Positions 1 through 64,000 of a stretch of DNA of 64,000 nucleotides are shown piece after piece. The notes under the pieces are model-generated. The model worked only from the letters and a program-made list of their open reading frames with translations, was not told where the DNA came from and ran no database searches. The stretch is from Gelidibacter sediminis (GTDB lineage: Bacteria > Bacteroidota > Bacteroidia > Flavobacteriales > Flavobacteriaceae), in NCBI RefSeq assembly GCF_004364975.1, contig NZ_SOBW01000008.1, positions 1,114,610 to 1,178,609 of the forward strand. The letters are read 5' to 3'. Numbering within the stretch: the stretch's first letter is position 1; the number at the start of each line of letters is the position of its first letter. A program made the translations under genes and the position numbers.

Positions 1-1136
1 ATTTCACGTCCATTTTCGTCTACGACAATCTTAAGCAAGTCTATGTTAGGAGAAATAACATCTACGGCAAATGCTGAGAAAAACGTAAAAATCGGATCAG
101 CCTGACCTCGGGCTACTTGCAACGCAAAACTGGCAGATGTGTCATCATTGCGTATGTATTCTGGTTCTGAATTTAATATTTCTAGCGCACCCGTATCATA
201 TCCTAAGGTATTACTGCTAAATGGATTTCTAGGTGTTGACACACCATTCCTGTTTTCAATAACAGAGCCAAAAAACTTGTTAGCAGGACGTAACGGGGTC
301 ACAACCTGCTTTCCGTTTATTTCTAATTTTGTAGCTCTTTTTGTTCTATCACCATCTAGGGCAGCATAGGCAAATTGTAAATCGATATGCCCTGCTGGTG
401 GCGTTCTGAATCCTGAAACCGGAATGACTTCCTGATGGCCATTAAAAATATGGCTGAATCCATCAAAGGTGGTAAATGATTTGGTGTGAAGATTTGGGTC
501 TTCGTAAATTATAAAAAGTGTCCATCCGGCACTTAATCCCGTAGAGTAGTTTGACCCTGTACTAGAAACGACATTTGCTACTGTATATGTGCCTTCAATA
601 TCTGTCAATCCTGATAATAGACTTGTTACATCTGCATAACTGGCATAAGGCGTATTTCCAGGCTCATTGGCTTCTGAGACTATCGGATTGACCACAGCAT
701 CATAAATAAGCTCGCCTTGGATATCTGTATAAGTTGAACTTCCAGGAATTTTAAATTTCACTTTATCAATAGCTGATCGATTCCCGCTTTGCAATGTAGC
801 CCCCCAATATAAGCCAGCATATGCTACTCTATAACAAGTGGTGGCACTCCCATCTCTTTGTGGCGGCACCTGAATGTCAGCACTACTCGAGCTAAATGTA
901 GACCCATCACTATCAATATCTATATACTGCATAGATATATCCTGATTATCTTGGTTACTAAGGTTAAAAGACTGATTGTCTTTACCCAGTATACTATTTC
1001 CTACTACCAACATACTCCCTCTTACCTCAATATTCTTTCTTACTGTAAAAGGTTTATAGGTTTGAGAAATGGCTGTATTGCACACTGCTAGAAACAAAAA
1101 TGCAATAAGTAGGCGAACTAATGTAGGCTTTATCAT
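1..1136 (-). CDS. Large secreted surface protein, N-terminal part (cut by window edge)
   Basis: An open leftward frame starts at the ATG at 1136 and runs off the left edge, so only about 378 residues are seen. It begins with a clear signal peptide (MIKPTLVRLLIAFLFLAVCN, then TAISQ), so the product is exported. The body is rich in Ser, Thr, Asn and Gly, with beta-strand-like segments and phrases such as GLYWGATLQSG. This resembles the N-terminal part of large Flavobacteria proteins that end in a type IX secretion sorting domain; the sorting domain itself would lie outside the window. It follows a PorP/SprF gene and a type B CTD gene on the same strand, which supports a surface-anchored product. 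The function is unknown; an adhesin is an inference. Confidence 0.75.
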   Translation of the reverse strand, partial: MIKPTLVRLLIAFLFLAVCNTAISQTYKPFTVRKNIEVRGSMLVVGNSILGKDNQSFNLSNQDNQDISMQYIDIDSDGSTFSSSSADIQVPPQRDGSATTCYRVAYAGLYWGATLQSGNRSAIDKVKFKIPGSSTYTDIQGELIYDAVVNPIVSEANEPGNTPYASYADVTSLLSGLTDIEGTYTVANVVSSTGSNYSTGLSAGWTLFIIYEDPNLHTKSFTTFDGFSHIFNGHQEVIPVSGFRTPPAGHIDLQFAYAALDGDRTKRATKLEINGKQVVTPLRPANKFFGSVIENRNGVSTPRNPFSSNTLGYDTGALEILNSEPEYIRNDDTSASFALQVARGQADPIFTFFSAFAVDVISPNIDLLKIVVDENGRE

Positions 1137-1292
1137 GTTATGGTAGATTAATAATTCCGGAATCTCCAAGGGGCATTGATGAAACTGGATTGGGGTTTTT
1201 ATTTATATAGTTCTATTTATTTTGATATATACTTGTGAAATTATTTCTACATGGGGCGATGTCAGAAAAAACTCACGTACTATTCATTAAAT

Positions 1293-3896
1293 TTAGTTTT
1301 CAATTTTTATTATGGAAAGCTTACTGGTATATGGTTGACTTCCTTTATTCTTAAGAGCATCATTGGCGGCTTCAATCGTATCTACTTTTTGATGGTATAT
1401 AAAATACTTGCTTGTGTTAACATCATAAAAGAAATCAATTGTAGACACACCAGCTGAAACAACTTTAGCTAGAAACGCATCTCGCTTGGCCGTATCATTA
1501 TGTACCGCCAATACAACATAAAATCCGCTTTCAATGTTCTTTATATTCTTTAAAATTTGAATGTTACTACTTTGTGTTTCCCCAAAATCAAAATCCGCAA
1601 CTTCCAATGGTGCTGAACTTAATGGTGTGTTTTGTTTGATGTATTTTAGAGTGGACCTATCTTGCGTATACCTATCATCCTCATTATTAAATGCCGCACG
1701 TTTAATACGACGTCTTCGTTCAAATTCAGTGGCCACATTAATTTGATTCAATTTGGTATTTAAATCTGTTTTTGCTTGTACCGCTCTTATTTGCTCAGCT
1801 TTAAGAGCATTCAGTGCTTTTTGATAATAAAGGAACACTGCGTCATTTTTAAGTGTTGGAATTTTAGAACGTTCTTCAATTAATTTTTCGAACTCTTTTA
1901 TTCTAACATCATTAGTTGCAATTATTTGATCCAAATTAGTTTTAATAGCTGCAAGTTTATTGTTTTCGTCCGTAATGCTTTTAAACGGCTTTGGAGCTCG
2001 ATAAATACCTTGTTCACTCAAGTCATTTTCTTCCTTCAAATCTTTAAGATCATCATTTTTAGTCGTAACGATTTCAGAGAATTGTGATAACAATTCCTGT
2101 TGAACGTTTTTAGATTCTTCGGCGAGAACAGCAATTGATTTTATAGAAGCACCCAAAGCATCTTTCGGATTTTCAATAGCTTGCTGAATTAATTCTTCTT
2201 TAGCTTTTTGAGCTACTTCTGCTTCTGCCAATTGTTTTGCTTTGGCCTCTGCTGCCAATTGTTCCGCTTTTAAAGCATCTGCGCGCGCCTTCTCATCTTC
2301 AAGTTGTTTTGCTTTAGCAGCTTCAACGGCTTCTTGATTTTCTTTTGCTGCGGCCTCTGCTTCAGATTTCGCCTGCGCTTCCGCTTTCACTCTTGCCAAT
2401 TCTTCTGCCTTAATTTTTTCTTGGGCTGCCAATTTTTCTTTGGCTTCTTGTTCTGCCTTTGCTTGAGCCGCACGTTTTGCCGCAGCATCTGCTTCTGCTT
2501 TAGCACTCTGTTTCGCAGCTAATTTTGCTTTCGCATCCTGTTCTGATTTCAATTTTGCCTCAGCCTCACGTTTCGCATTAGCTTCAGCTTCCTTAAGTGC
2601 TTGTGCCTCCTTGGCTTGATCTGTTTCTACCTCAATAGTTGCTTTTTCTTCGACTTCAGTTATAGCATTGATTTCTTTTTTGATTTCCACAGCTTTTTTC
2701 TCCTCCGCCAATTGTGCTCGAGCTTCTGACTTTTCTTTTGCTCTAGCTCTTATTTCTTCACGTTTAGCTGCCGATGCAGCTGCTCTTTGGACTCTAGTAT
2801 CGGCATCCACCTTTTTTACATTAGCTGCCAGAACTGGTTTTTGATTAGGTGTGAATAATGCGCTCATCTCGTCCTCATCACTATAATCATAACGCGTTCT
2901 ATTATTAAATTTAAAGGCGAGCGTAATATCGTGTGAAGGTCCAAAATCTGTAAGGTCACCCAAGGCTTTTTCAAAATTGTATTCGATAGCTATTTGGGGG
3001 GTAATATTAAGTCCTAAACCAGCCGTACCGCCGTACAAAGTGTTATAACCTACCTGCGCCCAGATTCCTTTTGGTACCGTTAACATGGCAATGGCTGAGA
3101 TGGTCGTACTTTCCTTTCCAAATTCAGACCTTATTAAACCTGAAAATTTTGCCTCATCAAAAAACCCTCTGCTGTTCATATACCCAGTGTACATAAGGTG
3201 TGCCTGTATACTTTGACGAGGATCATCCTGAATAAGTTCTGACGATTGCACATTATACAATACCAAATTATTAATAGAAACTCCAAAATCTAGAAAAGCA
3301 GTCCCGTAATTTATGCCTGGATTAACGGTAAGCAATAAATGGGACGGTACATTGTCTAAAGACGCATCAGGATAATTGGTAACCACATTTCCGGTATTAA
3401 TACCACTTTTATAAACCCCAAGATTGAGTCCGAATGTTAAATTGCTGTCCTGTTGCAACCTTACATTGTAAGCAAAGTTAACAATGCCTCCAAACGTAGT
3501 TAGAATACCATAATTTTGCTGAAATAATCCCACACCAGCACCAATGTTTTCAGCAAATCGGCCTGCATAACTTAGTAAATATGTTTCTGGAGCATCTTCA
3601 AATTGCACCCACTCTCTCTTATTGTAGAGACTGATATAATTATGTTGCTCCCTAACAAAACTTAAAGTAGGATTGATCGTGTACCGATTAAATGTTAAGG
3701 AGTTTCTGACAGGAACAGAAAGTGATACCACGCCATCCTCTTCTTGGGCATTAACAGTTTGAAGCGTACAAACACACAAAACGAATATTAACACATACTC
3801 CAGTTGAAACAGCTTGCCGCAGCTTTCAACTTTGTATAGCCCCCCTTTTAGAAGGTGCTTAATATATTGGGTGTTATGTGGTTGTAGTTGCCTCAT
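1293..3896 (-). CDS. PorP/SprF-family outer membrane protein with coiled coil and SPOR-like C-terminus
   Basis: This 867-residue protein has a hydrophobic signal segment ending near LQTVNAQ. Residues of about 60-335 form a PorP/SprF-type barrel (phrases such as NRYTINPTLSFVREQHN and GLGLNITPQIAIEYNFEKAL). Residues of about 370-575 are a very long Ala/Glu/Lys coiled coil. The last 80 residues (from SGFYVVLAVHND) look like a SPOR peptidoglycan-binding domain. Typical PorP/SprF proteins have only about 300-350 residues, so this is a fusion. Known family members help T9SS substrates with type B CTDs reach the surface, and the gene immediately upstream encodes such a substrate, with 1 bp between stop and start. 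I infer a barrel tethered through the periplasm to the cell wall. Confidence 0.85.
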   Translation of the reverse strand: MRQLQPHNTQYIKHLLKGGLYKVESCGKLFQLEYVLIFVLCVCTLQTVNAQEEDGVVSLSVPVRNSLTFNRYTINPTLSFVREQHNYISLYNKREWVQFEDAPETYLLSYAGRFAENIGAGVGLFQQNYGILTTFGGIVNFAYNVRLQQDSNLTFGLNLGVYKSGINTGNVVTNYPDASLDNVPSHLLLTVNPGINYGTAFLDFGVSINNLVLYNVQSSELIQDDPRQSIQAHLMYTGYMNSRGFFDEAKFSGLIRSEFGKESTTISAIAMLTVPKGIWAQVGYNTLYGGTAGLGLNITPQIAIEYNFEKALGDLTDFGPSHDITLAFKFNNRTRYDYSDEDEMSALFTPNQKPVLAANVKKVDADTRVQRAAASAAKREEIRARAKEKSEARAQLAEEKKAVEIKKEINAITEVEEKATIEVETDQAKEAQALKEAEANAKREAEAKLKSEQDAKAKLAAKQSAKAEADAAAKRAAQAKAEQEAKEKLAAQEKIKAEELARVKAEAQAKSEAEAAAKENQEAVEAAKAKQLEDEKARADALKAEQLAAEAKAKQLAEAEVAQKAKEELIQQAIENPKDALGASIKSIAVLAEESKNVQQELLSQFSEIVTTKNDDLKDLKEENDLSEQGIYRAPKPFKSITDENNKLAAIKTNLDQIIATNDVRIKEFEKLIEERSKIPTLKNDAVFLYYQKALNALKAEQIRAVQAKTDLNTKLNQINVATEFERRRRIKRAAFNNEDDRYTQDRSTLKYIKQNTPLSSAPLEVADFDFGETQSSNIQILKNIKNIESGFYVVLAVHNDTAKRDAFLAKVVSAGVSTIDFFYDVNTSKYFIYHQKVDTIEAANDALKNKGSQPYTSKLSIIKIEN

Positions 3897-3897
3897 A

Positions 3898-5358
3898 TTA
3901 TTTCACTACTGTAATAGAGCCTTTTTTTGTTTCTTGATCTTGTGTGGTGATGATATAATAAAACACCTGATTGATGCTAGATAGCGGCATTTGATTCTCT
4001 GGCCAATTGTTAAGGTATTCCTTAGTCTGCAATACTATTTTACCTTGATTGGTCATAATAATAATCTCAGTATTTGTTCCACTGACATACTTTAGGGGGA
4101 TTACCCAAGTATCATTGACACCATCGCCATTTGGACTAATCATATTGGGTATTTTTGCCACTTCAGGAAAAGGGTCCATAGTTTCGCGTATGCTGAACTT
4201 ATGCTCTGTGGAGGATTGGCACCCGGAGGATTGGGAAATTATCAATTTATAATTTCCAAATGCGGTTGCTTCAAACGTTGCCCCTACCGCGGCAGGGATC
4301 AAGACGTCATCTAAATACCATTTAAAATTAGGGGCGTTGGCATCTGTTGTTGCTTCAATAATGAGGCTCTCACCAACATCCATCATATTTGACTCAGGCA
4401 CATTGATGGCACTCTCAAAGCTTTCAATCTCTAAGTCAATAGATCCAGAAGCTGAGCAGTCGCCCAAATCAACCTTAACCGCATAGGTTCCTGCGCTATC
4501 AGTTTGGTACATCTGATTGGTGGCATCAACAATTGCAACACCATCCTTAAACCATTGGTAACTTTTTCCGGATATAGTAGTTAAGGTTGTGATGCCATCT
4601 CCTTTACAAAATGGGTTCCCTAAATTTGAAACTATTGTAGCATTAGCTTCGCCAGAGCGAACTTCACTTATTTTAACGCGATTAGAATATGAGTTTGAAG
4701 TACACGTGCCATAATTTGTTCTTGCAAAATAGGTACCTTCCTGGCTTACATTCAGTGTAGGACCATCAGCCACAAAAATGGAGGTTGTAGGGCTTGTTTC
4801 TTTATACCATTTAAAGGTAAGGGAAGGGTATTGTAAAGGTGAATCATTAGAAGCTGTACTCTCACTATCAATAGTTAATAAATAGCTTCCGCCAGAGCAG
4901 TAAGCACCTGTAGACACCAAATTATTGATGCTAAATGGACTATCCTGAATTTTATAATAAGCTGGAAATGGTACAGAACTTGAACTGGTTGCGACGGGTG
5001 CTGTACTTTTTATCCGTAATCGATAACCTTGTCCGGCACTGGTTTCCGGAATACTAAATTGCAAGGTAGCAGGCGAGCTTGTTACCGCCCCTGCTTGAGA
5101 GGTAAACACCACTGTGGCATTTGCGAAATTGCCAGTGGCATCAGACATTTCTATCTTGAATTGATTGGTAGAACTGAGTCCAGCCTCTGGAGAAAACACG
5201 AAAGTAACATGATAACTATTAAATGACGGACTCGCACAAGCTTGGGTAAAACCTAAATTTGGAGTACCAATAACTATTTGTGCATGTAACTGTCCGGAAT
5301 AAAACAGGACTGTGCCAAATAAAAACAATAAAGCCTTTAGAATAGTAGTTTTACGCAT
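3898..5358 (-). CDS. T9SS type B sorting domain protein with Ig-like repeats
   Basis: This 486-residue protein has an N-terminal signal peptide ending at LHAQ. Several Ig-like or PKD-like modules follow (repeated patterns such as TFKWYKE, SYQWFKDG and NFKWYLDD). From about residue 406 there is a gliding-motility/CHU_C type C-terminal domain with the hallmark ISPNGDGVNDTW and a final strand-rich tail. This domain directs export by the type IX secretion system and attachment to the surface. The gene is probably co-transcribed with the PorP/SprF gene that starts 1 bp after its stop. Ig-like modules suggest adhesion or scaffold roles, but no ligand can be read from the sequence. Confidence 0.88.
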   Translation of the reverse strand: MRKTTILKALLFLFGTVLFYSGQLHAQIVIGTPNLGFTQACASPSFNSYHVTFVFSPEAGLSSTNQFKIEMSDATGNFANATVVFTSQAGAVTSSPATLQFSIPETSAGQGYRLRIKSTAPVATSSSSVPFPAYYKIQDSPFSINNLVSTGAYCSGGSYLLTIDSESTASNDSPLQYPSLTFKWYKETSPTTSIFVADGPTLNVSQEGTYFARTNYGTCTSNSYSNRVKISEVRSGEANATIVSNLGNPFCKGDGITTLTTISGKSYQWFKDGVAIVDATNQMYQTDSAGTYAVKVDLGDCSASGSIDLEIESFESAINVPESNMMDVGESLIIEATTDANAPNFKWYLDDVLIPAAVGATFEATAFGNYKLIISQSSGCQSSTEHKFSIRETMDPFPEVAKIPNMISPNGDGVNDTWVIPLKYVSGTNTEIIIMTNQGKIVLQTKEYLNNWPENQMPLSSINQVFYYIITTQDQETKKGSITVVK

Positions 5359-5531
5359 TCAAGGTTGGTTGTTAGGTTTTCTGATTATTAGTATGACAAA
5401 TAAGTGTTTGCCCAGTGGTTTTGTTCACAACTATTTTATTAAACAAAATTTAATAGTATTAAGGCAAGAAGCCCCCTAGTTAAGAGAGCCTAATTACTTA
5501 TCTGTTTTATTAATTTTCCATCATTCTGATT

Positions 5532-6842
5532 TTAGTCTTCAATGTCTACGACGTTTGAAGCAATAATTTTATTAATGCGCAATCTAAAGTCAGGGCGTCT
5601 TGCATTCTTAACGTCAATAAAAGTTTCGGCATCATCGCCTTTAGAATACACGTTAAAGAAAAGACTGTTTCCGTACCAATTTTCTAAATCAGCATTGTTG
5701 GAATTGTGTTCTGTAAAAATGTTGCCTTTACAATTGTTGAAGTACATATCAGTAAATTTGATATTCTCCAAATTTTGAGCATTTATCTTCACATTATTAT
5801 CAATAATGACCGCTGGATTATAACCCGAGATGACACTCTTACTGATATCTATTTTAGCGTTGTCTGCAATATAAATGGCCTCTTTAACCAAACCAACCTT
5901 AATGTCTGAAGCAAGATTATCACTTACGTTGATTAAAGTCATGTTTTCAGCATTCACAAAAGTGGTTTTCTTTGAAAAATCTACTTCATCCTTACGCTCA
6001 TAAGAGGCTATAAACATGCTTCTCGATCCGTTAGACCCAGATACGTAAGGCGATCTGATAGCTAGAGAATTGCTGATATGACACTGAGTGCCGTAATTAA
6101 ATTCATAATCGTTGCTTTTACTTCTGAAAGACACCAATTTCTCTAAAGAAAGTTCACCGCCTAAAATATTAAATGAATTACCGTCAGAATAACTGACCAT
6201 AACGTTCTCTACAATGGTGTTAATACCTACACCGGCTAAGGTTAAGGCATTAAAATATCCATAATCCCTGGTCCGTCTTCCAGCAAATTCAATTCTGACA
6301 TATTTAAAAATACCAGAATCGCTATTAACATTAGATCCGCCATAACTTATAGATTCAAAGGAAGATGGTTTTAATCCGTAGTTAACGCTTGATGAATTCC
6401 CGTACTTATTAATTGGTGCATCTCCCAAGATGAATACACCGCCCCAATCGCCTTCTTTTTTGACACTTCTATTGGAGGTAAATACAATTGGATCTGTTTC
6501 CGTTCCTTCAGCTATAATTTTAGCACCCTTTGAGATGATAAGTGATCCTACAGTCTTAAAATCGCCAATAATTACAGTTCCTGGTTCAATTGTAAGGGTG
6601 GCACTATCGGTTACAAATACACTCCCCAATAAAAGGTAAGTATCTCTTTTAGTGAGCTTCGTATCTTGAGTAATGTTTCCACTTAAAATTTGGGTAGGTT
6701 CTCCTGTATCAATATGGTTAGGCCTAAATTCGGTCCAGTTATTTAACCAATTATCTTTGCCTGTTATTCCTTTTTCTTGTTGCGCATAGCTTCCGCACAC
6801 TATCAAAAGAAATAAACACAGCGTTTGTGTAAAATTTTTCAT
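5532..6842 (-). CDS. Secreted right-handed beta-helix-like protein
   Basis: This 436-residue protein starts with a signal peptide ending GSYAQ. The middle contains the pattern seen in many Bacteroidota secreted proteins: a TLTIEPGTVIIGDF strand followed by IISKGAKIIAEGTETDPIVFTS and GDWGGVFILGDAP. It fits a parallel beta-helix of short, asparagine-rich turns. No enzymatic motif or C-terminal sorting domain is visible, and the protein ends in an acidic tail (VVDIED). It may be a periplasmic or surface protein of unknown role. It is separated by 173 bp from the type B protein downstream, so co-transcription is uncertain. Confidence 0.6.
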   Translation of the reverse strand: MKNFTQTLCLFLLIVCGSYAQQEKGITGKDNWLNNWTEFRPNHIDTGEPTQILSGNITQDTKLTKRDTYLLLGSVFVTDSATLTIEPGTVIIGDFKTVGSLIISKGAKIIAEGTETDPIVFTSNRSVKKEGDWGGVFILGDAPINKYGNSSSVNYGLKPSSFESISYGGSNVNSDSGIFKYVRIEFAGRRTRDYGYFNALTLAGVGINTIVENVMVSYSDGNSFNILGGELSLEKLVSFRSKSNDYEFNYGTQCHISNSLAIRSPYVSGSNGSRSMFIASYERKDEVDFSKKTTFVNAENMTLINVSDNLASDIKVGLVKEAIYIADNAKIDISKSVISGYNPAVIIDNNVKINAQNLENIKFTDMYFNNCKGNIFTEHNSNNADLENWYGNSLFFNVYSKGDDAETFIDVKNARRPDFRLRINKIIASNVVDIED

Positions 6843-7043
6843 AAGTAAGTTGTTATTTTGGATTCATTAACTTTAAATCAAACATATGTATAAATCCTAC
6901 CAAATACAAATATAGTCGTTGAAATGCATGAAATGAAATATATTAACAAGATTATTCTTACATAAAACATTAGTTTAGACCATTGAAATTTTAAAGACAG
7001 TCATTTATAATGCAGAATTATGATTTAAATAGTCATAAAAAAA

Positions 7044-7067
7044 AATCTCAGAAAGATTTCTGAGATT
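7044..7067 (-). terminator. Rho-independent terminator
   Basis: A perfect 10-bp inverted repeat (AATCTCAGAA / TTCTGAGATT) has a 4-base loop. A run of A on the + strand at 7037-7045 gives a U tract on the leftward transcript. It lies about 70 bp downstream of the stop of the small gene at 7136-7582. Confidence 0.75.
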
Positions 7068-7135
7068 CTTATAGCGGTTAACCTAGTTCATTTATTAGCA
7101 AATAAATTATACTGCAAGACTGTATCTTGTTAGCA

Positions 7136-7582
7136 TTAATATTTATTAAATTCACTATACGTATGAAGAGATTTCAATGTTTCTTCATAAAATAAAATGG
7201 CAGAAATTAGATTGGTTTTATCCGAATATGGCAAAACTTTATTCTGAAATTCAATAGTACTGTCAAAATAGGTTTGTGAGGCCTTTATATTTTCTTCTAA
7301 TGCTTTCCGATTATCCTTTGTATCTGGAATCCCCAATGATGTCATTGTTACCCCAGGTTTTGTGGCAAAAGCGATATTTGGAAGAATCTTCACGATCACT
7401 TCAATGCGTTCATTATATAAGGTTAATAGTTCGCCCTTAGGCAACTTGTCCAAGTCAGCGCGATCGTGATACTTTGCGATAGAAACTTTACCGCTAATAA
7501 TACTCTGTGGTTCTTTTTGTGCAAAACCAGAGCTTGTTATTAACAGAAAAGCAACACTAAGTATAGTAAGTTTAGTTTTCAT
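7136..7582 (-). CDS. Small exported protein of unknown function
   Basis: This 148-residue protein has a strong signal peptide (TILSVAFLLITSSGFAQ), so it is probably periplasmic. The mature part is mostly alpha-helical and charged, with no cysteine and no recognised motif. The gene stands alone, with its own terminator downstream and a 280-bp divergent spacer to the YdjM-like gene. I do not recognise the family. Confidence 0.65.
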   Translation of the reverse strand: MKTKLTILSVAFLLITSSGFAQKEPQSIISGKVSIAKYHDRADLDKLPKGELLTLYNERIEVIVKILPNIAFATKPGVTMTSLGIPDTKDNRKALEENIKASQTYFDSTIEFQNKVLPYSDKTNLISAILFYEETLKSLHTYSEFNKY

Positions 7583-7847
7583 AATGGAAATTTAAGGGTT
7601 GCAATCACAAATTTATGTAATTAAACGAAAAAAACAAGCGTTTTGTCGATTTTTTGTTTTTACTTAAAATTGCAACTAAGATTTCTCAGCAGCATCAAAT
7701 CTACGCTCAGATTTTAAGTTATATGTATAGTAATTAGGAAAGCATCTTATAATTGCCTTCCAATTTATTGGTTCTGATATTATTACCCCTACCAAGCATA
7801 TTTAGAAACCTAATTTGAATGCTGATGGTTATCTGTATTAATTCACT

Positions 7848-7855
7848 TACTTTTG
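7848..7855 (+). promoter_or_regulatory. Candidate -7 element (TACTTTTG)
   Basis: This exactly matches the Bacteroidota TAnnTTTG consensus and sits 8 bp before the ATG at 7864. No well-spaced -33 TTTG is obvious. Its position argues against the longer reading frame that starts at 7819. If real, the leader is extremely short. Confidence 0.35.
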
Positions 7856-7863
7856 CAGAAATT

Positions 7864-8862
7864 ATGGATTCACTCACACAAATTGTTTTAGGGGCTGCTG
7901 TAGGGGAAGCTATTTTAGGAAAGAAGGTAGGTAACAAAGCCATGTTTTATGGTGCCATTGCCGGAACTATTCCTGACTTAGACATTTTTTCTTCCTACTT
8001 TACTGACACTGTTACAGCCCTGCAGATACATAGAGGGTTTACACATTCTATTGTATTTTCTCTGCTTTTTGCTCCTATATTCGGATGGATTGTATCACGC
8101 TATGAACGTTTTAAGGATTTTAAAAGCTGGTCATGGCTGTTTTTTGGGGCATTCATTACACATCCCATATTAGATGCTCACACAACCTGGGGTACACAAC
8201 TATTTTGGCCATTAGATGAACGATTAGCATTTAAAACCATTTTCGTCATTGATCCGCTGTACACTGTGCCTTTTCTACTGTTTTTAGTCCTAGCCATGTT
8301 TCAGCACCGTAGCTCTAAAAAAAGGAGGTTGTATAATACCACCGGGTTATTAATAAGTAGTACTTACCTCCTTTTCACCTTTTTATTAAAATGGATGGCG
8401 TACAATCAATTTGAATCGGCATTGCTGCAACAGCAAATTGCTTATAAGGAAATTGACACGAGGCCCTCTCCTCTTAATACCATATTATGGAGTGCCAATG
8501 TTGAAACTGATGATGCTTATTTATTAGGGTATTATTCATTTTTTGACACCCAACCCATCTCATTTGAAATTTACAAAAAAAATCATGAGTTATTAGGCAA
8601 CCTCATAAACCAGGATAATGTGCAACGGATGATTGCCATCTCTAAAGGTTGGTTTACCATAACAGAAAAAGATGGTAAGCTATTATTTAACGATTTACGC
8701 TTCGGTTTATTAAGCATGGATGCTGGAACACAAGATTTTGTATTTCAATATGAAATTGTGTCTGACCATCAAGGTGATGTGTTTTTTATAGAACAGGAAA
8801 AAACACAACGAGACGCCAAGAAATTGATGTCCGATTTATGGTTACGAATAAAGGGGAATTAA
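7864..8862 (+). CDS. YdjM/DUF457-type membrane metal-dependent hydrolase
   Basis: This 332-residue membrane protein opens with MDSLTQIVLGAAVGEAILG, the characteristic start of the YdjM-like family. It carries the family motifs PDLDIF, HRGFTHS and a later HPILDAHTTWG, whose His and Asp residues could bind metal. About five hydrophobic segments fill the N-terminal two thirds; the last 110 residues are soluble. I chose the ATG at 7864 because conservation begins there and the upstream 15 codons overlap a promoter-like element. The substrate is unknown. In Escherichia coli the relative YdjM is an SOS-controlled inner membrane protein. Confidence 0.8.
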   Translation: MDSLTQIVLGAAVGEAILGKKVGNKAMFYGAIAGTIPDLDIFSSYFTDTVTALQIHRGFTHSIVFSLLFAPIFGWIVSRYERFKDFKSWSWLFFGAFITHPILDAHTTWGTQLFWPLDERLAFKTIFVIDPLYTVPFLLFLVLAMFQHRSSKKRRLYNTTGLLISSTYLLFTFLLKWMAYNQFESALLQQQIAYKEIDTRPSPLNTILWSANVETDDAYLLGYYSFFDTQPISFEIYKKNHELLGNLINQDNVQRMIAISKGWFTITEKDGKLLFNDLRFGLLSMDAGTQDFVFQYEIVSDHQGDVFFIEQEKTQRDAKKLMSDLWLRIKGN

Positions 8863-9214
8863 ATGTAAAGTGATCTTCTAGAATGACAAACTTATTTTCA
8901 GGAGCATCAATTTAGAAAACCAAAAAAACACTTACTAACATACTTTCAAATTTTATAAGTACTTATTTTACAGTACTATGAGTGGGTATCGTAAAGTAGC
9001 TAGTAAGTGCTGAATTAAATTGAAAAAAATTTACAGCATATTTAATCGTTCAATAGGCGTACTTACCATAATTTTTGCGGAAGATGTGGCTCTATTTGGA
9101 TATCTTTTATAATAAGATCCATCCAATTTTAAATATATGGTTTCAAGATTGCAACTTCATACACAACTGCACTGCCTTAAGTTTGAGCCGTTAAATTCCC
9201 AATTAAAAAATCTA
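8863..9214. other. Intergenic region with a possible decayed coding fragment
   Basis: This 352-bp AT-rich spacer lies between convergent genes. On the minus strand, 9156-9031 reads as a start-less open stretch of about 41 codons ending in TAA. Its composition looks protein-like (KLDGSYYKRYPNR, then TSSAKIMVSTPIERLNML). It has no start codon and a stop directly upstream, so it may be the tail of a lost gene or chance. No terminator is obvious. Confidence 0.3.
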
Positions 9215-9817
9215 TTAGAAATCTATCCCTACTGCGAACTGCCACACACGGTTTTTTGGATCTCCTTCATCATAAATGCTTCCCATACCTAAATGGTATC
9301 TTACACCTAAACTAATTCCTGATTCAGTTTTAAATCCAGTTCCAAAATTAAATCCCCAATCAAATTTTTCAGGCTCCAATTCACGTGATGTATCAAAAAG
9401 CCCAAAGTTGCTATCATACTCTTCTTTATGAGAGATAGCCAAGCCAATTTGTGGCCCTGCTTCTAGATAAAAATGATTGGCAGGATATATCTTTAGTGAT
9501 ACAGGTAGGTTCAAATAATCTAACTTTTGTGTAAATGTCCCTCCATTATCTTTAAGCTGATAACCCTGTTGAGAATACATTAATTCCACTTGTATAGCCA
9601 CAGCACTTATAAGAAAGGACTCTCCATAAAATCCTGCAAAAAAACCATGACGCTGACCTGTTTCTGAGTCCTCATCAAAACTTACTGCAGCCAAATTATA
9701 ACCTAATTTTAATCCAACGTTTGAAGTATTCGTATCTTTTAAAGCTACCTTTTCTTGGGCAGCAATATGCATAACAAAAGTTAATGTGACAATAATTGTG
9801 ATATAAAGTGATTTCAT
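9215..9817 (-). CDS. Outer membrane beta-barrel protein (PorT/OmpA-like fold)
   Basis: This protein of about 200 residues has a signal peptide ending at MHIAAQ and a mature part of alternating amphipathic strands (VGLKLGYNLAAVSF, AIQVELMYSQQGYQL, FYLEAGPQIGLAIS, GVRYHLGMGSIY). It ends with the C-terminal aromatic pattern QFAVGIDF typical of outer membrane barrels. I place the start at the second Met (9817), since the eight upstream codons are polar and precede a normal signal peptide. It is the last gene of a leftward group with the metzincin-like lipoprotein and the repeat lipoprotein. Its function is unknown. Confidence 0.75.
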   Translation of the reverse strand: MKSLYITIIVTLTFVMHIAAQEKVALKDTNTSNVGLKLGYNLAAVSFDEDSETGQRHGFFAGFYGESFLISAVAIQVELMYSQQGYQLKDNGGTFTQKLDYLNLPVSLKIYPANHFYLEAGPQIGLAISHKEEYDSNFGLFDTSRELEPEKFDWGFNFGTGFKTESGISLGVRYHLGMGSIYDEGDPKNRVWQFAVGIDF

Positions 9818-9856
9818 ATTGTATATTTTGTTTCTATTCATAATTTTTATTTCGTG

Positions 9857-10636
9857 TTACTTGCCACCATTAGCTCTCAAATCAGCAATACAATTTGCAT
9901 CTAAGCTCGGTGCAGCACTCATATTAGCCATATCAAAAATTCCTGCTCCAGACTCTGACTTCCAAAACATCAAACAATCATCATTATTACAATGTTTAGG
10001 ATGTGCACCATCTTCATGATTTGTTTGCATAGGACTTCCTAGGTTTGTAAGTCCAAAAATATGTCCAAACTCGTGTGTCATAACAGTAGTTTCCAACAAT
10101 GAACGACTAGGCTCTAACGGGCTATTACTATAATTGTTCAAGGTTTCTTGAAACACTACAAAGGAGGTATTCCAATAAGCCGTTCCGAGTACCACAGTGT
10201 CATCAGCAGTTGAATCTCTATCAGATTTTCCGTCAGAAAAATAAGCCCATACAGCAATTCTATTTTCTGTATTATAATATTTTCGGTGTTGTCTTTCTAT
10301 ATCCGCGATATCATTAATGCTATATCTCGTTTTATTTGGAGAAGCTATTGCGCGTTTTTCCACGACAATTCCTTGAGGTTTAAACGTTCGCTTTTCTATA
10401 AAAGATTTTAAATTATTTATGGATGCTTGTGAAGGTTCATAACCATCAACATATACAACCTCTATAATCATACTTGTAAACTTGACATCAGATAGCAAAT
10501 CATTTGCTGAACTCCCAGTACTTTGTCTGTTTACAGATTGAATAACACCATTTTCTTCATTAATTATTACACCATCTTCTGAACATGCACTTAGGATAAT
10601 TATCCCTAACATAAGGACTACTTGTTTGAATTTCAT
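9857..10636 (-). CDS. Archaemetzincin-like zinc metalloprotease lipoprotein
   Basis: This 259-residue protein has a lipoprotein signal (GIIILSAC, Cys18). The zinc motif HEFGHIFGL lies at residues 188-196. Farther on, residues 215-223 read HCNNDDCLM, which reproduces the third histidine and the CX4CXM signature of archaemetzincins. The two halves are separated by about 19 residues, where the classical motif has only two. H188, H192 and H215 are therefore the likely zinc ligands and E189 the base. The product should be anchored in an envelope membrane. The gene is flanked by a barrel protein gene and a repeat lipoprotein gene on the same strand. Its substrate is unknown. Confidence 0.75.
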   Translation of the reverse strand: MKFKQVVLMLGIIILSACSEDGVIINEENGVIQSVNRQSTGSSANDLLSDVKFTSMIIEVVYVDGYEPSQASINNLKSFIEKRTFKPQGIVVEKRAIASPNKTRYSINDIADIERQHRKYYNTENRIAVWAYFSDGKSDRDSTADDTVVLGTAYWNTSFVVFQETLNNYSNSPLEPSRSLLETTVMTHEFGHIFGLTNLGSPMQTNHEDGAHPKHCNNDDCLMFWKSESGAGIFDMANMSAAPSLDANCIADLRANGGK

Positions 10637-10660
10637 TTCTTCAATTTTTAAGGATTTTTA

Positions 10661-10689
10661 AAACAGCTGTCTAATTCTGACAGCTGTTT
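10661..10689 (-). terminator. Bidirectional-looking hairpin terminator
   Basis: An 11-bp perfect stem (AAACAGCTGTC / GACAGCTGTTT) has a 7-base loop. It lies between the stop of the repeat lipoprotein gene (10727) and the start of the metalloprotease gene. A- and T-rich flanks on both sides allow termination or attenuation of the leftward transcript. Confidence 0.65.
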
Positions 10690-10726
10690 TTTTAACATAA
10701 CATAAATAATGGTGCAATTTAATAAA

Positions 10727-11794
10727 TTAAATTTGGGACAGAACTAATTTTACAGCAGCATCAGTTTTACTTTGTAGTGAAATAGAAGTTTGAGAATAAC
10801 TCGTTACCTTCCATGATTTATTAAGTGCCATAAAAGCTGTATTACTAGAAAAAGTTATATTTAAGAACACATCTATTTCTGAAACTACTTTAAAACTTCC
10901 ATTAACAGTTGCTAGTGTAGGATTAACTGAATTCTTGGCTGTAACAGAAAGATCATTTGCAAAGTTAATGGTGTAATTTGCATAGGCATTAGCGGTATCA
11001 GTTCCTGATTGCACATAAGAATCTACCTTATATAACCCATTAACTAATATATTTTCTAAACTTTTGGCGTTTTGCGAAGCATCCTCCTTAACTGCTTCTG
11101 TTTCTAAACATTCTGAAATACGAGATTGCAAATCCATATCACTTGTAATTTCGACTACTGCACTTCCTTCCCCTTTAACTGCGGCTTTAATTGGGTATTT
11201 AATAGCGAATAACGCTGTATTATCAAAAGAGTTTATATATGTATATAATTCTTGTTTTGATTCAATTACTACACTGCCAGTTTGTTGCGCTTTTAAATCA
11301 TAGGTCAAAATTGTAATTGGCATTTGAATATCCAAACAATTAATTGCCGATTTCGCCTGATTTTCCGCGGTCTCACATGCACTTATTAAAGCGTTATATT
11401 CTGTTTGATTCGCAACTGTAACTTGTGTATAGTCGCTCAATCTTACCTTTAATGGAAATTGAAGTTTAATATTAACAGCATCACTCGTAAATTGTCCAAG
11501 AATATTTAATACTAATTGATAATCGGATTCACTTCTAACTGTAATTTGTGTGTTATTAATAGTAGCTGTCACTGGTAATATAATGGATGAACAGGAGGTT
11601 CCATCTAAAAAATCGTCAAAACTACCATCGTGCATAGCTGACCGTTCTAAATTTTTTGCGGTAGCAGATGTTGAGGAATTTGTATTAGGATTTTCGCCAT
11701 TATTAACATCTACTTCATCTTGGCAAGAAGTTAATGTGATAATTGACAGACCTAAAATTGCGAACAAAGATTTGAAGGTTTTCATGATTTTCAT
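10727..11794 (-). CDS. Lipoprotein with four imperfect internal repeats
   Basis: This 355-residue protein has a lipobox (SIITLTSC) and a Ser/Asn-rich linker. Four modules of about 70 residues follow, each with a strand pattern containing P (LPVTATI, FPLKVRL, MPITILT, YPIKAAV), then V-x-hydrophobic-x-S and a short helix. Two modules end in a Cys-Glu pair. The last 100 residues differ (YTINFANDLSVTAK and following) and resemble a small beta-sandwich. I do not recognise a named family. The gene is divergent from the sigma factor gene and could be controlled by it. The start could also be the Met three codons later. Confidence 0.65.
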   Translation of the reverse strand: MKIMKTFKSLFAILGLSIITLTSCQDEVDVNNGENPNTNSSTSATAKNLERSAMHDGSFDDFLDGTSCSSIILPVTATINNTQITVRSESDYQLVLNILGQFTSDAVNIKLQFPLKVRLSDYTQVTVANQTEYNALISACETAENQAKSAINCLDIQMPITILTYDLKAQQTGSVVIESKQELYTYINSFDNTALFAIKYPIKAAVKGEGSAVVEITSDMDLQSRISECLETEAVKEDASQNAKSLENILVNGLYKVDSYVQSGTDTANAYANYTINFANDLSVTAKNSVNPTLATVNGSFKVVSEIDVFLNITFSSNTAFMALNKSWKVTSYSQTSISLQSKTDAAVKLVLSQI

Positions 11795-11960
11795 TTTTTT
11801 TGGGTTTTAATTTAATTTGATTTTTAGCAAGCTACATTGTGCGCTTTGTATAGATAAAACCCCTAACTCTCAAATTACCCTATACTTTTTTATATTTTTT
11901 TTATGTTTTTTTCCTAATATACTGGTGCACAAAAGCTTAAATACTAAGTTATTTTTATAT

Positions 11961-11968
11961 TATTTTTG
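11961..11968 (+). promoter_or_regulatory. Candidate -7 element (TATTTTTG)
   Basis: This matches TAnnTTTG, 12 bp before the ATG at 11981 and 24 bp before the one at 11993. It overlaps the TTG at 11966 that would otherwise extend the sigma gene, so it favours a later start. Confidence 0.4.
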
Positions 11969-11980
11969 CCTATCTTAAAT

Positions 11981-12514
11981 ATGATAGATCTCATGAGTAC
12001 CCCCAAGCCTAAACTCTGTGAAGAAGATTATTTCAACACTTTTTATCTAGAACATATCCAAGCAGCAAGCAATTTTGCATATTTTAAATGTGGTAATAGT
12101 GATACTTCTTTAGATTATGTACAAGATGCTTTTCAAAAAATTTGGGGAAACTGCTCAAAAATTGATCCTGACAAAGCCAAAACGTACCTATTCACCACCA
12201 TTAATAATCTCTTCTTGAATCATGTTCGGCACAATAAAGTTGTATTAGCATATGCTAAAGCCGCGCCTTATAAAGATCAAACAAACTTAAACCCCCAATA
12301 TTTAATGGAGGAAGATGAGTTTAAAAAAAAGCTTCTTGCTGCAATCGAAGATTTAAGTGCTGACCAACGAGAGGTATTTTTATTGAACAGGATTGAAGAT
12401 AAAAAATACAAAGAAATTGCTGAGCTTCTCAATATTTCCCAAAAAACTGTAGAGAAACGTATGTCTGCTGCATTAAAAATTATGAGAGAAAAAATAGATC
12501 GAACAAAATTTTAA
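11981..12514 (+). CDS. ECF RNA polymerase sigma factor
   Basis: This protein of about 177 residues has the sigma-70 region 2 pattern (DYVQDAFQKIWGN, then AKTYLFTTINNLFLNH) and a region 4 helix-turn-helix (LSADQREVFLLNRIEDKKYKEIAELL, then KTVEKRMSAALK). It is followed 56 bp later by a FecR-like anti-sigma gene and a TonB receptor gene, the classical cell-surface signalling trio. The start could also be the ATG at 11993. I infer that it directs transcription of this receptor unit, and possibly of the divergent lipoprotein genes, when ligand binds the receptor. Confidence 0.9.
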   Translation: MIDLMSTPKPKLCEEDYFNTFYLEHIQAASNFAYFKCGNSDTSLDYVQDAFQKIWGNCSKIDPDKAKTYLFTTINNLFLNHVRHNKVVLAYAKAAPYKDQTNLNPQYLMEEDEFKKKLLAAIEDLSADQREVFLLNRIEDKKYKEIAELLNISQKTVEKRMSAALKIMREKIDRTKF

Positions 12515-12570
12515 AAAATTAAATAGGGTTATTATAAATTAAAGTGTCTTATAATTGAAAATCAATAAAC

Positions 12571-13485
12571 ATGGATAAAGAACGCGACATATTAAAGTGG
12601 TTTGAAGGAGAACTTTCCTTTCAACAGCTAACAAACAAGTATCCAAATGATGATTTTTCTACTTTAGAAAAAGTAAACTTTTACTCAAAACAAATCAAAG
12701 TTCCAAAGGTTGATACCTATGCATCTTTAGATGCTTTTAAATTGAGAAACTCCCAAAAACAAACATCTAAAGTTTTCCCTCTAAATTATAAAAGTTTTCT
12801 TAAGATTGCTGCTGTGTTTATTGTCTTAATAACAAGTTCTTATTTTTTGTTTTTCAATACAATGACGTCGTACACAACAACAATAGCGCAAACAGACACT
12901 TTAACCCTTCCGGACAATTCGGAAGTAGTTTTAAACGCAAACTCCAAAATTTTCTTTAATAAAAAGGCGTGGAAAGACAATCGTAACTTAAACTTAGAAG
13001 GCGAGGCTTTTTTTAAGGTAACTAAGGGCAGTACATTTACTGTACAAACGAAAGAAGGCGAAGTTAAAGTTTTAGGAACACAATTCAATGTTAATCAGCG
13101 TCCAAATTATTTTGAAATTCATTGTTATGAAGGCTCAGTAAGGGTCAACACACATACTAAATATCAGATTTTAGCCCCAGGCCAATCTATAAAAATTATA
13201 GCAGGAACTATGGGTGAGGTTGAGAATTTCAATGCTCAAAATCCATCATGGTTAAATAATGAGTCTAGTTTTAGCAACGTACCTTTGTGGCAAGTAATAA
13301 AAGAGTTAGAAGTACAATATGACATTCGCATAAACGCTTCAAAAGTAAATACTTCACAATTATTTACAGGCACATTTACGCATTCAGATAAGAATATCGC
13401 ATTACAATCTGTAACTATTCCTTTAAGAATTAGTTTTAAAATTGATGGAAAAGCAGTGGAATTTTACAATAATGAGTCAAACTAA
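12571..13485 (+). CDS. FecR-like anti-sigma factor with DUF4974
   Basis: This 304-residue protein has a cytoplasmic N-terminal part and one transmembrane segment (FLKIAAVFIVLITSSYFLFF, near residues 73-92). The periplasmic FecR domain follows (TLTLPDNSEVVLNANS, GEAFFKV, VKVLGTQFNV, CYEGSVRV). The C-terminus is the DUF4974 signalling domain (NVPLWQVIKELEVQYDI). It holds the sigma factor inactive until contacted by the receptor. Its 3' end overlaps the receptor start by 14 bp, indicating translational coupling. Confidence 0.92.
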   Translation: MDKERDILKWFEGELSFQQLTNKYPNDDFSTLEKVNFYSKQIKVPKVDTYASLDAFKLRNSQKQTSKVFPLNYKSFLKIAAVFIVLITSSYFLFFNTMTSYTTTIAQTDTLTLPDNSEVVLNANSKIFFNKKAWKDNRNLNLEGEAFFKVTKGSTFTVQTKEGEVKVLGTQFNVNQRPNYFEIHCYEGSVRVNTHTKYQILAPGQSIKIIAGTMGEVENFNAQNPSWLNNESSFSNVPLWQVIKELEVQYDIRINASKVNTSQLFTGTFTHSDKNIALQSVTIPLRISFKIDGKAVEFYNNESN

Positions 13486-16015
13486 ATTCCTTTTTATAGT
13501 TCTCTCATTTGGATTATTGTCTTTCGAAGTTTATGCGCAGGACAAATTACCATTATCTGACTTACTAGCACAACTTGAAACTAAATTTGACATCAAATTT
13601 TCCTATTCCGTGAATGATGTCAAACAAGTACGGGTTGGCCAACCACATGATTCTGCTACGCTAGTGCAAATTATCAATCAGCTTAATGCAAACACAAACC
13701 TAAATTTTGAATTTTTAGATGAACGGTATATTGCTGTTTCTGTCAATAATAAGAATATTTCTATTTGTGGCATTGTGTATGCTGAAAACTTAAACACACC
13801 TCTATTTGGAGCCACAATAGCTGTTACTAATAGTTCAAATGGGACCGTTACAGATGTTAATGGTAAATTTGAATTGAAAGACCTATCCGCAAATGCTCTC
13901 GTTTCCATATCCTATTTAGGATTCACCTCTCAAACCATTTCTGCATATAATCTACGCATATCTAATAACGGATGTACAACCATAATCTTACAAGAACATA
14001 GCCAGGTACTTAACCAGGTTTTTATTTCAAAATTCTTAACAACCGGTTTGCAAAAATTAATTGATGGGAGCACCATTTTAAATACCGAGAAATTCGGAAT
14101 TCTACCAGGGCTTACAGACCCAGATGTTTTACAATCCATACAAGCCTTACCTGGCGTGGAGAGTGTAAATGAGAGTATAGCAAACATCAACGTGCGCGGC
14201 GGAACTAATGATCAAAATTTAATATTATGGGATGGTATCAAAATGTACCATGCGGGACATTTTTTCGGGCTTATTTCCGCATATAATCCTCATTTAACTA
14301 ATAGTGTTGTGGTAACCAAAAATGGCACTTCTAGTGAGTATAGTGATGGCGTTAGTAGTACAATCAATATGTCTACAAAAAATGAAATTGGTTCTGAACT
14401 GTCTGGTGGTTTTGGCGCGAATTTGATTCATGCCGATGCTTTTCTTGAAATTCCTGTAATTGACAGATTAGGGTTACATTTGTCAGGTAGACGCTCTTTT
14501 ACTGATTTCATCAATTCTCCAACCTACAATAATTACTATGACAGGAGTTTTCAAGATAGCAAACTTTCTACTACAAAAAATCCAATTGACAACACTGGAG
14601 ATGCATCAGAATTTTATTTTTATGATTACACTGCTAAATTATTATATGACCTAAATGATAGTCATAAATTTAGAGCCAATTACATTGGAATTAGCAATCA
14701 ATTGGAATTTAAAGAGCCTGACCAAAATGACACTGAAGATAACGTATCTAAAACCAGTATCTTAAAACAAGAAAACATAGGGTTTGGGGCTCATTGGGAT
14801 GCTATATGGAACACAGATTTTTCCTCGTCTATCTCAGCATTTTACTCTCGCTATAATGTAGATGCCATTGATTATAATATTGATCGAAAGCAGCAGCTTA
14901 CACAAGCTAATGAGGTTTTAGAAACAGGTGTAAAAATAAAAACAAATTATAAATTCAGTAACCATCTTAATTTCTTAAACGGCTATCAATTTAGTGAAAT
15001 TGGTGTGTTAAACGGCACTACAGTTAACGCCCCATCATATGTGACCATTAAGAAGGATGTGTTGCTAAACCATGCACTTTTTAGTGAAGTGGAATACAAT
15101 AATAAAACGACATATTTACGTGTGGGCGTTAGAAGTAATTACTTTCAGAAATTTGCTAGATTTATTATTGAGCCACGCCTTAATTTTAAACAAAAGTTGA
15201 ACTCCCATTTGGCGCTTAAATTGCAAGGCGAATTTAAAAATCAATCAGTAAACCAATCTATTGATTTTGAATATAATTTTTTGGGTATCGAAAAAAGAAG
15301 GTGGGTTTTGGCTGACGATATAACTGCCCCTATTTCTGAGAGTAAACAAGGTTCTTTTGGTTTAGAATTTCACAATAATAATTGGTTAATTGATGTTGAA
15401 GGATTTTATAAGCATGTGGATGGCATCACCACCTCAAATCAAGGATTTTATAATAATTATCAATTTATAAATGCCAAAGGAAGCCACACTTCTAAAGGTG
15501 TAGAATTATTACTAAACAAGACAGAGCGCACCTATAGTGCTTGGTTAAGTTATACTTTTAGTACAAACAATTATTATTTTCAAGAATTCAATCCGTCAAA
15601 ATTTCCGCATAATGTAGATGTCAGGCATTCCATATCAATGGCAATTAATGTGAATGTATTAAAAAATTTAGAGATTTCCATTGGTGGCATATGGCGCTCT
15701 GGAAGCCCTTATACAAAGCCTCTAAAGGATAAAGAAACTGTTAAGGATGGCAACACATATAGCGTTAATTATGATTCGCCTAATAGAGAGAATCTCGACG
15801 ACTTTATGAGATTTGATGCTTCATTACATTTTCAGACACAAATAGCAGAAAAGGTGCGTGCCATAATTAGAGCTGGAGTGATTAATATTACTAACAAGAC
15901 AAACGTTACTAATAGATATTTCAAAGTAAATGCAGATAATTTAGACACGACTGTTCAAGTTGATCATAATTCATTAGGATTAACACCAAACTTGAGCCTA
16001 AGAATCAATTTTTAA
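13472..16015 (+). CDS. TonB-dependent receptor with signalling (STN) domain
   Basis: The protein has 847 residues from the ATG at 13472, chosen because a signal peptide (TKFLFIVLSFGLLSFEVYAQ) begins there. Domain order is STN/secretin-like (KLPLSDLLAQLETKFDIKFSY), carboxypeptidase-like beta domain (YLGFTSQTI), plug (LPGVESVNESIANINVRGGT) and a large barrel. The STN domain would pass the ligand signal to the FecR protein. No SusD gene is adjacent, unlike glycan systems, so the substrate may be a siderophore, metal complex or peptide. The N-terminal ten codons of the longest frame overlap fecR and are unlikely to be translated. Confidence 0.9.
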   Translation: MSQTKFLFIVLSFGLLSFEVYAQDKLPLSDLLAQLETKFDIKFSYSVNDVKQVRVGQPHDSATLVQIINQLNANTNLNFEFLDERYIAVSVNNKNISICGIVYAENLNTPLFGATIAVTNSSNGTVTDVNGKFELKDLSANALVSISYLGFTSQTISAYNLRISNNGCTTIILQEHSQVLNQVFISKFLTTGLQKLIDGSTILNTEKFGILPGLTDPDVLQSIQALPGVESVNESIANINVRGGTNDQNLILWDGIKMYHAGHFFGLISAYNPHLTNSVVVTKNGTSSEYSDGVSSTINMSTKNEIGSELSGGFGANLIHADAFLEIPVIDRLGLHLSGRRSFTDFINSPTYNNYYDRSFQDSKLSTTKNPIDNTGDASEFYFYDYTAKLLYDLNDSHKFRANYIGISNQLEFKEPDQNDTEDNVSKTSILKQENIGFGAHWDAIWNTDFSSSISAFYSRYNVDAIDYNIDRKQQLTQANEVLETGVKIKTNYKFSNHLNFLNGYQFSEIGVLNGTTVNAPSYVTIKKDVLLNHALFSEVEYNNKTTYLRVGVRSNYFQKFARFIIEPRLNFKQKLNSHLALKLQGEFKNQSVNQSIDFEYNFLGIEKRRWVLADDITAPISESKQGSFGLEFHNNNWLIDVEGFYKHVDGITTSNQGFYNNYQFINAKGSHTSKGVELLLNKTERTYSAWLSYTFSTNNYYFQEFNPSKFPHNVDVRHSISMAINVNVLKNLEISIGGIWRSGSPYTKPLKDKETVKDGNTYSVNYDSPNRENLDDFMRFDASLHFQTQIAEKVRAIIRAGVINITNKTNVTNRYFKVNADNLDTTVQVDHNSLGLTPNLSLRINF

Positions 16016-16352
16016 TACCATACACCTTTTGGAAAGGCTTCAATAAACAACGGATATCCACATTTTAGGGTATATTTTAAATTTTTATAAATATAAATAT
16101 ATTGTTTTAAACTTTTCTTTCCTGAATAAAACACTTAAGCAAAAAAATACTTACCGCTCTAAAGCCTGTCATGGCAACTAAACAATAGCTTTTTCATCAC
16201 AAATCAGATTTTATATGTGCTAGTTTAGATTTTAATCAGATTATCCTGATATAAGTCATTTTGCTTTTACATTTAAAATCTTAAATTTACAGTTCAAAAC
16301 CATTAACCTTATTAAATCCTCTCTATTTCATTGAAATAAACTGATAAAAAGC
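16016..16352. other. Intergenic region, nothing recognised
   Basis: This AT-rich spacer of about 340 bp lies between the receptor gene and the universal stress gene. I see no open frame of protein-like composition and no strong hairpin. It should contain the promoter of the stress gene, but no convincing TAnnTTTG match was found. Confidence 0.5.
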
Positions 16353-17189
16353 ATGAGATATCACCTATTAGTACCAACAGATTTTTCAGAGAACGCATGG
16401 AGTGCTGCGCTTTACGCCTTAAAATTGTATGCCAATAAGCCATGCACTTTCTATTTTTCGCATGCTTGGACATTTTTGAACTCTGGATCGAGAACGCATA
16501 TATCTCAAAGCTATATAGATCCCTTAATTGAAGAAGCGAAGGCACAACTAGAAGCAGTAAAGGAAAAAGCGAAACAGGAAAGCTCCAATAATGACCACGA
16601 ATTTGAAACAATTTTCAGTTTTGGTTCCCTTATGGACTCTATAGAATTTGCAAATAAGGAGCATAACATCGACTTGGTGGTAATGGGTACAAAGGGTGCC
16701 ACTGGTGCTAAAAAATTATTTTTAGGCAGTAATGCCGTTACGGTCATAAATAGAGTGAGACGCGCACCGTTATTACTAGTGCCTAAGAAAAGTAGATATG
16801 AAACACCTAAAAAGATTTTGTTTCCAACGGCATTCAATAGATTTTTCGGTGAAGAAATAAAGCGTGTAAAACAATTAGCCGAGCTGCATCTGTCATCTAT
16901 AGACATTCTCCATATCAATAAAAAAGAAACGCTTTCTGAGATTCAAAATTCTAATCTGGAAAGTTTAAAAACAGAATTGGAAGACTTTGACTTAAATTTT
17001 AATTGGATGTCAGATTACAATTCAAAAGCAATTGCCATAACTGATTTCATAAAGGATAATGACATTAATATTCTTGCTATGATTAATTATGAACATAGTT
17101 TTATTGAGAATTTGGTTAAAGAACCTATCATTAAAAAATTAGGTTTTCATTCTAAAATTCCATTTATGATCATCCCACGGATTGATTAA
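16353..17189 (+). CDS. Tandem universal stress protein (two UspA domains)
   Basis: This 278-residue protein has two Usp folds. The first (YHLLVPTDFSENAWSAALYAL and onward) has the full ATP-binding signature G-2x-G-9x-G-S (MGTKGATGAKKLFLGSNAV). The second, from about residue 150 (KKILFPTAFNRFF), lacks it and ends IPFMIIPRID. One nucleotide site per chain is therefore expected. Such proteins are usually induced by starvation or oxygen limitation. A shared terminator lies 52 bp downstream. Confidence 0.92.
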   Translation: MRYHLLVPTDFSENAWSAALYALKLYANKPCTFYFSHAWTFLNSGSRTHISQSYIDPLIEEAKAQLEAVKEKAKQESSNNDHEFETIFSFGSLMDSIEFANKEHNIDLVVMGTKGATGAKKLFLGSNAVTVINRVRRAPLLLVPKKSRYETPKKILFPTAFNRFFGEEIKRVKQLAELHLSSIDILHINKKETLSEIQNSNLESLKTELEDFDLNFNWMSDYNSKAIAITDFIKDNDINILAMINYEHSFIENLVKEPIIKKLGFHSKIPFMIIPRID

Positions 17190-17240
17190 GGTAACACAAT
17201 TTTTTTTATATACTCCTGATATCACACGTAAAAAAAATAA

Positions 17241-17273
17241 AAAAGCGACTCCAAATGGGTCGCTTCGTTTTTT
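17241..17273. terminator. Terminator between convergent genes
   Basis: The stem AAGCGAC / GTCGCTT spans a 9-base loop. It is preceded by an A run and followed by CGTTTTTT, so it can end both the Usp transcript and the leftward small gene. Confidence 0.8.
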
Positions 17274-17311
17274 ATTGCTGATTATGAAAATAGTTGGTGG
17301 ATTCAGTATTA

Positions 17312-17635
17312 CTAGGCTACGTCAGCTAACCACCGCTGTACATAAACATCATTTCTTGCATGCCATTGTGTATGCATGGCGTATAAAAAACCGTTTCTCT
17401 CAAATTCATAAGCCCAAGTGTAACGGTCCATACCCTTTTCATCCTTTATGGCATTCATTTTTTCTGACTCCGTAAAATGTGTTGGAACTTTCAATACTAA
17501 CGGATTTTTTATATCAAAAACTACTTTTGAATGCGATTTTCTGCAGAACTTATCTAAATCGGCATCAGATAAATTTTGAAGGGCTTTTGAAATTTTCTCT
17601 TGAATTTCAATATTGTTATATAATCTTTGACTCAT
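17312..17635 (-). CDS. Small cytoplasmic protein of unknown function
   Basis: A protein of 107 residues from the ATG at 17635 (MSQRLYNN). A 15-codon extension upstream is possible but has unlikely composition. The product is hydrophilic, with conserved-looking aromatic segments (TWAYEFERNGFLYAMHTQWHARND) and no signal peptide. I do not recognise the family. Two adjacent perfect dyads lie just upstream and may regulate it. Confidence 0.55.
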   Translation of the reverse strand: MSQRLYNNIEIQEKISKALQNLSDADLDKFCRKSHSKVVFDIKNPLVLKVPTHFTESEKMNAIKDEKGMDRYTWAYEFERNGFLYAMHTQWHARNDVYVQRWLADVA

Positions 17636-17660
17636 AATAAAGGTGACATTATCTTTTATT

Positions 17661-17698
17661 TGGTTATTCACTATAACCATTAACGCTTGTATAGCGTT
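17661..17698. promoter_or_regulatory. Two adjacent perfect dyads
   Basis: TGGTTAT-tcact-ATAACCA (17661-17679) is followed at once by AACGCT-tgtat-AGCGTT (17682-17698). Both have 5-base spacers and centres 20 bp apart. They sit 26-63 bp upstream of the leftward start at 17635, which suits operators. The rest of the spacer to 17991 shows nothing convincing. Confidence 0.35.
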
Positions 17699-17991
17699 TT
17701 ACTTGTGGATTAATAGGAAGGGGTCAAAGATAGGGAGATTATTTGTATTAACTACCCATGCGGTAGTAAACCCTGAATTTAAAAACCATATTTTGATATC
17801 CCTAGGCATATCGCAATTGAAAGTTAAATACCCTCAATTATTAAGATGCACTAGCTATAAAAGTTTAATATCAATCTTTTAAACGGCAATTAAGCGAGCA
17901 ACTATATTGCTGCCTTCTGCGTATTTCAATGTTTTACACTTCAATAATTCCTACAACTACAGAACCATAATAGAGAGGTGCACTCTTTAAC

Positions 17992-19209
17992 TTAGTCATA
18001 TAACACATATTTTGCTCGCGTTTCTTTAAAAGACTCCAATCCAGACTGCCATGTTTTCTTTATTTCATCAATGGACATGCCTTGCGCAATTTGTGTCTGT
18101 AATTTGGTGGTTCCTGCCAATTTCTTGAAGAAGTCGTTAAAGAATGTTTTTTTGTCTGGTGCGCCATTATACGCTTGTATCAACCAATCTAAGCGAATTT
18201 CATTAAGCCTCTCCACTTCCCTCAAATCTTTACCGTAGCAAAGCTCACCTTGATGTTTAGGCGTTTTAGCTCCAAAATTAGGTTGTGGTGTAAAGCTGAA
18301 ATTGAACTGTTCTTTTGGTAAATATGGTGCTCCAAAAATTTGAAATTGCATTTCAGTACCACGGCCACAGCTTACCGTTGTGCCTTCAAAAAAGCACACA
18401 CTCGGATATAAATTAATTGACTTGGCATTTGGAAGGTTTGGCGATGGCAATATTGGTAAATCGTATTCTGAAGCATAGGTATAGTTCTTCAATGGCACTA
18501 CAGTTAAATCGCATTCAATGCCATTTTCCAGCCATTTCTCGCCATTGATCATCTTTCCATATTCGCCAATAGTCATTCCATAAACAATTGGCACCGGATG
18601 CATGCCTACAAAACTTTTAACGTCGCTCTCTAAAACAGGTCCATCAATATAATGACCGTTAGGATTTGGACGGTCTAAAACTATAACGGGAACATTGAGT
18701 TCCGCAGCAATTTCCATCACATAATGTAATGTGGAAATATAGGTGTAAAAGCGAACACCAACATCTTGAACATCAAAAAGCATGACATCAACGTTTTTCA
18801 AAAATTCTGGGGGTGCCTTTCGATTTTTACCATAAAGTGAAAATACCGGTAACCCCGTTTTATCATCCACACCGTCTTCTATATATTCGCCTGCATCAGC
18901 AGTACCGCGAAAGCCATGTTCGGGAGCAAAAACTGTGGTTACGTTAACATTCATAGCTATTAGTGAATCCACAATATGAGTATAGCTATCTTGACTAGCA
19001 TTTTTAAAAATAACACTTGTTTGATTGGCAACAACACCCACTTTTTTACCTTCCAACAATTTCAGGTAGGCTTCTGTCTGATTAGCGCCTGTAACTATCT
19101 TAAGATTTTCAGCCGGAGTATGTGCCCCAGTGTGATTGTTGTCTTGATTTTTCTTAGGCGCAGAATTACAAGCTAAAATAGTGATTAAACATATGAAAGC
19201 ATATTTCAT
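17992..19209 (-). CDS. namZ: Exo-beta-N-acetylmuramidase NamZ (DUF1343), lipoprotein
   Basis: This 405-residue protein has a lipobox (LITILAC). It carries the DUF1343 signatures GKKVGVVANQTSV, FAPEHGFRG, DVMLFDVQDVGVRFYTYIST and VLDRPNPNG. Biochemically studied NamZ enzymes release MurNAc from the non-reducing end of peptidoglycan fragments; the Glu of the APEHGFRG motif is a conserved active-site residue. The protein should act at an envelope membrane. It is the last gene of the leftward MurNAc operon, 63 bp after the NagZ-like gene, and the two enzymes together dismantle MurNAc/GlcNAc chains from the end. Length and motifs look intact. Confidence 0.9.
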   Translation of the reverse strand: MKYAFICLITILACNSAPKKNQDNNHTGAHTPAENLKIVTGANQTEAYLKLLEGKKVGVVANQTSVIFKNASQDSYTHIVDSLIAMNVNVTTVFAPEHGFRGTADAGEYIEDGVDDKTGLPVFSLYGKNRKAPPEFLKNVDVMLFDVQDVGVRFYTYISTLHYVMEIAAELNVPVIVLDRPNPNGHYIDGPVLESDVKSFVGMHPVPIVYGMTIGEYGKMINGEKWLENGIECDLTVVPLKNYTYASEYDLPILPSPNLPNAKSINLYPSVCFFEGTTVSCGRGTEMQFQIFGAPYLPKEQFNFSFTPQPNFGAKTPKHQGELCYGKDLREVERLNEIRLDWLIQAYNGAPDKKTFFNDFFKKLAGTTKLQTQIAQGMSIDEIKKTWQSGLESFKETRAKYVLYD

Positions 19210-19272
19210 AAAATTAAATTTTTTAAGTTGTTAGTATAAAATCTAAAGGCTAAATATTCCTTTATATGGAGA

Positions 19273-20955
19273 TTATAAAGAATTTACTAGTCCTGAATGC
19301 ACAGGATAGCTCGCAGAAATGGACGCCGGTAAGGTCCCTTTCGCTACTGCTTCTCCATAAATTATTTCAGCTGACAGTTTTTTTGCAACATCAGAATTTT
19401 CATATGATATCAGAATGCCTTCCACGTGCTCTAAATTGGTCTCATTTAGACTATACTGACTCGCGAAAACTGTAAGAATGGTTTTATGTGCTTTAGCTAT
19501 CGACTCAATCACTTTCTTATCGTCCTCCGAAATAGCATAGGTTAAGCGGCTGTTTTTCCGATGGTACCCTATAATGACTTTATCGTAATTTTTTAGCTCT
19601 TCGAGCAAATTTTTGTTAGAAATTTCAATCACCTCAGTCCTCAATTTTAAGGCCTTTAAAAATGCGTCATGAGGACCTTCACCCAGTTTTACGAAAGCAA
19701 CTTTCTCATCGGTATTTTTATTCATCGGCAGCACTTTATCATCATTTTTTATCAAAGTAATCGCTTGTCTTATTGCTTCCGTATATAGATTCGTATTAAC
19801 CTCACCGTTTAAATCCTTGATAAGGTTTTTTGTTGGTATTGGTTGATAGTTATTCAATCCGGCATCGAATTTGGCGGCAAGGATTTTCTTTACAGAAAAC
19901 GCTAAACGCGCTTCCGTAATTTCTTTATTAGTGTAAGCTTCTACAATTTTAGTGATGGCTTTTGGTGCATCCTCAGAAAAAAGAAGCACGTCATTTCCTG
20001 CTTGAAATGCGGCTAGGTCAATATCGCCTGGTTCTCCATAATCGGCTACACCTTTCATGTTTAATGCATCGGTAAAAATAAGACCTTCGTACCCCAAGTT
20101 TTCTTTCAGTAGTTCCGTCACAATTTTATAGGATAATGACGATGGTAAGCCCGATTGAGGTTCTAAACTTGGTACGTTTAAATGGGCCACCATTACACCA
20201 CCAACACCTTTTTTGAACAACTCTTTATACGGATACAATTCTACCGAATCAATTCTTTGTTCTGAAAAAGCAACTGTTGGCAATGTTTTGTGCGAATCTG
20301 TATCAGTATCGCCATGACCAGGGAAGTGCTTGGCAGAACCAATGACGCCTGTACTTTCCATGCCTTTTGTAAATGCCCACGCCTTTTGGGTAACATTATA
20401 TTTATCCTCGCCGTATGAACGCACACCAATCACAGGGTTTTTAGAATTTGTATTGATATCCACTACAGGTGCAAAATTGATATGAATGCCCATACGGTTA
20501 CAATCTTTACCAATTTGCTGACCAATCTTTTCAATAATCTTGGTATTGGTTATCGCACCCAAGGTCATATTGTATGGATACCTTGCTGTACTATCCAATC
20601 GCATATTCAATCCCCATTCGCCATCGACCCCTATAAGCATTGGAACTTTAGATAAGGCTTGATAAGTATTGGTTAGTTTTGCTTGTCGCATTGGTCCTCC
20701 TTGAAAAAATATCAACCCCCCAATTTGATAGTCATTGATGAGTTTTTGAATAGAATCAGTATGGGAATCCACTCGATTGGAATAAGCGCTCACCATAAAC
20801 AACTGCCCTACTTTTTCTTGAAGTGACATTTGGTTGTATACACTGTCCACCCATTGCTTTCTATGATCCACTTCTACAGGACGTTTACTGGACGTTTTAG
20901 CACAAGAAGCCAACACAAGCATGGCAACAATGACTATTCGTAAAATCTTTTTCAT
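19273..20955 (-). CDS. nagZ: Glycoside hydrolase family 3 N-acetylglucosaminidase (NagZ-like), lipoprotein
   Basis: This 560-residue protein has a lipobox (MLVLASC). The NagZ hallmark KHFPGHGDTDTDSHKTLP, which contains the His-Asp pair used as acid/base in this family, is present. The nucleophile Asp lies in IFTDALNMKGV. Residues of about 40-350 form the TIM barrel; the rest is a C-terminal alpha/beta domain as in two-domain Gram-positive NagZ. It removes GlcNAc from peptidoglycan fragments, complementing NamZ. The ATG overlaps the murQ stop by 4 bp (ATGA), so the two are translationally coupled. Confidence 0.9.
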   Translation of the reverse strand: MKKILRIVIVAMLVLASCAKTSSKRPVEVDHRKQWVDSVYNQMSLQEKVGQLFMVSAYSNRVDSHTDSIQKLINDYQIGGLIFFQGGPMRQAKLTNTYQALSKVPMLIGVDGEWGLNMRLDSTARYPYNMTLGAITNTKIIEKIGQQIGKDCNRMGIHINFAPVVDINTNSKNPVIGVRSYGEDKYNVTQKAWAFTKGMESTGVIGSAKHFPGHGDTDTDSHKTLPTVAFSEQRIDSVELYPYKELFKKGVGGVMVAHLNVPSLEPQSGLPSSLSYKIVTELLKENLGYEGLIFTDALNMKGVADYGEPGDIDLAAFQAGNDVLLFSEDAPKAITKIVEAYTNKEITEARLAFSVKKILAAKFDAGLNNYQPIPTKNLIKDLNGEVNTNLYTEAIRQAITLIKNDDKVLPMNKNTDEKVAFVKLGEGPHDAFLKALKLRTEVIEISNKNLLEELKNYDKVIIGYHRKNSRLTYAISEDDKKVIESIAKAHKTILTVFASQYSLNETNLEHVEGILISYENSDVAKKLSAEIIYGEAVAKGTLPASISASYPVHSGLVNSL

Positions 20956-21773
20956 TTCTTATTCAATTTATAGGTATCAACTGCTTTACGGACGCTTTTA
21001 TGTTCAGCTAACAGCGATTTTGCCGTAGTTTCATCCACATGCGCTTCATTCATAATCATTTGAACGCCTCTAGTGACTAACTTTTTGTTAGACAATTGCA
21101 TGTCGACCATCTTATTGCCTCTCACCCTTCCTAGCTTGATCATGACCGTTGTAGAAATCATGTTTAAGGCTAATTTTTGGGCTGTTCCTGCTTTCATTCG
21201 CGTACTTCCTGTAACAAATTCTGGACCTACAACCAATTCGATAGGAAAATCTACTGCTTGCGATAACGGCGAATTGGCATTACAGGTGATACACCCAGTA
21301 ATGATACCTTGTTCTCTTGCTGCTTTTACACCACCAATCACATAAGGCGTGGTACCGGAAGCCGCAATCCCGACTAGGGCATCTTTTGAAGTAATGTTGT
21401 GTTTTTTGAGATCTTCCCATGCCAGTTCAGCATTATCTTCAGCATTTTCAACAGCTTTTCTTAGCGCGCCATCACCTCCAGCAATTATACCTACTACCAT
21501 AGTATCTGGCACACCATATGTTGGCGGGCATTCGGAAGCATCCAGCACGCCCAAACGCCCACTAGTGCCTGCGCCAATATAAAATAAGCGTCCCCCATCT
21601 TTCATTTTAGAATATATGGCATCTACCAAGCTTTCAATTTGAGGAATGGCTTTTTCTAAGGCAATAGGCACCGTTTTATCCTCAGTATTCATATTGGAGA
21701 GCAACTCAAATGTGTTCATTTTCTCAAGGTCATTATAATCTGACGCTTGTTCGGTTGTTAATTTACCTTCCAT
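20952..21773 (-). CDS. murQ: N-acetylmuramic acid 6-phosphate etherase MurQ
   Basis: This 273-residue protein has both MurQ signatures: the SIS-domain segment YIGAGTSGRLGVLDASE followed by CPPTYG, and GPEFVTGSTRMKAGTAQKL. The enzyme cleaves the lactyl ether of MurNAc-6-P, giving GlcNAc-6-P and D-lactate in the cytoplasm. Length is normal for the family. It lies between the symporter gene (23 bp upstream) and the NagZ-like gene. The substrate must arise by phosphorylation, but no MurNAc kinase gene is present in this locus. Confidence 0.95.
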   Translation of the reverse strand: MEGKLTTEQASDYNDLEKMNTFELLSNMNTEDKTVPIALEKAIPQIESLVDAIYSKMKDGGRLFYIGAGTSGRLGVLDASECPPTYGVPDTMVVGIIAGGDGALRKAVENAEDNAELAWEDLKKHNITSKDALVGIAASGTTPYVIGGVKAAREQGIITGCITCNANSPLSQAVDFPIELVVGPEFVTGSTRMKAGTAQKLALNMISTTVMIKLGRVRGNKMVDMQLSNKKLVTRGVQMIMNEAHVDETTAKSLLAEHKSVRKAVDTYKLNKK

Positions 21774-21796
21774 AGGGTTTATTATTTTATTTGCTA

Positions 21797-23269
21797 TTAT
21801 GATGAAGTTTCAAATTGATGTGGCTTTTTCTTTACGAGAATCAAGCACACGATTGTTAAAAAGGCATTGACGAAAATATTCATGAATCCAAAATCAAAGT
21901 TATACCAATTTATAAAGAAGTAATTTAAAAAATAAGTTACTAGAGGCATGGCAATACATATATACGGTACCGCCGCATCATATACTTTTATTTTTGTGAA
22001 AATGCCCAATAAATACAAGCCTAATAATGGTCCATAAGTGTATCCGGCCACCTTAAAAATAGTTGATATCACATCGCCTTTACTTTCTGAAAAGGCCATG
22101 ATTATTAGAAAAAGAAACGCTGAAAACCCAAACAATGTGCGATTTTTAAGTTGTAGTTTTTTCTTAGCATTCTTCGATTTTATGTTTAGGAAATCATGTG
22201 TAAACGATGTGGTGAGTGCGGTAAGCGCAGAATCGGCGCTAGAGAAAGAGGCCGCTGTTATACCTAAAATAAAACTAACCCCTGCAAATATTCCAAAATG
22301 ATTTAAGGACAGCATTGGAAACAAATTATCGGTATTGATAAATTTCCCGTTTTCAATATCTAATTGTAGGCCGAATTTCTCAGCATATAAATACAACATC
22401 ACACCTAATCCTAAAAATAGAAATTGGGTAACCGCCAAAAAGATGCTGAAGGTCAGAATATTTTTCTGAGCCTCACCTTTAGATTTACAGGTTAAGGTCT
22501 TTTGCATCATATTCTGGTCTAACCCAACCATTGCCACGGCAATTAAAACACCGGAGATAAACTGTTTATAGAAGTTATTTCCTGAATTGAAATCCCAATC
22601 AAACACTTTAAAATACTCATGATTGGTAACTGATGTGATTGTTTCTGACACACTCATATCTAATGAACTGTTTACGACGTAAATAGATATACCTACCGCT
22701 GAAAGCAGGAAAAATGTTTGCAAAGTGTCCGTCCATACTATAGTTTTAATCCCAGATTTATTGGTATATAACCAAATCAGGACTAAAATAAGGATGACCG
22801 TAACATAAAACGGAATGTTGAAGGCATCAAAAACGGCATATTGTAAAATTTTTGCTGCCAGCATCAATCGTAGTGCGGCACCAAAAGACTGTGAAATAAG
22901 AAAAAACATAGAACCCGTTTTATAGGTCTTCATCCCAAAACGTGTTTCTAAATAACTATAAATTGAAACTAATTTTAAATCGTAATAGATTGGCACCAAC
23001 ACATAGGTTATAAAAACATAGCCTACTACATTCCCGAAGACAAACTGTAAATAATAAAAATAGTTATTGCCCACCATACCAGGAATAGACACGAAGGTGA
23101 CCCCTGATAAAACGGCACCTATCATCCCGAAGGCAACAATTTGCCAAGGCGATTTTCGATCTCCCGTATAATAAGAATCCTCACTTGTGTTCTTTGAAAC
23201 AATGTGAGAGATCAGCATTAGGACTCCAAAATAGCCGGCAATTATCAATAGAATTATAGTTGCACTCAT
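21797..23269 (-). CDS. Sodium:solute symporter (SSS family), probable MurNAc/amino-sugar importer
   Basis: This 490-residue protein has about 13 transmembrane helices. It shows the SSS-family pattern near the start (YYTGDRKSPWQIVAFGMIGAVLSG) and a central GLDQNMMQKTLTCKS segment typical of sugar members. Its position directly before murQ suggests uptake of free MurNAc or anhydro-MurNAc released by NamZ/NagZ. This substrate is inferred from context only. No phosphotransferase features are present, so the imported sugar would need a separate kinase. Confidence 0.88.
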   Translation of the reverse strand: MSATIILLIIAGYFGVLMLISHIVSKNTSEDSYYTGDRKSPWQIVAFGMIGAVLSGVTFVSIPGMVGNNYFYYLQFVFGNVVGYVFITYVLVPIYYDLKLVSIYSYLETRFGMKTYKTGSMFFLISQSFGAALRLMLAAKILQYAVFDAFNIPFYVTVILILVLIWLYTNKSGIKTIVWTDTLQTFFLLSAVGISIYVVNSSLDMSVSETITSVTNHEYFKVFDWDFNSGNNFYKQFISGVLIAVAMVGLDQNMMQKTLTCKSKGEAQKNILTFSIFLAVTQFLFLGLGVMLYLYAEKFGLQLDIENGKFINTDNLFPMLSLNHFGIFAGVSFILGITAASFSSADSALTALTTSFTHDFLNIKSKNAKKKLQLKNRTLFGFSAFLFLIIMAFSESKGDVISTIFKVAGYTYGPLLGLYLLGIFTKIKVYDAAVPYICIAMPLVTYFLNYFFINWYNFDFGFMNIFVNAFLTIVCLILVKKKPHQFETSS

Positions 23270-23438
23270 GTGTATGTGTCGTTTTTATTTTAATGGTTAA
23301 TTTGGTTGTGATATATTTTAAATCTCTAAAAATACTTTAATAAATTTTAAACGGTGTAAGCAGTTCTGTTTTATCATTCATTAAATATTAGAATTGCCAA
23401 GGGCAAATTTAACAAGTATGACAAGATGCAAAAGAAAA

Positions 23439-23480
23439 AGGTGAAGGTCTAAATTGTTTGAAATTTAAAGTCCTTCACCT
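23439..23480 (-). terminator. Terminator/attenuator between susD and the symporter gene
   Basis: The stem AGGTGAAGG / CCTTCACCT contains a second inner stem TAAATT / AATTTA. On the leftward strand it is followed by CTTTTTCTTTT. It lies 35 bp after the susD stop, so the catabolic genes downstream are probably expressed by read-through or from their own promoter. Confidence 0.75.
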
Positions 23481-23514
23481 CAGCTTTTAAATAAAATTGA
23501 AGAAACACTTCATA

Positions 23515-25002
23515 CTAATTTTTATCCCACCACATTCTTGTTAATAGACCGTCGCCACCTTGCTGCTCTATGGCAATTGCAAGCATTTCTGGATTATTTA
23601 ATTTTTCAGAACCCGGGTAAGGTAATCTTCTTGGTATTTGACCTTCAGTGAGCAGATCTGCAACATTTGCAGGCACTAATTCAGGATATCCAGATCGTTT
23701 CCAGTTAGAAAAGGATTCCAATCCGTTACCAAAGGTTGCAACCCAATATTGTTCGTTGATCATCTTTAAAGCTTCAGAAGGCTTAAAAGGATTGTCTGCT
23801 AAATAGGCGTCGATTTGAGTTGTAGTAATTATGGCACTATCTCCATATAGCGATAAGTATTGCATTGCCGCAGTAACTCCGGCTTTGTAATGCGCTTCAA
23901 CATCGGCACCTGCTAAACCCCATCGCACAGCAGCTTCGGCCAACATAAACTCAACCTCAGCGTAAGTTTGAAAAAATAACGGTGCATCGTATACCACATT
24001 TCCAGAACCTCCAAAAATATGAATGTTTGGTTTTGAATTGGCATTCCCTCTAGTAGCATCATTAATGTCCTGGCCTGATTGCAATGCAAAGTCCGTATTA
24101 CCATCTACAGTTGAAAATAACACTGAAACTCTAGGGTCATTTTTAACTTTCATATAATCCATTAATGTCTTTGATATCTTCACTTGGGTTGGCGCCCTAG
24201 ATGTAAAACTTTTAGTTAGCGGATTGACATTAGGTCCGCCATCACTGGCTGAGTTTTCATATTTTGTATATGCAATATCGGCATTACTTGTCATTACGCC
24301 TCCTTCAATAGCCTTAGTAGCCCAAGATTTGGCAGCAGCATCATCAACTTTTACCATCCTCATAGCTAAACGCAACATTAATGAATTAGCGAATTTTTTC
24401 CATTTTTGAGTGTCGCCTGCAAATAACAAATCGGCAGATCCATAAGAACTAGGAGTTCCTTCCCCAAGGATGGTTGCAGAACTTTCTAAAGTCTCTAACA
24501 TATTCATATATATATCACTTTGCCTGTCGTACTTTGGAAATCGAATGCCTTCTAAAAAGCCTTTGCCTGCTTCGCTATAAGGAATATCACCGTAAGCATC
24601 TGTAAGTCTACTAAAGATTAAAACTTTTTGAACTCTAACAATGGCCAAGTCAGTTTGAGCTGTTGGACTGGTGCTTGTTTTCAGTTGTTCTTCTAAATCT
24701 ACCACATTCTTAACCGTATTAGAAAATTGCTCTTCAAATAACTGGTGGGTGTTTCCTTCTTTATACAAAAATGAGGCATAAGAAGTGTTGTTAAGATGCT
24801 GCACATTCTGCATCAAATGGATCACATTGTAAAATAAGGTTGCTACATAACTACTCCCACCCGTATACAATTGGATGAATGTTAACTTTGTGGAAGGATC
24901 AAGTTGCGTTGGTTTGGTAGGATTCACGTTGAGTTCCTCAAAGCCTTCATCACATGAACTAAACATCATAACTATTGCTAGTAAAATCAGTATTTTTTTC
25001 AT
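23515..25002 (-). CDS. SusD/RagB-like outer membrane lipoprotein
   Basis: This 495-residue protein has a lipobox (IVMMFSSC) followed by DEGFEELNVNPTKP, a start typical of the SusD-like_2 branch. Helical TPR-like segments and the ADLLFAGDTQKWKKFANSL motif are present. SusD proteins cap the SusC barrel at the cell surface and bind substrate. It follows SusC with an 11-bp gap. The ligand is probably a peptidoglycan-derived glycan, given the neighbours. Confidence 0.92.
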   Translation of the reverse strand: MKKILILLAIVMMFSSCDEGFEELNVNPTKPTQLDPSTKLTFIQLYTGGSSYVATLFYNVIHLMQNVQHLNNTSYASFLYKEGNTHQLFEEQFSNTVKNVVDLEEQLKTSTSPTAQTDLAIVRVQKVLIFSRLTDAYGDIPYSEAGKGFLEGIRFPKYDRQSDIYMNMLETLESSATILGEGTPSSYGSADLLFAGDTQKWKKFANSLMLRLAMRMVKVDDAAAKSWATKAIEGGVMTSNADIAYTKYENSASDGGPNVNPLTKSFTSRAPTQVKISKTLMDYMKVKNDPRVSVLFSTVDGNTDFALQSGQDINDATRGNANSKPNIHIFGGSGNVVYDAPLFFQTYAEVEFMLAEAAVRWGLAGADVEAHYKAGVTAAMQYLSLYGDSAIITTTQIDAYLADNPFKPSEALKMINEQYWVATFGNGLESFSNWKRSGYPELVPANVADLLTEGQIPRRLPYPGSEKLNNPEMLAIAIEQQGGDGLLTRMWWDKN

Positions 25003-25013
25003 TTGTCTATTTT

Positions 25014-28000
25014 TTAAAATTTCATGTTTACAGAAAACCCATAGCTTTTGGTTGATGGGATTCCAAATCTTTCAATACCTTGAGAATTCAAGTTGTTAAG
25101 CGCTGCTTCTGGATCGATATTATCTATATCTCTTTTGATAAAAAACAAATTTCTACCAATTACAGATATCCTTAAGTCATTTATAAAAAGATCTTTTAGC
25201 ACATCACCTGGCAGATTATAAGATAAACTCAATTCGCGGAATTTGACAAAGTCTGTGCTATAGACAACCTCTTCAGAAATCCCTCTACTCTCTTCTAAGA
25301 TAACACCATAGTAAGTTCTTAAATTTTCAGGAGCAACCGTCATAGTAAACGGGTTGCCCGTGGCATTATCTATGCCAGAAACTTCCAATCCATTTTCACG
25401 ACCTTCCAAAGTCTTTTTATGCAATCCACGTAACATCAATTCTCTATTAGTACCTGAGTGCACACTGCCGCCGTATTTAGCATCAATTAAGAAACCTAAA
25501 GACAGACTTTTATATCTAAACGCGTTATAGAACCCTACAGTATACGGTGCTACACCTTGACCTAATATTTTGTTTTCGCCTTGGATTGGTTTTGGTATAC
25601 TCCCCGTAATATCATACAAGATATTTCCTGAAGCATCTCTTTTGTAGGACGAACCATAAATGACTCCATAGTGTTCTCCAACAATATGGGAGATAATAGC
25701 TGTACGTGAACGTGTTTGACTTCCGTCAACATTAATGGGTGTGTTCTCATCATCAGTTTGAAGAATTTCACTATCATTATAACCTAAGTTGATTGAAGTG
25801 TTCCAGGAAAAATCTTCAGTTCTGATCGGGGCCCCGCCAATTAACAATTCAATACCTTTATTTTCTAGTGCTCCGATATTTAAGATTGACGATGTAAATC
25901 CTGAAGACTGTGATGCCGCTGCCCTTACAATATCGTTAGTAGTTTTATTGCGATAAAAAGCAACATCTATATTCATTCGGTTTTTAAAGAATCGCCCTTC
26001 TAAACCAAATTCGATTTCGTCCTTTTGAAATGGGATCAAATTAGGATTAGGGATTGAATTCCCATTTAATTGTCCGAAAGATTGGCCCTGAAAGCTTCCC
26101 GTTACTGCATAGTCTAAATTCAAGGCATAAGCATTTTGCGCACCACCAGCTACTTGAGCATAACTTGTTCTTAACTTTAAATAATCTATAGATTTAGGCA
26201 TGTCAAAAGCTTCACTAAGCAGCAAACTACCACTTAAAGACCAATAGAAATCATTATTTGGTGTCTCTTTACCTGGATAAGACAAGGTGGAAAACCAATC
26301 ATTTCTACCTGTAAATGTTATGTAAAGGTATTTGTTATAATCTACTTCAAAAGACCCATAAATCGAATTTGTTTTTGTTTTGTAGTAATCATTTTTGGGC
26401 TCAGGCAAGGTAGTGTTATTCAAATCTTCCAAACCTTGTACAATGAAGCCTCTACCAATAGCACTTAACTGCTCAAAGGAAGATGAACGTGAATTGGCTC
26501 CTATTATGGAACTGGTTCCTATAGTATTCGTAAGCTCTTTATTGATACCCAACATAATATCAGCATCTACTGAAGTATAAGTTGATTTAGCTTGACTCAA
26601 TTCACCACCCGGGCGGTAAGTGGTACCGAAAGGGGTTACGGCTTTTCTTGCAAAATCGTAAGTATCGATACCGGCACGACCTGTAGCATAAAGCCAATCT
26701 GTAATATCATAACGTAAAGTGGTAGATGCAGTTAGTCTATTTTTCTTGTCGTCGTTATTAAAATTATTGACAGCCCAATATGGATTTGAAATAAAATTAC
26801 TCGGTTGGAACCTAAGTTCAGTACCTTCCTCATTAGAACCAGGTCTCAAGTCATTTATATCCAAACTGCTCGGTAAAACATATGCAACTGTATTTGCGTT
26901 TCCTGGTGTATCTCCAATATTGATACGGTTATGTACTTTTTCAATAATATACTTGGCATTAACCGTAGAGGTCAACTTGGGATTGATATTTGCAGAAGCA
27001 TTTAAAGAAAGGGACTTTCTATTTAAAGTAGAGCCTGGAAATATATCGTTGTTATCTAAATTGGACATTGAAAAGCGGTAGCTGTAATCATCACCTCCTT
27101 TGGACAATGCCAAAGTATTAATTGCTGTGGTCCCTGTTTGGTAGAACTTATCCAAGTTATTACCTGTATAGGCATAAGGTCTTTTAACACCGTCCCAGTT
27201 GTAAACCATAGATCCATCCATAATTGCACCCCATGATTGCAGCGTGCTAACAAATGCATCATCTACAGCATTTTCCATATTTGCAATCTCTATCGGGTTG
27301 TTATTTACATCATATTCATAACCAGGTTTTAATCTATTATCCCCTTGTCCGTATGTGGTTTGAAGGTCTAGCAGATCTGTGTTAACGCGATCAAATGTAT
27401 ATGAAGTAGAATATTCAATACCCAAAGTTTTTTTACCTTTTCCAGATTTAGTTGTTATCATAATGACCCCATTGGACGCTAAAGAACCATACAAAGCCGC
27501 AGCCGAACTTCCTTTTAATACTGAAATTGATTCAATATCATCGGGATTCAATGATGAAATATCATCACCCCCATCTCCAGTACCGTCATTGGTAGGACCT
27601 ACCACTGAACTTTTTGTATTATTAATAACTGGAATTCCGTCTACCACATAAAGTGGTTGATTATTACCAGTTAATGAACTGGCTCCACGAATAACTATTC
27701 TACTAGAACCCGAGGCACCAGAACTGGTTGTAGACACATTAACACCGGCAACTCTCCCTTGCAAAGAGTTTACCGCACTTGTTGTTTTAACCTGAGAAAT
27801 ATCTTCACCATCTACAGTGGTGAGAGAATACCCTAATGCTTTTGATTCACGCTTAATTCCTAAAGCGGTAACTACAACTTCATCTAAACTTGTTGCATCC
27901 TCTTCCATCTTCACATTCAACACTTGATTGTTACTTGACAGTGTTAATGTAACCGTTTTATACCCTACAAAGCTAAATACAAGCTTTTGACCTTGTAAAT

Positions 28001-28205
28001 CACTCGCACTGTTAATGGTATATTTCCCATCAAAATCTGTTACACTCCCGTTTGAGGTTCCTTCCACTATCACATTTACACCCATTAAAGGCATACCGCT
28101 ACTAACTTCCGTTACCGCACCAGATACTGACGAAGTTTGTGCAAATGACATTTGCCCAATGAACATGCACAACATGACAACTACTTGACCACAATAATTT
28201 TTCAT
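25014..28205 (-). CDS. SusC/RagA-type TonB-dependent transporter
   Basis: This 1063-residue protein has a signal peptide (ending QMSFAQ), a carboxypeptidase-like domain (SGAVTEVSSGMPLMGVNVIV), the TonB-box-like DEVVVTALGIKRESKALGYS, a plug (LQGRVAGVNVSTTSSGASGSS) and a barrel ending GFSVNMKF. All are typical of SusC proteins. With SusD it would import oligosaccharides across the outer membrane. It heads the susCD pair, 138 bp after the NagX-like gene. Copies of GCATAATT lie in its upstream region. Confidence 0.95.
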   Translation of the reverse strand: MKNYCGQVVVMLCMFIGQMSFAQTSSVSGAVTEVSSGMPLMGVNVIVEGTSNGSVTDFDGKYTINSASDLQGQKLVFSFVGYKTVTLTLSSNNQVLNVKMEEDATSLDEVVVTALGIKRESKALGYSLTTVDGEDISQVKTTSAVNSLQGRVAGVNVSTTSSGASGSSRIVIRGASSLTGNNQPLYVVDGIPVINNTKSSVVGPTNDGTGDGGDDISSLNPDDIESISVLKGSSAAALYGSLASNGVIMITTKSGKGKKTLGIEYSTSYTFDRVNTDLLDLQTTYGQGDNRLKPGYEYDVNNNPIEIANMENAVDDAFVSTLQSWGAIMDGSMVYNWDGVKRPYAYTGNNLDKFYQTGTTAINTLALSKGGDDYSYRFSMSNLDNNDIFPGSTLNRKSLSLNASANINPKLTSTVNAKYIIEKVHNRINIGDTPGNANTVAYVLPSSLDINDLRPGSNEEGTELRFQPSNFISNPYWAVNNFNNDDKKNRLTASTTLRYDITDWLYATGRAGIDTYDFARKAVTPFGTTYRPGGELSQAKSTYTSVDADIMLGINKELTNTIGTSSIIGANSRSSSFEQLSAIGRGFIVQGLEDLNNTTLPEPKNDYYKTKTNSIYGSFEVDYNKYLYITFTGRNDWFSTLSYPGKETPNNDFYWSLSGSLLLSEAFDMPKSIDYLKLRTSYAQVAGGAQNAYALNLDYAVTGSFQGQSFGQLNGNSIPNPNLIPFQKDEIEFGLEGRFFKNRMNIDVAFYRNKTTNDIVRAAASQSSGFTSSILNIGALENKGIELLIGGAPIRTEDFSWNTSINLGYNDSEILQTDDENTPINVDGSQTRSRTAIISHIVGEHYGVIYGSSYKRDASGNILYDITGSIPKPIQGENKILGQGVAPYTVGFYNAFRYKSLSLGFLIDAKYGGSVHSGTNRELMLRGLHKKTLEGRENGLEVSGIDNATGNPFTMTVAPENLRTYYGVILEESRGISEEVVYSTDFVKFRELSLSYNLPGDVLKDLFINDLRISVIGRNLFFIKRDIDNIDPEAALNNLNSQGIERFGIPSTKSYGFSVNMKF

Positions 28206-28258
28206 ACAGTTAATATTTAGTTAATTTTCATTAAATATAGTAAAAAATAAGAATTACA

Positions 28259-28283
28259 CGCATTAATTATGCACAATTATGCG
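28259..28283 (-). promoter_or_regulatory. Repeated GCATAATT elements upstream of susC
   Basis: On the minus strand this reads as two direct GCATAATT copies, 10 bp apart, with flanking GCG palindromic ends. A further ATTATGCAT copy lies at 29564-29574 just before the divergent DeoR gene. A dyad GCAC-taata-GTGC lies at 28320-28332. These are possible binding sites for the DeoR regulator. Confidence 0.35.
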
Positions 28284-28343
28284 TTTTTAAACCAAAAATC
28301 TCGAAATGTTTTATTAACAGCACTAATAGTGCATTCTCTCTTT

Positions 28344-29453
28344 CTAAATTTTTATAAAGATTTTATTTCTATATAGAAGATAGCATATCGCCCAAAAGAC
28401 GATGATATGACTTATGGCGAACAGTAAAGAGCCATTCATATTACCAAAAGTTGGCGCAAATACATTAGAGAATAGGTAGCGATATAAGGAGATAGTATCT
28501 GTTTGTCCTGACACTGGAAGCTTAATGATATAACTGATAGTTTTAGCATAAACTCCTGAAAATACAAAGATAAATAGCGGATTTGAACCAAAATGAACAA
28601 ATGGTCTGGACCAAGAACTTGTTTTTTTATAGTCGATTATAAAAATTAATACAACCAAAACCAATGTGGCCAAACCTGCAGTATACAAAACATAGGAACT
28701 GGTCCATAATGGTTTATTTATAGGTAATACCAATCCCCAGGCGCCACCAAGAATGGTCATAAGGGCCCCGTAAACTGACAGTGTCTTCATTTTTAAGATT
28801 AAAGATTTTGTATTGTGTATCATATCACCTATAAGATATCCGATAATTACCGTTCCAACTGCCGGAATGGAAGATAAAAGACCTTCAGGATCAAATGGAA
28901 TACCGAAGCCTTTATAAATATGCTGATCTCCAAACACATACAAGTCCAATGTTCTGACAACGTTGTCCTCTAAGGCATACGGATCTAACCCACCGCCATA
29001 ATATAGAAGTGCCCAATACCCAAAGAGTATTATCGCCAAGATCATCCAAAGCTTCCGTTTAGTAAAATTGACACATAGCAAGGCCCCTGCACCATAAGCT
29101 AAAGCAATTCGTTGTAATACTCCCATGATTCGGACATTCTCAAAATTGAAATAAGGATATAGGTTAAGAAGCAGACCAATCAGGAAGATACCAAATGTTC
29201 GTTTCAGAATTTTAGAAATTGCTGCTTTAGAAGCTGCTTTCTCATACTTTTTAAATGAAAAATAAAGTGACACCCCCACAATAAATAGAAAAAACGGAAA
29301 AACCAAATCGGTTGGTGTACTCCCATGCCAAACCGCATGCCTCAATGGCGAATAGATAAAACTCCAGCTCCCTGGAGTATTTACCAATATCATCAAAGAA
29401 ATAGTCATTCCCCGCAAAACATCCAATGAAATAATTCTCTGAGAAGTGCTCAT
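28344..29453 (-). CDS. NagX-like membrane acyltransferase (DUF5009/HGSNAT type)
   Basis: This 369-residue membrane protein has about ten helices. It starts with RIISLDVLRGMTISLMILVN and has WHGSTPTDLVFPFFLFIVG, the signature of the COG4299 family related to heparan-alpha-glucosaminide N-acetyltransferase. The family is common in Bacteroidota amino-sugar loci and may acetylate hexosamines at the inner membrane. It is the first gene of the leftward operon and is divergent from the DeoR gene. A -7-like element lies about 40 bp upstream. Confidence 0.85.
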   Translation of the reverse strand: MSTSQRIISLDVLRGMTISLMILVNTPGSWSFIYSPLRHAVWHGSTPTDLVFPFFLFIVGVSLYFSFKKYEKAASKAAISKILKRTFGIFLIGLLLNLYPYFNFENVRIMGVLQRIALAYGAGALLCVNFTKRKLWMILAIILFGYWALLYYGGGLDPYALEDNVVRTLDLYVFGDQHIYKGFGIPFDPEGLLSSIPAVGTVIIGYLIGDMIHNTKSLILKMKTLSVYGALMTILGGAWGLVLPINKPLWTSSYVLYTAGLATLVLVVLIFIIDYKKTSSWSRPFVHFGSNPLFIFVFSGVYAKTISYIIKLPVSGQTDTISLYRYLFSNVFAPTFGNMNGSLLFAISHIIVFWAICYLLYRNKIFIKI

Positions 29454-29491
29454 AATTTCTTAGTTTTAACAAAATTTTATAAAAGTATCCT

Positions 29492-29499
29492 CAAATGTA
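29492..29499 (-). promoter_or_regulatory. Candidate -7 element for the acyltransferase gene (TACATTTG)
   Basis: Read leftward, this matches TAnnTTTG 38 bp before the ATG at 29453. The -33 part is not clear. Confidence 0.35.
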
Positions 29500-29613
29500 T
29501 ACTTTTTTATCATTACATGCAGAAGTAAGAGACGACTCTTGCATTTTATTGCATATATTGAGCAGTTATTATGCATCAAGTTTTCGCTAGAATCGGAATA
29601 GAGAAATAAAAAG

Positions 29614-30363
29614 ATGAAGAAAAAAGAGCGCCAACAAAAGATTGTTGATGAAGTGAGTATTAACAGAAAAGTCAGTTCCAGCTACCTATCTGAAAAACTG
29701 GACGTGTCTGAAGATACGATTAGAAGGGATATCAAAGAGTTGCATGACCAAGGATTATTGGCAAAAGTACATGGTGGCGCCATATCAACCGTTCAAAAGT
29801 TATATCATTATAATGAGGACGTCATCTACAACAGAGAGAATAAAGTTCGAATTGCCCTAAAGGCCATTAAATTAATTGAAGATGGCATGGTCATAATTAT
29901 GAGTGGTGGGACAACCAACCTAATTTTGGCAAAATTACTACCCAAAAACTTAAAAGCAACCGTTTATACTTATAGTTTGCCTATTGCCATGCAATTAACG
30001 GAGCATCCATTGATTGAGACCATCTTTATTGGCGGTAAAATTCAAAGAAGCGCGATGGTGACCACCGGAATTGATGTGATCCAATATCTTTCAAATATCA
30101 GAGCGAATATATGCTTTATTGGGGTGAGTGCTTTAAGCATAGAGCAAGGCGTCACTGATGAAGGCTATGAGGTAGCCATGATCAAAAAAGCCATGATCAA
30201 TGCATCTCAAAAGACAGTATTTCTCGTCACTCCTAATAAATTCAATGCTACCTTAAATCATGATGTTTGTAGTTTTGGGGAAATTGAAACGGTTGTAACA
30301 GATCTCGCTTCTGATGATTTAACTTTTAAAAAGTATCGAAAGGAAGGATTGCCTATGCTGTAG
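29614..30363 (+). CDS. DeoR/GlpR-family transcriptional regulator
   Basis: This 249-residue protein has an N-terminal winged helix (RKVSSSYLSEKLDVSEDTIRRD, then LHDQGLLAKVHGGAI), the classical DeoR signature. The C-terminal part is a sugar-phosphate-binding DeoRC domain (IIMSGGTTNLILAKLL). It is divergent from the MurNAc operon, so GlcNAc-6-P or MurNAc-6-P is a likely inducer. It lies 55 bp before the SDR gene on the same strand. Confidence 0.92.
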   Translation: MKKKERQQKIVDEVSINRKVSSSYLSEKLDVSEDTIRRDIKELHDQGLLAKVHGGAISTVQKLYHYNEDVIYNRENKVRIALKAIKLIEDGMVIIMSGGTTNLILAKLLPKNLKATVYTYSLPIAMQLTEHPLIETIFIGGKIQRSAMVTTGIDVIQYLSNIRANICFIGVSALSIEQGVTDEGYEVAMIKKAMINASQKTVFLVTPNKFNATLNHDVCSFGEIETVVTDLASDDLTFKKYRKEGLPML

Positions 30364-30418
30364 CACACACTACTGTTCAAAAATTAAATATATTTATCAA
30401 TAGGATAATATCAAATTC

Positions 30419-31222
30419 ATGCACTTACAAAACAAGACGATTCTTATCACCGGTGGTGCTTCGGGAATTGGTAAAATCATGGGCCGATTGATGCTAGAGC
30501 GCAAGGCAAAAATCATTATTTGGGATATCAACCAAGACGGCATCGACACAACAATTAACGATTTTTCAAAATTAGGTTCCATTTCAGGGTATCAAGTAGA
30601 TGTTTCTAATATCCAACAAATTAAAGAGACAGCACTTAAAGTAAAACAAGATCACGGCGGCGTTGATGTCCTTATCAATAATGCAGGAATTATAGTGGGC
30701 GAATATTTTCATGACCATTCTACAACTGACATTGTCAAAACAATGGAAATCAATGCGAATGCACCCATGCTCATCACGGCAGAATTCTTAAATGATATGC
30801 TCCAAAAGAACTCGGGGCACATCTGTAACATCGCATCTTCAGGCGGGCTTATTTCCAACCCCAAAATGTCAGTATACGCAGCTAGTAAATGGGCATTAAT
30901 TGGATGGTCCGACAGTTTGCGACTCGAAATGAAAAAATTAGAAAAAAATGTGAATGTCACCACCATCATGCCTTACTACATCAGCACCGGAATGTTTGAT
31001 GGTGTAAAATCCAAGATTCCAATTCTAGAACCTGAAGCTGCAGCCCTAACAATTGTTAAAGCTATTGAATACAACAAGAAAATGGTAACAATTCCTGGTT
31101 ACATCTATAGAATCACGCGTTTTGGGCAGGCCATCATGTCTGTTAATGTATTTGACTGGTTTACGGGAAGCGTTTTGGGTATTTATAGCACTATGGAACA
31201 TTTTACAGGACGAAAAAAATAA
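30419..31222 (+). CDS. Short-chain dehydrogenase/reductase
   Basis: This 267-residue protein has a Rossmann motif TGGASGIG, the NNAG motif, and a catalytic Ser-Tyr-Lys set (IASSGG, then VYAASKWAL). The C-terminal 70 residues are longer and more hydrophobic than in minimal SDRs, resembling retinol/hydroxysteroid dehydrogenase types. The substrate is unknown. It follows the DeoR gene and could be co-transcribed with it, though a metabolic link to MurNAc is not evident. Confidence 0.88.
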   Translation: MHLQNKTILITGGASGIGKIMGRLMLERKAKIIIWDINQDGIDTTINDFSKLGSISGYQVDVSNIQQIKETALKVKQDHGGVDVLINNAGIIVGEYFHDHSTTDIVKTMEINANAPMLITAEFLNDMLQKNSGHICNIASSGGLISNPKMSVYAASKWALIGWSDSLRLEMKKLEKNVNVTTIMPYYISTGMFDGVKSKIPILEPEAAALTIVKAIEYNKKMVTIPGYIYRITRFGQAIMSVNVFDWFTGSVLGIYSTMEHFTGRKK

Positions 31223-31365
31223 AGCCACAACACACTTCTAACCCTACTAAATACAGCCTTTAATTTCTATCGCTCCACGCCAATAAAAAATCTACCGACT
31301 AACCTCCCATTATTTTTTTAGCTAAACTTTAATACATCTGTAACATCCACAGTGTCAAAATAGAT

Positions 31366-31373
31366 TATTTTTG
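31366..31373 (+). promoter_or_regulatory. Candidate -7 element (TATTTTTG)
   Basis: A TAnnTTTG match 20 bp before the ATG at 31394. No good -33 was found. Confidence 0.4.
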
Positions 31374-31393
31374 CAAAATTAAATTACGAAAAC

Positions 31394-31852
31394 ATGATTT
31401 CTGATTTACTCATTGCAATGCTGTGGAGTATTTCCCCATTAGGAGAGGCAAAAGTAGGTATTCCTTACGCGCTATTAAACGGTGTAAATATATACCTCAC
31501 GTTTGCGTTTTGTTTTTTGGCCAATGTTTTGGTGTTCCCTATTATGATGTTCTTTCTAAAAGTAATTAATCTCTATTTTTTAAAATATTACTATTACAAA
31601 AAAGCAGCTCTGTTTGTAGCACGACGTGCCAAAATAGGTGCTGGAGATAATGTTAAGAAATACGGGTTTTGGGGTCTGATTATTTTTGTGCTTATTCCTT
31701 TACCAGGCACTGGTGTCTATGCCGGAAGTATTGCAGGGTATTTATTTGGCGTCGAGCGTAAACGTGCTTTTTTAGCTAATGTTATTGGAATTTTTATCTC
31801 CTGTGCTATTGTATGGACCACTACCTTGGTGGCTATGGAAGGTTTTAATTAA
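31394..31852 (+). CDS. Small multidrug-export-like membrane protein (COG2426)
   Basis: This 152-residue membrane protein has four hydrophobic segments. Characteristic stretches are SPLGEAKVGIPYAL near the N-terminus and IPLPGTGVYAGSIAGYLFGV, a DedA-like re-entrant pattern seen in COG2426 proteins. Its actual substrate is unknown despite the family name. It is a single gene with its own promoter-like element, facing a convergent flippase gene. Confidence 0.82.
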   Translation: MISDLLIAMLWSISPLGEAKVGIPYALLNGVNIYLTFAFCFLANVLVFPIMMFFLKVINLYFLKYYYYKKAALFVARRAKIGAGDNVKKYGFWGLIIFVLIPLPGTGVYAGSIAGYLFGVERKRAFLANVIGIFISCAIVWTTTLVAMEGFN

Positions 31853-31933
31853 ACATATTAGATCCGCATTCATCATATAATCGCTTTCTAGACTCAAACA
31901 ACGTTGAGTAACCCAACTACCATGCTCTTAAAA

Positions 31934-33202
31934 TCAACTCAATTTAAAAAGCACTAGAACCTCCTTTCTACTTTTAGTATCCATAAATACAAAGGCAATA
32001 TTTGTTATAAAATGACTGACCAACACTGCTATTGCAGCGCCATTAACGTGCCACATAGGAATCAACAAATAACATAAGATGATATTTGAAATACAGCCCA
32101 AAATAAACCGATAGACATTTTTTTGTAAATCGTTTGTATTGATGAGGTGCTTTTCATAAACCATCCCAACAAATACAATAAGTGGCGCCCAACAGAAAAT
32201 CAATAGTGGTCGCTTAACTTCAGCATAAGACGCTGAGAAAAAGGCATCTAAAATGAATCCACCAAAAATGGTATAAAAACAAGCTATGCCCATTCCCAGA
32301 ATCAGCATAATTTTTAGAAGCGCTTTTATTTTCCTTTGATAGAGACCTGGGTCAACTTTAAACGACTCCGCTAATGATGGATATAGCGCATTGATAATTG
32401 AAAATCCGATATTCCAACTCAAAATGATAACCAGAAACTGCACTGTAGCAAAGATGCCGTTAGCGTGATCACCATGGTAATATTTAAGAAACAACTCATC
32501 TATAGTAATATAAAACATGATAAGACTATTGGAAATGATGAGCGGGAACGACATCCGTAATAAAGACGATGCCAAGCTTTTAGAAAACTTCCACTGTTTA
32601 AAAAACAATAGATTTTTATGCTTTAGAATGCAGATGTAAATGAGCCCTTGAATAAGAAAATCAAGAACAATCAATTTCGCAAAGTAATACACATCAAATT
32701 GTTGTGTCACTCCATAATATTGTAAGCCAACAATACCCCCTAAACTGGTTATTTTACTTATAAAAATAATTTTTGTCCACTTTTTGGCGAGCAAATAGTA
32801 TTCGAACACGTCAGTGAGCTTAAACAAATAGCCAAAAGCTATCATAAGATATAAGCCCTTTAAAGCACTGTCCTCTAGCACACCGAAATACACTGTAATA
32901 CCAAAAAAGACCACTACCCAACTCACTAATCGCAAATAAAATGCTGTGGCGAGAATTCGGTGATAGCGCTCAGGAATAAATACAATTTCACGGATACAAA
33001 TGGCCGATAAGCCAAGAAAAAACACTGGGGTAAACATCCCTAATACCGATTCTACAAATTTGAGTTTTCCAATGTCGACAGTGCCCAGCGCACTAAAAAT
33101 TTTTGGAACAATAAAGACGCCGGTTACAAGCTGTAGAATTTTTTCGAGCGTAAACCATTTGGTAGCAATAAAGTCTTTCTTACTAAATACCGATAACATC
33201 AA
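31934..33202 (-). CDS. Polysaccharide flippase-like membrane protein (Wzx/MATE fold)
   Basis: This 422-residue protein has about 12 transmembrane helices. It starts FSKKDFIATKWFTLEKILQLVTGVFIVP and contains the paired-helix pattern of oligosaccharide flippases (SLLRMSFPLIISNSLIMFYITIDELFL). Such proteins flip lipid-linked glycan units across the inner membrane. It stands alone with no glycosyltransferase neighbours, so its substrate cannot be inferred. Confidence 0.85.
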   Translation of the reverse strand: MMLSVFSKKDFIATKWFTLEKILQLVTGVFIVPKIFSALGTVDIGKLKFVESVLGMFTPVFFLGLSAICIREIVFIPERYHRILATAFYLRLVSWVVVFFGITVYFGVLEDSALKGLYLMIAFGYLFKLTDVFEYYLLAKKWTKIIFISKITSLGGIVGLQYYGVTQQFDVYYFAKLIVLDFLIQGLIYICILKHKNLLFFKQWKFSKSLASSLLRMSFPLIISNSLIMFYITIDELFLKYYHGDHANGIFATVQFLVIILSWNIGFSIINALYPSLAESFKVDPGLYQRKIKALLKIMLILGMGIACFYTIFGGFILDAFFSASYAEVKRPLLIFCWAPLIVFVGMVYEKHLINTNDLQKNVYRFILGCISNIILCYLLIPMWHVNGAAIAVLVSHFITNIAFVFMDTKSRKEVLVLFKLS

Positions 33203-33289
33203 CTAGATTTGGGAGGGTAAATATATAAAAACGGATTCCCTTTAGAGGTTTGAAAGTAAATTATTACTTTCGTTTTCCTAATCTATCCT

Positions 33290-34276
33290 ATGACCCCAGA
33301 GTTTCTCCGACGGTATTACATATTACGCGTCATTTCCAATCCGAAAGTATACGGTATTGAGAAAAATGGTTTTGTTCCAATGACTGATTTACAAAGGGCA
33401 CTACATCAATTAAGAGCCAACAATATTGATGACCCCTTATATGAGAAATTAAGTCAGAATGGCCAAAAAACAATAAAACGCGATTTAGAAAAAATCAAGT
33501 CCTACTACCACACTATTATCTTACACAAGCGAAATTACGGGTATTACGTAGAAGAAACTGACGTGAGCGAATCATTAAAAGAGGTCTATGAAAAAACAGA
33601 AATCTACCTTCTACACCATCACGCCCATAAGTGGAAATCGTATGTCACAACGTCCCGAAACTCGCTAAGTGCTCAAGTAGATTTGGTGCCTCTAATCCAC
33701 GCTATAGAGCAGCACTTTATAGTAGAATTAGAGTATCGAGGTTGGTATGATGATAATGGATTTCAGACCGTAGTTGGATTTTTTCAACCCTTGCATCTTA
33801 AGGAAATCAACAAAGCTTGGTATTTAATCGCTCATAATGAGCAGTATGGTATTTATGCCTTCTGTTTAGATGATCGCATTAAAAGGTTCAAAATCAACAA
33901 GCAAAGTGTAAAACAGCCCATCACGTTCAACGCTTTTAAGTATTTCAAAAATGTCATTGGCATCTTAAAAACAGGGATGCAGCCAGAATGGATCCATGTT
34001 GCTGTGGCAAATCATCATTTCAAATATCTCATCAATAACCCCTTACATCATTCCCAACAGATTGTAGCAGCTCCTAAGTTAGCAGACACACATGATCTGG
34101 ACTATAGCAATCCAGACATCTGGGGTGAACTAAAAGTATATATAGAACCTAATTATGAATTTTTAATGGAGATTTTTAAATACAATCTCTGGGTAAAGAT
34201 TGTTAGTCCGTTACATGTTAAAGCCTTTGTAAAAGAGCATTTAGGCATGATGATGGCCTATTACGATCAACACTAA
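33290..34276 (+). CDS. WYL-domain transcriptional regulator
   Basis: This 328-residue protein has an N-terminal winged-helix region with KTIKRDLEKIKSYY. The central WYL domain literally contains KAWYLIAHNEQYGIYAFCLDDRI, followed by the C-terminal WCX-like extension (VKIVSPLHVKAFVKEHLGMMM). WYL regulators often control phage-defence or stress genes in response to nucleic-acid-like ligands. It is followed by a 52-residue cysteine-rich ORF and an HNH-like gene on the same strand. A dyad with GGACA half-sites lies downstream. Confidence 0.88.
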   Translation: MTPEFLRRYYILRVISNPKVYGIEKNGFVPMTDLQRALHQLRANNIDDPLYEKLSQNGQKTIKRDLEKIKSYYHTIILHKRNYGYYVEETDVSESLKEVYEKTEIYLLHHHAHKWKSYVTTSRNSLSAQVDLVPLIHAIEQHFIVELEYRGWYDDNGFQTVVGFFQPLHLKEINKAWYLIAHNEQYGIYAFCLDDRIKRFKINKQSVKQPITFNAFKYFKNVIGILKTGMQPEWIHVAVANHHFKYLINNPLHHSQQIVAAPKLADTHDLDYSNPDIWGELKVYIEPNYEFLMEIFKYNLWVKIVSPLHVKAFVKEHLGMMMAYYDQH

Positions 34277-34433
34277 TTTTTATATTTTCGATTTCCAAAG
34301 CTTATAAAATTCTACCGCGCATCTTCTTTTGGTCAGTACTACCTGCTAATGAGAGATTTGTAACGTTAGGTCTCATTGAGTATGAGAACGGTTTCTTAAA
34401 ATTTTTCACATTAAAATTAAACTTTTTTCAATC

Positions 34434-34458
34434 GGACATGTTTTGTCCATTTAGGACA
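34434..34458. promoter_or_regulatory. GGACA dyad plus third half-site
   Basis: GGACA-tgttt-TGTCC (34434-34448) is followed by another GGACA at 34454-34458. It lies 48-72 bp before the ATG of the small zinc-binding ORF and looks like an operator, possibly of the WYL regulator. Confidence 0.35.
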
Positions 34459-34505
34459 TAGTTTTGAAACTGAAAATAAATTGAGAACCCCAAATCTACC
34501 AACCT

Positions 34506-34664
34506 ATGGCAACCTACAGATGTCGGAAGTGTGGCATTCACAAAAACGACACCCTAAATTCCCAGTTAAATACGAGAATTACTTGTACTGCTTTGGAAAA
34601 AAATTCTGAAGTGGTACTACATAGTTGGGAAAAGCTTTCTGAGGACGATTTAGTATGTAATTGA
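34506..34664 (+). CDS. Tiny cysteine-rich (zinc-ribbon-like) protein
   Basis: A 52-codon frame begins MATYRCRKCGIH. The CxxC pair at residues 6 and 9 and further Cys at 27 and 51 suggest zinc binding. It is placed after an operator-like dyad and 107 bp before the HNH-like gene. It is too short to assign to a family, but its composition is protein-like. It could be a small regulator or an antitoxin-like partner. Confidence 0.45.
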   Translation: MATYRCRKCGIHKNDTLNSQLNTRITCTALEKNSEVVLHSWEKLSEDDLVCN

Positions 34665-34771
34665 ATGTCGAAATTCGCAAAACTTTGAAATTATCTAGCA
34701 AACCTTACTATATAAAAAATCAGCCTATAAACAACTCAATTAAGCTGCGACCATCTTAAAATATACGAATA

Positions 34772-35218
34772 ATGCTATTTTCATTAAGCACCCGCCCCTA
34801 CCACCGCTCCGAAATAGATCTCCTATTCACTAAAGTAAAACAACAAATGCACCAAGAGGCCTTAAAGCAAGGCGGAGATGGCATCGCGCTTTATAGAGAC
34901 TGCTACACAGGTAAAATTCTGCGTGGGGGCGATCGCTATGATTATGAGCATATCCGCTCTTCAGAATCCATATTCATGAAGTATTGCGACCAATTGACCA
35001 ACTCTGAAATTGCTGAAGTGGTCAACTGCCCTGAAAACGTAGCGGTGACGTTGAGAACAATTAACCAATCCAAAGGGAAAATGAGAATGGAAGATTGGCT
35101 TGCTAATGCTAACAATATTATCAACCATAGGATAAATATGGGGTTGACAAAAAGCGCTTTGGAATATGCGGATATCGGAATTCAGCGGAAAGTAAACGAA
35201 ATACTTTTGCGAAAGTGA
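34772..35218 (+). CDS. HNH-nuclease-like protein
   Basis: This 148-residue protein contains YDYEHIRSSE followed about 40 residues later by RTINQSKGKMRMEDWL. This matches the D-x-E/D-H-I ... N-x-x-K-G spacing of HNH nucleases, although the usual CxxC zinc knuckles are absent. An N-terminal RDCYTGKIL strand could replace the first knuckle. It follows a WYL regulator and a tiny cysteine-rich ORF. A nuclease is an inference; the motif is reduced and a non-enzymatic role is possible. Confidence 0.5.
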   Translation: MLFSLSTRPYHRSEIDLLFTKVKQQMHQEALKQGGDGIALYRDCYTGKILRGGDRYDYEHIRSSESIFMKYCDQLTNSEIAEVVNCPENVAVTLRTINQSKGKMRMEDWLANANNIINHRINMGLTKSALEYADIGIQRKVNEILLRK

Positions 35219-35242
35219 TCAATGTTTTATAAAACCATTGTA

Positions 35243-35926
35243 TTAATTCCCGATTTTTACTTCATCATGAGGGGAACTCAGTCCTGTAGGCATGTCCGTT
35301 AGCTGATTTCCATCTACAAACATTTTGCCGTCTCGAATTTCGAAGGTATTATTTGTCTTTGAAGGCAAGGAGTTTATAACCGTAAAATCTCCTCTATCTA
35401 CTAATTTCGCACTAAGGGCGGCACCTGATACGACATCAATTTCCAAAAGGGCATCCATCGGTATTGATTCTGCATCTGCATAAGGCTGCACCTGAATCAC
35501 TAGAGTTTTTCCATCCCTAAACCCCAACTTATATGGATGCAACATATAAAAAATAGAGCCGTAATCAGTATCATTATTAATCCTAAATTTTTGTTTTAAA
35601 TCATTTGTGTAGAAGGTATACTTCATTTGCTTAAGATTTACATCATAAATTTCCAGTTTGGATTTACTATCATTCAATGGCGACTTGATCTGACTTGACC
35701 CCAAAGCCAAATACCGTCCATCAGGTGAAACTGACAGGGCATCTAATCGCCAATTACCCATTTGTATTGCAGGTTCATTCAATACATTTGCTCGGAAAGG
35801 CTGTCTATTACTCATTAAGGCGCTATTCACTGTTTTATTTTTCAAATAATAGATACGTGTCGTACCACAAGACAGTAGAAAACATAAACATAAGGCGACG
35901 GAGAATTGAATTGCTGAATTTTTCAT
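35243..35926 (-). CDS. Lipoprotein with a WD40-like segment
   Basis: This 227-residue protein has a lipobox (LCLCFLLSC). One segment, LSVSPDGRYLALGSS, matches a beta-propeller blade as in WD40/PD40 proteins, but the protein is too short for a full propeller. The function is unknown. It is divergent from the ABC exporter gene. Confidence 0.6.
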   Translation of the reverse strand: MKNSAIQFSVALCLCFLLSCGTTRIYYLKNKTVNSALMSNRQPFRANVLNEPAIQMGNWRLDALSVSPDGRYLALGSSQIKSPLNDSKSKLEIYDVNLKQMKYTFYTNDLKQKFRINNDTDYGSIFYMLHPYKLGFRDGKTLVIQVQPYADAESIPMDALLEIDVVSGAALSAKLVDRGDFTVINSLPSKTNNTFEIRDGKMFVDGNQLTDMPTGLSSPHDEVKIGN

Positions 35927-36098
35927 GTCTTAAAATTTTATAAATCATTAAATATCAGCAATTTACAAAATATTAAATGACTATAACACTAAGGCATAAA
36001 AATTATTAGGTCATGCAAAAGCGGCACTAAAGCATACATATCAGTTTAAATTTCTTTATTCAATAGCGCATGAACCGCATTACCCCTACATTAATGAG

Positions 36099-36106
36099 TA
36101 TTTTTG
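36099..36106 (+). promoter_or_regulatory. Candidate -7 element (TATTTTTG)
   Basis: A TAnnTTTG match 25 bp before the ATG at 36132. The -33 element is not obvious. Confidence 0.4.
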
Positions 36107-36131
36107 CCATCTCTATTTTATATGATTAATT

Positions 36132-37904
36132 ATGCAGCATTATAAAGAAACATCCAAACGCAAAGATAACTCACAACCAAAAGTAACGATGGTCCAAGCT
36201 TTTAAGACCATTATTTGGCCTCGCCGAAATTTAGTTTTTATCGGGCTCATTTTAATCGTAATTAAAAGTTTATCCGGATTGATTTTGCCTTGGCAGAGTA
36301 AAGTGCTGTTGGACGAAGTGGTGCCTAATAAAGATTTATCCCAACTCTATACCTTGATTGCCATTGTAATCAGCGCCATTACCGTGCAAGCGCTAACATC
36401 CTTCTTACTCACCAGAATCTTGAGCGTTCAAGCCCAATTTTTAATCAGCGAATTGCGTTCTAAAGTGCAGAAAAAAGTATTGTCATTACCTATTAGCTTC
36501 TTTGACAACACCAAATCTGGCGCCTTGGTTTCAAGAATCATGACCGATGTTGAAGGTGTCAGAAATCTTATAGGTACCGGATTGGTACAATTGGTAGGTG
36601 GCTCGTTTACAGCAATCGTATCCTTAATTATTTTGATAAAATTAAATGCCTGGATGACGTTGTTTGTATTTGTACCCTTGTCAATTTTCGGAATTATAGC
36701 CTTAAAAGCTTTTAAATATATCCGTCCAATTTTTAGAACCCGTGGTAAAATCAATGCTGAAGTTACAGGTCGTTTAACTGAAACGCTTGCTGGCGTCCGA
36801 GTTATTAAGGCATTTAATGCTGAGGAGCAGGAGAATATCGTTTTCGAAAAAGGAGTTGAACGGCTTTACCAAAATGTAAAGAAGAGTTTAACAGCAACGG
36901 CATTGATGACGAGTTCTTCCACATTTCTAATCGGCGTGGCTACCACCGGCATTATGGGCATGGGTGGCTATTATATGATGATTGGTGAAATGACCACGGG
37001 CGACTTTCTATTCTTCACCCTCATCCTAGGGTTTATGATTGCTCCCATCGTACAAATGAGCAATATCGGGAGTCAGTTGACTGAGGCTTTAGCTGGTTTG
37101 GATAGAACTGAAGAACTGATGAACATCACTGCCGAAGAAGATAATCAGGATAGAACTATTGCCCTGAACCAACTTAAAGGCGACATTGAGTTTACTAACG
37201 TGTCCTTTTCATATGAAGAAGGCAAGCAAATTTTGCACAACATCAACTTTAAAGCACCTGCCGGTTCGGTTACCGCTTTGGTGGGAAGTTCTGGGTCAGG
37301 GAAATCGACCATTGCGGGTCTTTCTGCTACATTTTTAACCCCACAATCTGGAAAGGTCACTATTGACAATCAAGATTTATCTAAGGTGAACTTAAGCAGC
37401 TACCGACAATATTTAGGCGTCGTTTTACAAGATGAATTTTTATTTGAAGGAACTATCCGCGAAAACATCATGTTTCCAAGACCAAATGCGACAGAAGCAG
37501 AGTTGCAAAATGCCGTCAATGCGGCATACGTTAATGAATTTACAGATCGGTTTGAGGAAGGCCTAAACACCCTTATAGGAGAACGAGGCGTTAAACTCTC
37601 TGGCGGACAAAGACAACGTTTAGCAATTGCTCGCGCAATTTTAGCCAACCCTAAAATCATAATTTTAGACGAAGCTACGTCGAGTTTAGATACCCAAAGT
37701 GAAGCCTTAATTCAGAAAAGTTTGGGCCAATTGATTAAAGACCGAACGACCATCGTCATTGCGCATCGTTTAAGCACGATTAGAAAAGCAGATCAAATTT
37801 TAGTTATTGAGGCTGGGCACATTGTAGAGCGTGGCACTCATGACCAATTGATTGTTAAAGAAGGACGCTACTATGAACTTTATACGTATCAAGCGAAAAT
37901 ATAG
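36132..37904 (+). CDS. ABC exporter, fused permease and ATPase (MsbA-like)
   Basis: This 590-residue half-transporter has six N-terminal transmembrane helices (residues of about 35-330) and a C-terminal nucleotide-binding domain. The latter has Walker A GSSGSGKST, signature LSGGQRQRLAIARA, Walker B IIILDEATSS and H-loop IAHRLST. All catalytic residues are present. It should act as a homodimer exporting a lipid or drug-like compound. It is a single gene. Confidence 0.93.
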   Translation: MQHYKETSKRKDNSQPKVTMVQAFKTIIWPRRNLVFIGLILIVIKSLSGLILPWQSKVLLDEVVPNKDLSQLYTLIAIVISAITVQALTSFLLTRILSVQAQFLISELRSKVQKKVLSLPISFFDNTKSGALVSRIMTDVEGVRNLIGTGLVQLVGGSFTAIVSLIILIKLNAWMTLFVFVPLSIFGIIALKAFKYIRPIFRTRGKINAEVTGRLTETLAGVRVIKAFNAEEQENIVFEKGVERLYQNVKKSLTATALMTSSSTFLIGVATTGIMGMGGYYMMIGEMTTGDFLFFTLILGFMIAPIVQMSNIGSQLTEALAGLDRTEELMNITAEEDNQDRTIALNQLKGDIEFTNVSFSYEEGKQILHNINFKAPAGSVTALVGSSGSGKSTIAGLSATFLTPQSGKVTIDNQDLSKVNLSSYRQYLGVVLQDEFLFEGTIRENIMFPRPNATEAELQNAVNAAYVNEFTDRFEEGLNTLIGERGVKLSGGQRQRLAIARAILANPKIIILDEATSSLDTQSEALIQKSLGQLIKDRTTIVIAHRLSTIRKADQILVIEAGHIVERGTHDQLIVKEGRYYELYTYQAKI

Positions 37905-38176
37905 AACTTTGTAATCAGTTCATCATCAGTATTACTTTTTAGAATACCAACTTAATAGTTTTTTGGAGTGCTAAAACAAAACTGACTAGAATATAGCAAA
38001 ATTAAATTCAAAGTTACAAAAATGAATACTTTCATATTTACCGTAACCAAATCTTTTCTATGAGGCATTCTTCATTCTTAGTAAAATTATACTTAAAACT
38101 TTATTTATCAAATAGTAAAACATAAATTTGATAAAGAATTGAAATAAAGCAAGGCATTTTTTAAGAGCAATAGCAT

Positions 38177-39883
38177 ATGAAATTTATTGGTAGTCAGTTA
38201 GCGTATTATTTAGGCGACAAGGACTTTAAACAAAACTCCAAAGTCTTGCTTAAATATTTAGTCCTCTTAGCAATTGTCATCATTATATATTCTGTTCTTT
38301 TCCACTTTATAATGGCGTCTGAAGGCCAAAACCATTCTTGGATCACAGGCTTTTATTGGACACTGACCGTCATGAGTACATTGGGCTTTGGAGATATTAC
38401 TTTTGCCTCTGATCTCGGTCGTTTTTTTAGTATCGTGGTTTTACTTTCTGGAATAGTCATGTTAATGATTGTGTTGCCGTTTGCATTTATTAGACACTTT
38501 TACATTCCACTTTTAGAGTCAAAAAAGAAAAATAAAGTACTACGTCAGGTTCCTTCTGGAACCAAAAATCACATTTTGATATGTTCTTATGACGTAATAG
38601 CACGTGATCTTACTGCGCGGTTAGAACAAGAAAACACGCCCTATTTCGTCATTGAAAATGATTTGGAAAAAGCGATGAAAATGCATGATGACCATGTCCC
38701 AATATTACTTGGAGACTTGGATGACCCAGAGACCTTTAACCTAGGTAATATTGAAGATGCAAAAATGGTATTGATCAATAGAGATGATTTCCTGAATACT
38801 AAGATTATTTTGACCATTCGGGAAATTGCCCCTTCCATTCCCATTGTTGCCATTGCGACGTTGATTGAGTCGGTAGATGTACAGCAATTAAGTGGTGCAG
38901 ACCACGTGTTACCTGTAAAAAAATGGCTTGGAGAACAGTTAGCCAATAGGGTCAACACCCAACATGCAGAATCTCATGCCATAGGGCAATACGAAGACCT
39001 ATTGATTGCCGAATTACCAATCTATAACACCCCATTTGTATCACAACGCATCCGAGAGATGGATTTGAGACAACGCTTTGGGGTCAGTATTGTAGGTATA
39101 TGGGAGCGCGGAAGGTTGCAACCGATAACAGGCAATGAAACACTCACACAGGAAAGTATATTAGTAGTCATTGGACATAAAGAACAACTCCAAAATATTG
39201 ATGAACTCTTTCATGATTACGATGTCAACCCTCATCCGGTTTTACTGATTGGAGCGGGCCGGGTAGGATTAGCGGCGGCAACATCTTTACACCAAAACGG
39301 CGTTTTGGTAAATGTCGTGGATAAAGATCCGGAAGTGTGCAAAAAAGTAAGTCCTTATTGCAACAAAGTATTTTTGGGTGATGCCTCCGATTATCACTTA
39401 CTCAAAAGCGCTGGAATTTTAGAGGCACCTTCCGTTTTATTATCTACCCATGATGATACTATGAATATTTATCTTGCCTCCTATTGTCGCCAGTTAAACA
39501 GGGATGTACGAATAGTGAGTCGGATATCCGAAGCTCGAAATGTAGACATTATACAAAAAGCAGGCGCCAATTTTGTATTAAGCTACTCTACCTTAGGTTC
39601 TGAGGCCGTGTTATCCATCTCTAAGGGCCAGGAACTGACCGTTCTTGGAGAAGGGTTTACCTTGTTTATCATTCCCATCCCAAAATCATTAGAAGGCAAG
39701 TCGCTGGCAGAATCTAATATTGGCGCTAAAACCGGCTTATCGGTTATTGCCATCAAAGAAAATTCGAAGGTTATGACCTTGTTATCATCACAGACCATTC
39801 TGCCTCATGGTGCCGAAATAGTGATGTTAGGTAATATTGAAATGAAACATAGATTTAATAAGATATATGTGAAAGGGAATTGA
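38177..39883 (+). CDS. Potassium channel with two RCK/TrkA domains
   Basis: This 568-residue protein has two transmembrane helices flanking a pore loop with selectivity sequence STLGFGDI, a variant of TVGYGD. The cytoplasmic part has two RCK units (ILICSYDVIARDLTARL and VLLIGAGRVGLAAATSL, the latter with a GxGxxG nucleotide motif), each followed by a TrkA-C-like domain. It would be a ligand-gated K+ channel. The Phe in the filter still allows K+ selectivity in known homologues. Confidence 0.88.
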   Translation: MKFIGSQLAYYLGDKDFKQNSKVLLKYLVLLAIVIIIYSVLFHFIMASEGQNHSWITGFYWTLTVMSTLGFGDITFASDLGRFFSIVVLLSGIVMLMIVLPFAFIRHFYIPLLESKKKNKVLRQVPSGTKNHILICSYDVIARDLTARLEQENTPYFVIENDLEKAMKMHDDHVPILLGDLDDPETFNLGNIEDAKMVLINRDDFLNTKIILTIREIAPSIPIVAIATLIESVDVQQLSGADHVLPVKKWLGEQLANRVNTQHAESHAIGQYEDLLIAELPIYNTPFVSQRIREMDLRQRFGVSIVGIWERGRLQPITGNETLTQESILVVIGHKEQLQNIDELFHDYDVNPHPVLLIGAGRVGLAAATSLHQNGVLVNVVDKDPEVCKKVSPYCNKVFLGDASDYHLLKSAGILEAPSVLLSTHDDTMNIYLASYCRQLNRDVRIVSRISEARNVDIIQKAGANFVLSYSTLGSEAVLSISKGQELTVLGEGFTLFIIPIPKSLEGKSLAESNIGAKTGLSVIAIKENSKVMTLLSSQTILPHGAEIVMLGNIEMKHRFNKIYVKGN

Positions 39884-40111
39884 TCATCATTTTTAATTCT
39901 TTCACGGCTTGAATGCTGTAAAAATCGAATCTCAATGCTATTAAAGCACCAATTCACCTTATCAACTGATACTTAGGAAAAACCAAATAGGATTTATGTT
40001 TCAATGTCATAGTTAGCCTTACCTAGTCTCAGAGCATTATATATTTAAAATTCGGTTAATTATAAAGGCAGACTATTTATACAATATCATAAATAGAAAA
40101 TCTGAAACTGA

Positions 40112-40148
40112 TTTGTTACTATTTATTATGGTGTTTCCCCTATATTTG
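40112..40148 (+). promoter_or_regulatory. Promoter-like pair TTTG ... TATATTTG
   Basis: A TTTG at 40112 and TATATTTG at 40141-40148 are separated by 25 bp, slightly longer than usual. They lie 22 bp before the ATG of the FKBP gene. Confidence 0.4.
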
Positions 40149-40170
40149 ATCCCTTAAAAAATAAATATTT

Positions 40171-40626
40171 ATGAAAAAATACACGGTATTGGTTTTGGTT
40201 TTTGCGTTATTGACTGCATGCAATAACAGTGATGACAATGTAGACTATAGAGAGAAAAATAATGAAGATATTATAGCATATATTGACAACAATAATTTAA
40301 ATGCTCAAAAAAGCGATTCTGGTTTATATTATGTCATTAACGAGCTTGGCTCTGGCATTCAACCAACCGTTACTTCGAATGTAACAGTAGCTTATAAAGG
40401 TTATTTTTTAAACGGTCAGACTTTTGATCAAAGTGATGCTAATGGAGTTTCCTTTGGTTTGCAACAAGTTATTAAAGGCTGGACAGAAGGCATTCCTTAT
40501 TTTAGAGAAGGCGGTAAAGGTACCTTATTAATTCCTTCGCATTTAGGATATGGAAATCAAGGACGTCCTGGTATTCCTGGTGGGGCTGTTTTAATATTTG
40601 ATATCCATCTAATCTCTGTTAATTAG
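40171..40626 (+). CDS. FKBP-type peptidyl-prolyl isomerase lipoprotein
   Basis: This 151-residue protein has a lipobox (FALLTAC). The FKBP core is clear: VTVAYKGYFLNGQTFDQS, VIKGWTEGIPYFREGGKGTLLIPSHLGYG split over two strands, and GGAVLIFDIHLI at the end. It should assist protein folding at the envelope. It is a single gene, about 250 bp before a terminator. Confidence 0.9.
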   Translation: MKKYTVLVLVFALLTACNNSDDNVDYREKNNEDIIAYIDNNNLNAQKSDSGLYYVINELGSGIQPTVTSNVTVAYKGYFLNGQTFDQSDANGVSFGLQQVIKGWTEGIPYFREGGKGTLLIPSHLGYGNQGRPGIPGGAVLIFDIHLISVN

Positions 40627-40880
40627 TTAGAGAGACTTCATCATCTTTAGAAATAAGTTTTAAGGGCATATCAATTTTTACCAAATAAGAATTATGGCTT
40701 ATAACAAATGCAGAGCATCATCCGTATGTTGGACACTTATTTTACTTTCAATACAATATTTAACTACTCCCATATTTACTGGTGTTAGAGCATTCGGGCA
40801 ACAAATAGGAAACAAAAAACTCATAAAAAGAGTAAATCGAGAGCAATCATTAATAAATTCATTTACGAATATAACATAAA

Positions 40881-40905
40881 AAAACCGCTCGATTTGAGCG
40901 GTTTT
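40881..40905. terminator. Strong hairpin terminator between convergent genes
   Basis: A perfect 10-bp stem AAAACCGCTC / GAGCGGTTTT has a 5-base loop. The preceding A run makes a good U tract for the leftward DUF6266 gene, which ends 21 bp away. The spacer 40627-40880 holds only one short frame (40694-40879) without convincing features. Confidence 0.85.
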
Positions 40906-40925
40906 CAAATAAAAGCACCAAGCTA

Positions 40926-41567
40926 TTAATTGGCTATCCCAGAGCCTAAATAAGTACTGTTTGATACTTGGCTACCATCGGCAGTTATAAATGCCATAAA
41001 TAGCTCTACAGTATCTCCTGCGTAGGTTGTTGGTATCGCAACAATTTGAGTTCCTACTGTTCTGTCTGCACCATCTGTTAAAGAAATAGATTCTTTCTTT
41101 GATGGATTGTAAACCAATAACATTGCTTTATCAGTAGTGTTGGCGTTACCTTCAGCAGAGTTATCATCCCAGTTAAAAGTTACCTCTCCAGGTGTTGCAA
41201 GATCTGTAGTAGGGTTCAAAGCAGCTGATAAACCTCCCCTACTTACCAAAGCGGTTGCGTAATCCACCTCAAAGTCTGGTTCGACTCCTGTAATGGCATT
41301 ATTTAACACATAAGACATTGCAGCATTAAATGCTGTTTTCTTCACTGCTAAAAACTTATATCCCTTTTGGATAAATGGTTTAACAGCTTGAATAAATTCT
41401 AAAGTCACAGTAAACTTATTTCTTTGGTTTACTTGACCTATAGTTCTTGGATTGGCTACACTTGAAGGTTTAATTCTGATGTAGTCAATTCCTTTCCAGC
41501 TTCCACCGATAATGTTTCCAACCTTACCGGAAAGCCCTCCTAAAATTCCTTGAGCAATTTTACCCAT
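40926..41567 (-). CDS. DUF6266-family protein
   Basis: This 213-residue protein begins MGKIAQGILGGLSGKVGNII followed by GGSWKGIDYIR, the hallmark of DUF6266. Further family phrases are QVNQRNKFTVTLEFIQ and the C-terminal fibronectin-like half (GEVTFNWDDNS). No signal peptide is present. The function is unknown; the family is widespread in Bacteroidota and often multicopy. Here it sits at the left edge of the accessory region. Confidence 0.85.
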   Translation of the reverse strand: MGKIAQGILGGLSGKVGNIIGGSWKGIDYIRIKPSSVANPRTIGQVNQRNKFTVTLEFIQAVKPFIQKGYKFLAVKKTAFNAAMSYVLNNAITGVEPDFEVDYATALVSRGGLSAALNPTTDLATPGEVTFNWDDNSAEGNANTTDKAMLLVYNPSKKESISLTDGADRTVGTQIVAIPTTYAGDTVELFMAFITADGSQVSNSTYLGSGIAN

Positions 41568-41976
41568 AACATAAATAATTTAAATGAAACTTACTTTTCT
41601 TCGGACTTGGTACGGACTTAACACGAAGTTGTACCTTCCGATGAAATATATGGCAACTTTTATGCTATTCGTTAGATATGGATTTTGTTGCTTTAGATTG
41701 CTTCCTTTTGCATCAGAAATAAAAAAATGAATATTTTTTTTACAAAGAAAAAGAGAAAAAAGAAAGCCGTTTCTTTGATGGCGTTGACATACTGTCAAGT
41801 TTTTTGGAAAAAATATTGCTGATGGAAAGGGTTTTGAAATTTGCGCCTGACCAAAGGTGCAAGATTTTTTTCAAAACCCGTAGGGCTTGAACTTTATAGT
41901 ATGATGAGCGTTGGATGAAGTAAGCCATCTATCTTTGCAATCTTTTTTTTACTTTACCTCTATTAAAAACTAAAAA
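41568..41976. other. Intergenic region with two dyads and a direct repeat
   Basis: This 409-bp spacer is divergent between DUF6266 and the SHIVP-type gene. It has a direct repeat CGGACTT at 41602 and 41613, a dyad TTGACA-tac-TGTCAA at 41784-41798, and a long imperfect hairpin at 41829-41879. The hairpin's outer arms are GGGTTTTGAAA / TTTCAAAACCC and its inner arms are TTGCGCC / GGTGCAA with one mismatch. Short frames here do not look coding. It may hold operators or an element boundary. Confidence 0.45.
41930..41937 (+). promoter_or_regulatory. Candidate promoter (TATCTTTG)
   Basis: A TAnnTTTG match has a TTGG 16 bp upstream, 40 bp before the ATG at 41977. Confidence 0.5.
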
Positions 41977-43014
41977 ATGAAATGTAATATCTGTTTAAAT
42001 AAAGAAGCTGATAAGAAAGGATCACATATAGTACCTGCATTTATCCTTAAAACTCTATTTGAAAGAAATAAAGAGTTTGTAGTTTCGATTGGAAGTGAAG
42101 CAGTACAAAATCACATTGGACGAGAATTGACACCAGAACAAATAGAGGAATATATGGGAAGAGAACTTACTGATGAAGAAATTGAACAAAACTATATTCC
42201 TTTTATTGAAGATAATATCTTTTGTAGTGATTGTGAAAAAAGGCTTGGGCATTTAGAGTCCTTATATGCTGATAAAATCCATAAAAAATTAAGTGTTTTA
42301 GAATGTGATAAAGATGATGTTATTTCTTTTGAAAATGAAATAGGGTTAATTTCTCTATTCTGGTATTCTGTAATTTTAAGATTTTCTATAGCCCAACACA
42401 ATAAATTTAATCTTAAAGAGAAGGAATATAGAGCCATAAGAAATTATCTAAATAATAATCTAAAAGACACAACACAAGAGTTGAAAAGCCATGTAGAAAA
42501 AGATATTTCTTTTAATTGTCCTTATCCTATCGGGATTTTTTTTAATTCCAATGCTGTAAAAAAATTATCCAGTAATAGTGTTTTAGATATTCCAAAATAT
42601 AAAAATCCATATTTTTTATTATTTAATGAATACATCATAATTTTTTACAATAAGGCCACACAAGTTAATGGAATGAAACACTCTTTTTTTGGGCTTGAAA
42701 AATCATTTGAAGCAACCAAGAATATTAACTATAATAAACAAAAAGAATGTCAAATCTGTGTAGTGAGAAATGATGTATGGGAAGAAGTTAAAACTAATAT
42801 CTTCGAGTTATTTGCAAAATTTAAGCATAGAGAGTTTGTAGATATGTTCAGATTTGTTGCCGAACATTCAAAATTATCTTTTACAAGAGAAAATATAGTA
42901 AACTTTGTAAATAGAATTTTATACGAGGATACACACATTGCTGATAGATACGATAGAATACGTGTTCTTACAATTTTAGCAGAAGAGCTTAATAAATTAC
43001 CTAAAATAAAATAA
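41977..43014 (+). CDS. Zinc-knuckle protein with SHIVP motif (HNH-like, possible defence)
   Basis: This 345-residue protein starts MKCNICLNKEADKKGSHIVP and has a second CSDC pair near residue 87. The arrangement CxxC ... SHI(V/I)P ... CxxCE resembles HNH-type zinc-binding modules of uncharacterised accessory proteins. The rest is helical and charged without other motifs. It faces the defence operon across a GC-rich structured spacer. A nuclease role is inferred from the zinc-His arrangement; no substrate can be named. Confidence 0.55.
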   Translation: MKCNICLNKEADKKGSHIVPAFILKTLFERNKEFVVSIGSEAVQNHIGRELTPEQIEEYMGRELTDEEIEQNYIPFIEDNIFCSDCEKRLGHLESLYADKIHKKLSVLECDKDDVISFENEIGLISLFWYSVILRFSIAQHNKFNLKEKEYRAIRNYLNNNLKDTTQELKSHVEKDISFNCPYPIGIFFNSNAVKKLSSNSVLDIPKYKNPYFLLFNEYIIIFYNKATQVNGMKHSFFGLEKSFEATKNINYNKQKECQICVVRNDVWEEVKTNIFELFAKFKHREFVDMFRFVAEHSKLSFTRENIVNFVNRILYEDTHIADRYDRIRVLTILAEELNKLPKIK

Positions 43015-43593
43015 GCAGGTAATCGCGTAGCGTATGGCGATAGCCATAATAGCGAGCCGCCAGCGAGTTGAGCAAGGGTGGTGTGGGAAAATAGCCTGAT
43101 AAGGCTACCACACCTACGTTGAAAACGCAAGGGTGGCGCAGGTTTTTGATGCCGTTGGCTATAGCGTGGGTGTAGCGTGGGAAAGCAAGTGTAACAATTG
43201 AATAAAGCTATTGAAGGATGGTTACCGTTTTTAAATTTTAGCAATTGTGAGAGTGCTTATTGTTATTTAATATTTAAGGATTTAAGTAGATTAAGTAATT
43301 GAGGGTTTTGGTTTATACTAACGAACAATTGCCAATTTAAAAATGGGATGTGTGTTGGCTGAAATAGCTGACTGAATGCGTTACTCTTGCTGTGTGTTTG
43401 CAATATAGAATAAGCCGCTTTGTGATTTAAAGACTATTTAATCAGTTATTAAAGAGATTTTAAAGGTATTTGGAAATTTCAAATTTCTTGAAGCGGTTAT
43501 TGTATATGCAAAATGGCTGCCATCAAAAACTGTGACACCCTGATTAGCCCGCAGCGAACAGCAGGCGAGCCAAATAGTGAAGCAGCGGTTGTA

Positions 43594-43638
43594 CCCCAAT
43601 TTTTATATTGTGTGCCACAAGCACACACCTTATTGGGG
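43594..43638. repeat. Composite hairpin
   Basis: Outer arms CCCCAAT / ATTGGGG (7 bp) enclose inner arms TGTGTGC / GCACACA (7 bp, 5-base loop), both perfect. No T-run follows, so a simple terminator is unlikely. Confidence 0.6.
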
Positions 43639-43779
43639 CTTGGGGTGCAAAAGTAGCTGCGGGTGAGGAAGCTGTGTAGTGTGTGAAGTAAAGCAAATAC
43701 ATAGTGCTAACGAGGATGTACCACCGCAGTAGTGCTATGTATGTTAAGCACAAATGCATCGCATTTGTGATTATGCTTT

Positions 43780-43923
43780 ATGGAACAAAATGGAACAACT
43801 GACGAACACCTTATTACCTGCTCTAACGAGATTGAGCGCAAAGGCAAAAAGTACAGGCTGAAATTTTTCAATTTTAGCTTGTACTGCGGGGAACGTAAAG
43901 CTCTTGTATTTGAGGGCGTGTAG
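43780..43923 (+). CDS. Possible 47-residue protein
   Basis: A short frame begins MEQNGTTDEHLITCSNEIER and continues with KGKKYRLKFFNFSLYCGERK. Its composition is plausible for a protein, and it begins 11 bp after a perfect hairpin. No family is recognised and no promoter is clear. It may be a leader-type or degenerate gene. Confidence 0.3.
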   Translation: MEQNGTTDEHLITCSNEIERKGKKYRLKFFNFSLYCGERKALVFEGV

Positions 43924-43965
43924 TGCAACGGAACAAACGAGGATGCAAGTGCTTGAAGTGTGGGC

Positions 43966-45105
43966 TTACCAGTTCCTTCTGCTTTTCATAGTCAATGATT
44001 CCCTATCTACATCTTCCAATAATGTATCTTCCTTTTCAATTAATGGGTCGTACCAATCTGCTTTTTCCTTTGCCCATTGTATCGTATCTTCTATAACTTC
44101 ATTTTGAAATTGAAGTTTTAAATCATTATTCTCTAATTCCTTTATGAAATTTCTTAAATATTCTGCTTTATGCCAACGGGTTGCCATTGAAAGCAACTCC
44201 TTAAATTTTGATAATTCCTGCTCTTTTTGTTTACGTAACTCTTCTTCCTTTTGACGGGTTTTTTCTTGTTTCTCACGCCTAATGGCATTTTCGATTTGTC
44301 GCTCTTTATCTTCTTTGGCCTTTAGTTCTATCCAGACTAAAATATCAGCAAGTTTGTCTTCTAAAACCGTGGTTTTCGTATCTGACCATTCTTTTATAGG
44401 ATATGACCTATCTAATTTTAAACATAAATTACCTGTAGGAACCAAATCAAATTCATCCCAGCTTCTATTTGTTTCTAGTTTTACTCGTCTATTCTTTTCA
44501 GTTAATCTGATATTGTATGTTTGGTCATGTATAACTATTTCTGTGCGATTAGAAGTATTAAAACTATAACCACGTTTTTCTATCACTTTTACCAACGTAT
44601 CCATAAACCTCAAAGCTCTTGGAAATAGACTATCTGATACGCTAATACTTAATACATTGGTATCATCTATTTTCATACTCCAGTTTCTGGATTTGTTTCT
44701 AATTTTGACCGCTTTATGGTATTCTTTGGTCGCAATAGTATATTTATGAGGCTTTGATAATTTATCTGGAACTTTTAATGACAATTCCTTATTTGTTTCG
44801 ATTTCTGTTTTTAGTTTGCTTTTTACTTTGCCTGGTGGATTATATGCTACATGACCATTTTCATCAAGAAATAGGATTATTGTTTTGTCTTTTTCTACAT
44901 CTACTGGGAATATAGTTTTAGAAATTTTTTTATTGTGCTTTATCTTTTGCCAATGACCTGATTGTGGTAGTGGGATATTCTGTTGCTTGCAAATTTTACG
45001 CAAATTATAGGCATCAAAATTTAACTCTTTTGCTATTGTTGTTAGTGGTTTAGACCAAACTAAATCATATAAATCCTTTCGTTTGAGGCCTTTTTTATCT
45101 GACAT
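43966..45105 (-). CDS. Accessory protein with LYDLVWSKP helix-turn-helix N-terminus
   Basis: This 379-residue protein has an N-terminal module RKDLYDLVWSKPLTTIAKEL followed by YNLRKICKQQNIPLPQSGHW. It is a helix-turn-helix-like domain I recall from many accessory loci in Bacteroidota and Proteobacteria. The middle is beta-rich, and residues of about 265-330 form a highly charged coiled coil (EKQEKTRQKEEELRKQKEQE). No catalytic motif is visible. It is the last gene of the leftward defence operon, 9 bp after the preceding stop. A DNA-binding role is inferred. Confidence 0.55.
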   Translation of the reverse strand: MSDKKGLKRKDLYDLVWSKPLTTIAKELNFDAYNLRKICKQQNIPLPQSGHWQKIKHNKKISKTIFPVDVEKDKTIILFLDENGHVAYNPPGKVKSKLKTEIETNKELSLKVPDKLSKPHKYTIATKEYHKAVKIRNKSRNWSMKIDDTNVLSISVSDSLFPRALRFMDTLVKVIEKRGYSFNTSNRTEIVIHDQTYNIRLTEKNRRVKLETNRSWDEFDLVPTGNLCLKLDRSYPIKEWSDTKTTVLEDKLADILVWIELKAKEDKERQIENAIRREKQEKTRQKEEELRKQKEQELSKFKELLSMATRWHKAEYLRNFIKELENNDLKLQFQNEVIEDTIQWAKEKADWYDPLIEKEDTLLEDVDRESLTMKSRRNW

Positions 45106-45114
45106 TTTTAGATA

Positions 45115-45456
45115 TTAAAATGGTAACATATCAAAATAGAGCTTTCCATTTGATTCCTTTATTTTTACATCAATTCGGCTATATTTATGGTAATTATCGT
45201 AGAAAGAGTAATGCTTATAACCTTCGTCTTCCCATTCTGGATTTTCAATTTTTAAATGCAACTTCCCTTTAGATGTTTTATAAGCACATTTAAGCATACT
45301 CGTAAAGAACCTATAAAAATTTAATTTATTAGGAAAGGTTGTCTCGATGTTATTGACTAATAAATGATATAGGAAGATTTTTGGTTTGTTTTGAAGTACG
45401 GCTATAATTAAACTTTTTTTAAGTTTAGTTTTATTTGAAGTTGAATAGAGATACAT
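45115..45456 (-). CDS. Small protein of unknown function in the defence operon
   Basis: This 113-residue protein is basic and rich in aromatic residues (FYRFFTSMLKCAYK, YKHYSFYDNYHKYSR). It has no signal peptide or known motif. It is 3 bp from the stop of the upstream membrane protein gene, so the two are probably co-translated. I do not recognise the family. Confidence 0.55.
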   Translation of the reverse strand: MYLYSTSNKTKLKKSLIIAVLQNKPKIFLYHLLVNNIETTFPNKLNFYRFFTSMLKCAYKTSKGKLHLKIENPEWEDEGYKHYSFYDNYHKYSRIDVKIKESNGKLYFDMLPF

Positions 45457-45459
45457 ATT

Positions 45460-45843
45460 TTAATCCTTATTTTTCTCAAAATTTTGAATAAGTGAGGAAA
45501 CTAAAACTCCACCTGCCGCTCCTGCCAACCATCCCCAGACACCTATTGCTCCGCCCAAACCTGCAATACCAATACCTCCAGTACCGAAAATAACTAAACC
45601 TGTAATTGTGCCTAAAAATGCCCCTATTAATAATTTACCTTTAACTGACCTTTTAGACCATAATACTTTCTTTATTTCTTTAGCTTTTTCTTCAGTAGTA
45701 AGATTTGATTTTTGAATAGATTCAACTTCCTTTAATAACGCTAAAAATTTATCTCTTTGTTTTTTTGAGAGTTTTAAAAGAAAATCAATGCCCTTTTGGA
45801 CTTGAACTGTAATTTCATTGTCACCTTGATTAGATTTTTCCAT
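45460..45843 (-). CDS. Small glycine-zipper membrane protein
   Basis: This 127-residue protein has a charged helical N-terminal half (LLKLSKKQRDKFLALLKEVE). Two Gly-rich membrane segments follow (LLIGAFLGTITGLVIFGTGG and GIAGLGGAIGVWGWLAGAAG). Glycine zippers favour helix packing or pore formation. It sits directly after the helicase gene in the defence operon (17-bp gap), making a membrane effector or anchor conceivable. This is inference from composition and context only. Confidence 0.6.
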   Translation of the reverse strand: MEKSNQGDNEITVQVQKGIDFLLKLSKKQRDKFLALLKEVESIQKSNLTTEEKAKEIKKVLWSKRSVKGKLLIGAFLGTITGLVIFGTGGIGIAGLGGAIGVWGWLAGAAGGVLVSSLIQNFEKNKD

Positions 45844-45860
45844 TTTTATTACGGTATTAA

Positions 45861-48299
45861 TTAGAACAAGTTTGTAACATATTGTGGATATTGCTCTTTA
45901 AAACTCAAAATAGCTTTAGACAACGAGCTATTTGGATTTTGAAATTGAATGTAGCAATTTTCCATACTTCGAGTAATTGCCATTAACACCCAAGTTGCAG
46001 CATACATTTCTCGTCTTTTCTCTGGTGTTAACTGATCAAATAAAGTTTCCAACAAATAATTATCCGCATCATTTTCAAGCGTTTTTTGTTCAAAAAACTC
46101 ATCTAAATTGAAACACATTACAGACCAAGCCTCAATACCGCGACAAGATTCATAGTAAATAGAACGTACAGATAAAGCTCCTGGTGGACTTAATTTCCTT
46201 TTATCAACATTACCCGTTGTATTCCAAAAAACTAAATCTCCTATTGCGACTTTTGCTTTATCAATTAGTACCCATTCTCCTTTTGTTTTATTATTATCCT
46301 TAACAATATTGTCATATTCATTGACTGCTACAGATGTGTCTTCATCTATTTCAATACCATTATTACTACCACTCTCTGCTGCTGTTAAAAGCAGTAACGA
46401 TTCGTAGTTTGTACATCCTTGTCTTTCCCCAATTGTTTTTAGTCTCTTAATTGCTTCAACTTGTTTGTCAGAAGTAAATGAATAATCTATAAATACATTA
46501 CCATGATCATCTGTATCTAATGGTTCAATATTAAGGTCTATTTCATACCAATCTGCTATATGATTTGCAAGAGCTGCAATAGCAGGTTTCATTCTATATG
46601 ATTTACGTTTTTTAGTATATCTGTAAAAATCAATATTTTGGTTTCTTGATACGTGCCAATCACATAATTGAGCATATCTAATTAACTGTTCCTTACCTCC
46701 ATTAGCAATTACAATATTATTACTACCAAAAATGCTATATAAGATATCCCGTTCTAATGGATGGCAATCTTGTGCTTCATCAATATATGCTATTCTACCT
46801 GCTCTAAACCCCCCTAAACCTTTTTTATAACGTGTTTTTAGCTTTTCAAAATTTATCTTACCACTACCATCTTTTTCAAGAATTTGGGGATTTAAGGCCA
46901 TTACATTTTCTAATAAATCATATTTATTAACTACATCCATATCACTTAAAAATGCATCTAAATTAGAAGCTGCTTGAAGGATACGTTCCAATACCTTATG
47001 ATAGTCCTTCAAAAAAACGTTTGAACTTTCAAGATTACCAAGCTTTTGTACTTTATCATTTCTATAAAATTTGAATTGTTTAGCTGTTTCTTCTTTATTT
47101 GGTAAACTTTTTAAAGATTCTTGTAGATATTGAATAAATAAAATAGCTTCTCGTCTTACACCCTCTGAAGTAGTCCATTTACTTTGAACATACATTAAAA
47201 GTTTAGCTAAACTAATATCATATTCTTTAAGACGTATGGCATTAAAATATTGTTGAATCTCAACCCATCTGGAATCTAAAGTCGCTGTTAACTCATTTAT
47301 TCGTTGTTCAGTAAGTAATAAAAGAACCCCTAACTTTTTTGCTACACCATAAAAATATCCGTGAATTGTATATGTAGTTGTTGGTTGTTTTTCTTTTCTT
47401 TCCTCTGGTGATAATCGATTTGTAAAACTTTGAATTTGAGAAGCAATGTCATAAACTAAAACATGATTATAAGTTAAAAACACCCCTTTTCGTCCTTCAA
47501 GACTTAATCTTAACATCCATTTTAGGATATCTGATGATTTACCTGTTCCTGCTTTTCCGTTTACCTCAACTAATTTTTCTCCAATATTGTCATAAGCTTT
47601 AGATGAAGCATCATCTAACTTATTCTGTATACGATCTATTTTCTTTTTAGTGATATATCCATCTCTACTATCTTTTGAGGCTCGCTCAAATATTTGCCTT
47701 ATCTGTACCTCAAAAAGATCATCACTATCAAACCAATTGCTATATCCTGGCCATTTGAAATAATGATTTAATTTTATTACATCTTCAACCTTATCATAAG
47801 TGAATTGGTTATCGATAATTATATTTTTTGAATAATAAGAATGTGATTTATTCTTTATCCAGATAATGGGATGTACAGTGATATGCTTTCTCTCCATTCC
47901 ACAATTACTGCTTAAATAATTGGTTAAACCCCATTTCATTTTATTTGCATTATCTTCAAAATCGATAAATGCACCATCGATATCTACCAAACCACCTTCA
48001 ACAGTAATTTTGGAATTGTAATATTCATTTATTATTGATACAGCAATGATTTGATTTTTGACATAAAATCTATCATCATTAGTTTCTACCCTGTACCAAC
48101 TTTTTTCCTTTTTTGGAATATTCAACAAAACAATGAAGTCTATACTTGTCTGTGAGGATACTGATACCGGGAAATTATTTAATACAATTACTTCTGCCTC
48201 TTTACAGGTTTCATTTAACTTTTCTATAACCGATTCTTTAAAAGTATCGTAATCTAAATGTGCATTGGTACCGTTAATTTTTAAAAAGTTAAATTCCAT
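45861..48299 (-). CDS. Superfamily 1 helicase-like ATPase with NERD-like N-terminus
   Basis: This 812-residue protein has Walker A GKAGTGKS at residues 248-255, Walker B/motif II AYIDEAQDCHP near residue 506, and a motif VI-like MAITRSMENCYI near the C-terminus. This matches UvrD/Rep-type helicases. Residues 1-200 resemble a nuclease-related (NERD) domain (SIDFIVLLNIP), but the expected E-x-K is replaced by SIINEY, so nuclease activity is doubtful. It starts 17 bp after the Argonaute stop, indicating a joint function such as unwinding nucleic acid for, or loading by, the Argonaute. Confidence 0.8.
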   Translation of the reverse strand: MEFNFLKINGTNAHLDYDTFKESVIEKLNETCKEAEVIVLNNFPVSVSSQTSIDFIVLLNIPKKEKSWYRVETNDDRFYVKNQIIAVSIINEYYNSKITVEGGLVDIDGAFIDFEDNANKMKWGLTNYLSSNCGMERKHITVHPIIWIKNKSHSYYSKNIIIDNQFTYDKVEDVIKLNHYFKWPGYSNWFDSDDLFEVQIRQIFERASKDSRDGYITKKKIDRIQNKLDDASSKAYDNIGEKLVEVNGKAGTGKSSDILKWMLRLSLEGRKGVFLTYNHVLVYDIASQIQSFTNRLSPEERKEKQPTTTYTIHGYFYGVAKKLGVLLLLTEQRINELTATLDSRWVEIQQYFNAIRLKEYDISLAKLLMYVQSKWTTSEGVRREAILFIQYLQESLKSLPNKEETAKQFKFYRNDKVQKLGNLESSNVFLKDYHKVLERILQAASNLDAFLSDMDVVNKYDLLENVMALNPQILEKDGSGKINFEKLKTRYKKGLGGFRAGRIAYIDEAQDCHPLERDILYSIFGSNNIVIANGGKEQLIRYAQLCDWHVSRNQNIDFYRYTKKRKSYRMKPAIAALANHIADWYEIDLNIEPLDTDDHGNVFIDYSFTSDKQVEAIKRLKTIGERQGCTNYESLLLLTAAESGSNNGIEIDEDTSVAVNEYDNIVKDNNKTKGEWVLIDKAKVAIGDLVFWNTTGNVDKRKLSPPGALSVRSIYYESCRGIEAWSVMCFNLDEFFEQKTLENDADNYLLETLFDQLTPEKRREMYAATWVLMAITRSMENCYIQFQNPNSSLSKAILSFKEQYPQYVTNLF

Positions 48300-48316
48300 T
48301 TAATAAAGTTTTAGAT

Positions 48317-50404
48317 TTACAAAAACCACAATTTATTTTTAGCTTCTTCTTTAATATCGTTTTGGAAACGTGGTACTAATTGAGCCACCATTTCTGGGTA
48401 TCTAATGGTTATTGGTACGTTTTGAGGTTTTAATGATTTCCAATACAGTCTGCTGAATTGAAAAACTTGGGTGAGCAATTCTGTAATGATGTTATCATCT
48501 TCAAAAGCATCATCATTAGGGCTGCTCATACTTACCTTAATTGGAAATGGGAAACCGTCGGAATCAAAAAAACGTTCTTCTTCAAACCTACCGTTATTGA
48601 ATAGTAAAAATTTACGTTCTCCTAATCTAACAAATGTTCCACTGTAAGGCATTAGATTATTTTCAAAATCGGTATCATAAGCTATGATGTCTTTCGATTC
48701 TGTTTTGTTGATATTTAAGATGTAAATAGGTTTATTCTCCAGATTGAGTTTATGCATTCCTTCTAATATGGGTTGCATTTCTCGTTTACTCATTTCTTTG
48801 TAAAAATGGATGACTATTTTATCGGCTTCGGATTGAGTAAAGAATTTACGGATTGCTGAAATAATACTTCCTGCTAACAAGTCTGTTTCGTTTTTTGAAA
48901 AACAATCGAACTTATTGAAAATACCGTTGTTTTGAAAGCTGAATGCACTTGCTACATAGCGGTGTTTATGATCTTGATTTGTAAATGCACCTACACCGAT
49001 AACCAATTCTTTTTTCTCGGTTACTGCCAGTTTCCAAGGTTTCCCTCCTAATTTGGCGTGAATAGCTAATGAAATGTTATTTAAGTGCCATTGGTAATTG
49101 GTAATATTTCGTTGTAAATCTTCAAAATCAATCGCTTGGGTCATAATACCTTCATCTAAACACAATTCTTTTACCTGATAATAAATGTTTTTAAGCTGCG
49201 GATTGGATTCAAACCTTGTAAATGGACTAATATAAAATGCTAAATAAGCTACTGATGTATCCCATTCTAACTCATTTAATTTCTGTTCTATCTCTGGAAT
49301 TGGATTTTCCTTATTTTCAAATTCAATAAAATGGTTAGGTGCTGAATTTACTGGAATGTCAATAAAGCTTTTTAATCCTTTATAATAATTACCTGTTCCG
49401 TTTTTTAGATAGCCCCATAGCTTTTTAATTGTTGCTTCGTGGTCTTTATGATAAATAAAAAAGAATTTAATGTTTGGATTGGGTGGTCTAAAATATGGTC
49501 TGTATCTGTTTAACTCTAATTTAGGTGTTATACCAGTTTGCTTGTTGCCTTGTGCGTCTTTGCCATATTCCAACAAACCTTTTTCTTTTTCTATATGACC
49601 AATTCTATTTAAAGGTGCATCGATAAATTCCTCACTTCTAAAATCACATATTTGTTTGAAACTATCCGTTAAAAGATGCTCTTTGGTAAAATCCTCTATT
49701 TTTTTGAGGTATTTGATGTATCTGTTTTTTGTTTTTTTAAGTTCAAATGGAATGTTTAAATCTCTTTGCAGCTCTCTGTTAAGAATTGGTAATAGTTCCT
49801 CTAAAATAAGGCTGTTGTAAAAGGTTTCTTTTTGAGGTGTGTCTGTCTCCATTTGAAAATTCACTACTTGATTTCTAAAAATAGCTTTAGTAATCAGATG
49901 TGTATACTCTAATTCTTGAACTGATTTTTTTAGGATTTTAGATGTACCATCGAATGCTACTACCAACTCGGGATGATCTGATACTTCGGCAATTTGTATT
50001 TTTAATGTAAACTTATCGTAATAGTGATAGTCTTTATGATATTCATCTTTACTTAATACCCAAACTTGCCTGTCTTTTAATACGCCGTTTTTACGATTTA
50101 CAATGTTTAGGTTATCAAAATGCTCTTTAATTTGTGCGTTTAAAAACTGCTTGTATAAATTGAGATTGTAATTGTTGCAATCTACTTTTAGTGGTTTAAA
50201 GCCTTCTCTGGGTTTGGTAAAGGTGGTGTATATTTCCTCTGCTTCCTCTAACTCCTCATTGCTAAACACCTCTGTTATTGTACTTGGAAACTTCCTATGG
50301 TGAATGGTATCTACTCCATCTACTTTGTTGAGCGATACATAAAAGGTTAATAGTTTACGTGGCCAATTGAAGTTAAGTATGTTGAATTTTAGGTGTTCTT
50401 GCAT
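48317..50404 (-). CDS. Long prokaryotic Argonaute (PIWI) protein, apparently catalytically inactive
   Basis: This 695-residue protein has a PIWI domain at about residues 380-690. The hallmark NISLAIHAKLGGKPWKL (443-459) precedes the strand ELVIGVGAF. The later strands KIVIHFYKEMSK (529-540), MPYSGTFVRLGERKFLLF and YWKSLKPQNVPITIRYP (654-670) follow the family order. The DEDX tetrad is not recognisable: the first Asp position is Gly (IGVG), and the RDG position reads FYK. The upstream 380 residues would hold N, PAZ-like and MID regions. Inactive Argonautes typically guide binding and trigger partner effectors. It lies 101 bp after the PP2C gene and 17 bp before the helicase gene. Confidence 0.8.
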   Translation of the reverse strand: MQEHLKFNILNFNWPRKLLTFYVSLNKVDGVDTIHHRKFPSTITEVFSNEELEEAEEIYTTFTKPREGFKPLKVDCNNYNLNLYKQFLNAQIKEHFDNLNIVNRKNGVLKDRQVWVLSKDEYHKDYHYYDKFTLKIQIAEVSDHPELVVAFDGTSKILKKSVQELEYTHLITKAIFRNQVVNFQMETDTPQKETFYNSLILEELLPILNRELQRDLNIPFELKKTKNRYIKYLKKIEDFTKEHLLTDSFKQICDFRSEEFIDAPLNRIGHIEKEKGLLEYGKDAQGNKQTGITPKLELNRYRPYFRPPNPNIKFFFIYHKDHEATIKKLWGYLKNGTGNYYKGLKSFIDIPVNSAPNHFIEFENKENPIPEIEQKLNELEWDTSVAYLAFYISPFTRFESNPQLKNIYYQVKELCLDEGIMTQAIDFEDLQRNITNYQWHLNNISLAIHAKLGGKPWKLAVTEKKELVIGVGAFTNQDHKHRYVASAFSFQNNGIFNKFDCFSKNETDLLAGSIISAIRKFFTQSEADKIVIHFYKEMSKREMQPILEGMHKLNLENKPIYILNINKTESKDIIAYDTDFENNLMPYSGTFVRLGERKFLLFNNGRFEEERFFDSDGFPFPIKVSMSSPNDDAFEDDNIITELLTQVFQFSRLYWKSLKPQNVPITIRYPEMVAQLVPRFQNDIKEEAKNKLWFL

Positions 50405-50457
50405 AGGTATTGAGGGGTTTTTTATTATTTACATATAGTTTTATTTAGTTTTTTAAA

Positions 50458-50490
50458 GATTGCCACGTCGCTACGCTTCTCGCAATGACA
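50458..50490. repeat. REP-like short interspersed repeat
   Basis: The sequence ATTGCCACGTCGCTACGCTT, continuing CTCGCAATGACA, matches the widespread GTCATTGCGAG..GCAATC type of repeat, with ATTGC / GCAAT ends. It lies in the 101-bp gap between the PP2C and Argonaute genes. No second copy was seen in the window. Confidence 0.65.
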
Positions 50491-50505
50491 GCTGTTCTAT
50501 TTTTT

Positions 50506-51207
50506 TTAGTTTATCAATATCAAAGAATAGTTATCTTTTGCTGTTTCTTTTAATTTATCATCTAATACAGCTAGAATGTCATCCACATTTTTTTCTGAAT
50601 TTATGACATCTAACAATTGATGGTTGCTTAAAACATCTGTCACTCCATCGGAAGCTAAAATGATATAATCTCCTTGTTCAAAATCTTCAATGCGTTTGTA
50701 ATCAATCTTTGCTTTTTTAATATCATTTTGAATTGCTCTGGTAACAATGTGATTGTACTTTTTTGCACTATTGGCCTCAACAAAGACCTTATTTTCAATT
50801 AATTCATTTTTTAAATTGTGTTCCACAGATTCAAAACCTATTTGTTCATTTTTTATGTGCCAAATTTTTACATCACCTATCCAAAAACAGTGTAAATCTC
50901 CATTATCTTGAATTACACCTCCTAAAGTTGCACCCATATTTGAATCTTGTTTTTTATTTTCTGTTGCCAACGCTCTTGTTACTTCTTCAACAGCTAACTG
51001 GATGCTGCTTTTGTCATAGCTATTCTGAATCTTTAATATTTCATATAGATTATTTACAATAAAATTAGCAGCATATTCTCCGTTCTTATAACCACCCATG
51101 CCGTCTGCTAACAGGAATATCTCTTTATCAAGCCCCATGTTCTTTATAAAGACTACATCTTGGTTAGATTTACGTGCCCCTTTATTTGTAATAAAATTAC
51201 TATTCAT
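50506..51207 (-). CDS. PP2C-family protein phosphatase
   Basis: A protein of about 233 residues from the ATG at 51207, chosen because the PP2C fold begins right after it (NKGARKSNQD). Motifs are LLADGMGGYKNGEYAA, GATLGGVIQDNGDLHCFWIGD, IILASDGVTDVLSN and the final DNYSLILIN. All metal-binding Asp residues of the family are present, so it should be active. It overlaps the HerA-like gene by 8 bp. It is the natural partner to reverse Ser/Thr phosphorylation by the kinase gene of the same operon. Confidence 0.88.
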   Translation of the reverse strand: MNSNFITNKGARKSNQDVVFIKNMGLDKEIFLLADGMGGYKNGEYAANFIVNNLYEILKIQNSYDKSSIQLAVEEVTRALATENKKQDSNMGATLGGVIQDNGDLHCFWIGDVKIWHIKNEQIGFESVEHNLKNELIENKVFVEANSAKKYNHIVTRAIQNDIKKAKIDYKRIEDFEQGDYIILASDGVTDVLSNHQLLDVINSEKNVDDILAVLDDKLKETAKDNYSLILIN

Positions 51208-54200
51208 CTTTTTTAACTGCATTGATTGTTGCTCCACCATGTTTTGTTACTCTTGGTCTTGTTATTATTTTTACAGGTTGATTTGTTACCCTTTTATCGT
51301 TTGCTTTAGAAGCCCATAAAAACCCCTCTCCTGGTTTTAAAATACTCATATCTGCTGGTGTCAATGTTGCCAGTTGTGTAATGGATTTTTGAATATGTTT
51401 TAACCATTGTGGGCTATTAAACTTATGCAATAATACTATTGAGCTTAATTCAATAATTTCATTAGGTAAACTAGGTGGATCTTGACTTGCAATTAATATG
51501 CTCACCCCTTTGTGTCTCATTTCTCTTATGGCCGTAACAATATTTCCAGTCAACTCTTTATTATCCATGTATTTATGAGCTTCATCAAAAACAATAAACT
51601 TATTAAATTGATTTTCTGAACTGTTTGTTGCAGAAAAAATATCTAATGCTGTTACAAATAAGCCTAATGCCTGATCTTTATGGATAAACTCATCTCTCAT
51701 ATCAATAATAATGAGTTTTGATGGCTGTAAATAATTGGCTAAATGATTGACATCCTTTACGTATTTTGAGGCAAACCTAATTCTACGGATAGCTAATGTT
51801 TTATCTCTTTTAGACAAAAGTTCACTATCACTTATTGCTTGATTTAATGTTGCTACATTTAAGTTATTGGTATCAAATAACTCTTCTAAAAGGAAATTGA
51901 TTTCATTAATATAATCTGACGTATTACCCACTGCATTCATTAAAAACTGCCAATCCTTTATTGATAATTCATTAGGATTAAACAATAACGGCGCCACCTC
52001 AACAGATGGAAATTGATTTCTACGTTCTTCCACTTTACGTTCAGGACATAGGATTATGATATCATCTATACTATCCGGCTCTACATTATAAACGTCCTTT
52101 AAAATCCTCAATTCGTTAGGCTGGTCGTTAGGCTGAATCATTGATGTAAACTCTGGTTCGTAATCCATACTCTCACTGTAATGAAATATTACTCCCGCAA
52201 GTGGTGATGGCAACTTATTGACATTACTGAATTGCTTTAATACCATTTCAGTTAAGGTTCCGATGGAATAACTTTTTCCGCCACCTTGTACTCCAAATAG
52301 ACTCATTGTATTAACCCCACTTAAATCAATAGCGATTTTTTTGTTTTGATGCGCTGTTTCACCCAAAATCCCATATTGTGAAGATGGTTTAGAGTTACCT
52401 ATAAATATTTCAAAATTTGGTTCTGAATATGGTTTTTCTGTACTTTTTATTTTACTATCACTAGGTGTAACAATAGGTTCTTGAGGCTCATTCACCTTTT
52501 CTTGTTCTTGAATCGAATCGTTTGACTGAATCGATTTTCCTTCAGGCTTTACATCTACTACTTCAGAATTGTTAGCTTGCTCTTCTTGAGGTTTATTTTC
52601 CGGTTCAATGCGTGATGGTGCTTTTTTAAGCTTTTGAATAAATGTTTTCATTTTATTGTCAACACCTAAAGCTTCTACTAACTCCCTGCCCAAGTCATCT
52701 CCTTCTAATCGAATGGTATTTAAATCGGAATCTGGATCTAAAATATCTTCGATTAAATCTTTGCCTATGGTAAACATGGTTATATCGCCATCAACTATTT
52801 CTTTGAGATGTTTTTTTGATGTAGAAAAATCGTAAATAACACCTACTTTATTGAACTTTAAACTATAGCCTAAATCTAAATCCAATAAGAAGTCGTTATA
52901 ATTATCGTATACCAAATCACTCAAGTAGTTATAACGGTTTGACCTATTTATATAAAAGCCAAGTAATCCACGTAGCTCCTTATTTTTTATTTCCCTATCC
53001 AACCTATCGTTAGAGAGATTGTATTGTGGGTCGAAATGGAATCTTAATACCTCTATAGTGTTTTCAATCTGTTCCTTCATTTTCATTTTCAGGTCTTCAC
53101 GTTCTGTTTCATTAAGCGCCTTCCTGCACTTAATTTCTATAACAGTAATAAGAATTTCTTTTTTCTCTAGGTCTAGAGATACCAACAAACTATCTGCCCT
53201 ACTTTTACTTTCAAAACTATTCTGGTTAAATAAATTTTGATGTAAATCGATAGGTATTAAAATGCCGTTTTCTAAAAATCCTTTCTTTTCCAACACCCTC
53301 TTTGTAAAAGCAGAACCAATTACCTCGAATGCCTGGTTTTTAGATGAGTTGAGTTGTAGTACCAGTGAGCTACTTAAAGCCCTTAAATCTTCCAAAAGGG
53401 ATTTAATTTTTACTTGATGTTCTTCATTGTGAATGTCCAAGTCAAACTCCTTAAAATGAGGTCCTATTAACCCTAGTACCTCTGATGTTGGCCTTGTAGT
53501 AAGATAAGATGATATTCCTGAAACTTCTTCACCAGGTACATAATCTAATAAAAATGGAATATCCTCACCATTTGAGGGTTGGTCATATACCTCTGGCCCC
53601 ATATTCTTATCAAATGTTACCACCCAGTCTGAATAATCATGTAAGTGGGTTATTAACACTTTATCCCTTTCATTCAATACCATTTGTGTTGATGGAATTG
53701 CCTCTGTATATTCTAATTTTAAAGCACAACTTGTAAAGGATTGCATGTTCTCAAATAATTGAATACCCAATTGACCAAGATTACTATAAACTATTGGTAA
53801 GTTATTACCCTTAATAAATCTATTCCATTTAAATCTATTGTCATCGTTCTCAACATTCACCGTATAATCCGTAACAATGCCATTCACATAGAAATTTCTA
53901 GTGTCTAAATCTGGTTTTACCAATTCAATTTTTATTGGAAATGGGCTTATTAAAAAACTAATATGCGCATTGAACTTCAATGGATTCTTTAAATAATCAG
54001 AAATGTTATTTATTGAAAATCTTAATTTAGGAAACAATCTGTTTTTGGATGGCTGCGAAAATGCTTCGGCTTCTTCAGAAATTGTTGATTGTGGATTTAA
54101 TAGGCTTTTAAGTGCATCTCCATGCTCTATGATCTTATCACTATCCTTAAATAATCTTATCTCATATTTTATGGCACTAAATTCATTTTCTTTTTCCAAT

Positions 54201-56629
54201 TCAATTAGTGCATCAGAAAAGACATTGGCATCACCTGCATTTACCAAATTCAAAATTAATTTGTCCACATAAGGATGTTGCTTTAAATAATTTTTAATGT
54301 GGTTAATTACCAGTTTCTTACTAATATCTGTATCAATATAGTTGTCTTTTGTGATATTAAAAAGCCCTCTGAAATAATGAAGTAACTGCCTAGATATTGA
54401 TGTAAAAGACTTGCTTTCTTTATTGTCTATTCCTTCTAAATACAAGCCCCAACCATGTGCTAATTCACCTGAATAATTGTAATTTTTTAAAGACTGATTG
54501 CCAACAATAACCAATGGATTATTGGAATAGCTAAATTCATTATTAAAAAGCACTTCTAAATTATTCGACCATGCTTCTTTGTATTTTGAAAAGCCTAATG
54601 TTTCTTGTTCCCATTTAAAAAACACATCCAAAAGCTGAAGTGTCCAAGTTAATCTTAAAGGGTGTAAAGGGGATAAAAGCAATGCTTCTATTTTTTTTCC
54701 GTCAGGTAGTTTGCTGTCTAATTTAACGACATCCAAAAATTGTAATTCACTTACTAAATCTACCAAATTAGCTTTGTCTTCCTCTGAAATTTCAACATTG
54801 GATATTTGATTTTGAAGTTCAGAAGTCCAAGCTGTAAATGCTGAAATATAATTCGAAATATCTTCTTTAAAATTAAATATATCTGCAGTTTCGAAAACAC
54901 CATCATTGTTTTCATTAGATTCCCGAATATATTTGAACACTTTATAACGCAAGCTCAATACTGTTTCTGGTGCGCTTAAGGTTAACTTACTCTCTATAAA
55001 TTTGCAATCATTAAAATTTGTAAATGACGCATTGTTATTTATATCAACCTTAACATAACCCAAATGCTCTGCATTTTCTAAAAACTCATTTTCAATGGTT
55101 CTTAATTTAGTTGATAATAGAATTTGATAGTTATGGTTTTGCGAATAGTTTATGTGAAATACAGAGGTGTGGCTTATTTTTTTATCGTCTAACCAACAAT
55201 TTGAAGGCTCTACCGGCTCTGGCGTTACAGGTTCATTATCATGTTTTAGGTCGTAGATTCTGTGATTTAAAAAGGCTTGAAATACGCTTTTAACCTTGTC
55301 TTTCCTTTGGTTGTCTTCACGATCGACGGTCTCATCAACCACAAAGTCAAAATCTTCAGAATCACAGGTTAGTTTGTAATTAAAGTCGTCTTTTAAGGCT
55401 TTTGAATTGTTTTTCTCCTCTTCTTCCCAAGCCTGTTGAATTTTAATTTCCTTAAAATCATCGTTATTATTTAATATGTCTCCAAACTCATTCTCGGCCA
55501 ATACTTTGATGAAGTAGGCACCATCGTCAATGTGGTTTGCATGCAACTCGACATCGGCATCGCGGTATGCGCGATTAGATGATGAATTTTTTAGTTTTCG
55601 CAACACCGTAATTTCTTCTCCTCTACCACCATCAACCGCCATAAGAACTATCCTGAAATATTTCAATTCCGATATTTGACTAGGGTTTGGTGTTGTTGAA
55701 AACCTAACTTTAATCTTTGAAGGACTGTTTGGATTAGCATATAATTTTTTTATATCATCTTCTATTTTAAAATCACTTGATTTAATATCATCAACAGATA
55801 GTTTTACTTCATTAAAATCTCTTTCTAAATCGGATATTTTCCAGTTTGAAAAGTTTAGATTTTGGTATTTTTTGAAGATGGTTTCTGCTATTTCCTGCTT
55901 TGTGCTTAAATGGTCTTCATTTTTAATAAAGTTTACAATTTCCCCTTGCAGCGTATTCGATTCAATAGGGATATCTGCTATACGGTCTGCCATTGGCTTA
56001 TCAAACGTTGACAGTACCTCAACACAATCTGAATTAAATTTTATTCTGGACCTTATTTTATTGCTATCCTCCAGTAATTTGGTGTCTGGTATTAAATTAA
56101 GATTATATAAATGGTTACCTATGCTATTATTACTAAAGCCAACTTCTTTAAGGTTTATAAGAAAGTTTATAATTTGAGTATTCTTGAGGTTATCCCGACC
56201 TATGAAATTTATTATATCCTCGATAATCAAGTTTTTAAATTCTACAGGAATTTCATCAATCAACTTGTTGATTAATTTTGTTTCTACACCTTCTAAACTC
56301 AACTCCTTAAAGGTTGCGTTACCATAAGAATCTTCTGCTGCCGTTCTACTGTTGGATGGGATTAAAATTAAAAGCGGTTTAGATTGGTTATTCCTCAATT
56401 CAATCAGTTTGGTGGCACTAATACATTTTTCATTCGTATTCACCTCTGATATAATGTAGGTATCTATTTCTGGAAATAGTTCATTTATTTTATCGCATAA
56501 GACATTTAATTCTTTAAAAGCCAATCCTGCAATTTTCATACAATGGCCAGGTTTTGCACTTTGCAGTTCTTCTTGATGCAAATCAATAACTAACTCAATT
56601 ATTTCCTTATAATATGTATTTATCATCAT
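51200..56629 (-). CDS. Large HerA-like ATPase with PD-(D/E)XK-like region (MAD8-like)
   Basis: This 1809-residue protein has a C-terminal HerA/DUF87 ATPase. Walker A GVQGGGKS lies near residue 1440, FIVFDEAHKYMDNKEL near 1680, and VSILIASQDPPSLPNEI follows. Near residues 1145-1165, SRADSLLVSLD then ITVIEIKCRKA match the D ... ExK pattern of PD-(D/E)XK nucleases. The long N-terminal part is helical and unrecognised; residues of about 1370-1415 are a Gln/Pro/Glu/Ser-rich linker. By order and type it corresponds to the ATP-binding protein MAD8 of the methylation-associated defence system, as I recall it. It starts 9 bp after the MAD7-like stop. Confidence 0.7.
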   Translation of the reverse strand: MMINTYYKEIIELVIDLHQEELQSAKPGHCMKIAGLAFKELNVLCDKINELFPEIDTYIISEVNTNEKCISATKLIELRNNQSKPLLILIPSNSRTAAEDSYGNATFKELSLEGVETKLINKLIDEIPVEFKNLIIEDIINFIGRDNLKNTQIINFLINLKEVGFSNNSIGNHLYNLNLIPDTKLLEDSNKIRSRIKFNSDCVEVLSTFDKPMADRIADIPIESNTLQGEIVNFIKNEDHLSTKQEIAETIFKKYQNLNFSNWKISDLERDFNEVKLSVDDIKSSDFKIEDDIKKLYANPNSPSKIKVRFSTTPNPSQISELKYFRIVLMAVDGGRGEEITVLRKLKNSSSNRAYRDADVELHANHIDDGAYFIKVLAENEFGDILNNNDDFKEIKIQQAWEEEEKNNSKALKDDFNYKLTCDSEDFDFVVDETVDREDNQRKDKVKSVFQAFLNHRIYDLKHDNEPVTPEPVEPSNCWLDDKKISHTSVFHINYSQNHNYQILLSTKLRTIENEFLENAEHLGYVKVDINNNASFTNFNDCKFIESKLTLSAPETVLSLRYKVFKYIRESNENNDGVFETADIFNFKEDISNYISAFTAWTSELQNQISNVEISEEDKANLVDLVSELQFLDVVKLDSKLPDGKKIEALLLSPLHPLRLTWTLQLLDVFFKWEQETLGFSKYKEAWSNNLEVLFNNEFSYSNNPLVIVGNQSLKNYNYSGELAHGWGLYLEGIDNKESKSFTSISRQLLHYFRGLFNITKDNYIDTDISKKLVINHIKNYLKQHPYVDKLILNLVNAGDANVFSDALIELEKENEFSAIKYEIRLFKDSDKIIEHGDALKSLLNPQSTISEEAEAFSQPSKNRLFPKLRFSINNISDYLKNPLKFNAHISFLISPFPIKIELVKPDLDTRNFYVNGIVTDYTVNVENDDNRFKWNRFIKGNNLPIVYSNLGQLGIQLFENMQSFTSCALKLEYTEAIPSTQMVLNERDKVLITHLHDYSDWVVTFDKNMGPEVYDQPSNGEDIPFLLDYVPGEEVSGISSYLTTRPTSEVLGLIGPHFKEFDLDIHNEEHQVKIKSLLEDLRALSSSLVLQLNSSKNQAFEVIGSAFTKRVLEKKGFLENGILIPIDLHQNLFNQNSFESKSRADSLLVSLDLEKKEILITVIEIKCRKALNETEREDLKMKMKEQIENTIEVLRFHFDPQYNLSNDRLDREIKNKELRGLLGFYINRSNRYNYLSDLVYDNYNDFLLDLDLGYSLKFNKVGVIYDFSTSKKHLKEIVDGDITMFTIGKDLIEDILDPDSDLNTIRLEGDDLGRELVEALGVDNKMKTFIQKLKKAPSRIEPENKPQEEQANNSEVVDVKPEGKSIQSNDSIQEQEKVNEPQEPIVTPSDSKIKSTEKPYSEPNFEIFIGNSKPSSQYGILGETAHQNKKIAIDLSGVNTMSLFGVQGGGKSYSIGTLTEMVLKQFSNVNKLPSPLAGVIFHYSESMDYEPEFTSMIQPNDQPNELRILKDVYNVEPDSIDDIIILCPERKVEERRNQFPSVEVAPLLFNPNELSIKDWQFLMNAVGNTSDYINEINFLLEELFDTNNLNVATLNQAISDSELLSKRDKTLAIRRIRFASKYVKDVNHLANYLQPSKLIIIDMRDEFIHKDQALGLFVTALDIFSATNSSENQFNKFIVFDEAHKYMDNKELTGNIVTAIREMRHKGVSILIASQDPPSLPNEIIELSSIVLLHKFNSPQWLKHIQKSITQLATLTPADMSILKPGEGFLWASKANDKRVTNQPVKIITRPRVTKHGGATINAVKKDE

Positions 56630-56638
56630 CGGTACTTT

Positions 56639-58195
56639 CTAATGTTGGTTCAATTGGTATCTTGGTCTTACTTTTTGCAGAATATATGCATCACTTAAAT
56701 CGTCGTAAAACCCTATTTGACGTAATTTTTGTTTAAAAGCCTCCACATTTTCCTTGAATGCTAAATGTGTATTTACATTGGCATCTCTAAATCTTGGCTC
56801 GGTAATTCCATTGATTATTAAACCATATCGCTCCCTAATTCTATTCATTAATTCTTCAATAGATAAGCTTCGGGTTACAAAATGGTCGCCTTGACTTTCC
56901 AAAACCATAATCTGCACCAAGGTTTCCAATAAACGTGTTCCCATAACAAACCTTCTGGGATGCTTTTTACTTCTCCCTTGTGCCATAAAACCTCTATCGG
57001 AATTGTTTTGACTTAAATTTGCCAGTAATCTTCTATATTCAATAAACTGTCTCTTTGCTTTACTATTTAATATGATGGCGAGGTACTTATCAAAATAGGT
57101 TTCTTCATATTTAGTAATATCATCAACTAATAATTTATCTTCCTCTTGAAGATTTCTGTATAATGTTGTGTATTTTACTTTGTAATAGGTCTCGCTTTCG
57201 CTGCTCTTAAGTTTAAGTGCAGACAACGCCTTATCTAAATTAGCAGAATTGTCTTTATTCAGTCCAAAAGGTTCTAAAGTCATGTTTATTTTGAATGTGG
57301 CCTCGATATACTTATAAATGGAATTGTAAAGCTTATCAGCATCCTCTATGGCATAAACCGATACTTTGCTCTCAAAATCATCTGTTGTATCAATCACAAT
57401 ATTCCAGTCATCTTCTATTTCAACTGTACCCATTTCAACCATTACTGGTAAAAAATGAATTATTTTTTGGGTATATAAAGACATGTGAAACGATATGATT
57501 GTTTTTAAGTAGTCAACCAAAACACTTCTTGGTATTTCTTGCTTATAGACTAACAATCTTCTAATATCATCACAGAATAATTCGGCTTGTTTCTTTAATA
57601 ATGGTTCAATTCTGTTTAAGGTTTTTTTAGAATCAGGATAGAAATTGGGCTTAATGATTTTTATTATGTTTAACATTCCCAAGCTATCAACATCTAATTC
57701 ATCCAATTTGTTCAGAGTGTCAGTAGTTGCATCCCAGCCTTCACTTAAAAATTTTTTTAGGTCATCTTTAACTTGTGGGTTTGCGCTTAACATCAAATAA
57801 ACTTGATCTGCTGAACTATAATCTCTGGCTACACTCGCATTCCGTAACCGGAAACTTTCAAGATGAATAGGACGTAAAGAAGCTAGTTTTTCCTTATCTA
57901 TTTTCCCTCTGAAAGCCATATTCACAAAGTTATTGCGTATCCAAGGTTCAATTGCCTCCTGATTTTCGGTATAACCAGTAACTAAATTTTCTTTTTCCAA
58001 GACTTTTAAAGCATTGCTCAAATGTTTTATTTCCACATTTTGCTTTCTTCCTGATAATCTCGGTTTTTGACCATTATAACTTAATAGCATAAACAAACTA
58101 ATCAAGGTATAATCAATATTAATCGCCTTTGCATCTACCGTATAAATGAGTTCGTTACGAAATACACTTTCCTCTTTATCTAATTTAATCGCCAT
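56639..58195 (-). CDS. Defence-operon protein of unknown fold (MAD7-like)
   Basis: This 518-residue soluble protein is mostly helical. Its N-terminal part (YTLISLFMLLSYNG, then HLSNALKVLEKENLVTGYTE) could be a winged helix. The C-terminal part (VMGTRLLETLVQIMVLESQ, then RSLSIEELMNRIRERYGL) may be another helical DNA-binding-like unit. No catalytic motif is visible. Position and length fit MAD7 of the methylation-associated defence system. It starts 2 bp after the kinase stop, indicating translational coupling. Confidence 0.55.
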   Translation of the reverse strand: MAIKLDKEESVFRNELIYTVDAKAINIDYTLISLFMLLSYNGQKPRLSGRKQNVEIKHLSNALKVLEKENLVTGYTENQEAIEPWIRNNFVNMAFRGKIDKEKLASLRPIHLESFRLRNASVARDYSSADQVYLMLSANPQVKDDLKKFLSEGWDATTDTLNKLDELDVDSLGMLNIIKIIKPNFYPDSKKTLNRIEPLLKKQAELFCDDIRRLLVYKQEIPRSVLVDYLKTIISFHMSLYTQKIIHFLPVMVEMGTVEIEDDWNIVIDTTDDFESKVSVYAIEDADKLYNSIYKYIEATFKINMTLEPFGLNKDNSANLDKALSALKLKSSESETYYKVKYTTLYRNLQEEDKLLVDDITKYEETYFDKYLAIILNSKAKRQFIEYRRLLANLSQNNSDRGFMAQGRSKKHPRRFVMGTRLLETLVQIMVLESQGDHFVTRSLSIEELMNRIRERYGLIINGITEPRFRDANVNTHLAFKENVEAFKQKLRQIGFYDDLSDAYILQKVRPRYQLNQH

Positions 58196-58197
58196 AC

Positions 58198-61100
58198 TTA
58201 AAAGTTTATTGGTTCGATTACTATTCTATTTTGATTGTCTTTTTTGATACTGAAATAATCGGCATCGTCTCTTGTTACGACCACTTTGTTATAGTTTAAG
58301 TTCTTGAGTAGATTTTTGAAAATAATTAACTCTACAAACTTCCCTCTTATATCGTTGAGTGATGGGCTAAACCCTTGCTGAATGAAATACAACATTTCGT
58401 ATAAATCCAATGATATGGTTAACTTTATATGTGGTTGCCTTTTATGTTTGAACATAAAACTATCTGGCTCGTATTCTAGATATTTCACCAAGTGTTCTGT
58501 ATTGTTTACTTTGAGTTCGAAATCATTAAGATTGAACAGCCTAAAGGATTTGCTAAATGGATCTGTTATCTCTGTAGCCGCCAAAACCAAACTTTTTTGG
58601 TCAATATTGGTGTTATCACAACCTTCATTCAATGCTATGGCTCTGGAAATACTTTGTATGGTTTCTTTGCCTGTACTCTTGTCCTGAAGCAATTGTACAA
58701 ATTTGAATACCGAATGGTACGGCAACCTTAACATAAAGGATGGCATTCCATTGCCTTTTTGGTTTTCACTCTTTATTAAGGTGGATTTCCCTTCATAATA
58801 GTGGTGTCTGATATAGGATTTTTGAACGCTTCTTATGCGCTCTAGAATTTCACTTGTCTTTTCATGAACCGGTAAACGTAATTCTTCATCCTTTACCTTA
58901 TTAAAAAGGTCTATTAAGTCTATTTCCCGTTCTGAAAACTCGATAAATTCCTTGGGTTGATGCTTATCAAAAAATAAGTTTCTATCGGTTTCTGGAATTG
59001 GTACTTCACCAATATCTGTTTCCCTTAACAACTTAATCAAACGGTCTTGGTTGCCTGAATCATCCAAAACTGGATTGGTAATATTAAAGTAATAGTATTG
59101 CCAATAGTTTTCAGGTTTACCCGCCGCTGCTTCATATAACTTATTGATGTCTTCACATTCATGGTCTCTGGTTAAGGTATAAGCTATAAAAGAACGCAGG
59201 TCTCTCATGGTAATATGCAACTCTCTTTTTAAACTCACGGTCCGTAAGAGCCATTCCATTCTGGTGATTACCTCATCTCCTGCTGCAGAATCATTTAAGG
59301 ATTCTACATTGTATTTAATGAAACATTTATTTGCTAGTGAACAGCCTTCACATTTTGTCCATAGTGCTTTATTGGTCAGTTTCTTTACTTGCTTTCGAAA
59401 TAAGCTACCTCCATTTTCGGTGTCTGCCACCACAGAGCGCAGATTTAGATTGATAATCATAACACCTTCTGGCAACTTAAAATGACCTTCATTATAAAAA
59501 TATTGGTCTATTAAATTATAAAGGTCTTTATGTTTTGATGAGGTCATTAAGAAATCTACCAAACGTCCTTCATTAATAGCAATGATGCGTCCCTCTTTGG
59601 CTCGACTGAAATCCCTAATATTTTCAAAAGGTTCAAAAAAAGTTTCCAAGACGTCATTATTGGCATTATCCTCTTGGTCTTGCGACCCATCATAATTGCT
59701 TTCATATGGCATCCCATTTATCTGGAAACGTGCACCATTTTTATGTTTGAAATTTTCAAGATTTTTGACTTCTTTTTCAATCTTTTTTATAAACGCTGTT
59801 TTTCCATCTCCTGCATTACCAGTTATAATCAGTAGCTTATACCTGTTATTAAGAATGTCAGGAATCAGTTCTTGATCTAACATTGAGAAGGAATATGTCC
59901 AATCATCAAACTGATTTGCTGATTGACTTGCTCTAGTTCCGAAGTTTCCTTGTTTAGACTGACTGTACAACGAATTGATGTATTCTACAATGTTAAGGCC
60001 TTCTACATCTATCTTAAAGCGTTTTATTTTGTCCTTATTTTTCTCAACGGTTTCTATTAAACTCTGATAGACCCTTTCTACATTTCCTTCGGTAAAGGTT
60101 TTTGCGCCACCATTCCAAAATATCTCGCTTACAATAGATTTGCTATCCACCTTAATGTTTACTTTTATTTTTTCATCAAGTTTTATAGACGATTTATATT
60201 TTTTTAGGTTATCCTTAAACTTACTCAAAGCAACATCAATGGTATCTTTAAGCACCACAAAACGTTGCATGTTATCTGCCAACTTGATATTACAACCTGG
60301 TTGATAAATCGTTATTTCGGTATGATATAAACGTTCTGTATTTGGTAATTCTGTACCAGCCTCTTCTTTCTCTGCCAACAAATTATCTTCTCCAATAGCC
60401 TCAAGAGCTTCCAGCATTTCCTTTGCCGACTTAAAACGCTCCTCTTTTTTAGTACTGATAGCTTTAGATAGAAAGTCTGCAAAGTTTTGTGAAATGGCTT
60501 CATTTAACTTTTTAGGCTCATTTGATAGCTTATGCATCATAGGTATCTTATGTGGTGCCCATGGGTATTGTTTACATACCAATTGGAACAAAGTGACACC
60601 TAATGAAAACACATCTGCTGATGTATCCCAGTTGACATTATTACTATCAGAAACTAAATCTGGTGCGAGGTATGGATTTGTACCCACAAAATCGGTGTTG
60701 TCTTCTGCAAAAGAAGCCACGTTAAAATCGATTAACACAAAACGTTCTTGATTGTCCCAAATAATATTCTGCGGTTTAATATCGCGATGGAACATGGGTG
60801 GATTTTGTGATTGCATAGACACCAATGCCGACAGGATGTCTGTTGCCAATTGATACACTCTATGCATTGGTAATCTGGCATCGGTACGCACATAGGTACT
60901 TAAATTATCACCATCCAGTAACTCGGTTAAGGTGTAAAATTGCCCTGATGGTGTTGTCCCATTCCAAACAAATCGTACAATATTAGGGTGACTTAACTTG
61001 CTTAATGCTGCATATTCGTCCTTTACGGATGCATCATTTACACTGGTGTTAAACAGTTTCATGGCATATTCCGTCCCTTGAATAGAGTGCTTAACTTTAA

Positions 61101-62667
61101 ATACTTTAGAATAACCTCCTTTACCCAATTCATTATAGATGGTGTAATCACCAATACGGTCGCCTTCTTTTATTTCGTCTAACTCCTTATCAGAAACATC
61201 TGCATCTTCTTTTTTAGAGTCTTGCGTTTCTTTTTTAATTGTACTTTCAACTTCTTGGGACGTTCCTTTTTTAATAATAGCTTCCAATTCCTCTACGCTA
61301 TCAATACGCTGAAACTCATCAACCAAAATGGTTTTATTGCAGATTTCGTCAATCCACTTTGGTAAGGTTGGTTTTACTTTAGATGGCCATTTGTTTTCCG
61401 GTAATCTCCCATTTAGGTTATTCAATTCGTAAGGCGATTTTATAGGTTCTTCTCCTACAAATAACCAATAGGTTAAAATACCAAAAGAATATAAATCGGA
61501 TGCTCTACTGGCTTCTCCTACGGTTAGTTCTAACGCATGATATGGTGTGGCGTTTTGCTCATTTATAGTAGCCTGAACCGTGTAGCCTTCTTCATTGTGA
61601 TAGGTAAAATAGGCTTTACCGAAATTGCCTAACATCGCATAACCACCTCTATAATAAATATTATCTGGATTGATATCACGGTGGAATACATTGTGCTCGT
61701 GAGCTGCTTTTAAGGCTGACGCAATGTTTTTTAAAATATCTATTTTTTCTGAAAAGGTGAATTCGCTTGTTTTTGTTTTTAACTTATTACGTAAGGAATC
61801 TTCCTCTAGAAAATCTGTGATTTCATAAAAGAGATGGTTTTCTTCATCTAATTCATATTGAACATTAGTAATAAAGGGGTTACTCTTGATATGTTCTAAA
61901 GCCTTAAACCCATTTTTGATTTTCAGTTCTCGTTGTTTGAGTTCTTCTGGTGACAAGCCTTTTACCTGAAGCGTATATTCCTTGATACGTTTGCGGATGG
62001 ATGAAGTAACACCTTTGGGTTTGGCAAGATATTCTGTATAATAATTTTCTTGGTCTACAATTTCCAGAATCTCGTGGCTGTAGAGTTCTTTTTTGTCTTC
62101 GGTTTTCTTTTCGCTGAAACGCCCAACTAAATAATCTACAATTTTATCCTGTATATCGGCAATGGAATTTTCATATCTATCGCTTGCTGGATTTGCAATA
62201 AAGTTGATTAAACGTTGGTCTAACTGAAAACTTACTTTACCTGCTTCTTGAACAATATAAGGTTCAATACCATTTGGATACGATAAGGTTACCATATTGA
62301 CTACATAGGCTCTCCCTAACTCATATTCGTATTCTTTGAGTTTAGAGGCTAAAATGGCGGTTTTAATACGCCCTGTTTTTAGCGGATTGGGTTTTTGACG
62401 GTCGTTAACATACCAATAGTTGTCATCGCCTTCTATACGCCCTTTCCAGTCTTTGTTTTCTATGTTGTAAATGGCATGTGGTGTTACCACAATAAGGTCG
62501 TACTCCCAATATTGGGTTTGGTTGTTACGTGGGTTGGTTGCTGCCAGCTCTATATTAGGAATCAAGGTAAAACTATCTGGAAGGTTGACTTCTAGAAAAT
62601 CTATTAAACGCTGTTCGCCTGCATTAACAACAGTCTCGAAATAAGGTGGTTTTATGATTCTTGCCAT
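58198..62667 (-). CDS. NERD / tandem kinase / P-loop protein (MAD6-like Ser/Thr kinase)
   Basis: This 1489-residue protein has four parts. A NERD nuclease-related domain lies at about 1-160, with EYDLIVV and IENKDWKGRI. A first kinase-like domain (about 245-465) has FHRDINPDNI but NFG instead of DFG and no glycine loop. A second kinase (about 505-760) is intact: GKGGYSKV, Lys537 in YAMKLF, FHRDIKPQNI and DFN. A C-terminal region has Walker A TGNAGDGKT at 949-957. This agrees with the kinase MAD6 of methylation-associated defence systems as I recall it. It overlaps the HsdS-like gene by 16 bp. Its targets may include operon partners, with the PP2C reversing the mark. Confidence 0.8.
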   Translation of the reverse strand: MARIIKPPYFETVVNAGEQRLIDFLEVNLPDSFTLIPNIELAATNPRNNQTQYWEYDLIVVTPHAIYNIENKDWKGRIEGDDNYWYVNDRQKPNPLKTGRIKTAILASKLKEYEYELGRAYVVNMVTLSYPNGIEPYIVQEAGKVSFQLDQRLINFIANPASDRYENSIADIQDKIVDYLVGRFSEKKTEDKKELYSHEILEIVDQENYYTEYLAKPKGVTSSIRKRIKEYTLQVKGLSPEELKQRELKIKNGFKALEHIKSNPFITNVQYELDEENHLFYEITDFLEEDSLRNKLKTKTSEFTFSEKIDILKNIASALKAAHEHNVFHRDINPDNIYYRGGYAMLGNFGKAYFTYHNEEGYTVQATINEQNATPYHALELTVGEASRASDLYSFGILTYWLFVGEEPIKSPYELNNLNGRLPENKWPSKVKPTLPKWIDEICNKTILVDEFQRIDSVEELEAIIKKGTSQEVESTIKKETQDSKKEDADVSDKELDEIKEGDRIGDYTIYNELGKGGYSKVFKVKHSIQGTEYAMKLFNTSVNDASVKDEYAALSKLSHPNIVRFVWNGTTPSGQFYTLTELLDGDNLSTYVRTDARLPMHRVYQLATDILSALVSMQSQNPPMFHRDIKPQNIIWDNQERFVLIDFNVASFAEDNTDFVGTNPYLAPDLVSDSNNVNWDTSADVFSLGVTLFQLVCKQYPWAPHKIPMMHKLSNEPKKLNEAISQNFADFLSKAISTKKEERFKSAKEMLEALEAIGEDNLLAEKEEAGTELPNTERLYHTEITIYQPGCNIKLADNMQRFVVLKDTIDVALSKFKDNLKKYKSSIKLDEKIKVNIKVDSKSIVSEIFWNGGAKTFTEGNVERVYQSLIETVEKNKDKIKRFKIDVEGLNIVEYINSLYSQSKQGNFGTRASQSANQFDDWTYSFSMLDQELIPDILNNRYKLLIITGNAGDGKTAFIKKIEKEVKNLENFKHKNGARFQINGMPYESNYDGSQDQEDNANNDVLETFFEPFENIRDFSRAKEGRIIAINEGRLVDFLMTSSKHKDLYNLIDQYFYNEGHFKLPEGVMIINLNLRSVVADTENGGSLFRKQVKKLTNKALWTKCEGCSLANKCFIKYNVESLNDSAAGDEVITRMEWLLRTVSLKRELHITMRDLRSFIAYTLTRDHECEDINKLYEAAAGKPENYWQYYYFNITNPVLDDSGNQDRLIKLLRETDIGEVPIPETDRNLFFDKHQPKEFIEFSEREIDLIDLFNKVKDEELRLPVHEKTSEILERIRSVQKSYIRHHYYEGKSTLIKSENQKGNGMPSFMLRLPYHSVFKFVQLLQDKSTGKETIQSISRAIALNEGCDNTNIDQKSLVLAATEITDPFSKSFRLFNLNDFELKVNNTEHLVKYLEYEPDSFMFKHKRQPHIKLTISLDLYEMLYFIQQGFSPSLNDIRGKFVELIIFKNLLKNLNYNKVVVTRDDADYFSIKKDNQNRIVIEPINF

Positions 62668-64000
62668 TGTTCTATTTCGTTTTCTATTAGGTTGATTGCT
62701 TCAAGTTCTAATTTTAAAGCTTTATCAATTTTTGTTCTGTATTGTTTTACATTCTGATTAATCAAAGCCATTTCATTTTCATTAATACATGGTATTGGTA
62801 TATCATAAAACATTTCTTCTGTAACAAATGGTTGCCCGACTCCAGATTTTCGTTTTCGGATTATCTCATTTCCTGCTTTAGAAGATAAAAAAGCATATAC
62901 ATAAAAAATGTCTTCATCATTTTTTAATTGTATTCTAATAATATTATCAGATGCAATAGTGTCTATTAATTCTTCAAACGGTAAGTAAACTTTTCCAACT
63001 GTATCTTGCCCGACACGACCAGTTAAAATCATATTCTCCTTTATCTTACTGTTATTTTTCACGCTCTTCTTCACTATATAATTACAAGACCTAAATGGAT
63101 TTGAGCTTGATATATCACCATTACTCAAAAAAGGTAATCCTCGTTCTTTAGTTGTATAATTTCTTTTATCCCTTCCTCCTGTGAAAATACTTGTAGCAAA
63201 GTCCTTTAAAAATTTATAATCTCCACTCAATATTTGTCTTTCATAATCATCACCGATAGATAGAAAATAATTTCCTCCTAACCTTAATTCACTTTTTAAC
63301 CTTTGTGAGGAAACAAGTCTATATTTATCACAACTGTCCTTTTTAACAATTTTAGTTTCAAAAACAGATTGAGCTTCTTTCAACAACTTATTAGCTTCTA
63401 CACGTAATTTTGAAGCTTCTACAATGAGGTTGTGAATTTGTTGTTGTTTGGGTTCTTCTGGAAGTAAAACTGGTAACCGTCCTAATTCTTCAGGTGAAAT
63501 TCTTGGAACTACAGCACCATAAATCATGGATTGGATATACTCATTGACAATTGGCGCACTCAAATATGCATATAAAAACCCATAAGGTACTTGGCTCGTT
63601 TCAATTCTAATTATTTCTTGAGAGCCAATGCACCCAGAAAAACTATCATTTACCAAAGTAGTATTACCAACCGTTCCAGCACAACTTACTAATATTTGTT
63701 TATCCCTTAAAGTCATTTCATCAACCCAAGGTGTATATTTAACAGAAATATTTTTAGCAGTATCAAGTGGTTGCGTTTTTACCATATCACTTGCTGTAAT
63801 ATATTGATGAGCAAAATTTTCATTTTCAACAAATACTCTTTTGAAAATTCCACCTTGGTACAATTTATCAGCTAAATCGGCTAGACTTGAATTCGCGATT
63901 CCTTTATCCAATAAATCTGATATCACTTTCTTACCCCTATTTAGATAATAATCAGGCTTGAATACCGTAAGGCCTTCATTGAATCTTGATATTTTTATGT
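62652..64000 (-). CDS. HsdS-like restriction-modification specificity subunit (5' end outside window)
   Basis: The frame is open to the right edge; the GTG at 63926 is internal, since in-frame codons (RFNEGLTVFKPDYYLNRGKK) continue upstream. Two target-recognition halves are seen, each with a specificity pattern (EELGRLPVLLPEEPKQQQIH and EMFYDIPIPCINENEMALIN) followed by a coiled coil. Such subunits give DNA sequence specificity to an adenine methyltransferase, which should be encoded just beyond the edge. Gene order fits MAD5 of the methylation-associated defence system. The 3' end overlaps the kinase start. Confidence 0.82.
   Translation of the reverse strand, partial: IKISRFNEGLTVFKPDYYLNRGKKVISDLLDKGIANSSLADLADKLYQGGIFKRVFVENENFAHQYITASDMVKTQPLDTAKNISVKYTPWVDEMTLRDKQILVSCAGTVGNTTLVNDSFSGCIGSQEIIRIETSQVPYGFLYAYLSAPIVNEYIQSMIYGAVVPRISPEELGRLPVLLPEEPKQQQIHNLIVEASKLRVEANKLLKEAQSVFETKIVKKDSCDKYRLVSSQRLKSELRLGGNYFLSIGDDYERQILSGDYKFLKDFATSIFTGGRDKRNYTTKERGLPFLSNGDISSSNPFRSCNYIVKKSVKNNSKIKENMILTGRVGQDTVGKVYLPFEELIDTIASDNIIRIQLKNDEDIFYVYAFLSSKAGNEIIRKRKSGVGQPFVTEEMFYDIPIPCINENEMALINQNVKQYRTKIDKALKLELEAINLIENEIEQWQES

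Follow-up and report, generated by a model that had tools for sequence, protein, structure and literature searches.

A MADS variant and a putatively dead long Argonaute as two modules probably carried on one mnmE-integrated element of Gelidibacter sediminis

Complete MADS comprises eight genes, MAD1, MAD3 and MAD4 included, and SGI1-family islands carry variable cargo, as does the element described here. At the MADS locus of a Piscinibacter plasmid an AAA ATPase and a small gene lie between MAD2 and MAD5. Islands of the SGI1 family integrate at trmE/mnmE (PMC8409611) and thus share with the present element an insertion site, the 3' end of mnmE; the backbone here is DUF6617, a BT4734-like primase and DUF3987. 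With regard to prokaryotic Argonautes (pAgos), the long-B proteins of the og_54 (VirE-N) subclade (Song et al. 2023, PMC10620215) resemble the present one in their length, their inactivity and the presence, at a short distance upstream, of a gene of the BT4734/VirE-N type, which here forms part of an element backbone; RsAgo as nearest fold is a further likeness. The names suggest that og_54 is the primase family found here. The BPAN, BPAS and BPAM pAgo systems have a fixed effector directly downstream, whereas here none is fixed and 80 related Argonaute loci differ. DdmDE (PMC12904381) shares with this locus an Argonaute-type protein with an adjoining helicase, but the helicase here is of an SF1-like kind in which no nuclease domain was detected, and related Argonautes do not have it as a conserved neighbour.

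The locus lies in a window of 64,000 nucleotides (contig NZ_SOBW01000008.1, positions 1,114,610 to 1,178,609) and in its continuation to the right, for which L003 coordinates are given. A sequence-only reading of the window had proposed a MADS-like core fused into one operon with phosphatase, Argonaute and helicase genes. The run so described is probably cargo of an integrative element of about 33.4 kb at the 3' end of mnmE, and comparison with relatives shows in it two modules that are inherited separately. Module 1, AbiEi-AbiEii-MAD2-5-6-7-8-PP2C, is by its gene content a MADS variant. Module 2 is a long Argonaute, predicted to be catalytically dead, which appears to be a near-constant gene of an mnmE element family whose other cargo is variable. 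Carriage on one mobile element would account for their adjacency, and no functional link beyond this shared transport is needed for explanation. The anatomy of the locus, listed below, is held with high confidence; the mechanisms proposed for the two modules are tentative.

40742 to window-equivalent 74106: element, inserted at the mnmE 3' end, by attL/attR comparison
40742-40756, minus: attR, TTGTATTGAAAGTAA, 1 base shorter than the copies of relatives with which it was compared
40926-41567, minus: 213-aa gene, the last element gene in relatives
43966-45105, minus: 379-aa protein, element cargo that has homologues at 5 of the 80 Argonaute loci, no Pfam match
45115-45456, minus: 113-aa protein
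45460-45843, minus: 127-aa Gly-rich protein, hydrophobic C-terminal half by hydropathy
45861-48299, minus: helicase, SF1-like and of UvrD type, carried as element cargo, below the Pfam cut-off for UvrD (E 0.0096), motifs by eye
48317-50404, minus: long Argonaute, predicted catalytically dead, PADLOC pAgo 808.7 bits, Piwi domain above the Pfam cut-off
50405-50505, minus: seam of 101 nt, REP-like sequence and TATGTAAA box at 50428-50435
50506-51240, minus: PP2C phosphatase, Pfam PP2C_2 2.7e-12, assigned to the MADS variant
51200-56629, minus: MAD8, HerA-like ATPase, NF047742 233.2 against 175 bits
56639-58195, minus: MAD7, 518-aa protein, NF047733 607.3 against 410 bits
58198-62667, minus: MAD6, NERD, tandem kinase and P-loop region (NERD and Pkinase domains), NF047741 752.1 against 460 bits
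62652-64000 and 13 nt past the window, minus: MAD5, HsdS-like specificity subunit, NF047740 420.9 against 400 bits, full ORF seen
L003:626-2668, window-equivalent 64016-66058: MAD2 adenine methyltransferase, 827 against 720 bits
L003:2676-3557, beyond the right edge as are all that follow: AbiEii-like
L003:3496-4500: AbiEi-like
L003:4688-6442: DUF3987
L003:6439-7347: BT4734-like primase
L003, listed between the BT4734-like primase and DUF6617: two HTH-like genes
L003:8085-9032: DUF6617
L003:9032-10126: integrase
L003:10716, window-equivalent 74106: attL, at the mnmE 3' end
L003:10716-12125: mnmE

Both a tyrosine integrase adjoining mnmE and flanking att repeats are present. Matching of 12-mers gave only shared 12-mers, which were unconvincing, and an att pattern allowing 3 mismatches had no match in the window; attR was located through the attR copies of relatives, the local copy carrying a one-base deletion. 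The 213-aa gene, which we take to be DUF6266-like, has a homologue on the 3' side of the Argonaute at 10 of the 80 loci and lies before attR in seven of the eight displayed. L133 has a second integrase beyond attR. The Argonaute is present in all 11 mnmE elements found through DUF6617 (this one and that of G048 counted) and in nine of the 11 genomes whose integrase is a close relative (identity at least 67%). In the other two, G467 and G431, such an integrase sits at mnmE but the entire assembly lacks an Argonaute of this family, and the gene is therefore not obligatory for the element. Conversely, of the 70 Argonaute loci that extend 9 kb or more upstream, backbone genes were found in 56 and not seen in 14. 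Long cargo may explain some of these, but in L110, L121, L124 and L128 the gene directly 5' of the Argonaute is on the opposite strand.

Every open reading frame listed in the sequence-only reading was confirmed on the minus strand. With NCBIfam curated cut-offs for the MAD calls and Pfam cut-offs for the PP2C and Piwi domains, the proteins described as HsdS, NERD/tandem kinase, 518-aa protein and HerA-like ATPase are indeed MAD5, MAD6, MAD7 and MAD8, the phosphatase and Piwi assignments hold, and the adenine methyltransferase expected beyond the right edge is there as MAD2. These five MAD genes, all above cut-off and in order, constitute the likeness to MADS. The expectation of MAD1-4 to the right was borne out for MAD2, but MAD1, MAD3 and MAD4 are without a match at the locus and the full set of eight is not there. 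The AAA ATPase that was expected is absent: between MAD2 and MAD5 there is no gene, only a gap of 2 nt, in contrast to the Piscinibacter locus. An AbiEi/AbiEii-like pair that matches no MAD model stands upstream of MAD2, and PP2C is added downstream. On these gene calls the locus is a MADS variant and not canonical MADS. PP2C lies directly 3' of MAD8 in seven of ten MADS loci and is missing in three; judged by this placement, and by a block of homology with a relative that runs from AbiEi into PP2C (see below), it belongs to the MADS variant. A literature search did not find PP2C in MADS among the matches listed. PP2C joins the MADS parts list in Bacteroidota, and a kinase/phosphatase switch therefore becomes directly testable. 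Such a switch had been proposed at the outset; it survives as the pairing of the MAD6 kinase with PP2C, but not as part of an Argonaute composite. In the mechanism proposed, MAD5 would guide the MAD2 methyltransferase to mark self DNA, DNA that lacks the mark would trigger the ATPase machinery of MAD6, MAD7 and MAD8, and the MAD6 kinase would set this trigger and PP2C reset it.

The Argonaute is, as had been noted, long and without catalytic residues. Its model is a full-length Argonaute fold (AF2 pLDDT 83.4, pTM 0.80) with RsAgo as nearest fold (TM 0.67 by query length). With positions placed by alignment to AfPiwi AF1318, the guide 5'-phosphate pocket Y408/K412/Q423/K451 is kept and the catalytic positions (two examined) are lost in 39 of 39 sequences, the roles of these residues being those we presume. 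With dN/dS of 0.054-0.163 in four pairs, the gene appears to be under purifying selection in the mobile element. Backbones that are all but identical (integrase 99%) can carry exchanged Argonaute alleles (about 52%), which means that the gene also recombines independently; the correlation of Argonaute distances with host mnmE (r 0.80) is about equal to that with DUF3987 (r 0.82). The genes that adjoin it are mostly defence or metal-resistance cargo, and the next gene after it varies over the 80 loci, the commonest clusters accounting for 20, 17 and 12; cargo around the Argonaute is swapped freely. The protein would load a 5'-phosphorylated guide, most likely RNA, bind complementary invading DNA from a phage, plasmid or rival element, and then block that DNA or call in whichever effector the element carries. 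A speculative and rather doubtful extension would place the dead Argonaute in the core of a widespread family of integrative elements, as a guide-directed means of excluding rival DNA for which exchangeable neighbours serve as effectors (R-M enzymes, ApeA or Abi_2 elsewhere, MADS or the helicase/membrane protein here).

Could the run nevertheless be one composite system, with MADS for the marking and sensing of DNA, guided recognition supplied by the Argonaute, target processing by the helicase, and the kinase and PP2C as a switch for the whole? All genes are on the same strand and, as had been claimed, join by overlaps or very short gaps (-62 to +17 nt from AbiEi to the 379-aa gene), apart from the 101 nt between PP2C and the Argonaute, the widest gap of the run. 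No terminator or strong fold was found in this seam, and the promoter scan presumably does not cover Bacteroidota promoter types. R-M or abortive-infection genes stand 5' of related Argonautes, often within 50 nt, and a functional tie between modification and Argonaute is therefore conceivable; six of the 80 loci, however, have the Argonaute directly after an HTH gene with no defence gene between. What tells against a composite is linkage and homology. An Argonaute of this family adjoins the MADS core only here among ten MADS loci (G149 and Phocaeicola, two of the other nine, show less than 2 kb beyond PP2C), and MAD6, MAD7, MAD8 and PP2C lie beside none of the 80 related Argonautes (flanks up to 10 kb). 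In blastn against L061 (pieces above 150 nt) the matches are confined to the backbone (73123-68018, 79.8%) and to the Argonaute gene (50421-48300, 88.7%), the latter match stopping within 17 nt of the gene ends; against G276 only AbiEi to PP2C matches (68040-50588, 92-95% DNA identity, MAD5 excepted), a block that terminates inside PP2C. In the loci compared, the fusion of Argonaute and helicase with MADS thus finds no parallel, nor does the PP2C-Argonaute-helicase trio recur beside MADS cores, and on linkage and homology breaks the composite, very improbable, was rejected as the main reading.

Two further explanations concern the Argonaute module. It might form with the helicase a local pair like DdmDE, the dead Argonaute finding plasmid DNA that the helicase unwinds, with the 127-aa protein, likely a membrane protein though without a confident family match, as a possible second effector. 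The run does extend left past 45861 into genes for proteins of 127, 113 and 379 aa, which follow at intervals of 17, 3 and 9 nt, with another 17 nt between Argonaute and helicase; a different P-loop helicase-like gene (cluster c45, motif by eye) lies one to two genes 3' of the Argonaute in L062, L063 and L106, and another P-loop protein directly 3' in L065. Yet homologues of the helicase, the 127-aa and the 113-aa gene are missing from all 80 loci, 50 of which carry RND efflux genes downstream instead, and neither a nuclease domain in the helicase (by Pfam) nor a conserved helicase-nuclease partner (80 loci) was found, so such a pair is unlikely. Even the SF1 assignment is only partly upheld: GKAGTGKS and DEAQ motifs are seen by eye, but the UvrD score of 16.1 bits lies below the cut-off of 23. 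Slightly less doubtful, though still improbable, is that the Argonaute serves the element itself (its copy control, maintenance or excision, or the keeping out of related elements) and not general phage defence. Its stable partners are backbone genes and not an effector, it can stand alone after an HTH gene, and its covariation with DUF6617 exceeds what the backbone accounts for (partial Mantel r 0.66 when DUF3987 is controlled for, a test prone to false positives); against this, its neighbours are mostly defence or metal-resistance cargo, and there are other elements that have a related DUF6617 gene but no Argonaute.

On the preferred reading of two modules on one element, the surprise is that a mobile element should retain an Argonaute almost as part of its core. 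The reading also provides a possible answer to two loose ends in work on Argonautes; in the loci examined, the genes associated with it would be element cargo or backbone and not pathway partners. Why would a mobile element keep a dead Argonaute under purifying selection? A pAgo-carrying mnmE element was not found by literature search among the matches listed. Relatives of the helicase are absent from viral contigs and give two partial matches in plasmids, where the Argonaute has 11 distant matches, none spanning 80% of the query. Among viral contigs the Argonaute occurs at a single locus, L226, where the part of the contig in view shows no backbone genes.

The genes named by the sequence-only reading are all present on the minus strand at the positions it assigned, and within the MADS (methylation-associated defense system) core MAD5, MAD6, MAD7 and MAD8 exceed their NCBIfam cut-offs. 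The adenine methyltransferase predicted beyond the right edge is also found there, as MAD2, 2 nt before MAD5. The observation therein largely stood, while the interpretation, a single composite of MADS core, PP2C phosphatase and Argonaute, survives by half: the phosphatase is a part of MADS and the Argonaute is a part of the integrative element that carries both. The "composite" is a set of mobile modules placed side by side. The main features are as follows, with L003 denoting the same genome's DNA right of the window; the HTH, integrase and mnmE labels rest on sequence reading and homology among loci, not on a family search.

Left end of the gene run: further genes of 127, 113 and 379 aa
48317-50404, minus strand: catalytically dead long Argonaute, 101 nt from the PP2C gene
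56639-58195, minus strand: MAD7
62652-64000, minus strand: MAD5
Right of the window, preceding MAD2: AbiEi/AbiEii-like pair
Beyond that pair, in order: DUF3987/PriCT-2, BT4734-like primase, two small HTH-like genes, DUF6617 (L003:8085-9032), tyrosine integrase, mnmE

The MADS and Argonaute stretch lies, as judged from sequence, within an integrative element at the 3' end of mnmE. This end reads AATTTTTGTATCGGGAAGTAA, and seven of eight relatives inspected have a copy of it (attR) shortly past their homologue of a 213-aa gene (window 40926-41567). The window counterpart, TTGTATTGAAAGTAA at 40742-40756, is one base shorter, and since it sits at the same place as the relatives' copies the element spans 33,365 bp. 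Within the genus, G776 has no element: only three other genes separate its mnmE from the homologue of window gene 38177-39883, about 6 kb away. In G774 and G779 mnmE is followed by different genes. One related locus (L133) carries a second integrase past attR, at 20227-22026, as expected of tandem integration or tandem elements.

The most interesting result, absent from the sequence-only reading, is that the dead Argonaute is retained as a near-constant gene of this element family. Of 395 class genomes, 27 matched the PADLOC pAgo model PDLC02385. Fourteen of these matches, ours among them, are strong (E below 1e-150), and in 11 of the 14 the backbone genes (DUF6617, primase and DUF3987) lie upstream on the same contig. 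In two more, G528 and G772, the Argonaute and the mnmE-linked backbone fall on different contigs, and in G768 a short contig carries the Argonaute near mnmE. The other 13 matches are weaker and mostly partial, and of these G396, cut by a contig end, and G672 were read. In four of the 14 strong matches (G522, G663, G491 and G524) the backbone accompanies a more distant integrase and is not seen at mnmE; the Argonaute therefore tracks the replication module, not the site. The linkage also holds with the backbone as query: DUF6617 matched 15 of 395 order genomes, all of which were read, and each of the 11 with an mnmE element has the Argonaute. The remaining four (G342, G011, G100, G267) match DUF6617 weakly and show no mnmE, close integrase or Argonaute in the stretch seen, which for G342 and G100 is cut by contig ends. 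The integrase matched 52 of 395 class genomes, 11 at 67% identity or more; nine of these have the Argonaute, yet G467 and G431 do not. Four mnmE loci with integrases of 49-58% identity (L204, L207, L208, L209) lack any match to DUF6617, the primase, DUF3987 or the Argonaute over the stretch visible.

A species-collection scan with an Argonaute alignment returned 336 relatives, and the loci of the best 80 were analysed. Backbone genes occur in 56 of the 70 loci having at least 9 kb upstream, a count not independent of the DUF6617 one because G370, G330, G256 and G007 seem common to both, and DUF3987 lies 0.2 to 9.4 kb upstream in 57 of the 80. Homologues of MAD6, MAD7, MAD8, PP2C, AbiEi and AbiEii occur in none of these 80 (E 1e-5); an HsdS matching MAD5 occurs in one (L068), and several have methyltransferases matching MAD2 weakly. 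Argonaute distances correlate with those of DUF3987 (Mantel r 0.82, n=55), a correlation that alone cannot part element from host descent because host mnmE correlates too (r 0.80, n=31); given mnmE, the partial r with DUF3987 is 0.34. The integrase contributes nothing given DUF3987 (partial r -0.03). DUF6617, the most divergent backbone gene, retains a partial r of 0.66 with the Argonaute given DUF3987 and is a possible functional partner of it.

Element cargo is swapped on both sides of the Argonaute. Between our locus and that of Lutibacter (L061), only the backbone and the Argonaute gene match in pieces above 150 nt, to within 17 nt of the Argonaute ends. Among the best 80 of 336, the gene directly upstream, named by Pfam on representatives, is ApeA-like or a 107-aa protein (10 loci each), Abi_2 (seven), a type IIG R-M gene, the element's HTH gene itself or a 355-aa gene (six each), or another. 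On the downstream side, 50 of the 80 carry RND efflux genes. Divergent Argonaute alleles are also swapped in place, since in 11 of 184 locus pairs with integrases at least 97% identical the Argonautes are at most 60% identical.

MAD7 matched five of 395 order genomes, ours among them, and ten MADS loci were compared (ours, G164, G366, G276, G149, four plasmid loci and G1038), each with MAD2, MAD5, MAD6, MAD7 and MAD8 homologues; gene order differs in G1038, where MAD7 scores 363 bits, under the cut-off. Of six genomes from a further search, G1066 and G675 were left out of locus reading. G932 and G944 have distant MAD6/MAD8-like genes only. PP2C stands directly behind MAD8 in seven of the ten, being missing from those of Hymenobacter, G1038 and Piscinibacter, and all seven copies keep NQD, DGxGG, GD, DG and DN, the motifs of an active PP2C. 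An Argonaute adjoins MADS in our locus only, with G149 and Phocaeicola visible for less than 2 kb past PP2C. Our MADS DNA is 91.7-95.3% identical to that of G276 over a block that starts 150 nt ahead of AbiEi and stops 82 nt short of the PP2C end; a comparison of about 37 kb from G276 with 60 kb of ours gave no other match above 100 nt. Within this block MAD5 has been exchanged (28% amino-acid identity; L014 and L015 in G276), and MAD7, PP2C and MAD8 are 77%, 78% and 97% identical, a pattern that may link MAD7 to target specificity. The first MAD6 kinase may be a pseudokinase, since NFG replaces the DFN found in the second. The C-terminal part of MAD7 weakly matches SspG, a protein of phosphorothioate systems (PADLOC, E 5.5e-8), a hint that MADS is akin to Ssp-type modules. 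MAD2 of the Phocaeicola plasmid (L213:4423-6434) reads as two pieces. In G944 (L225:138-6869) the distant MAD8-like gene is followed, by eye, by ADP-ribosyltransferase- and macrodomain-like genes, a likeness to DarTG.

The Argonaute itself is constrained, with dN/dS of 0.057, 0.054 (dS 1.6, nearly saturated), 0.074 and 0.163 in four pairs. All 39 aligned sequences have Gly472 at the first catalytic Asp site of active Argonautes and, at the second site, F534 followed by Y or F at 535. All also retain Y408, K412, Q423 and K451, the counterparts of the AfPiwi 5'-phosphate pocket in the alignment. The AlphaFold model (pLDDT 83.4, the PIWI region weaker in parts) is closest to RsAgo, whose solved structure contains a guide RNA and a target DNA. 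As the pocket residues are kept and the model is closest to RsAgo, the protein likely binds DNA under RNA guidance. Ahead of its start by 31 nt lies TATGTAAA (50428-50435, minus strand); of 73 Argonaute genes, 32 have an exact copy within 60 nt upstream, a count inflated by close relatives, compared with 1 of 1114 other ORFs, and 31 of the 32 copies sit 26-30 nt upstream. A REP-like sequence also lies between PP2C and the Argonaute, at about 50455-50490; its pattern precedes the Argonaute in 6 of 73 loci but only 2 of 1050 other ORFs.
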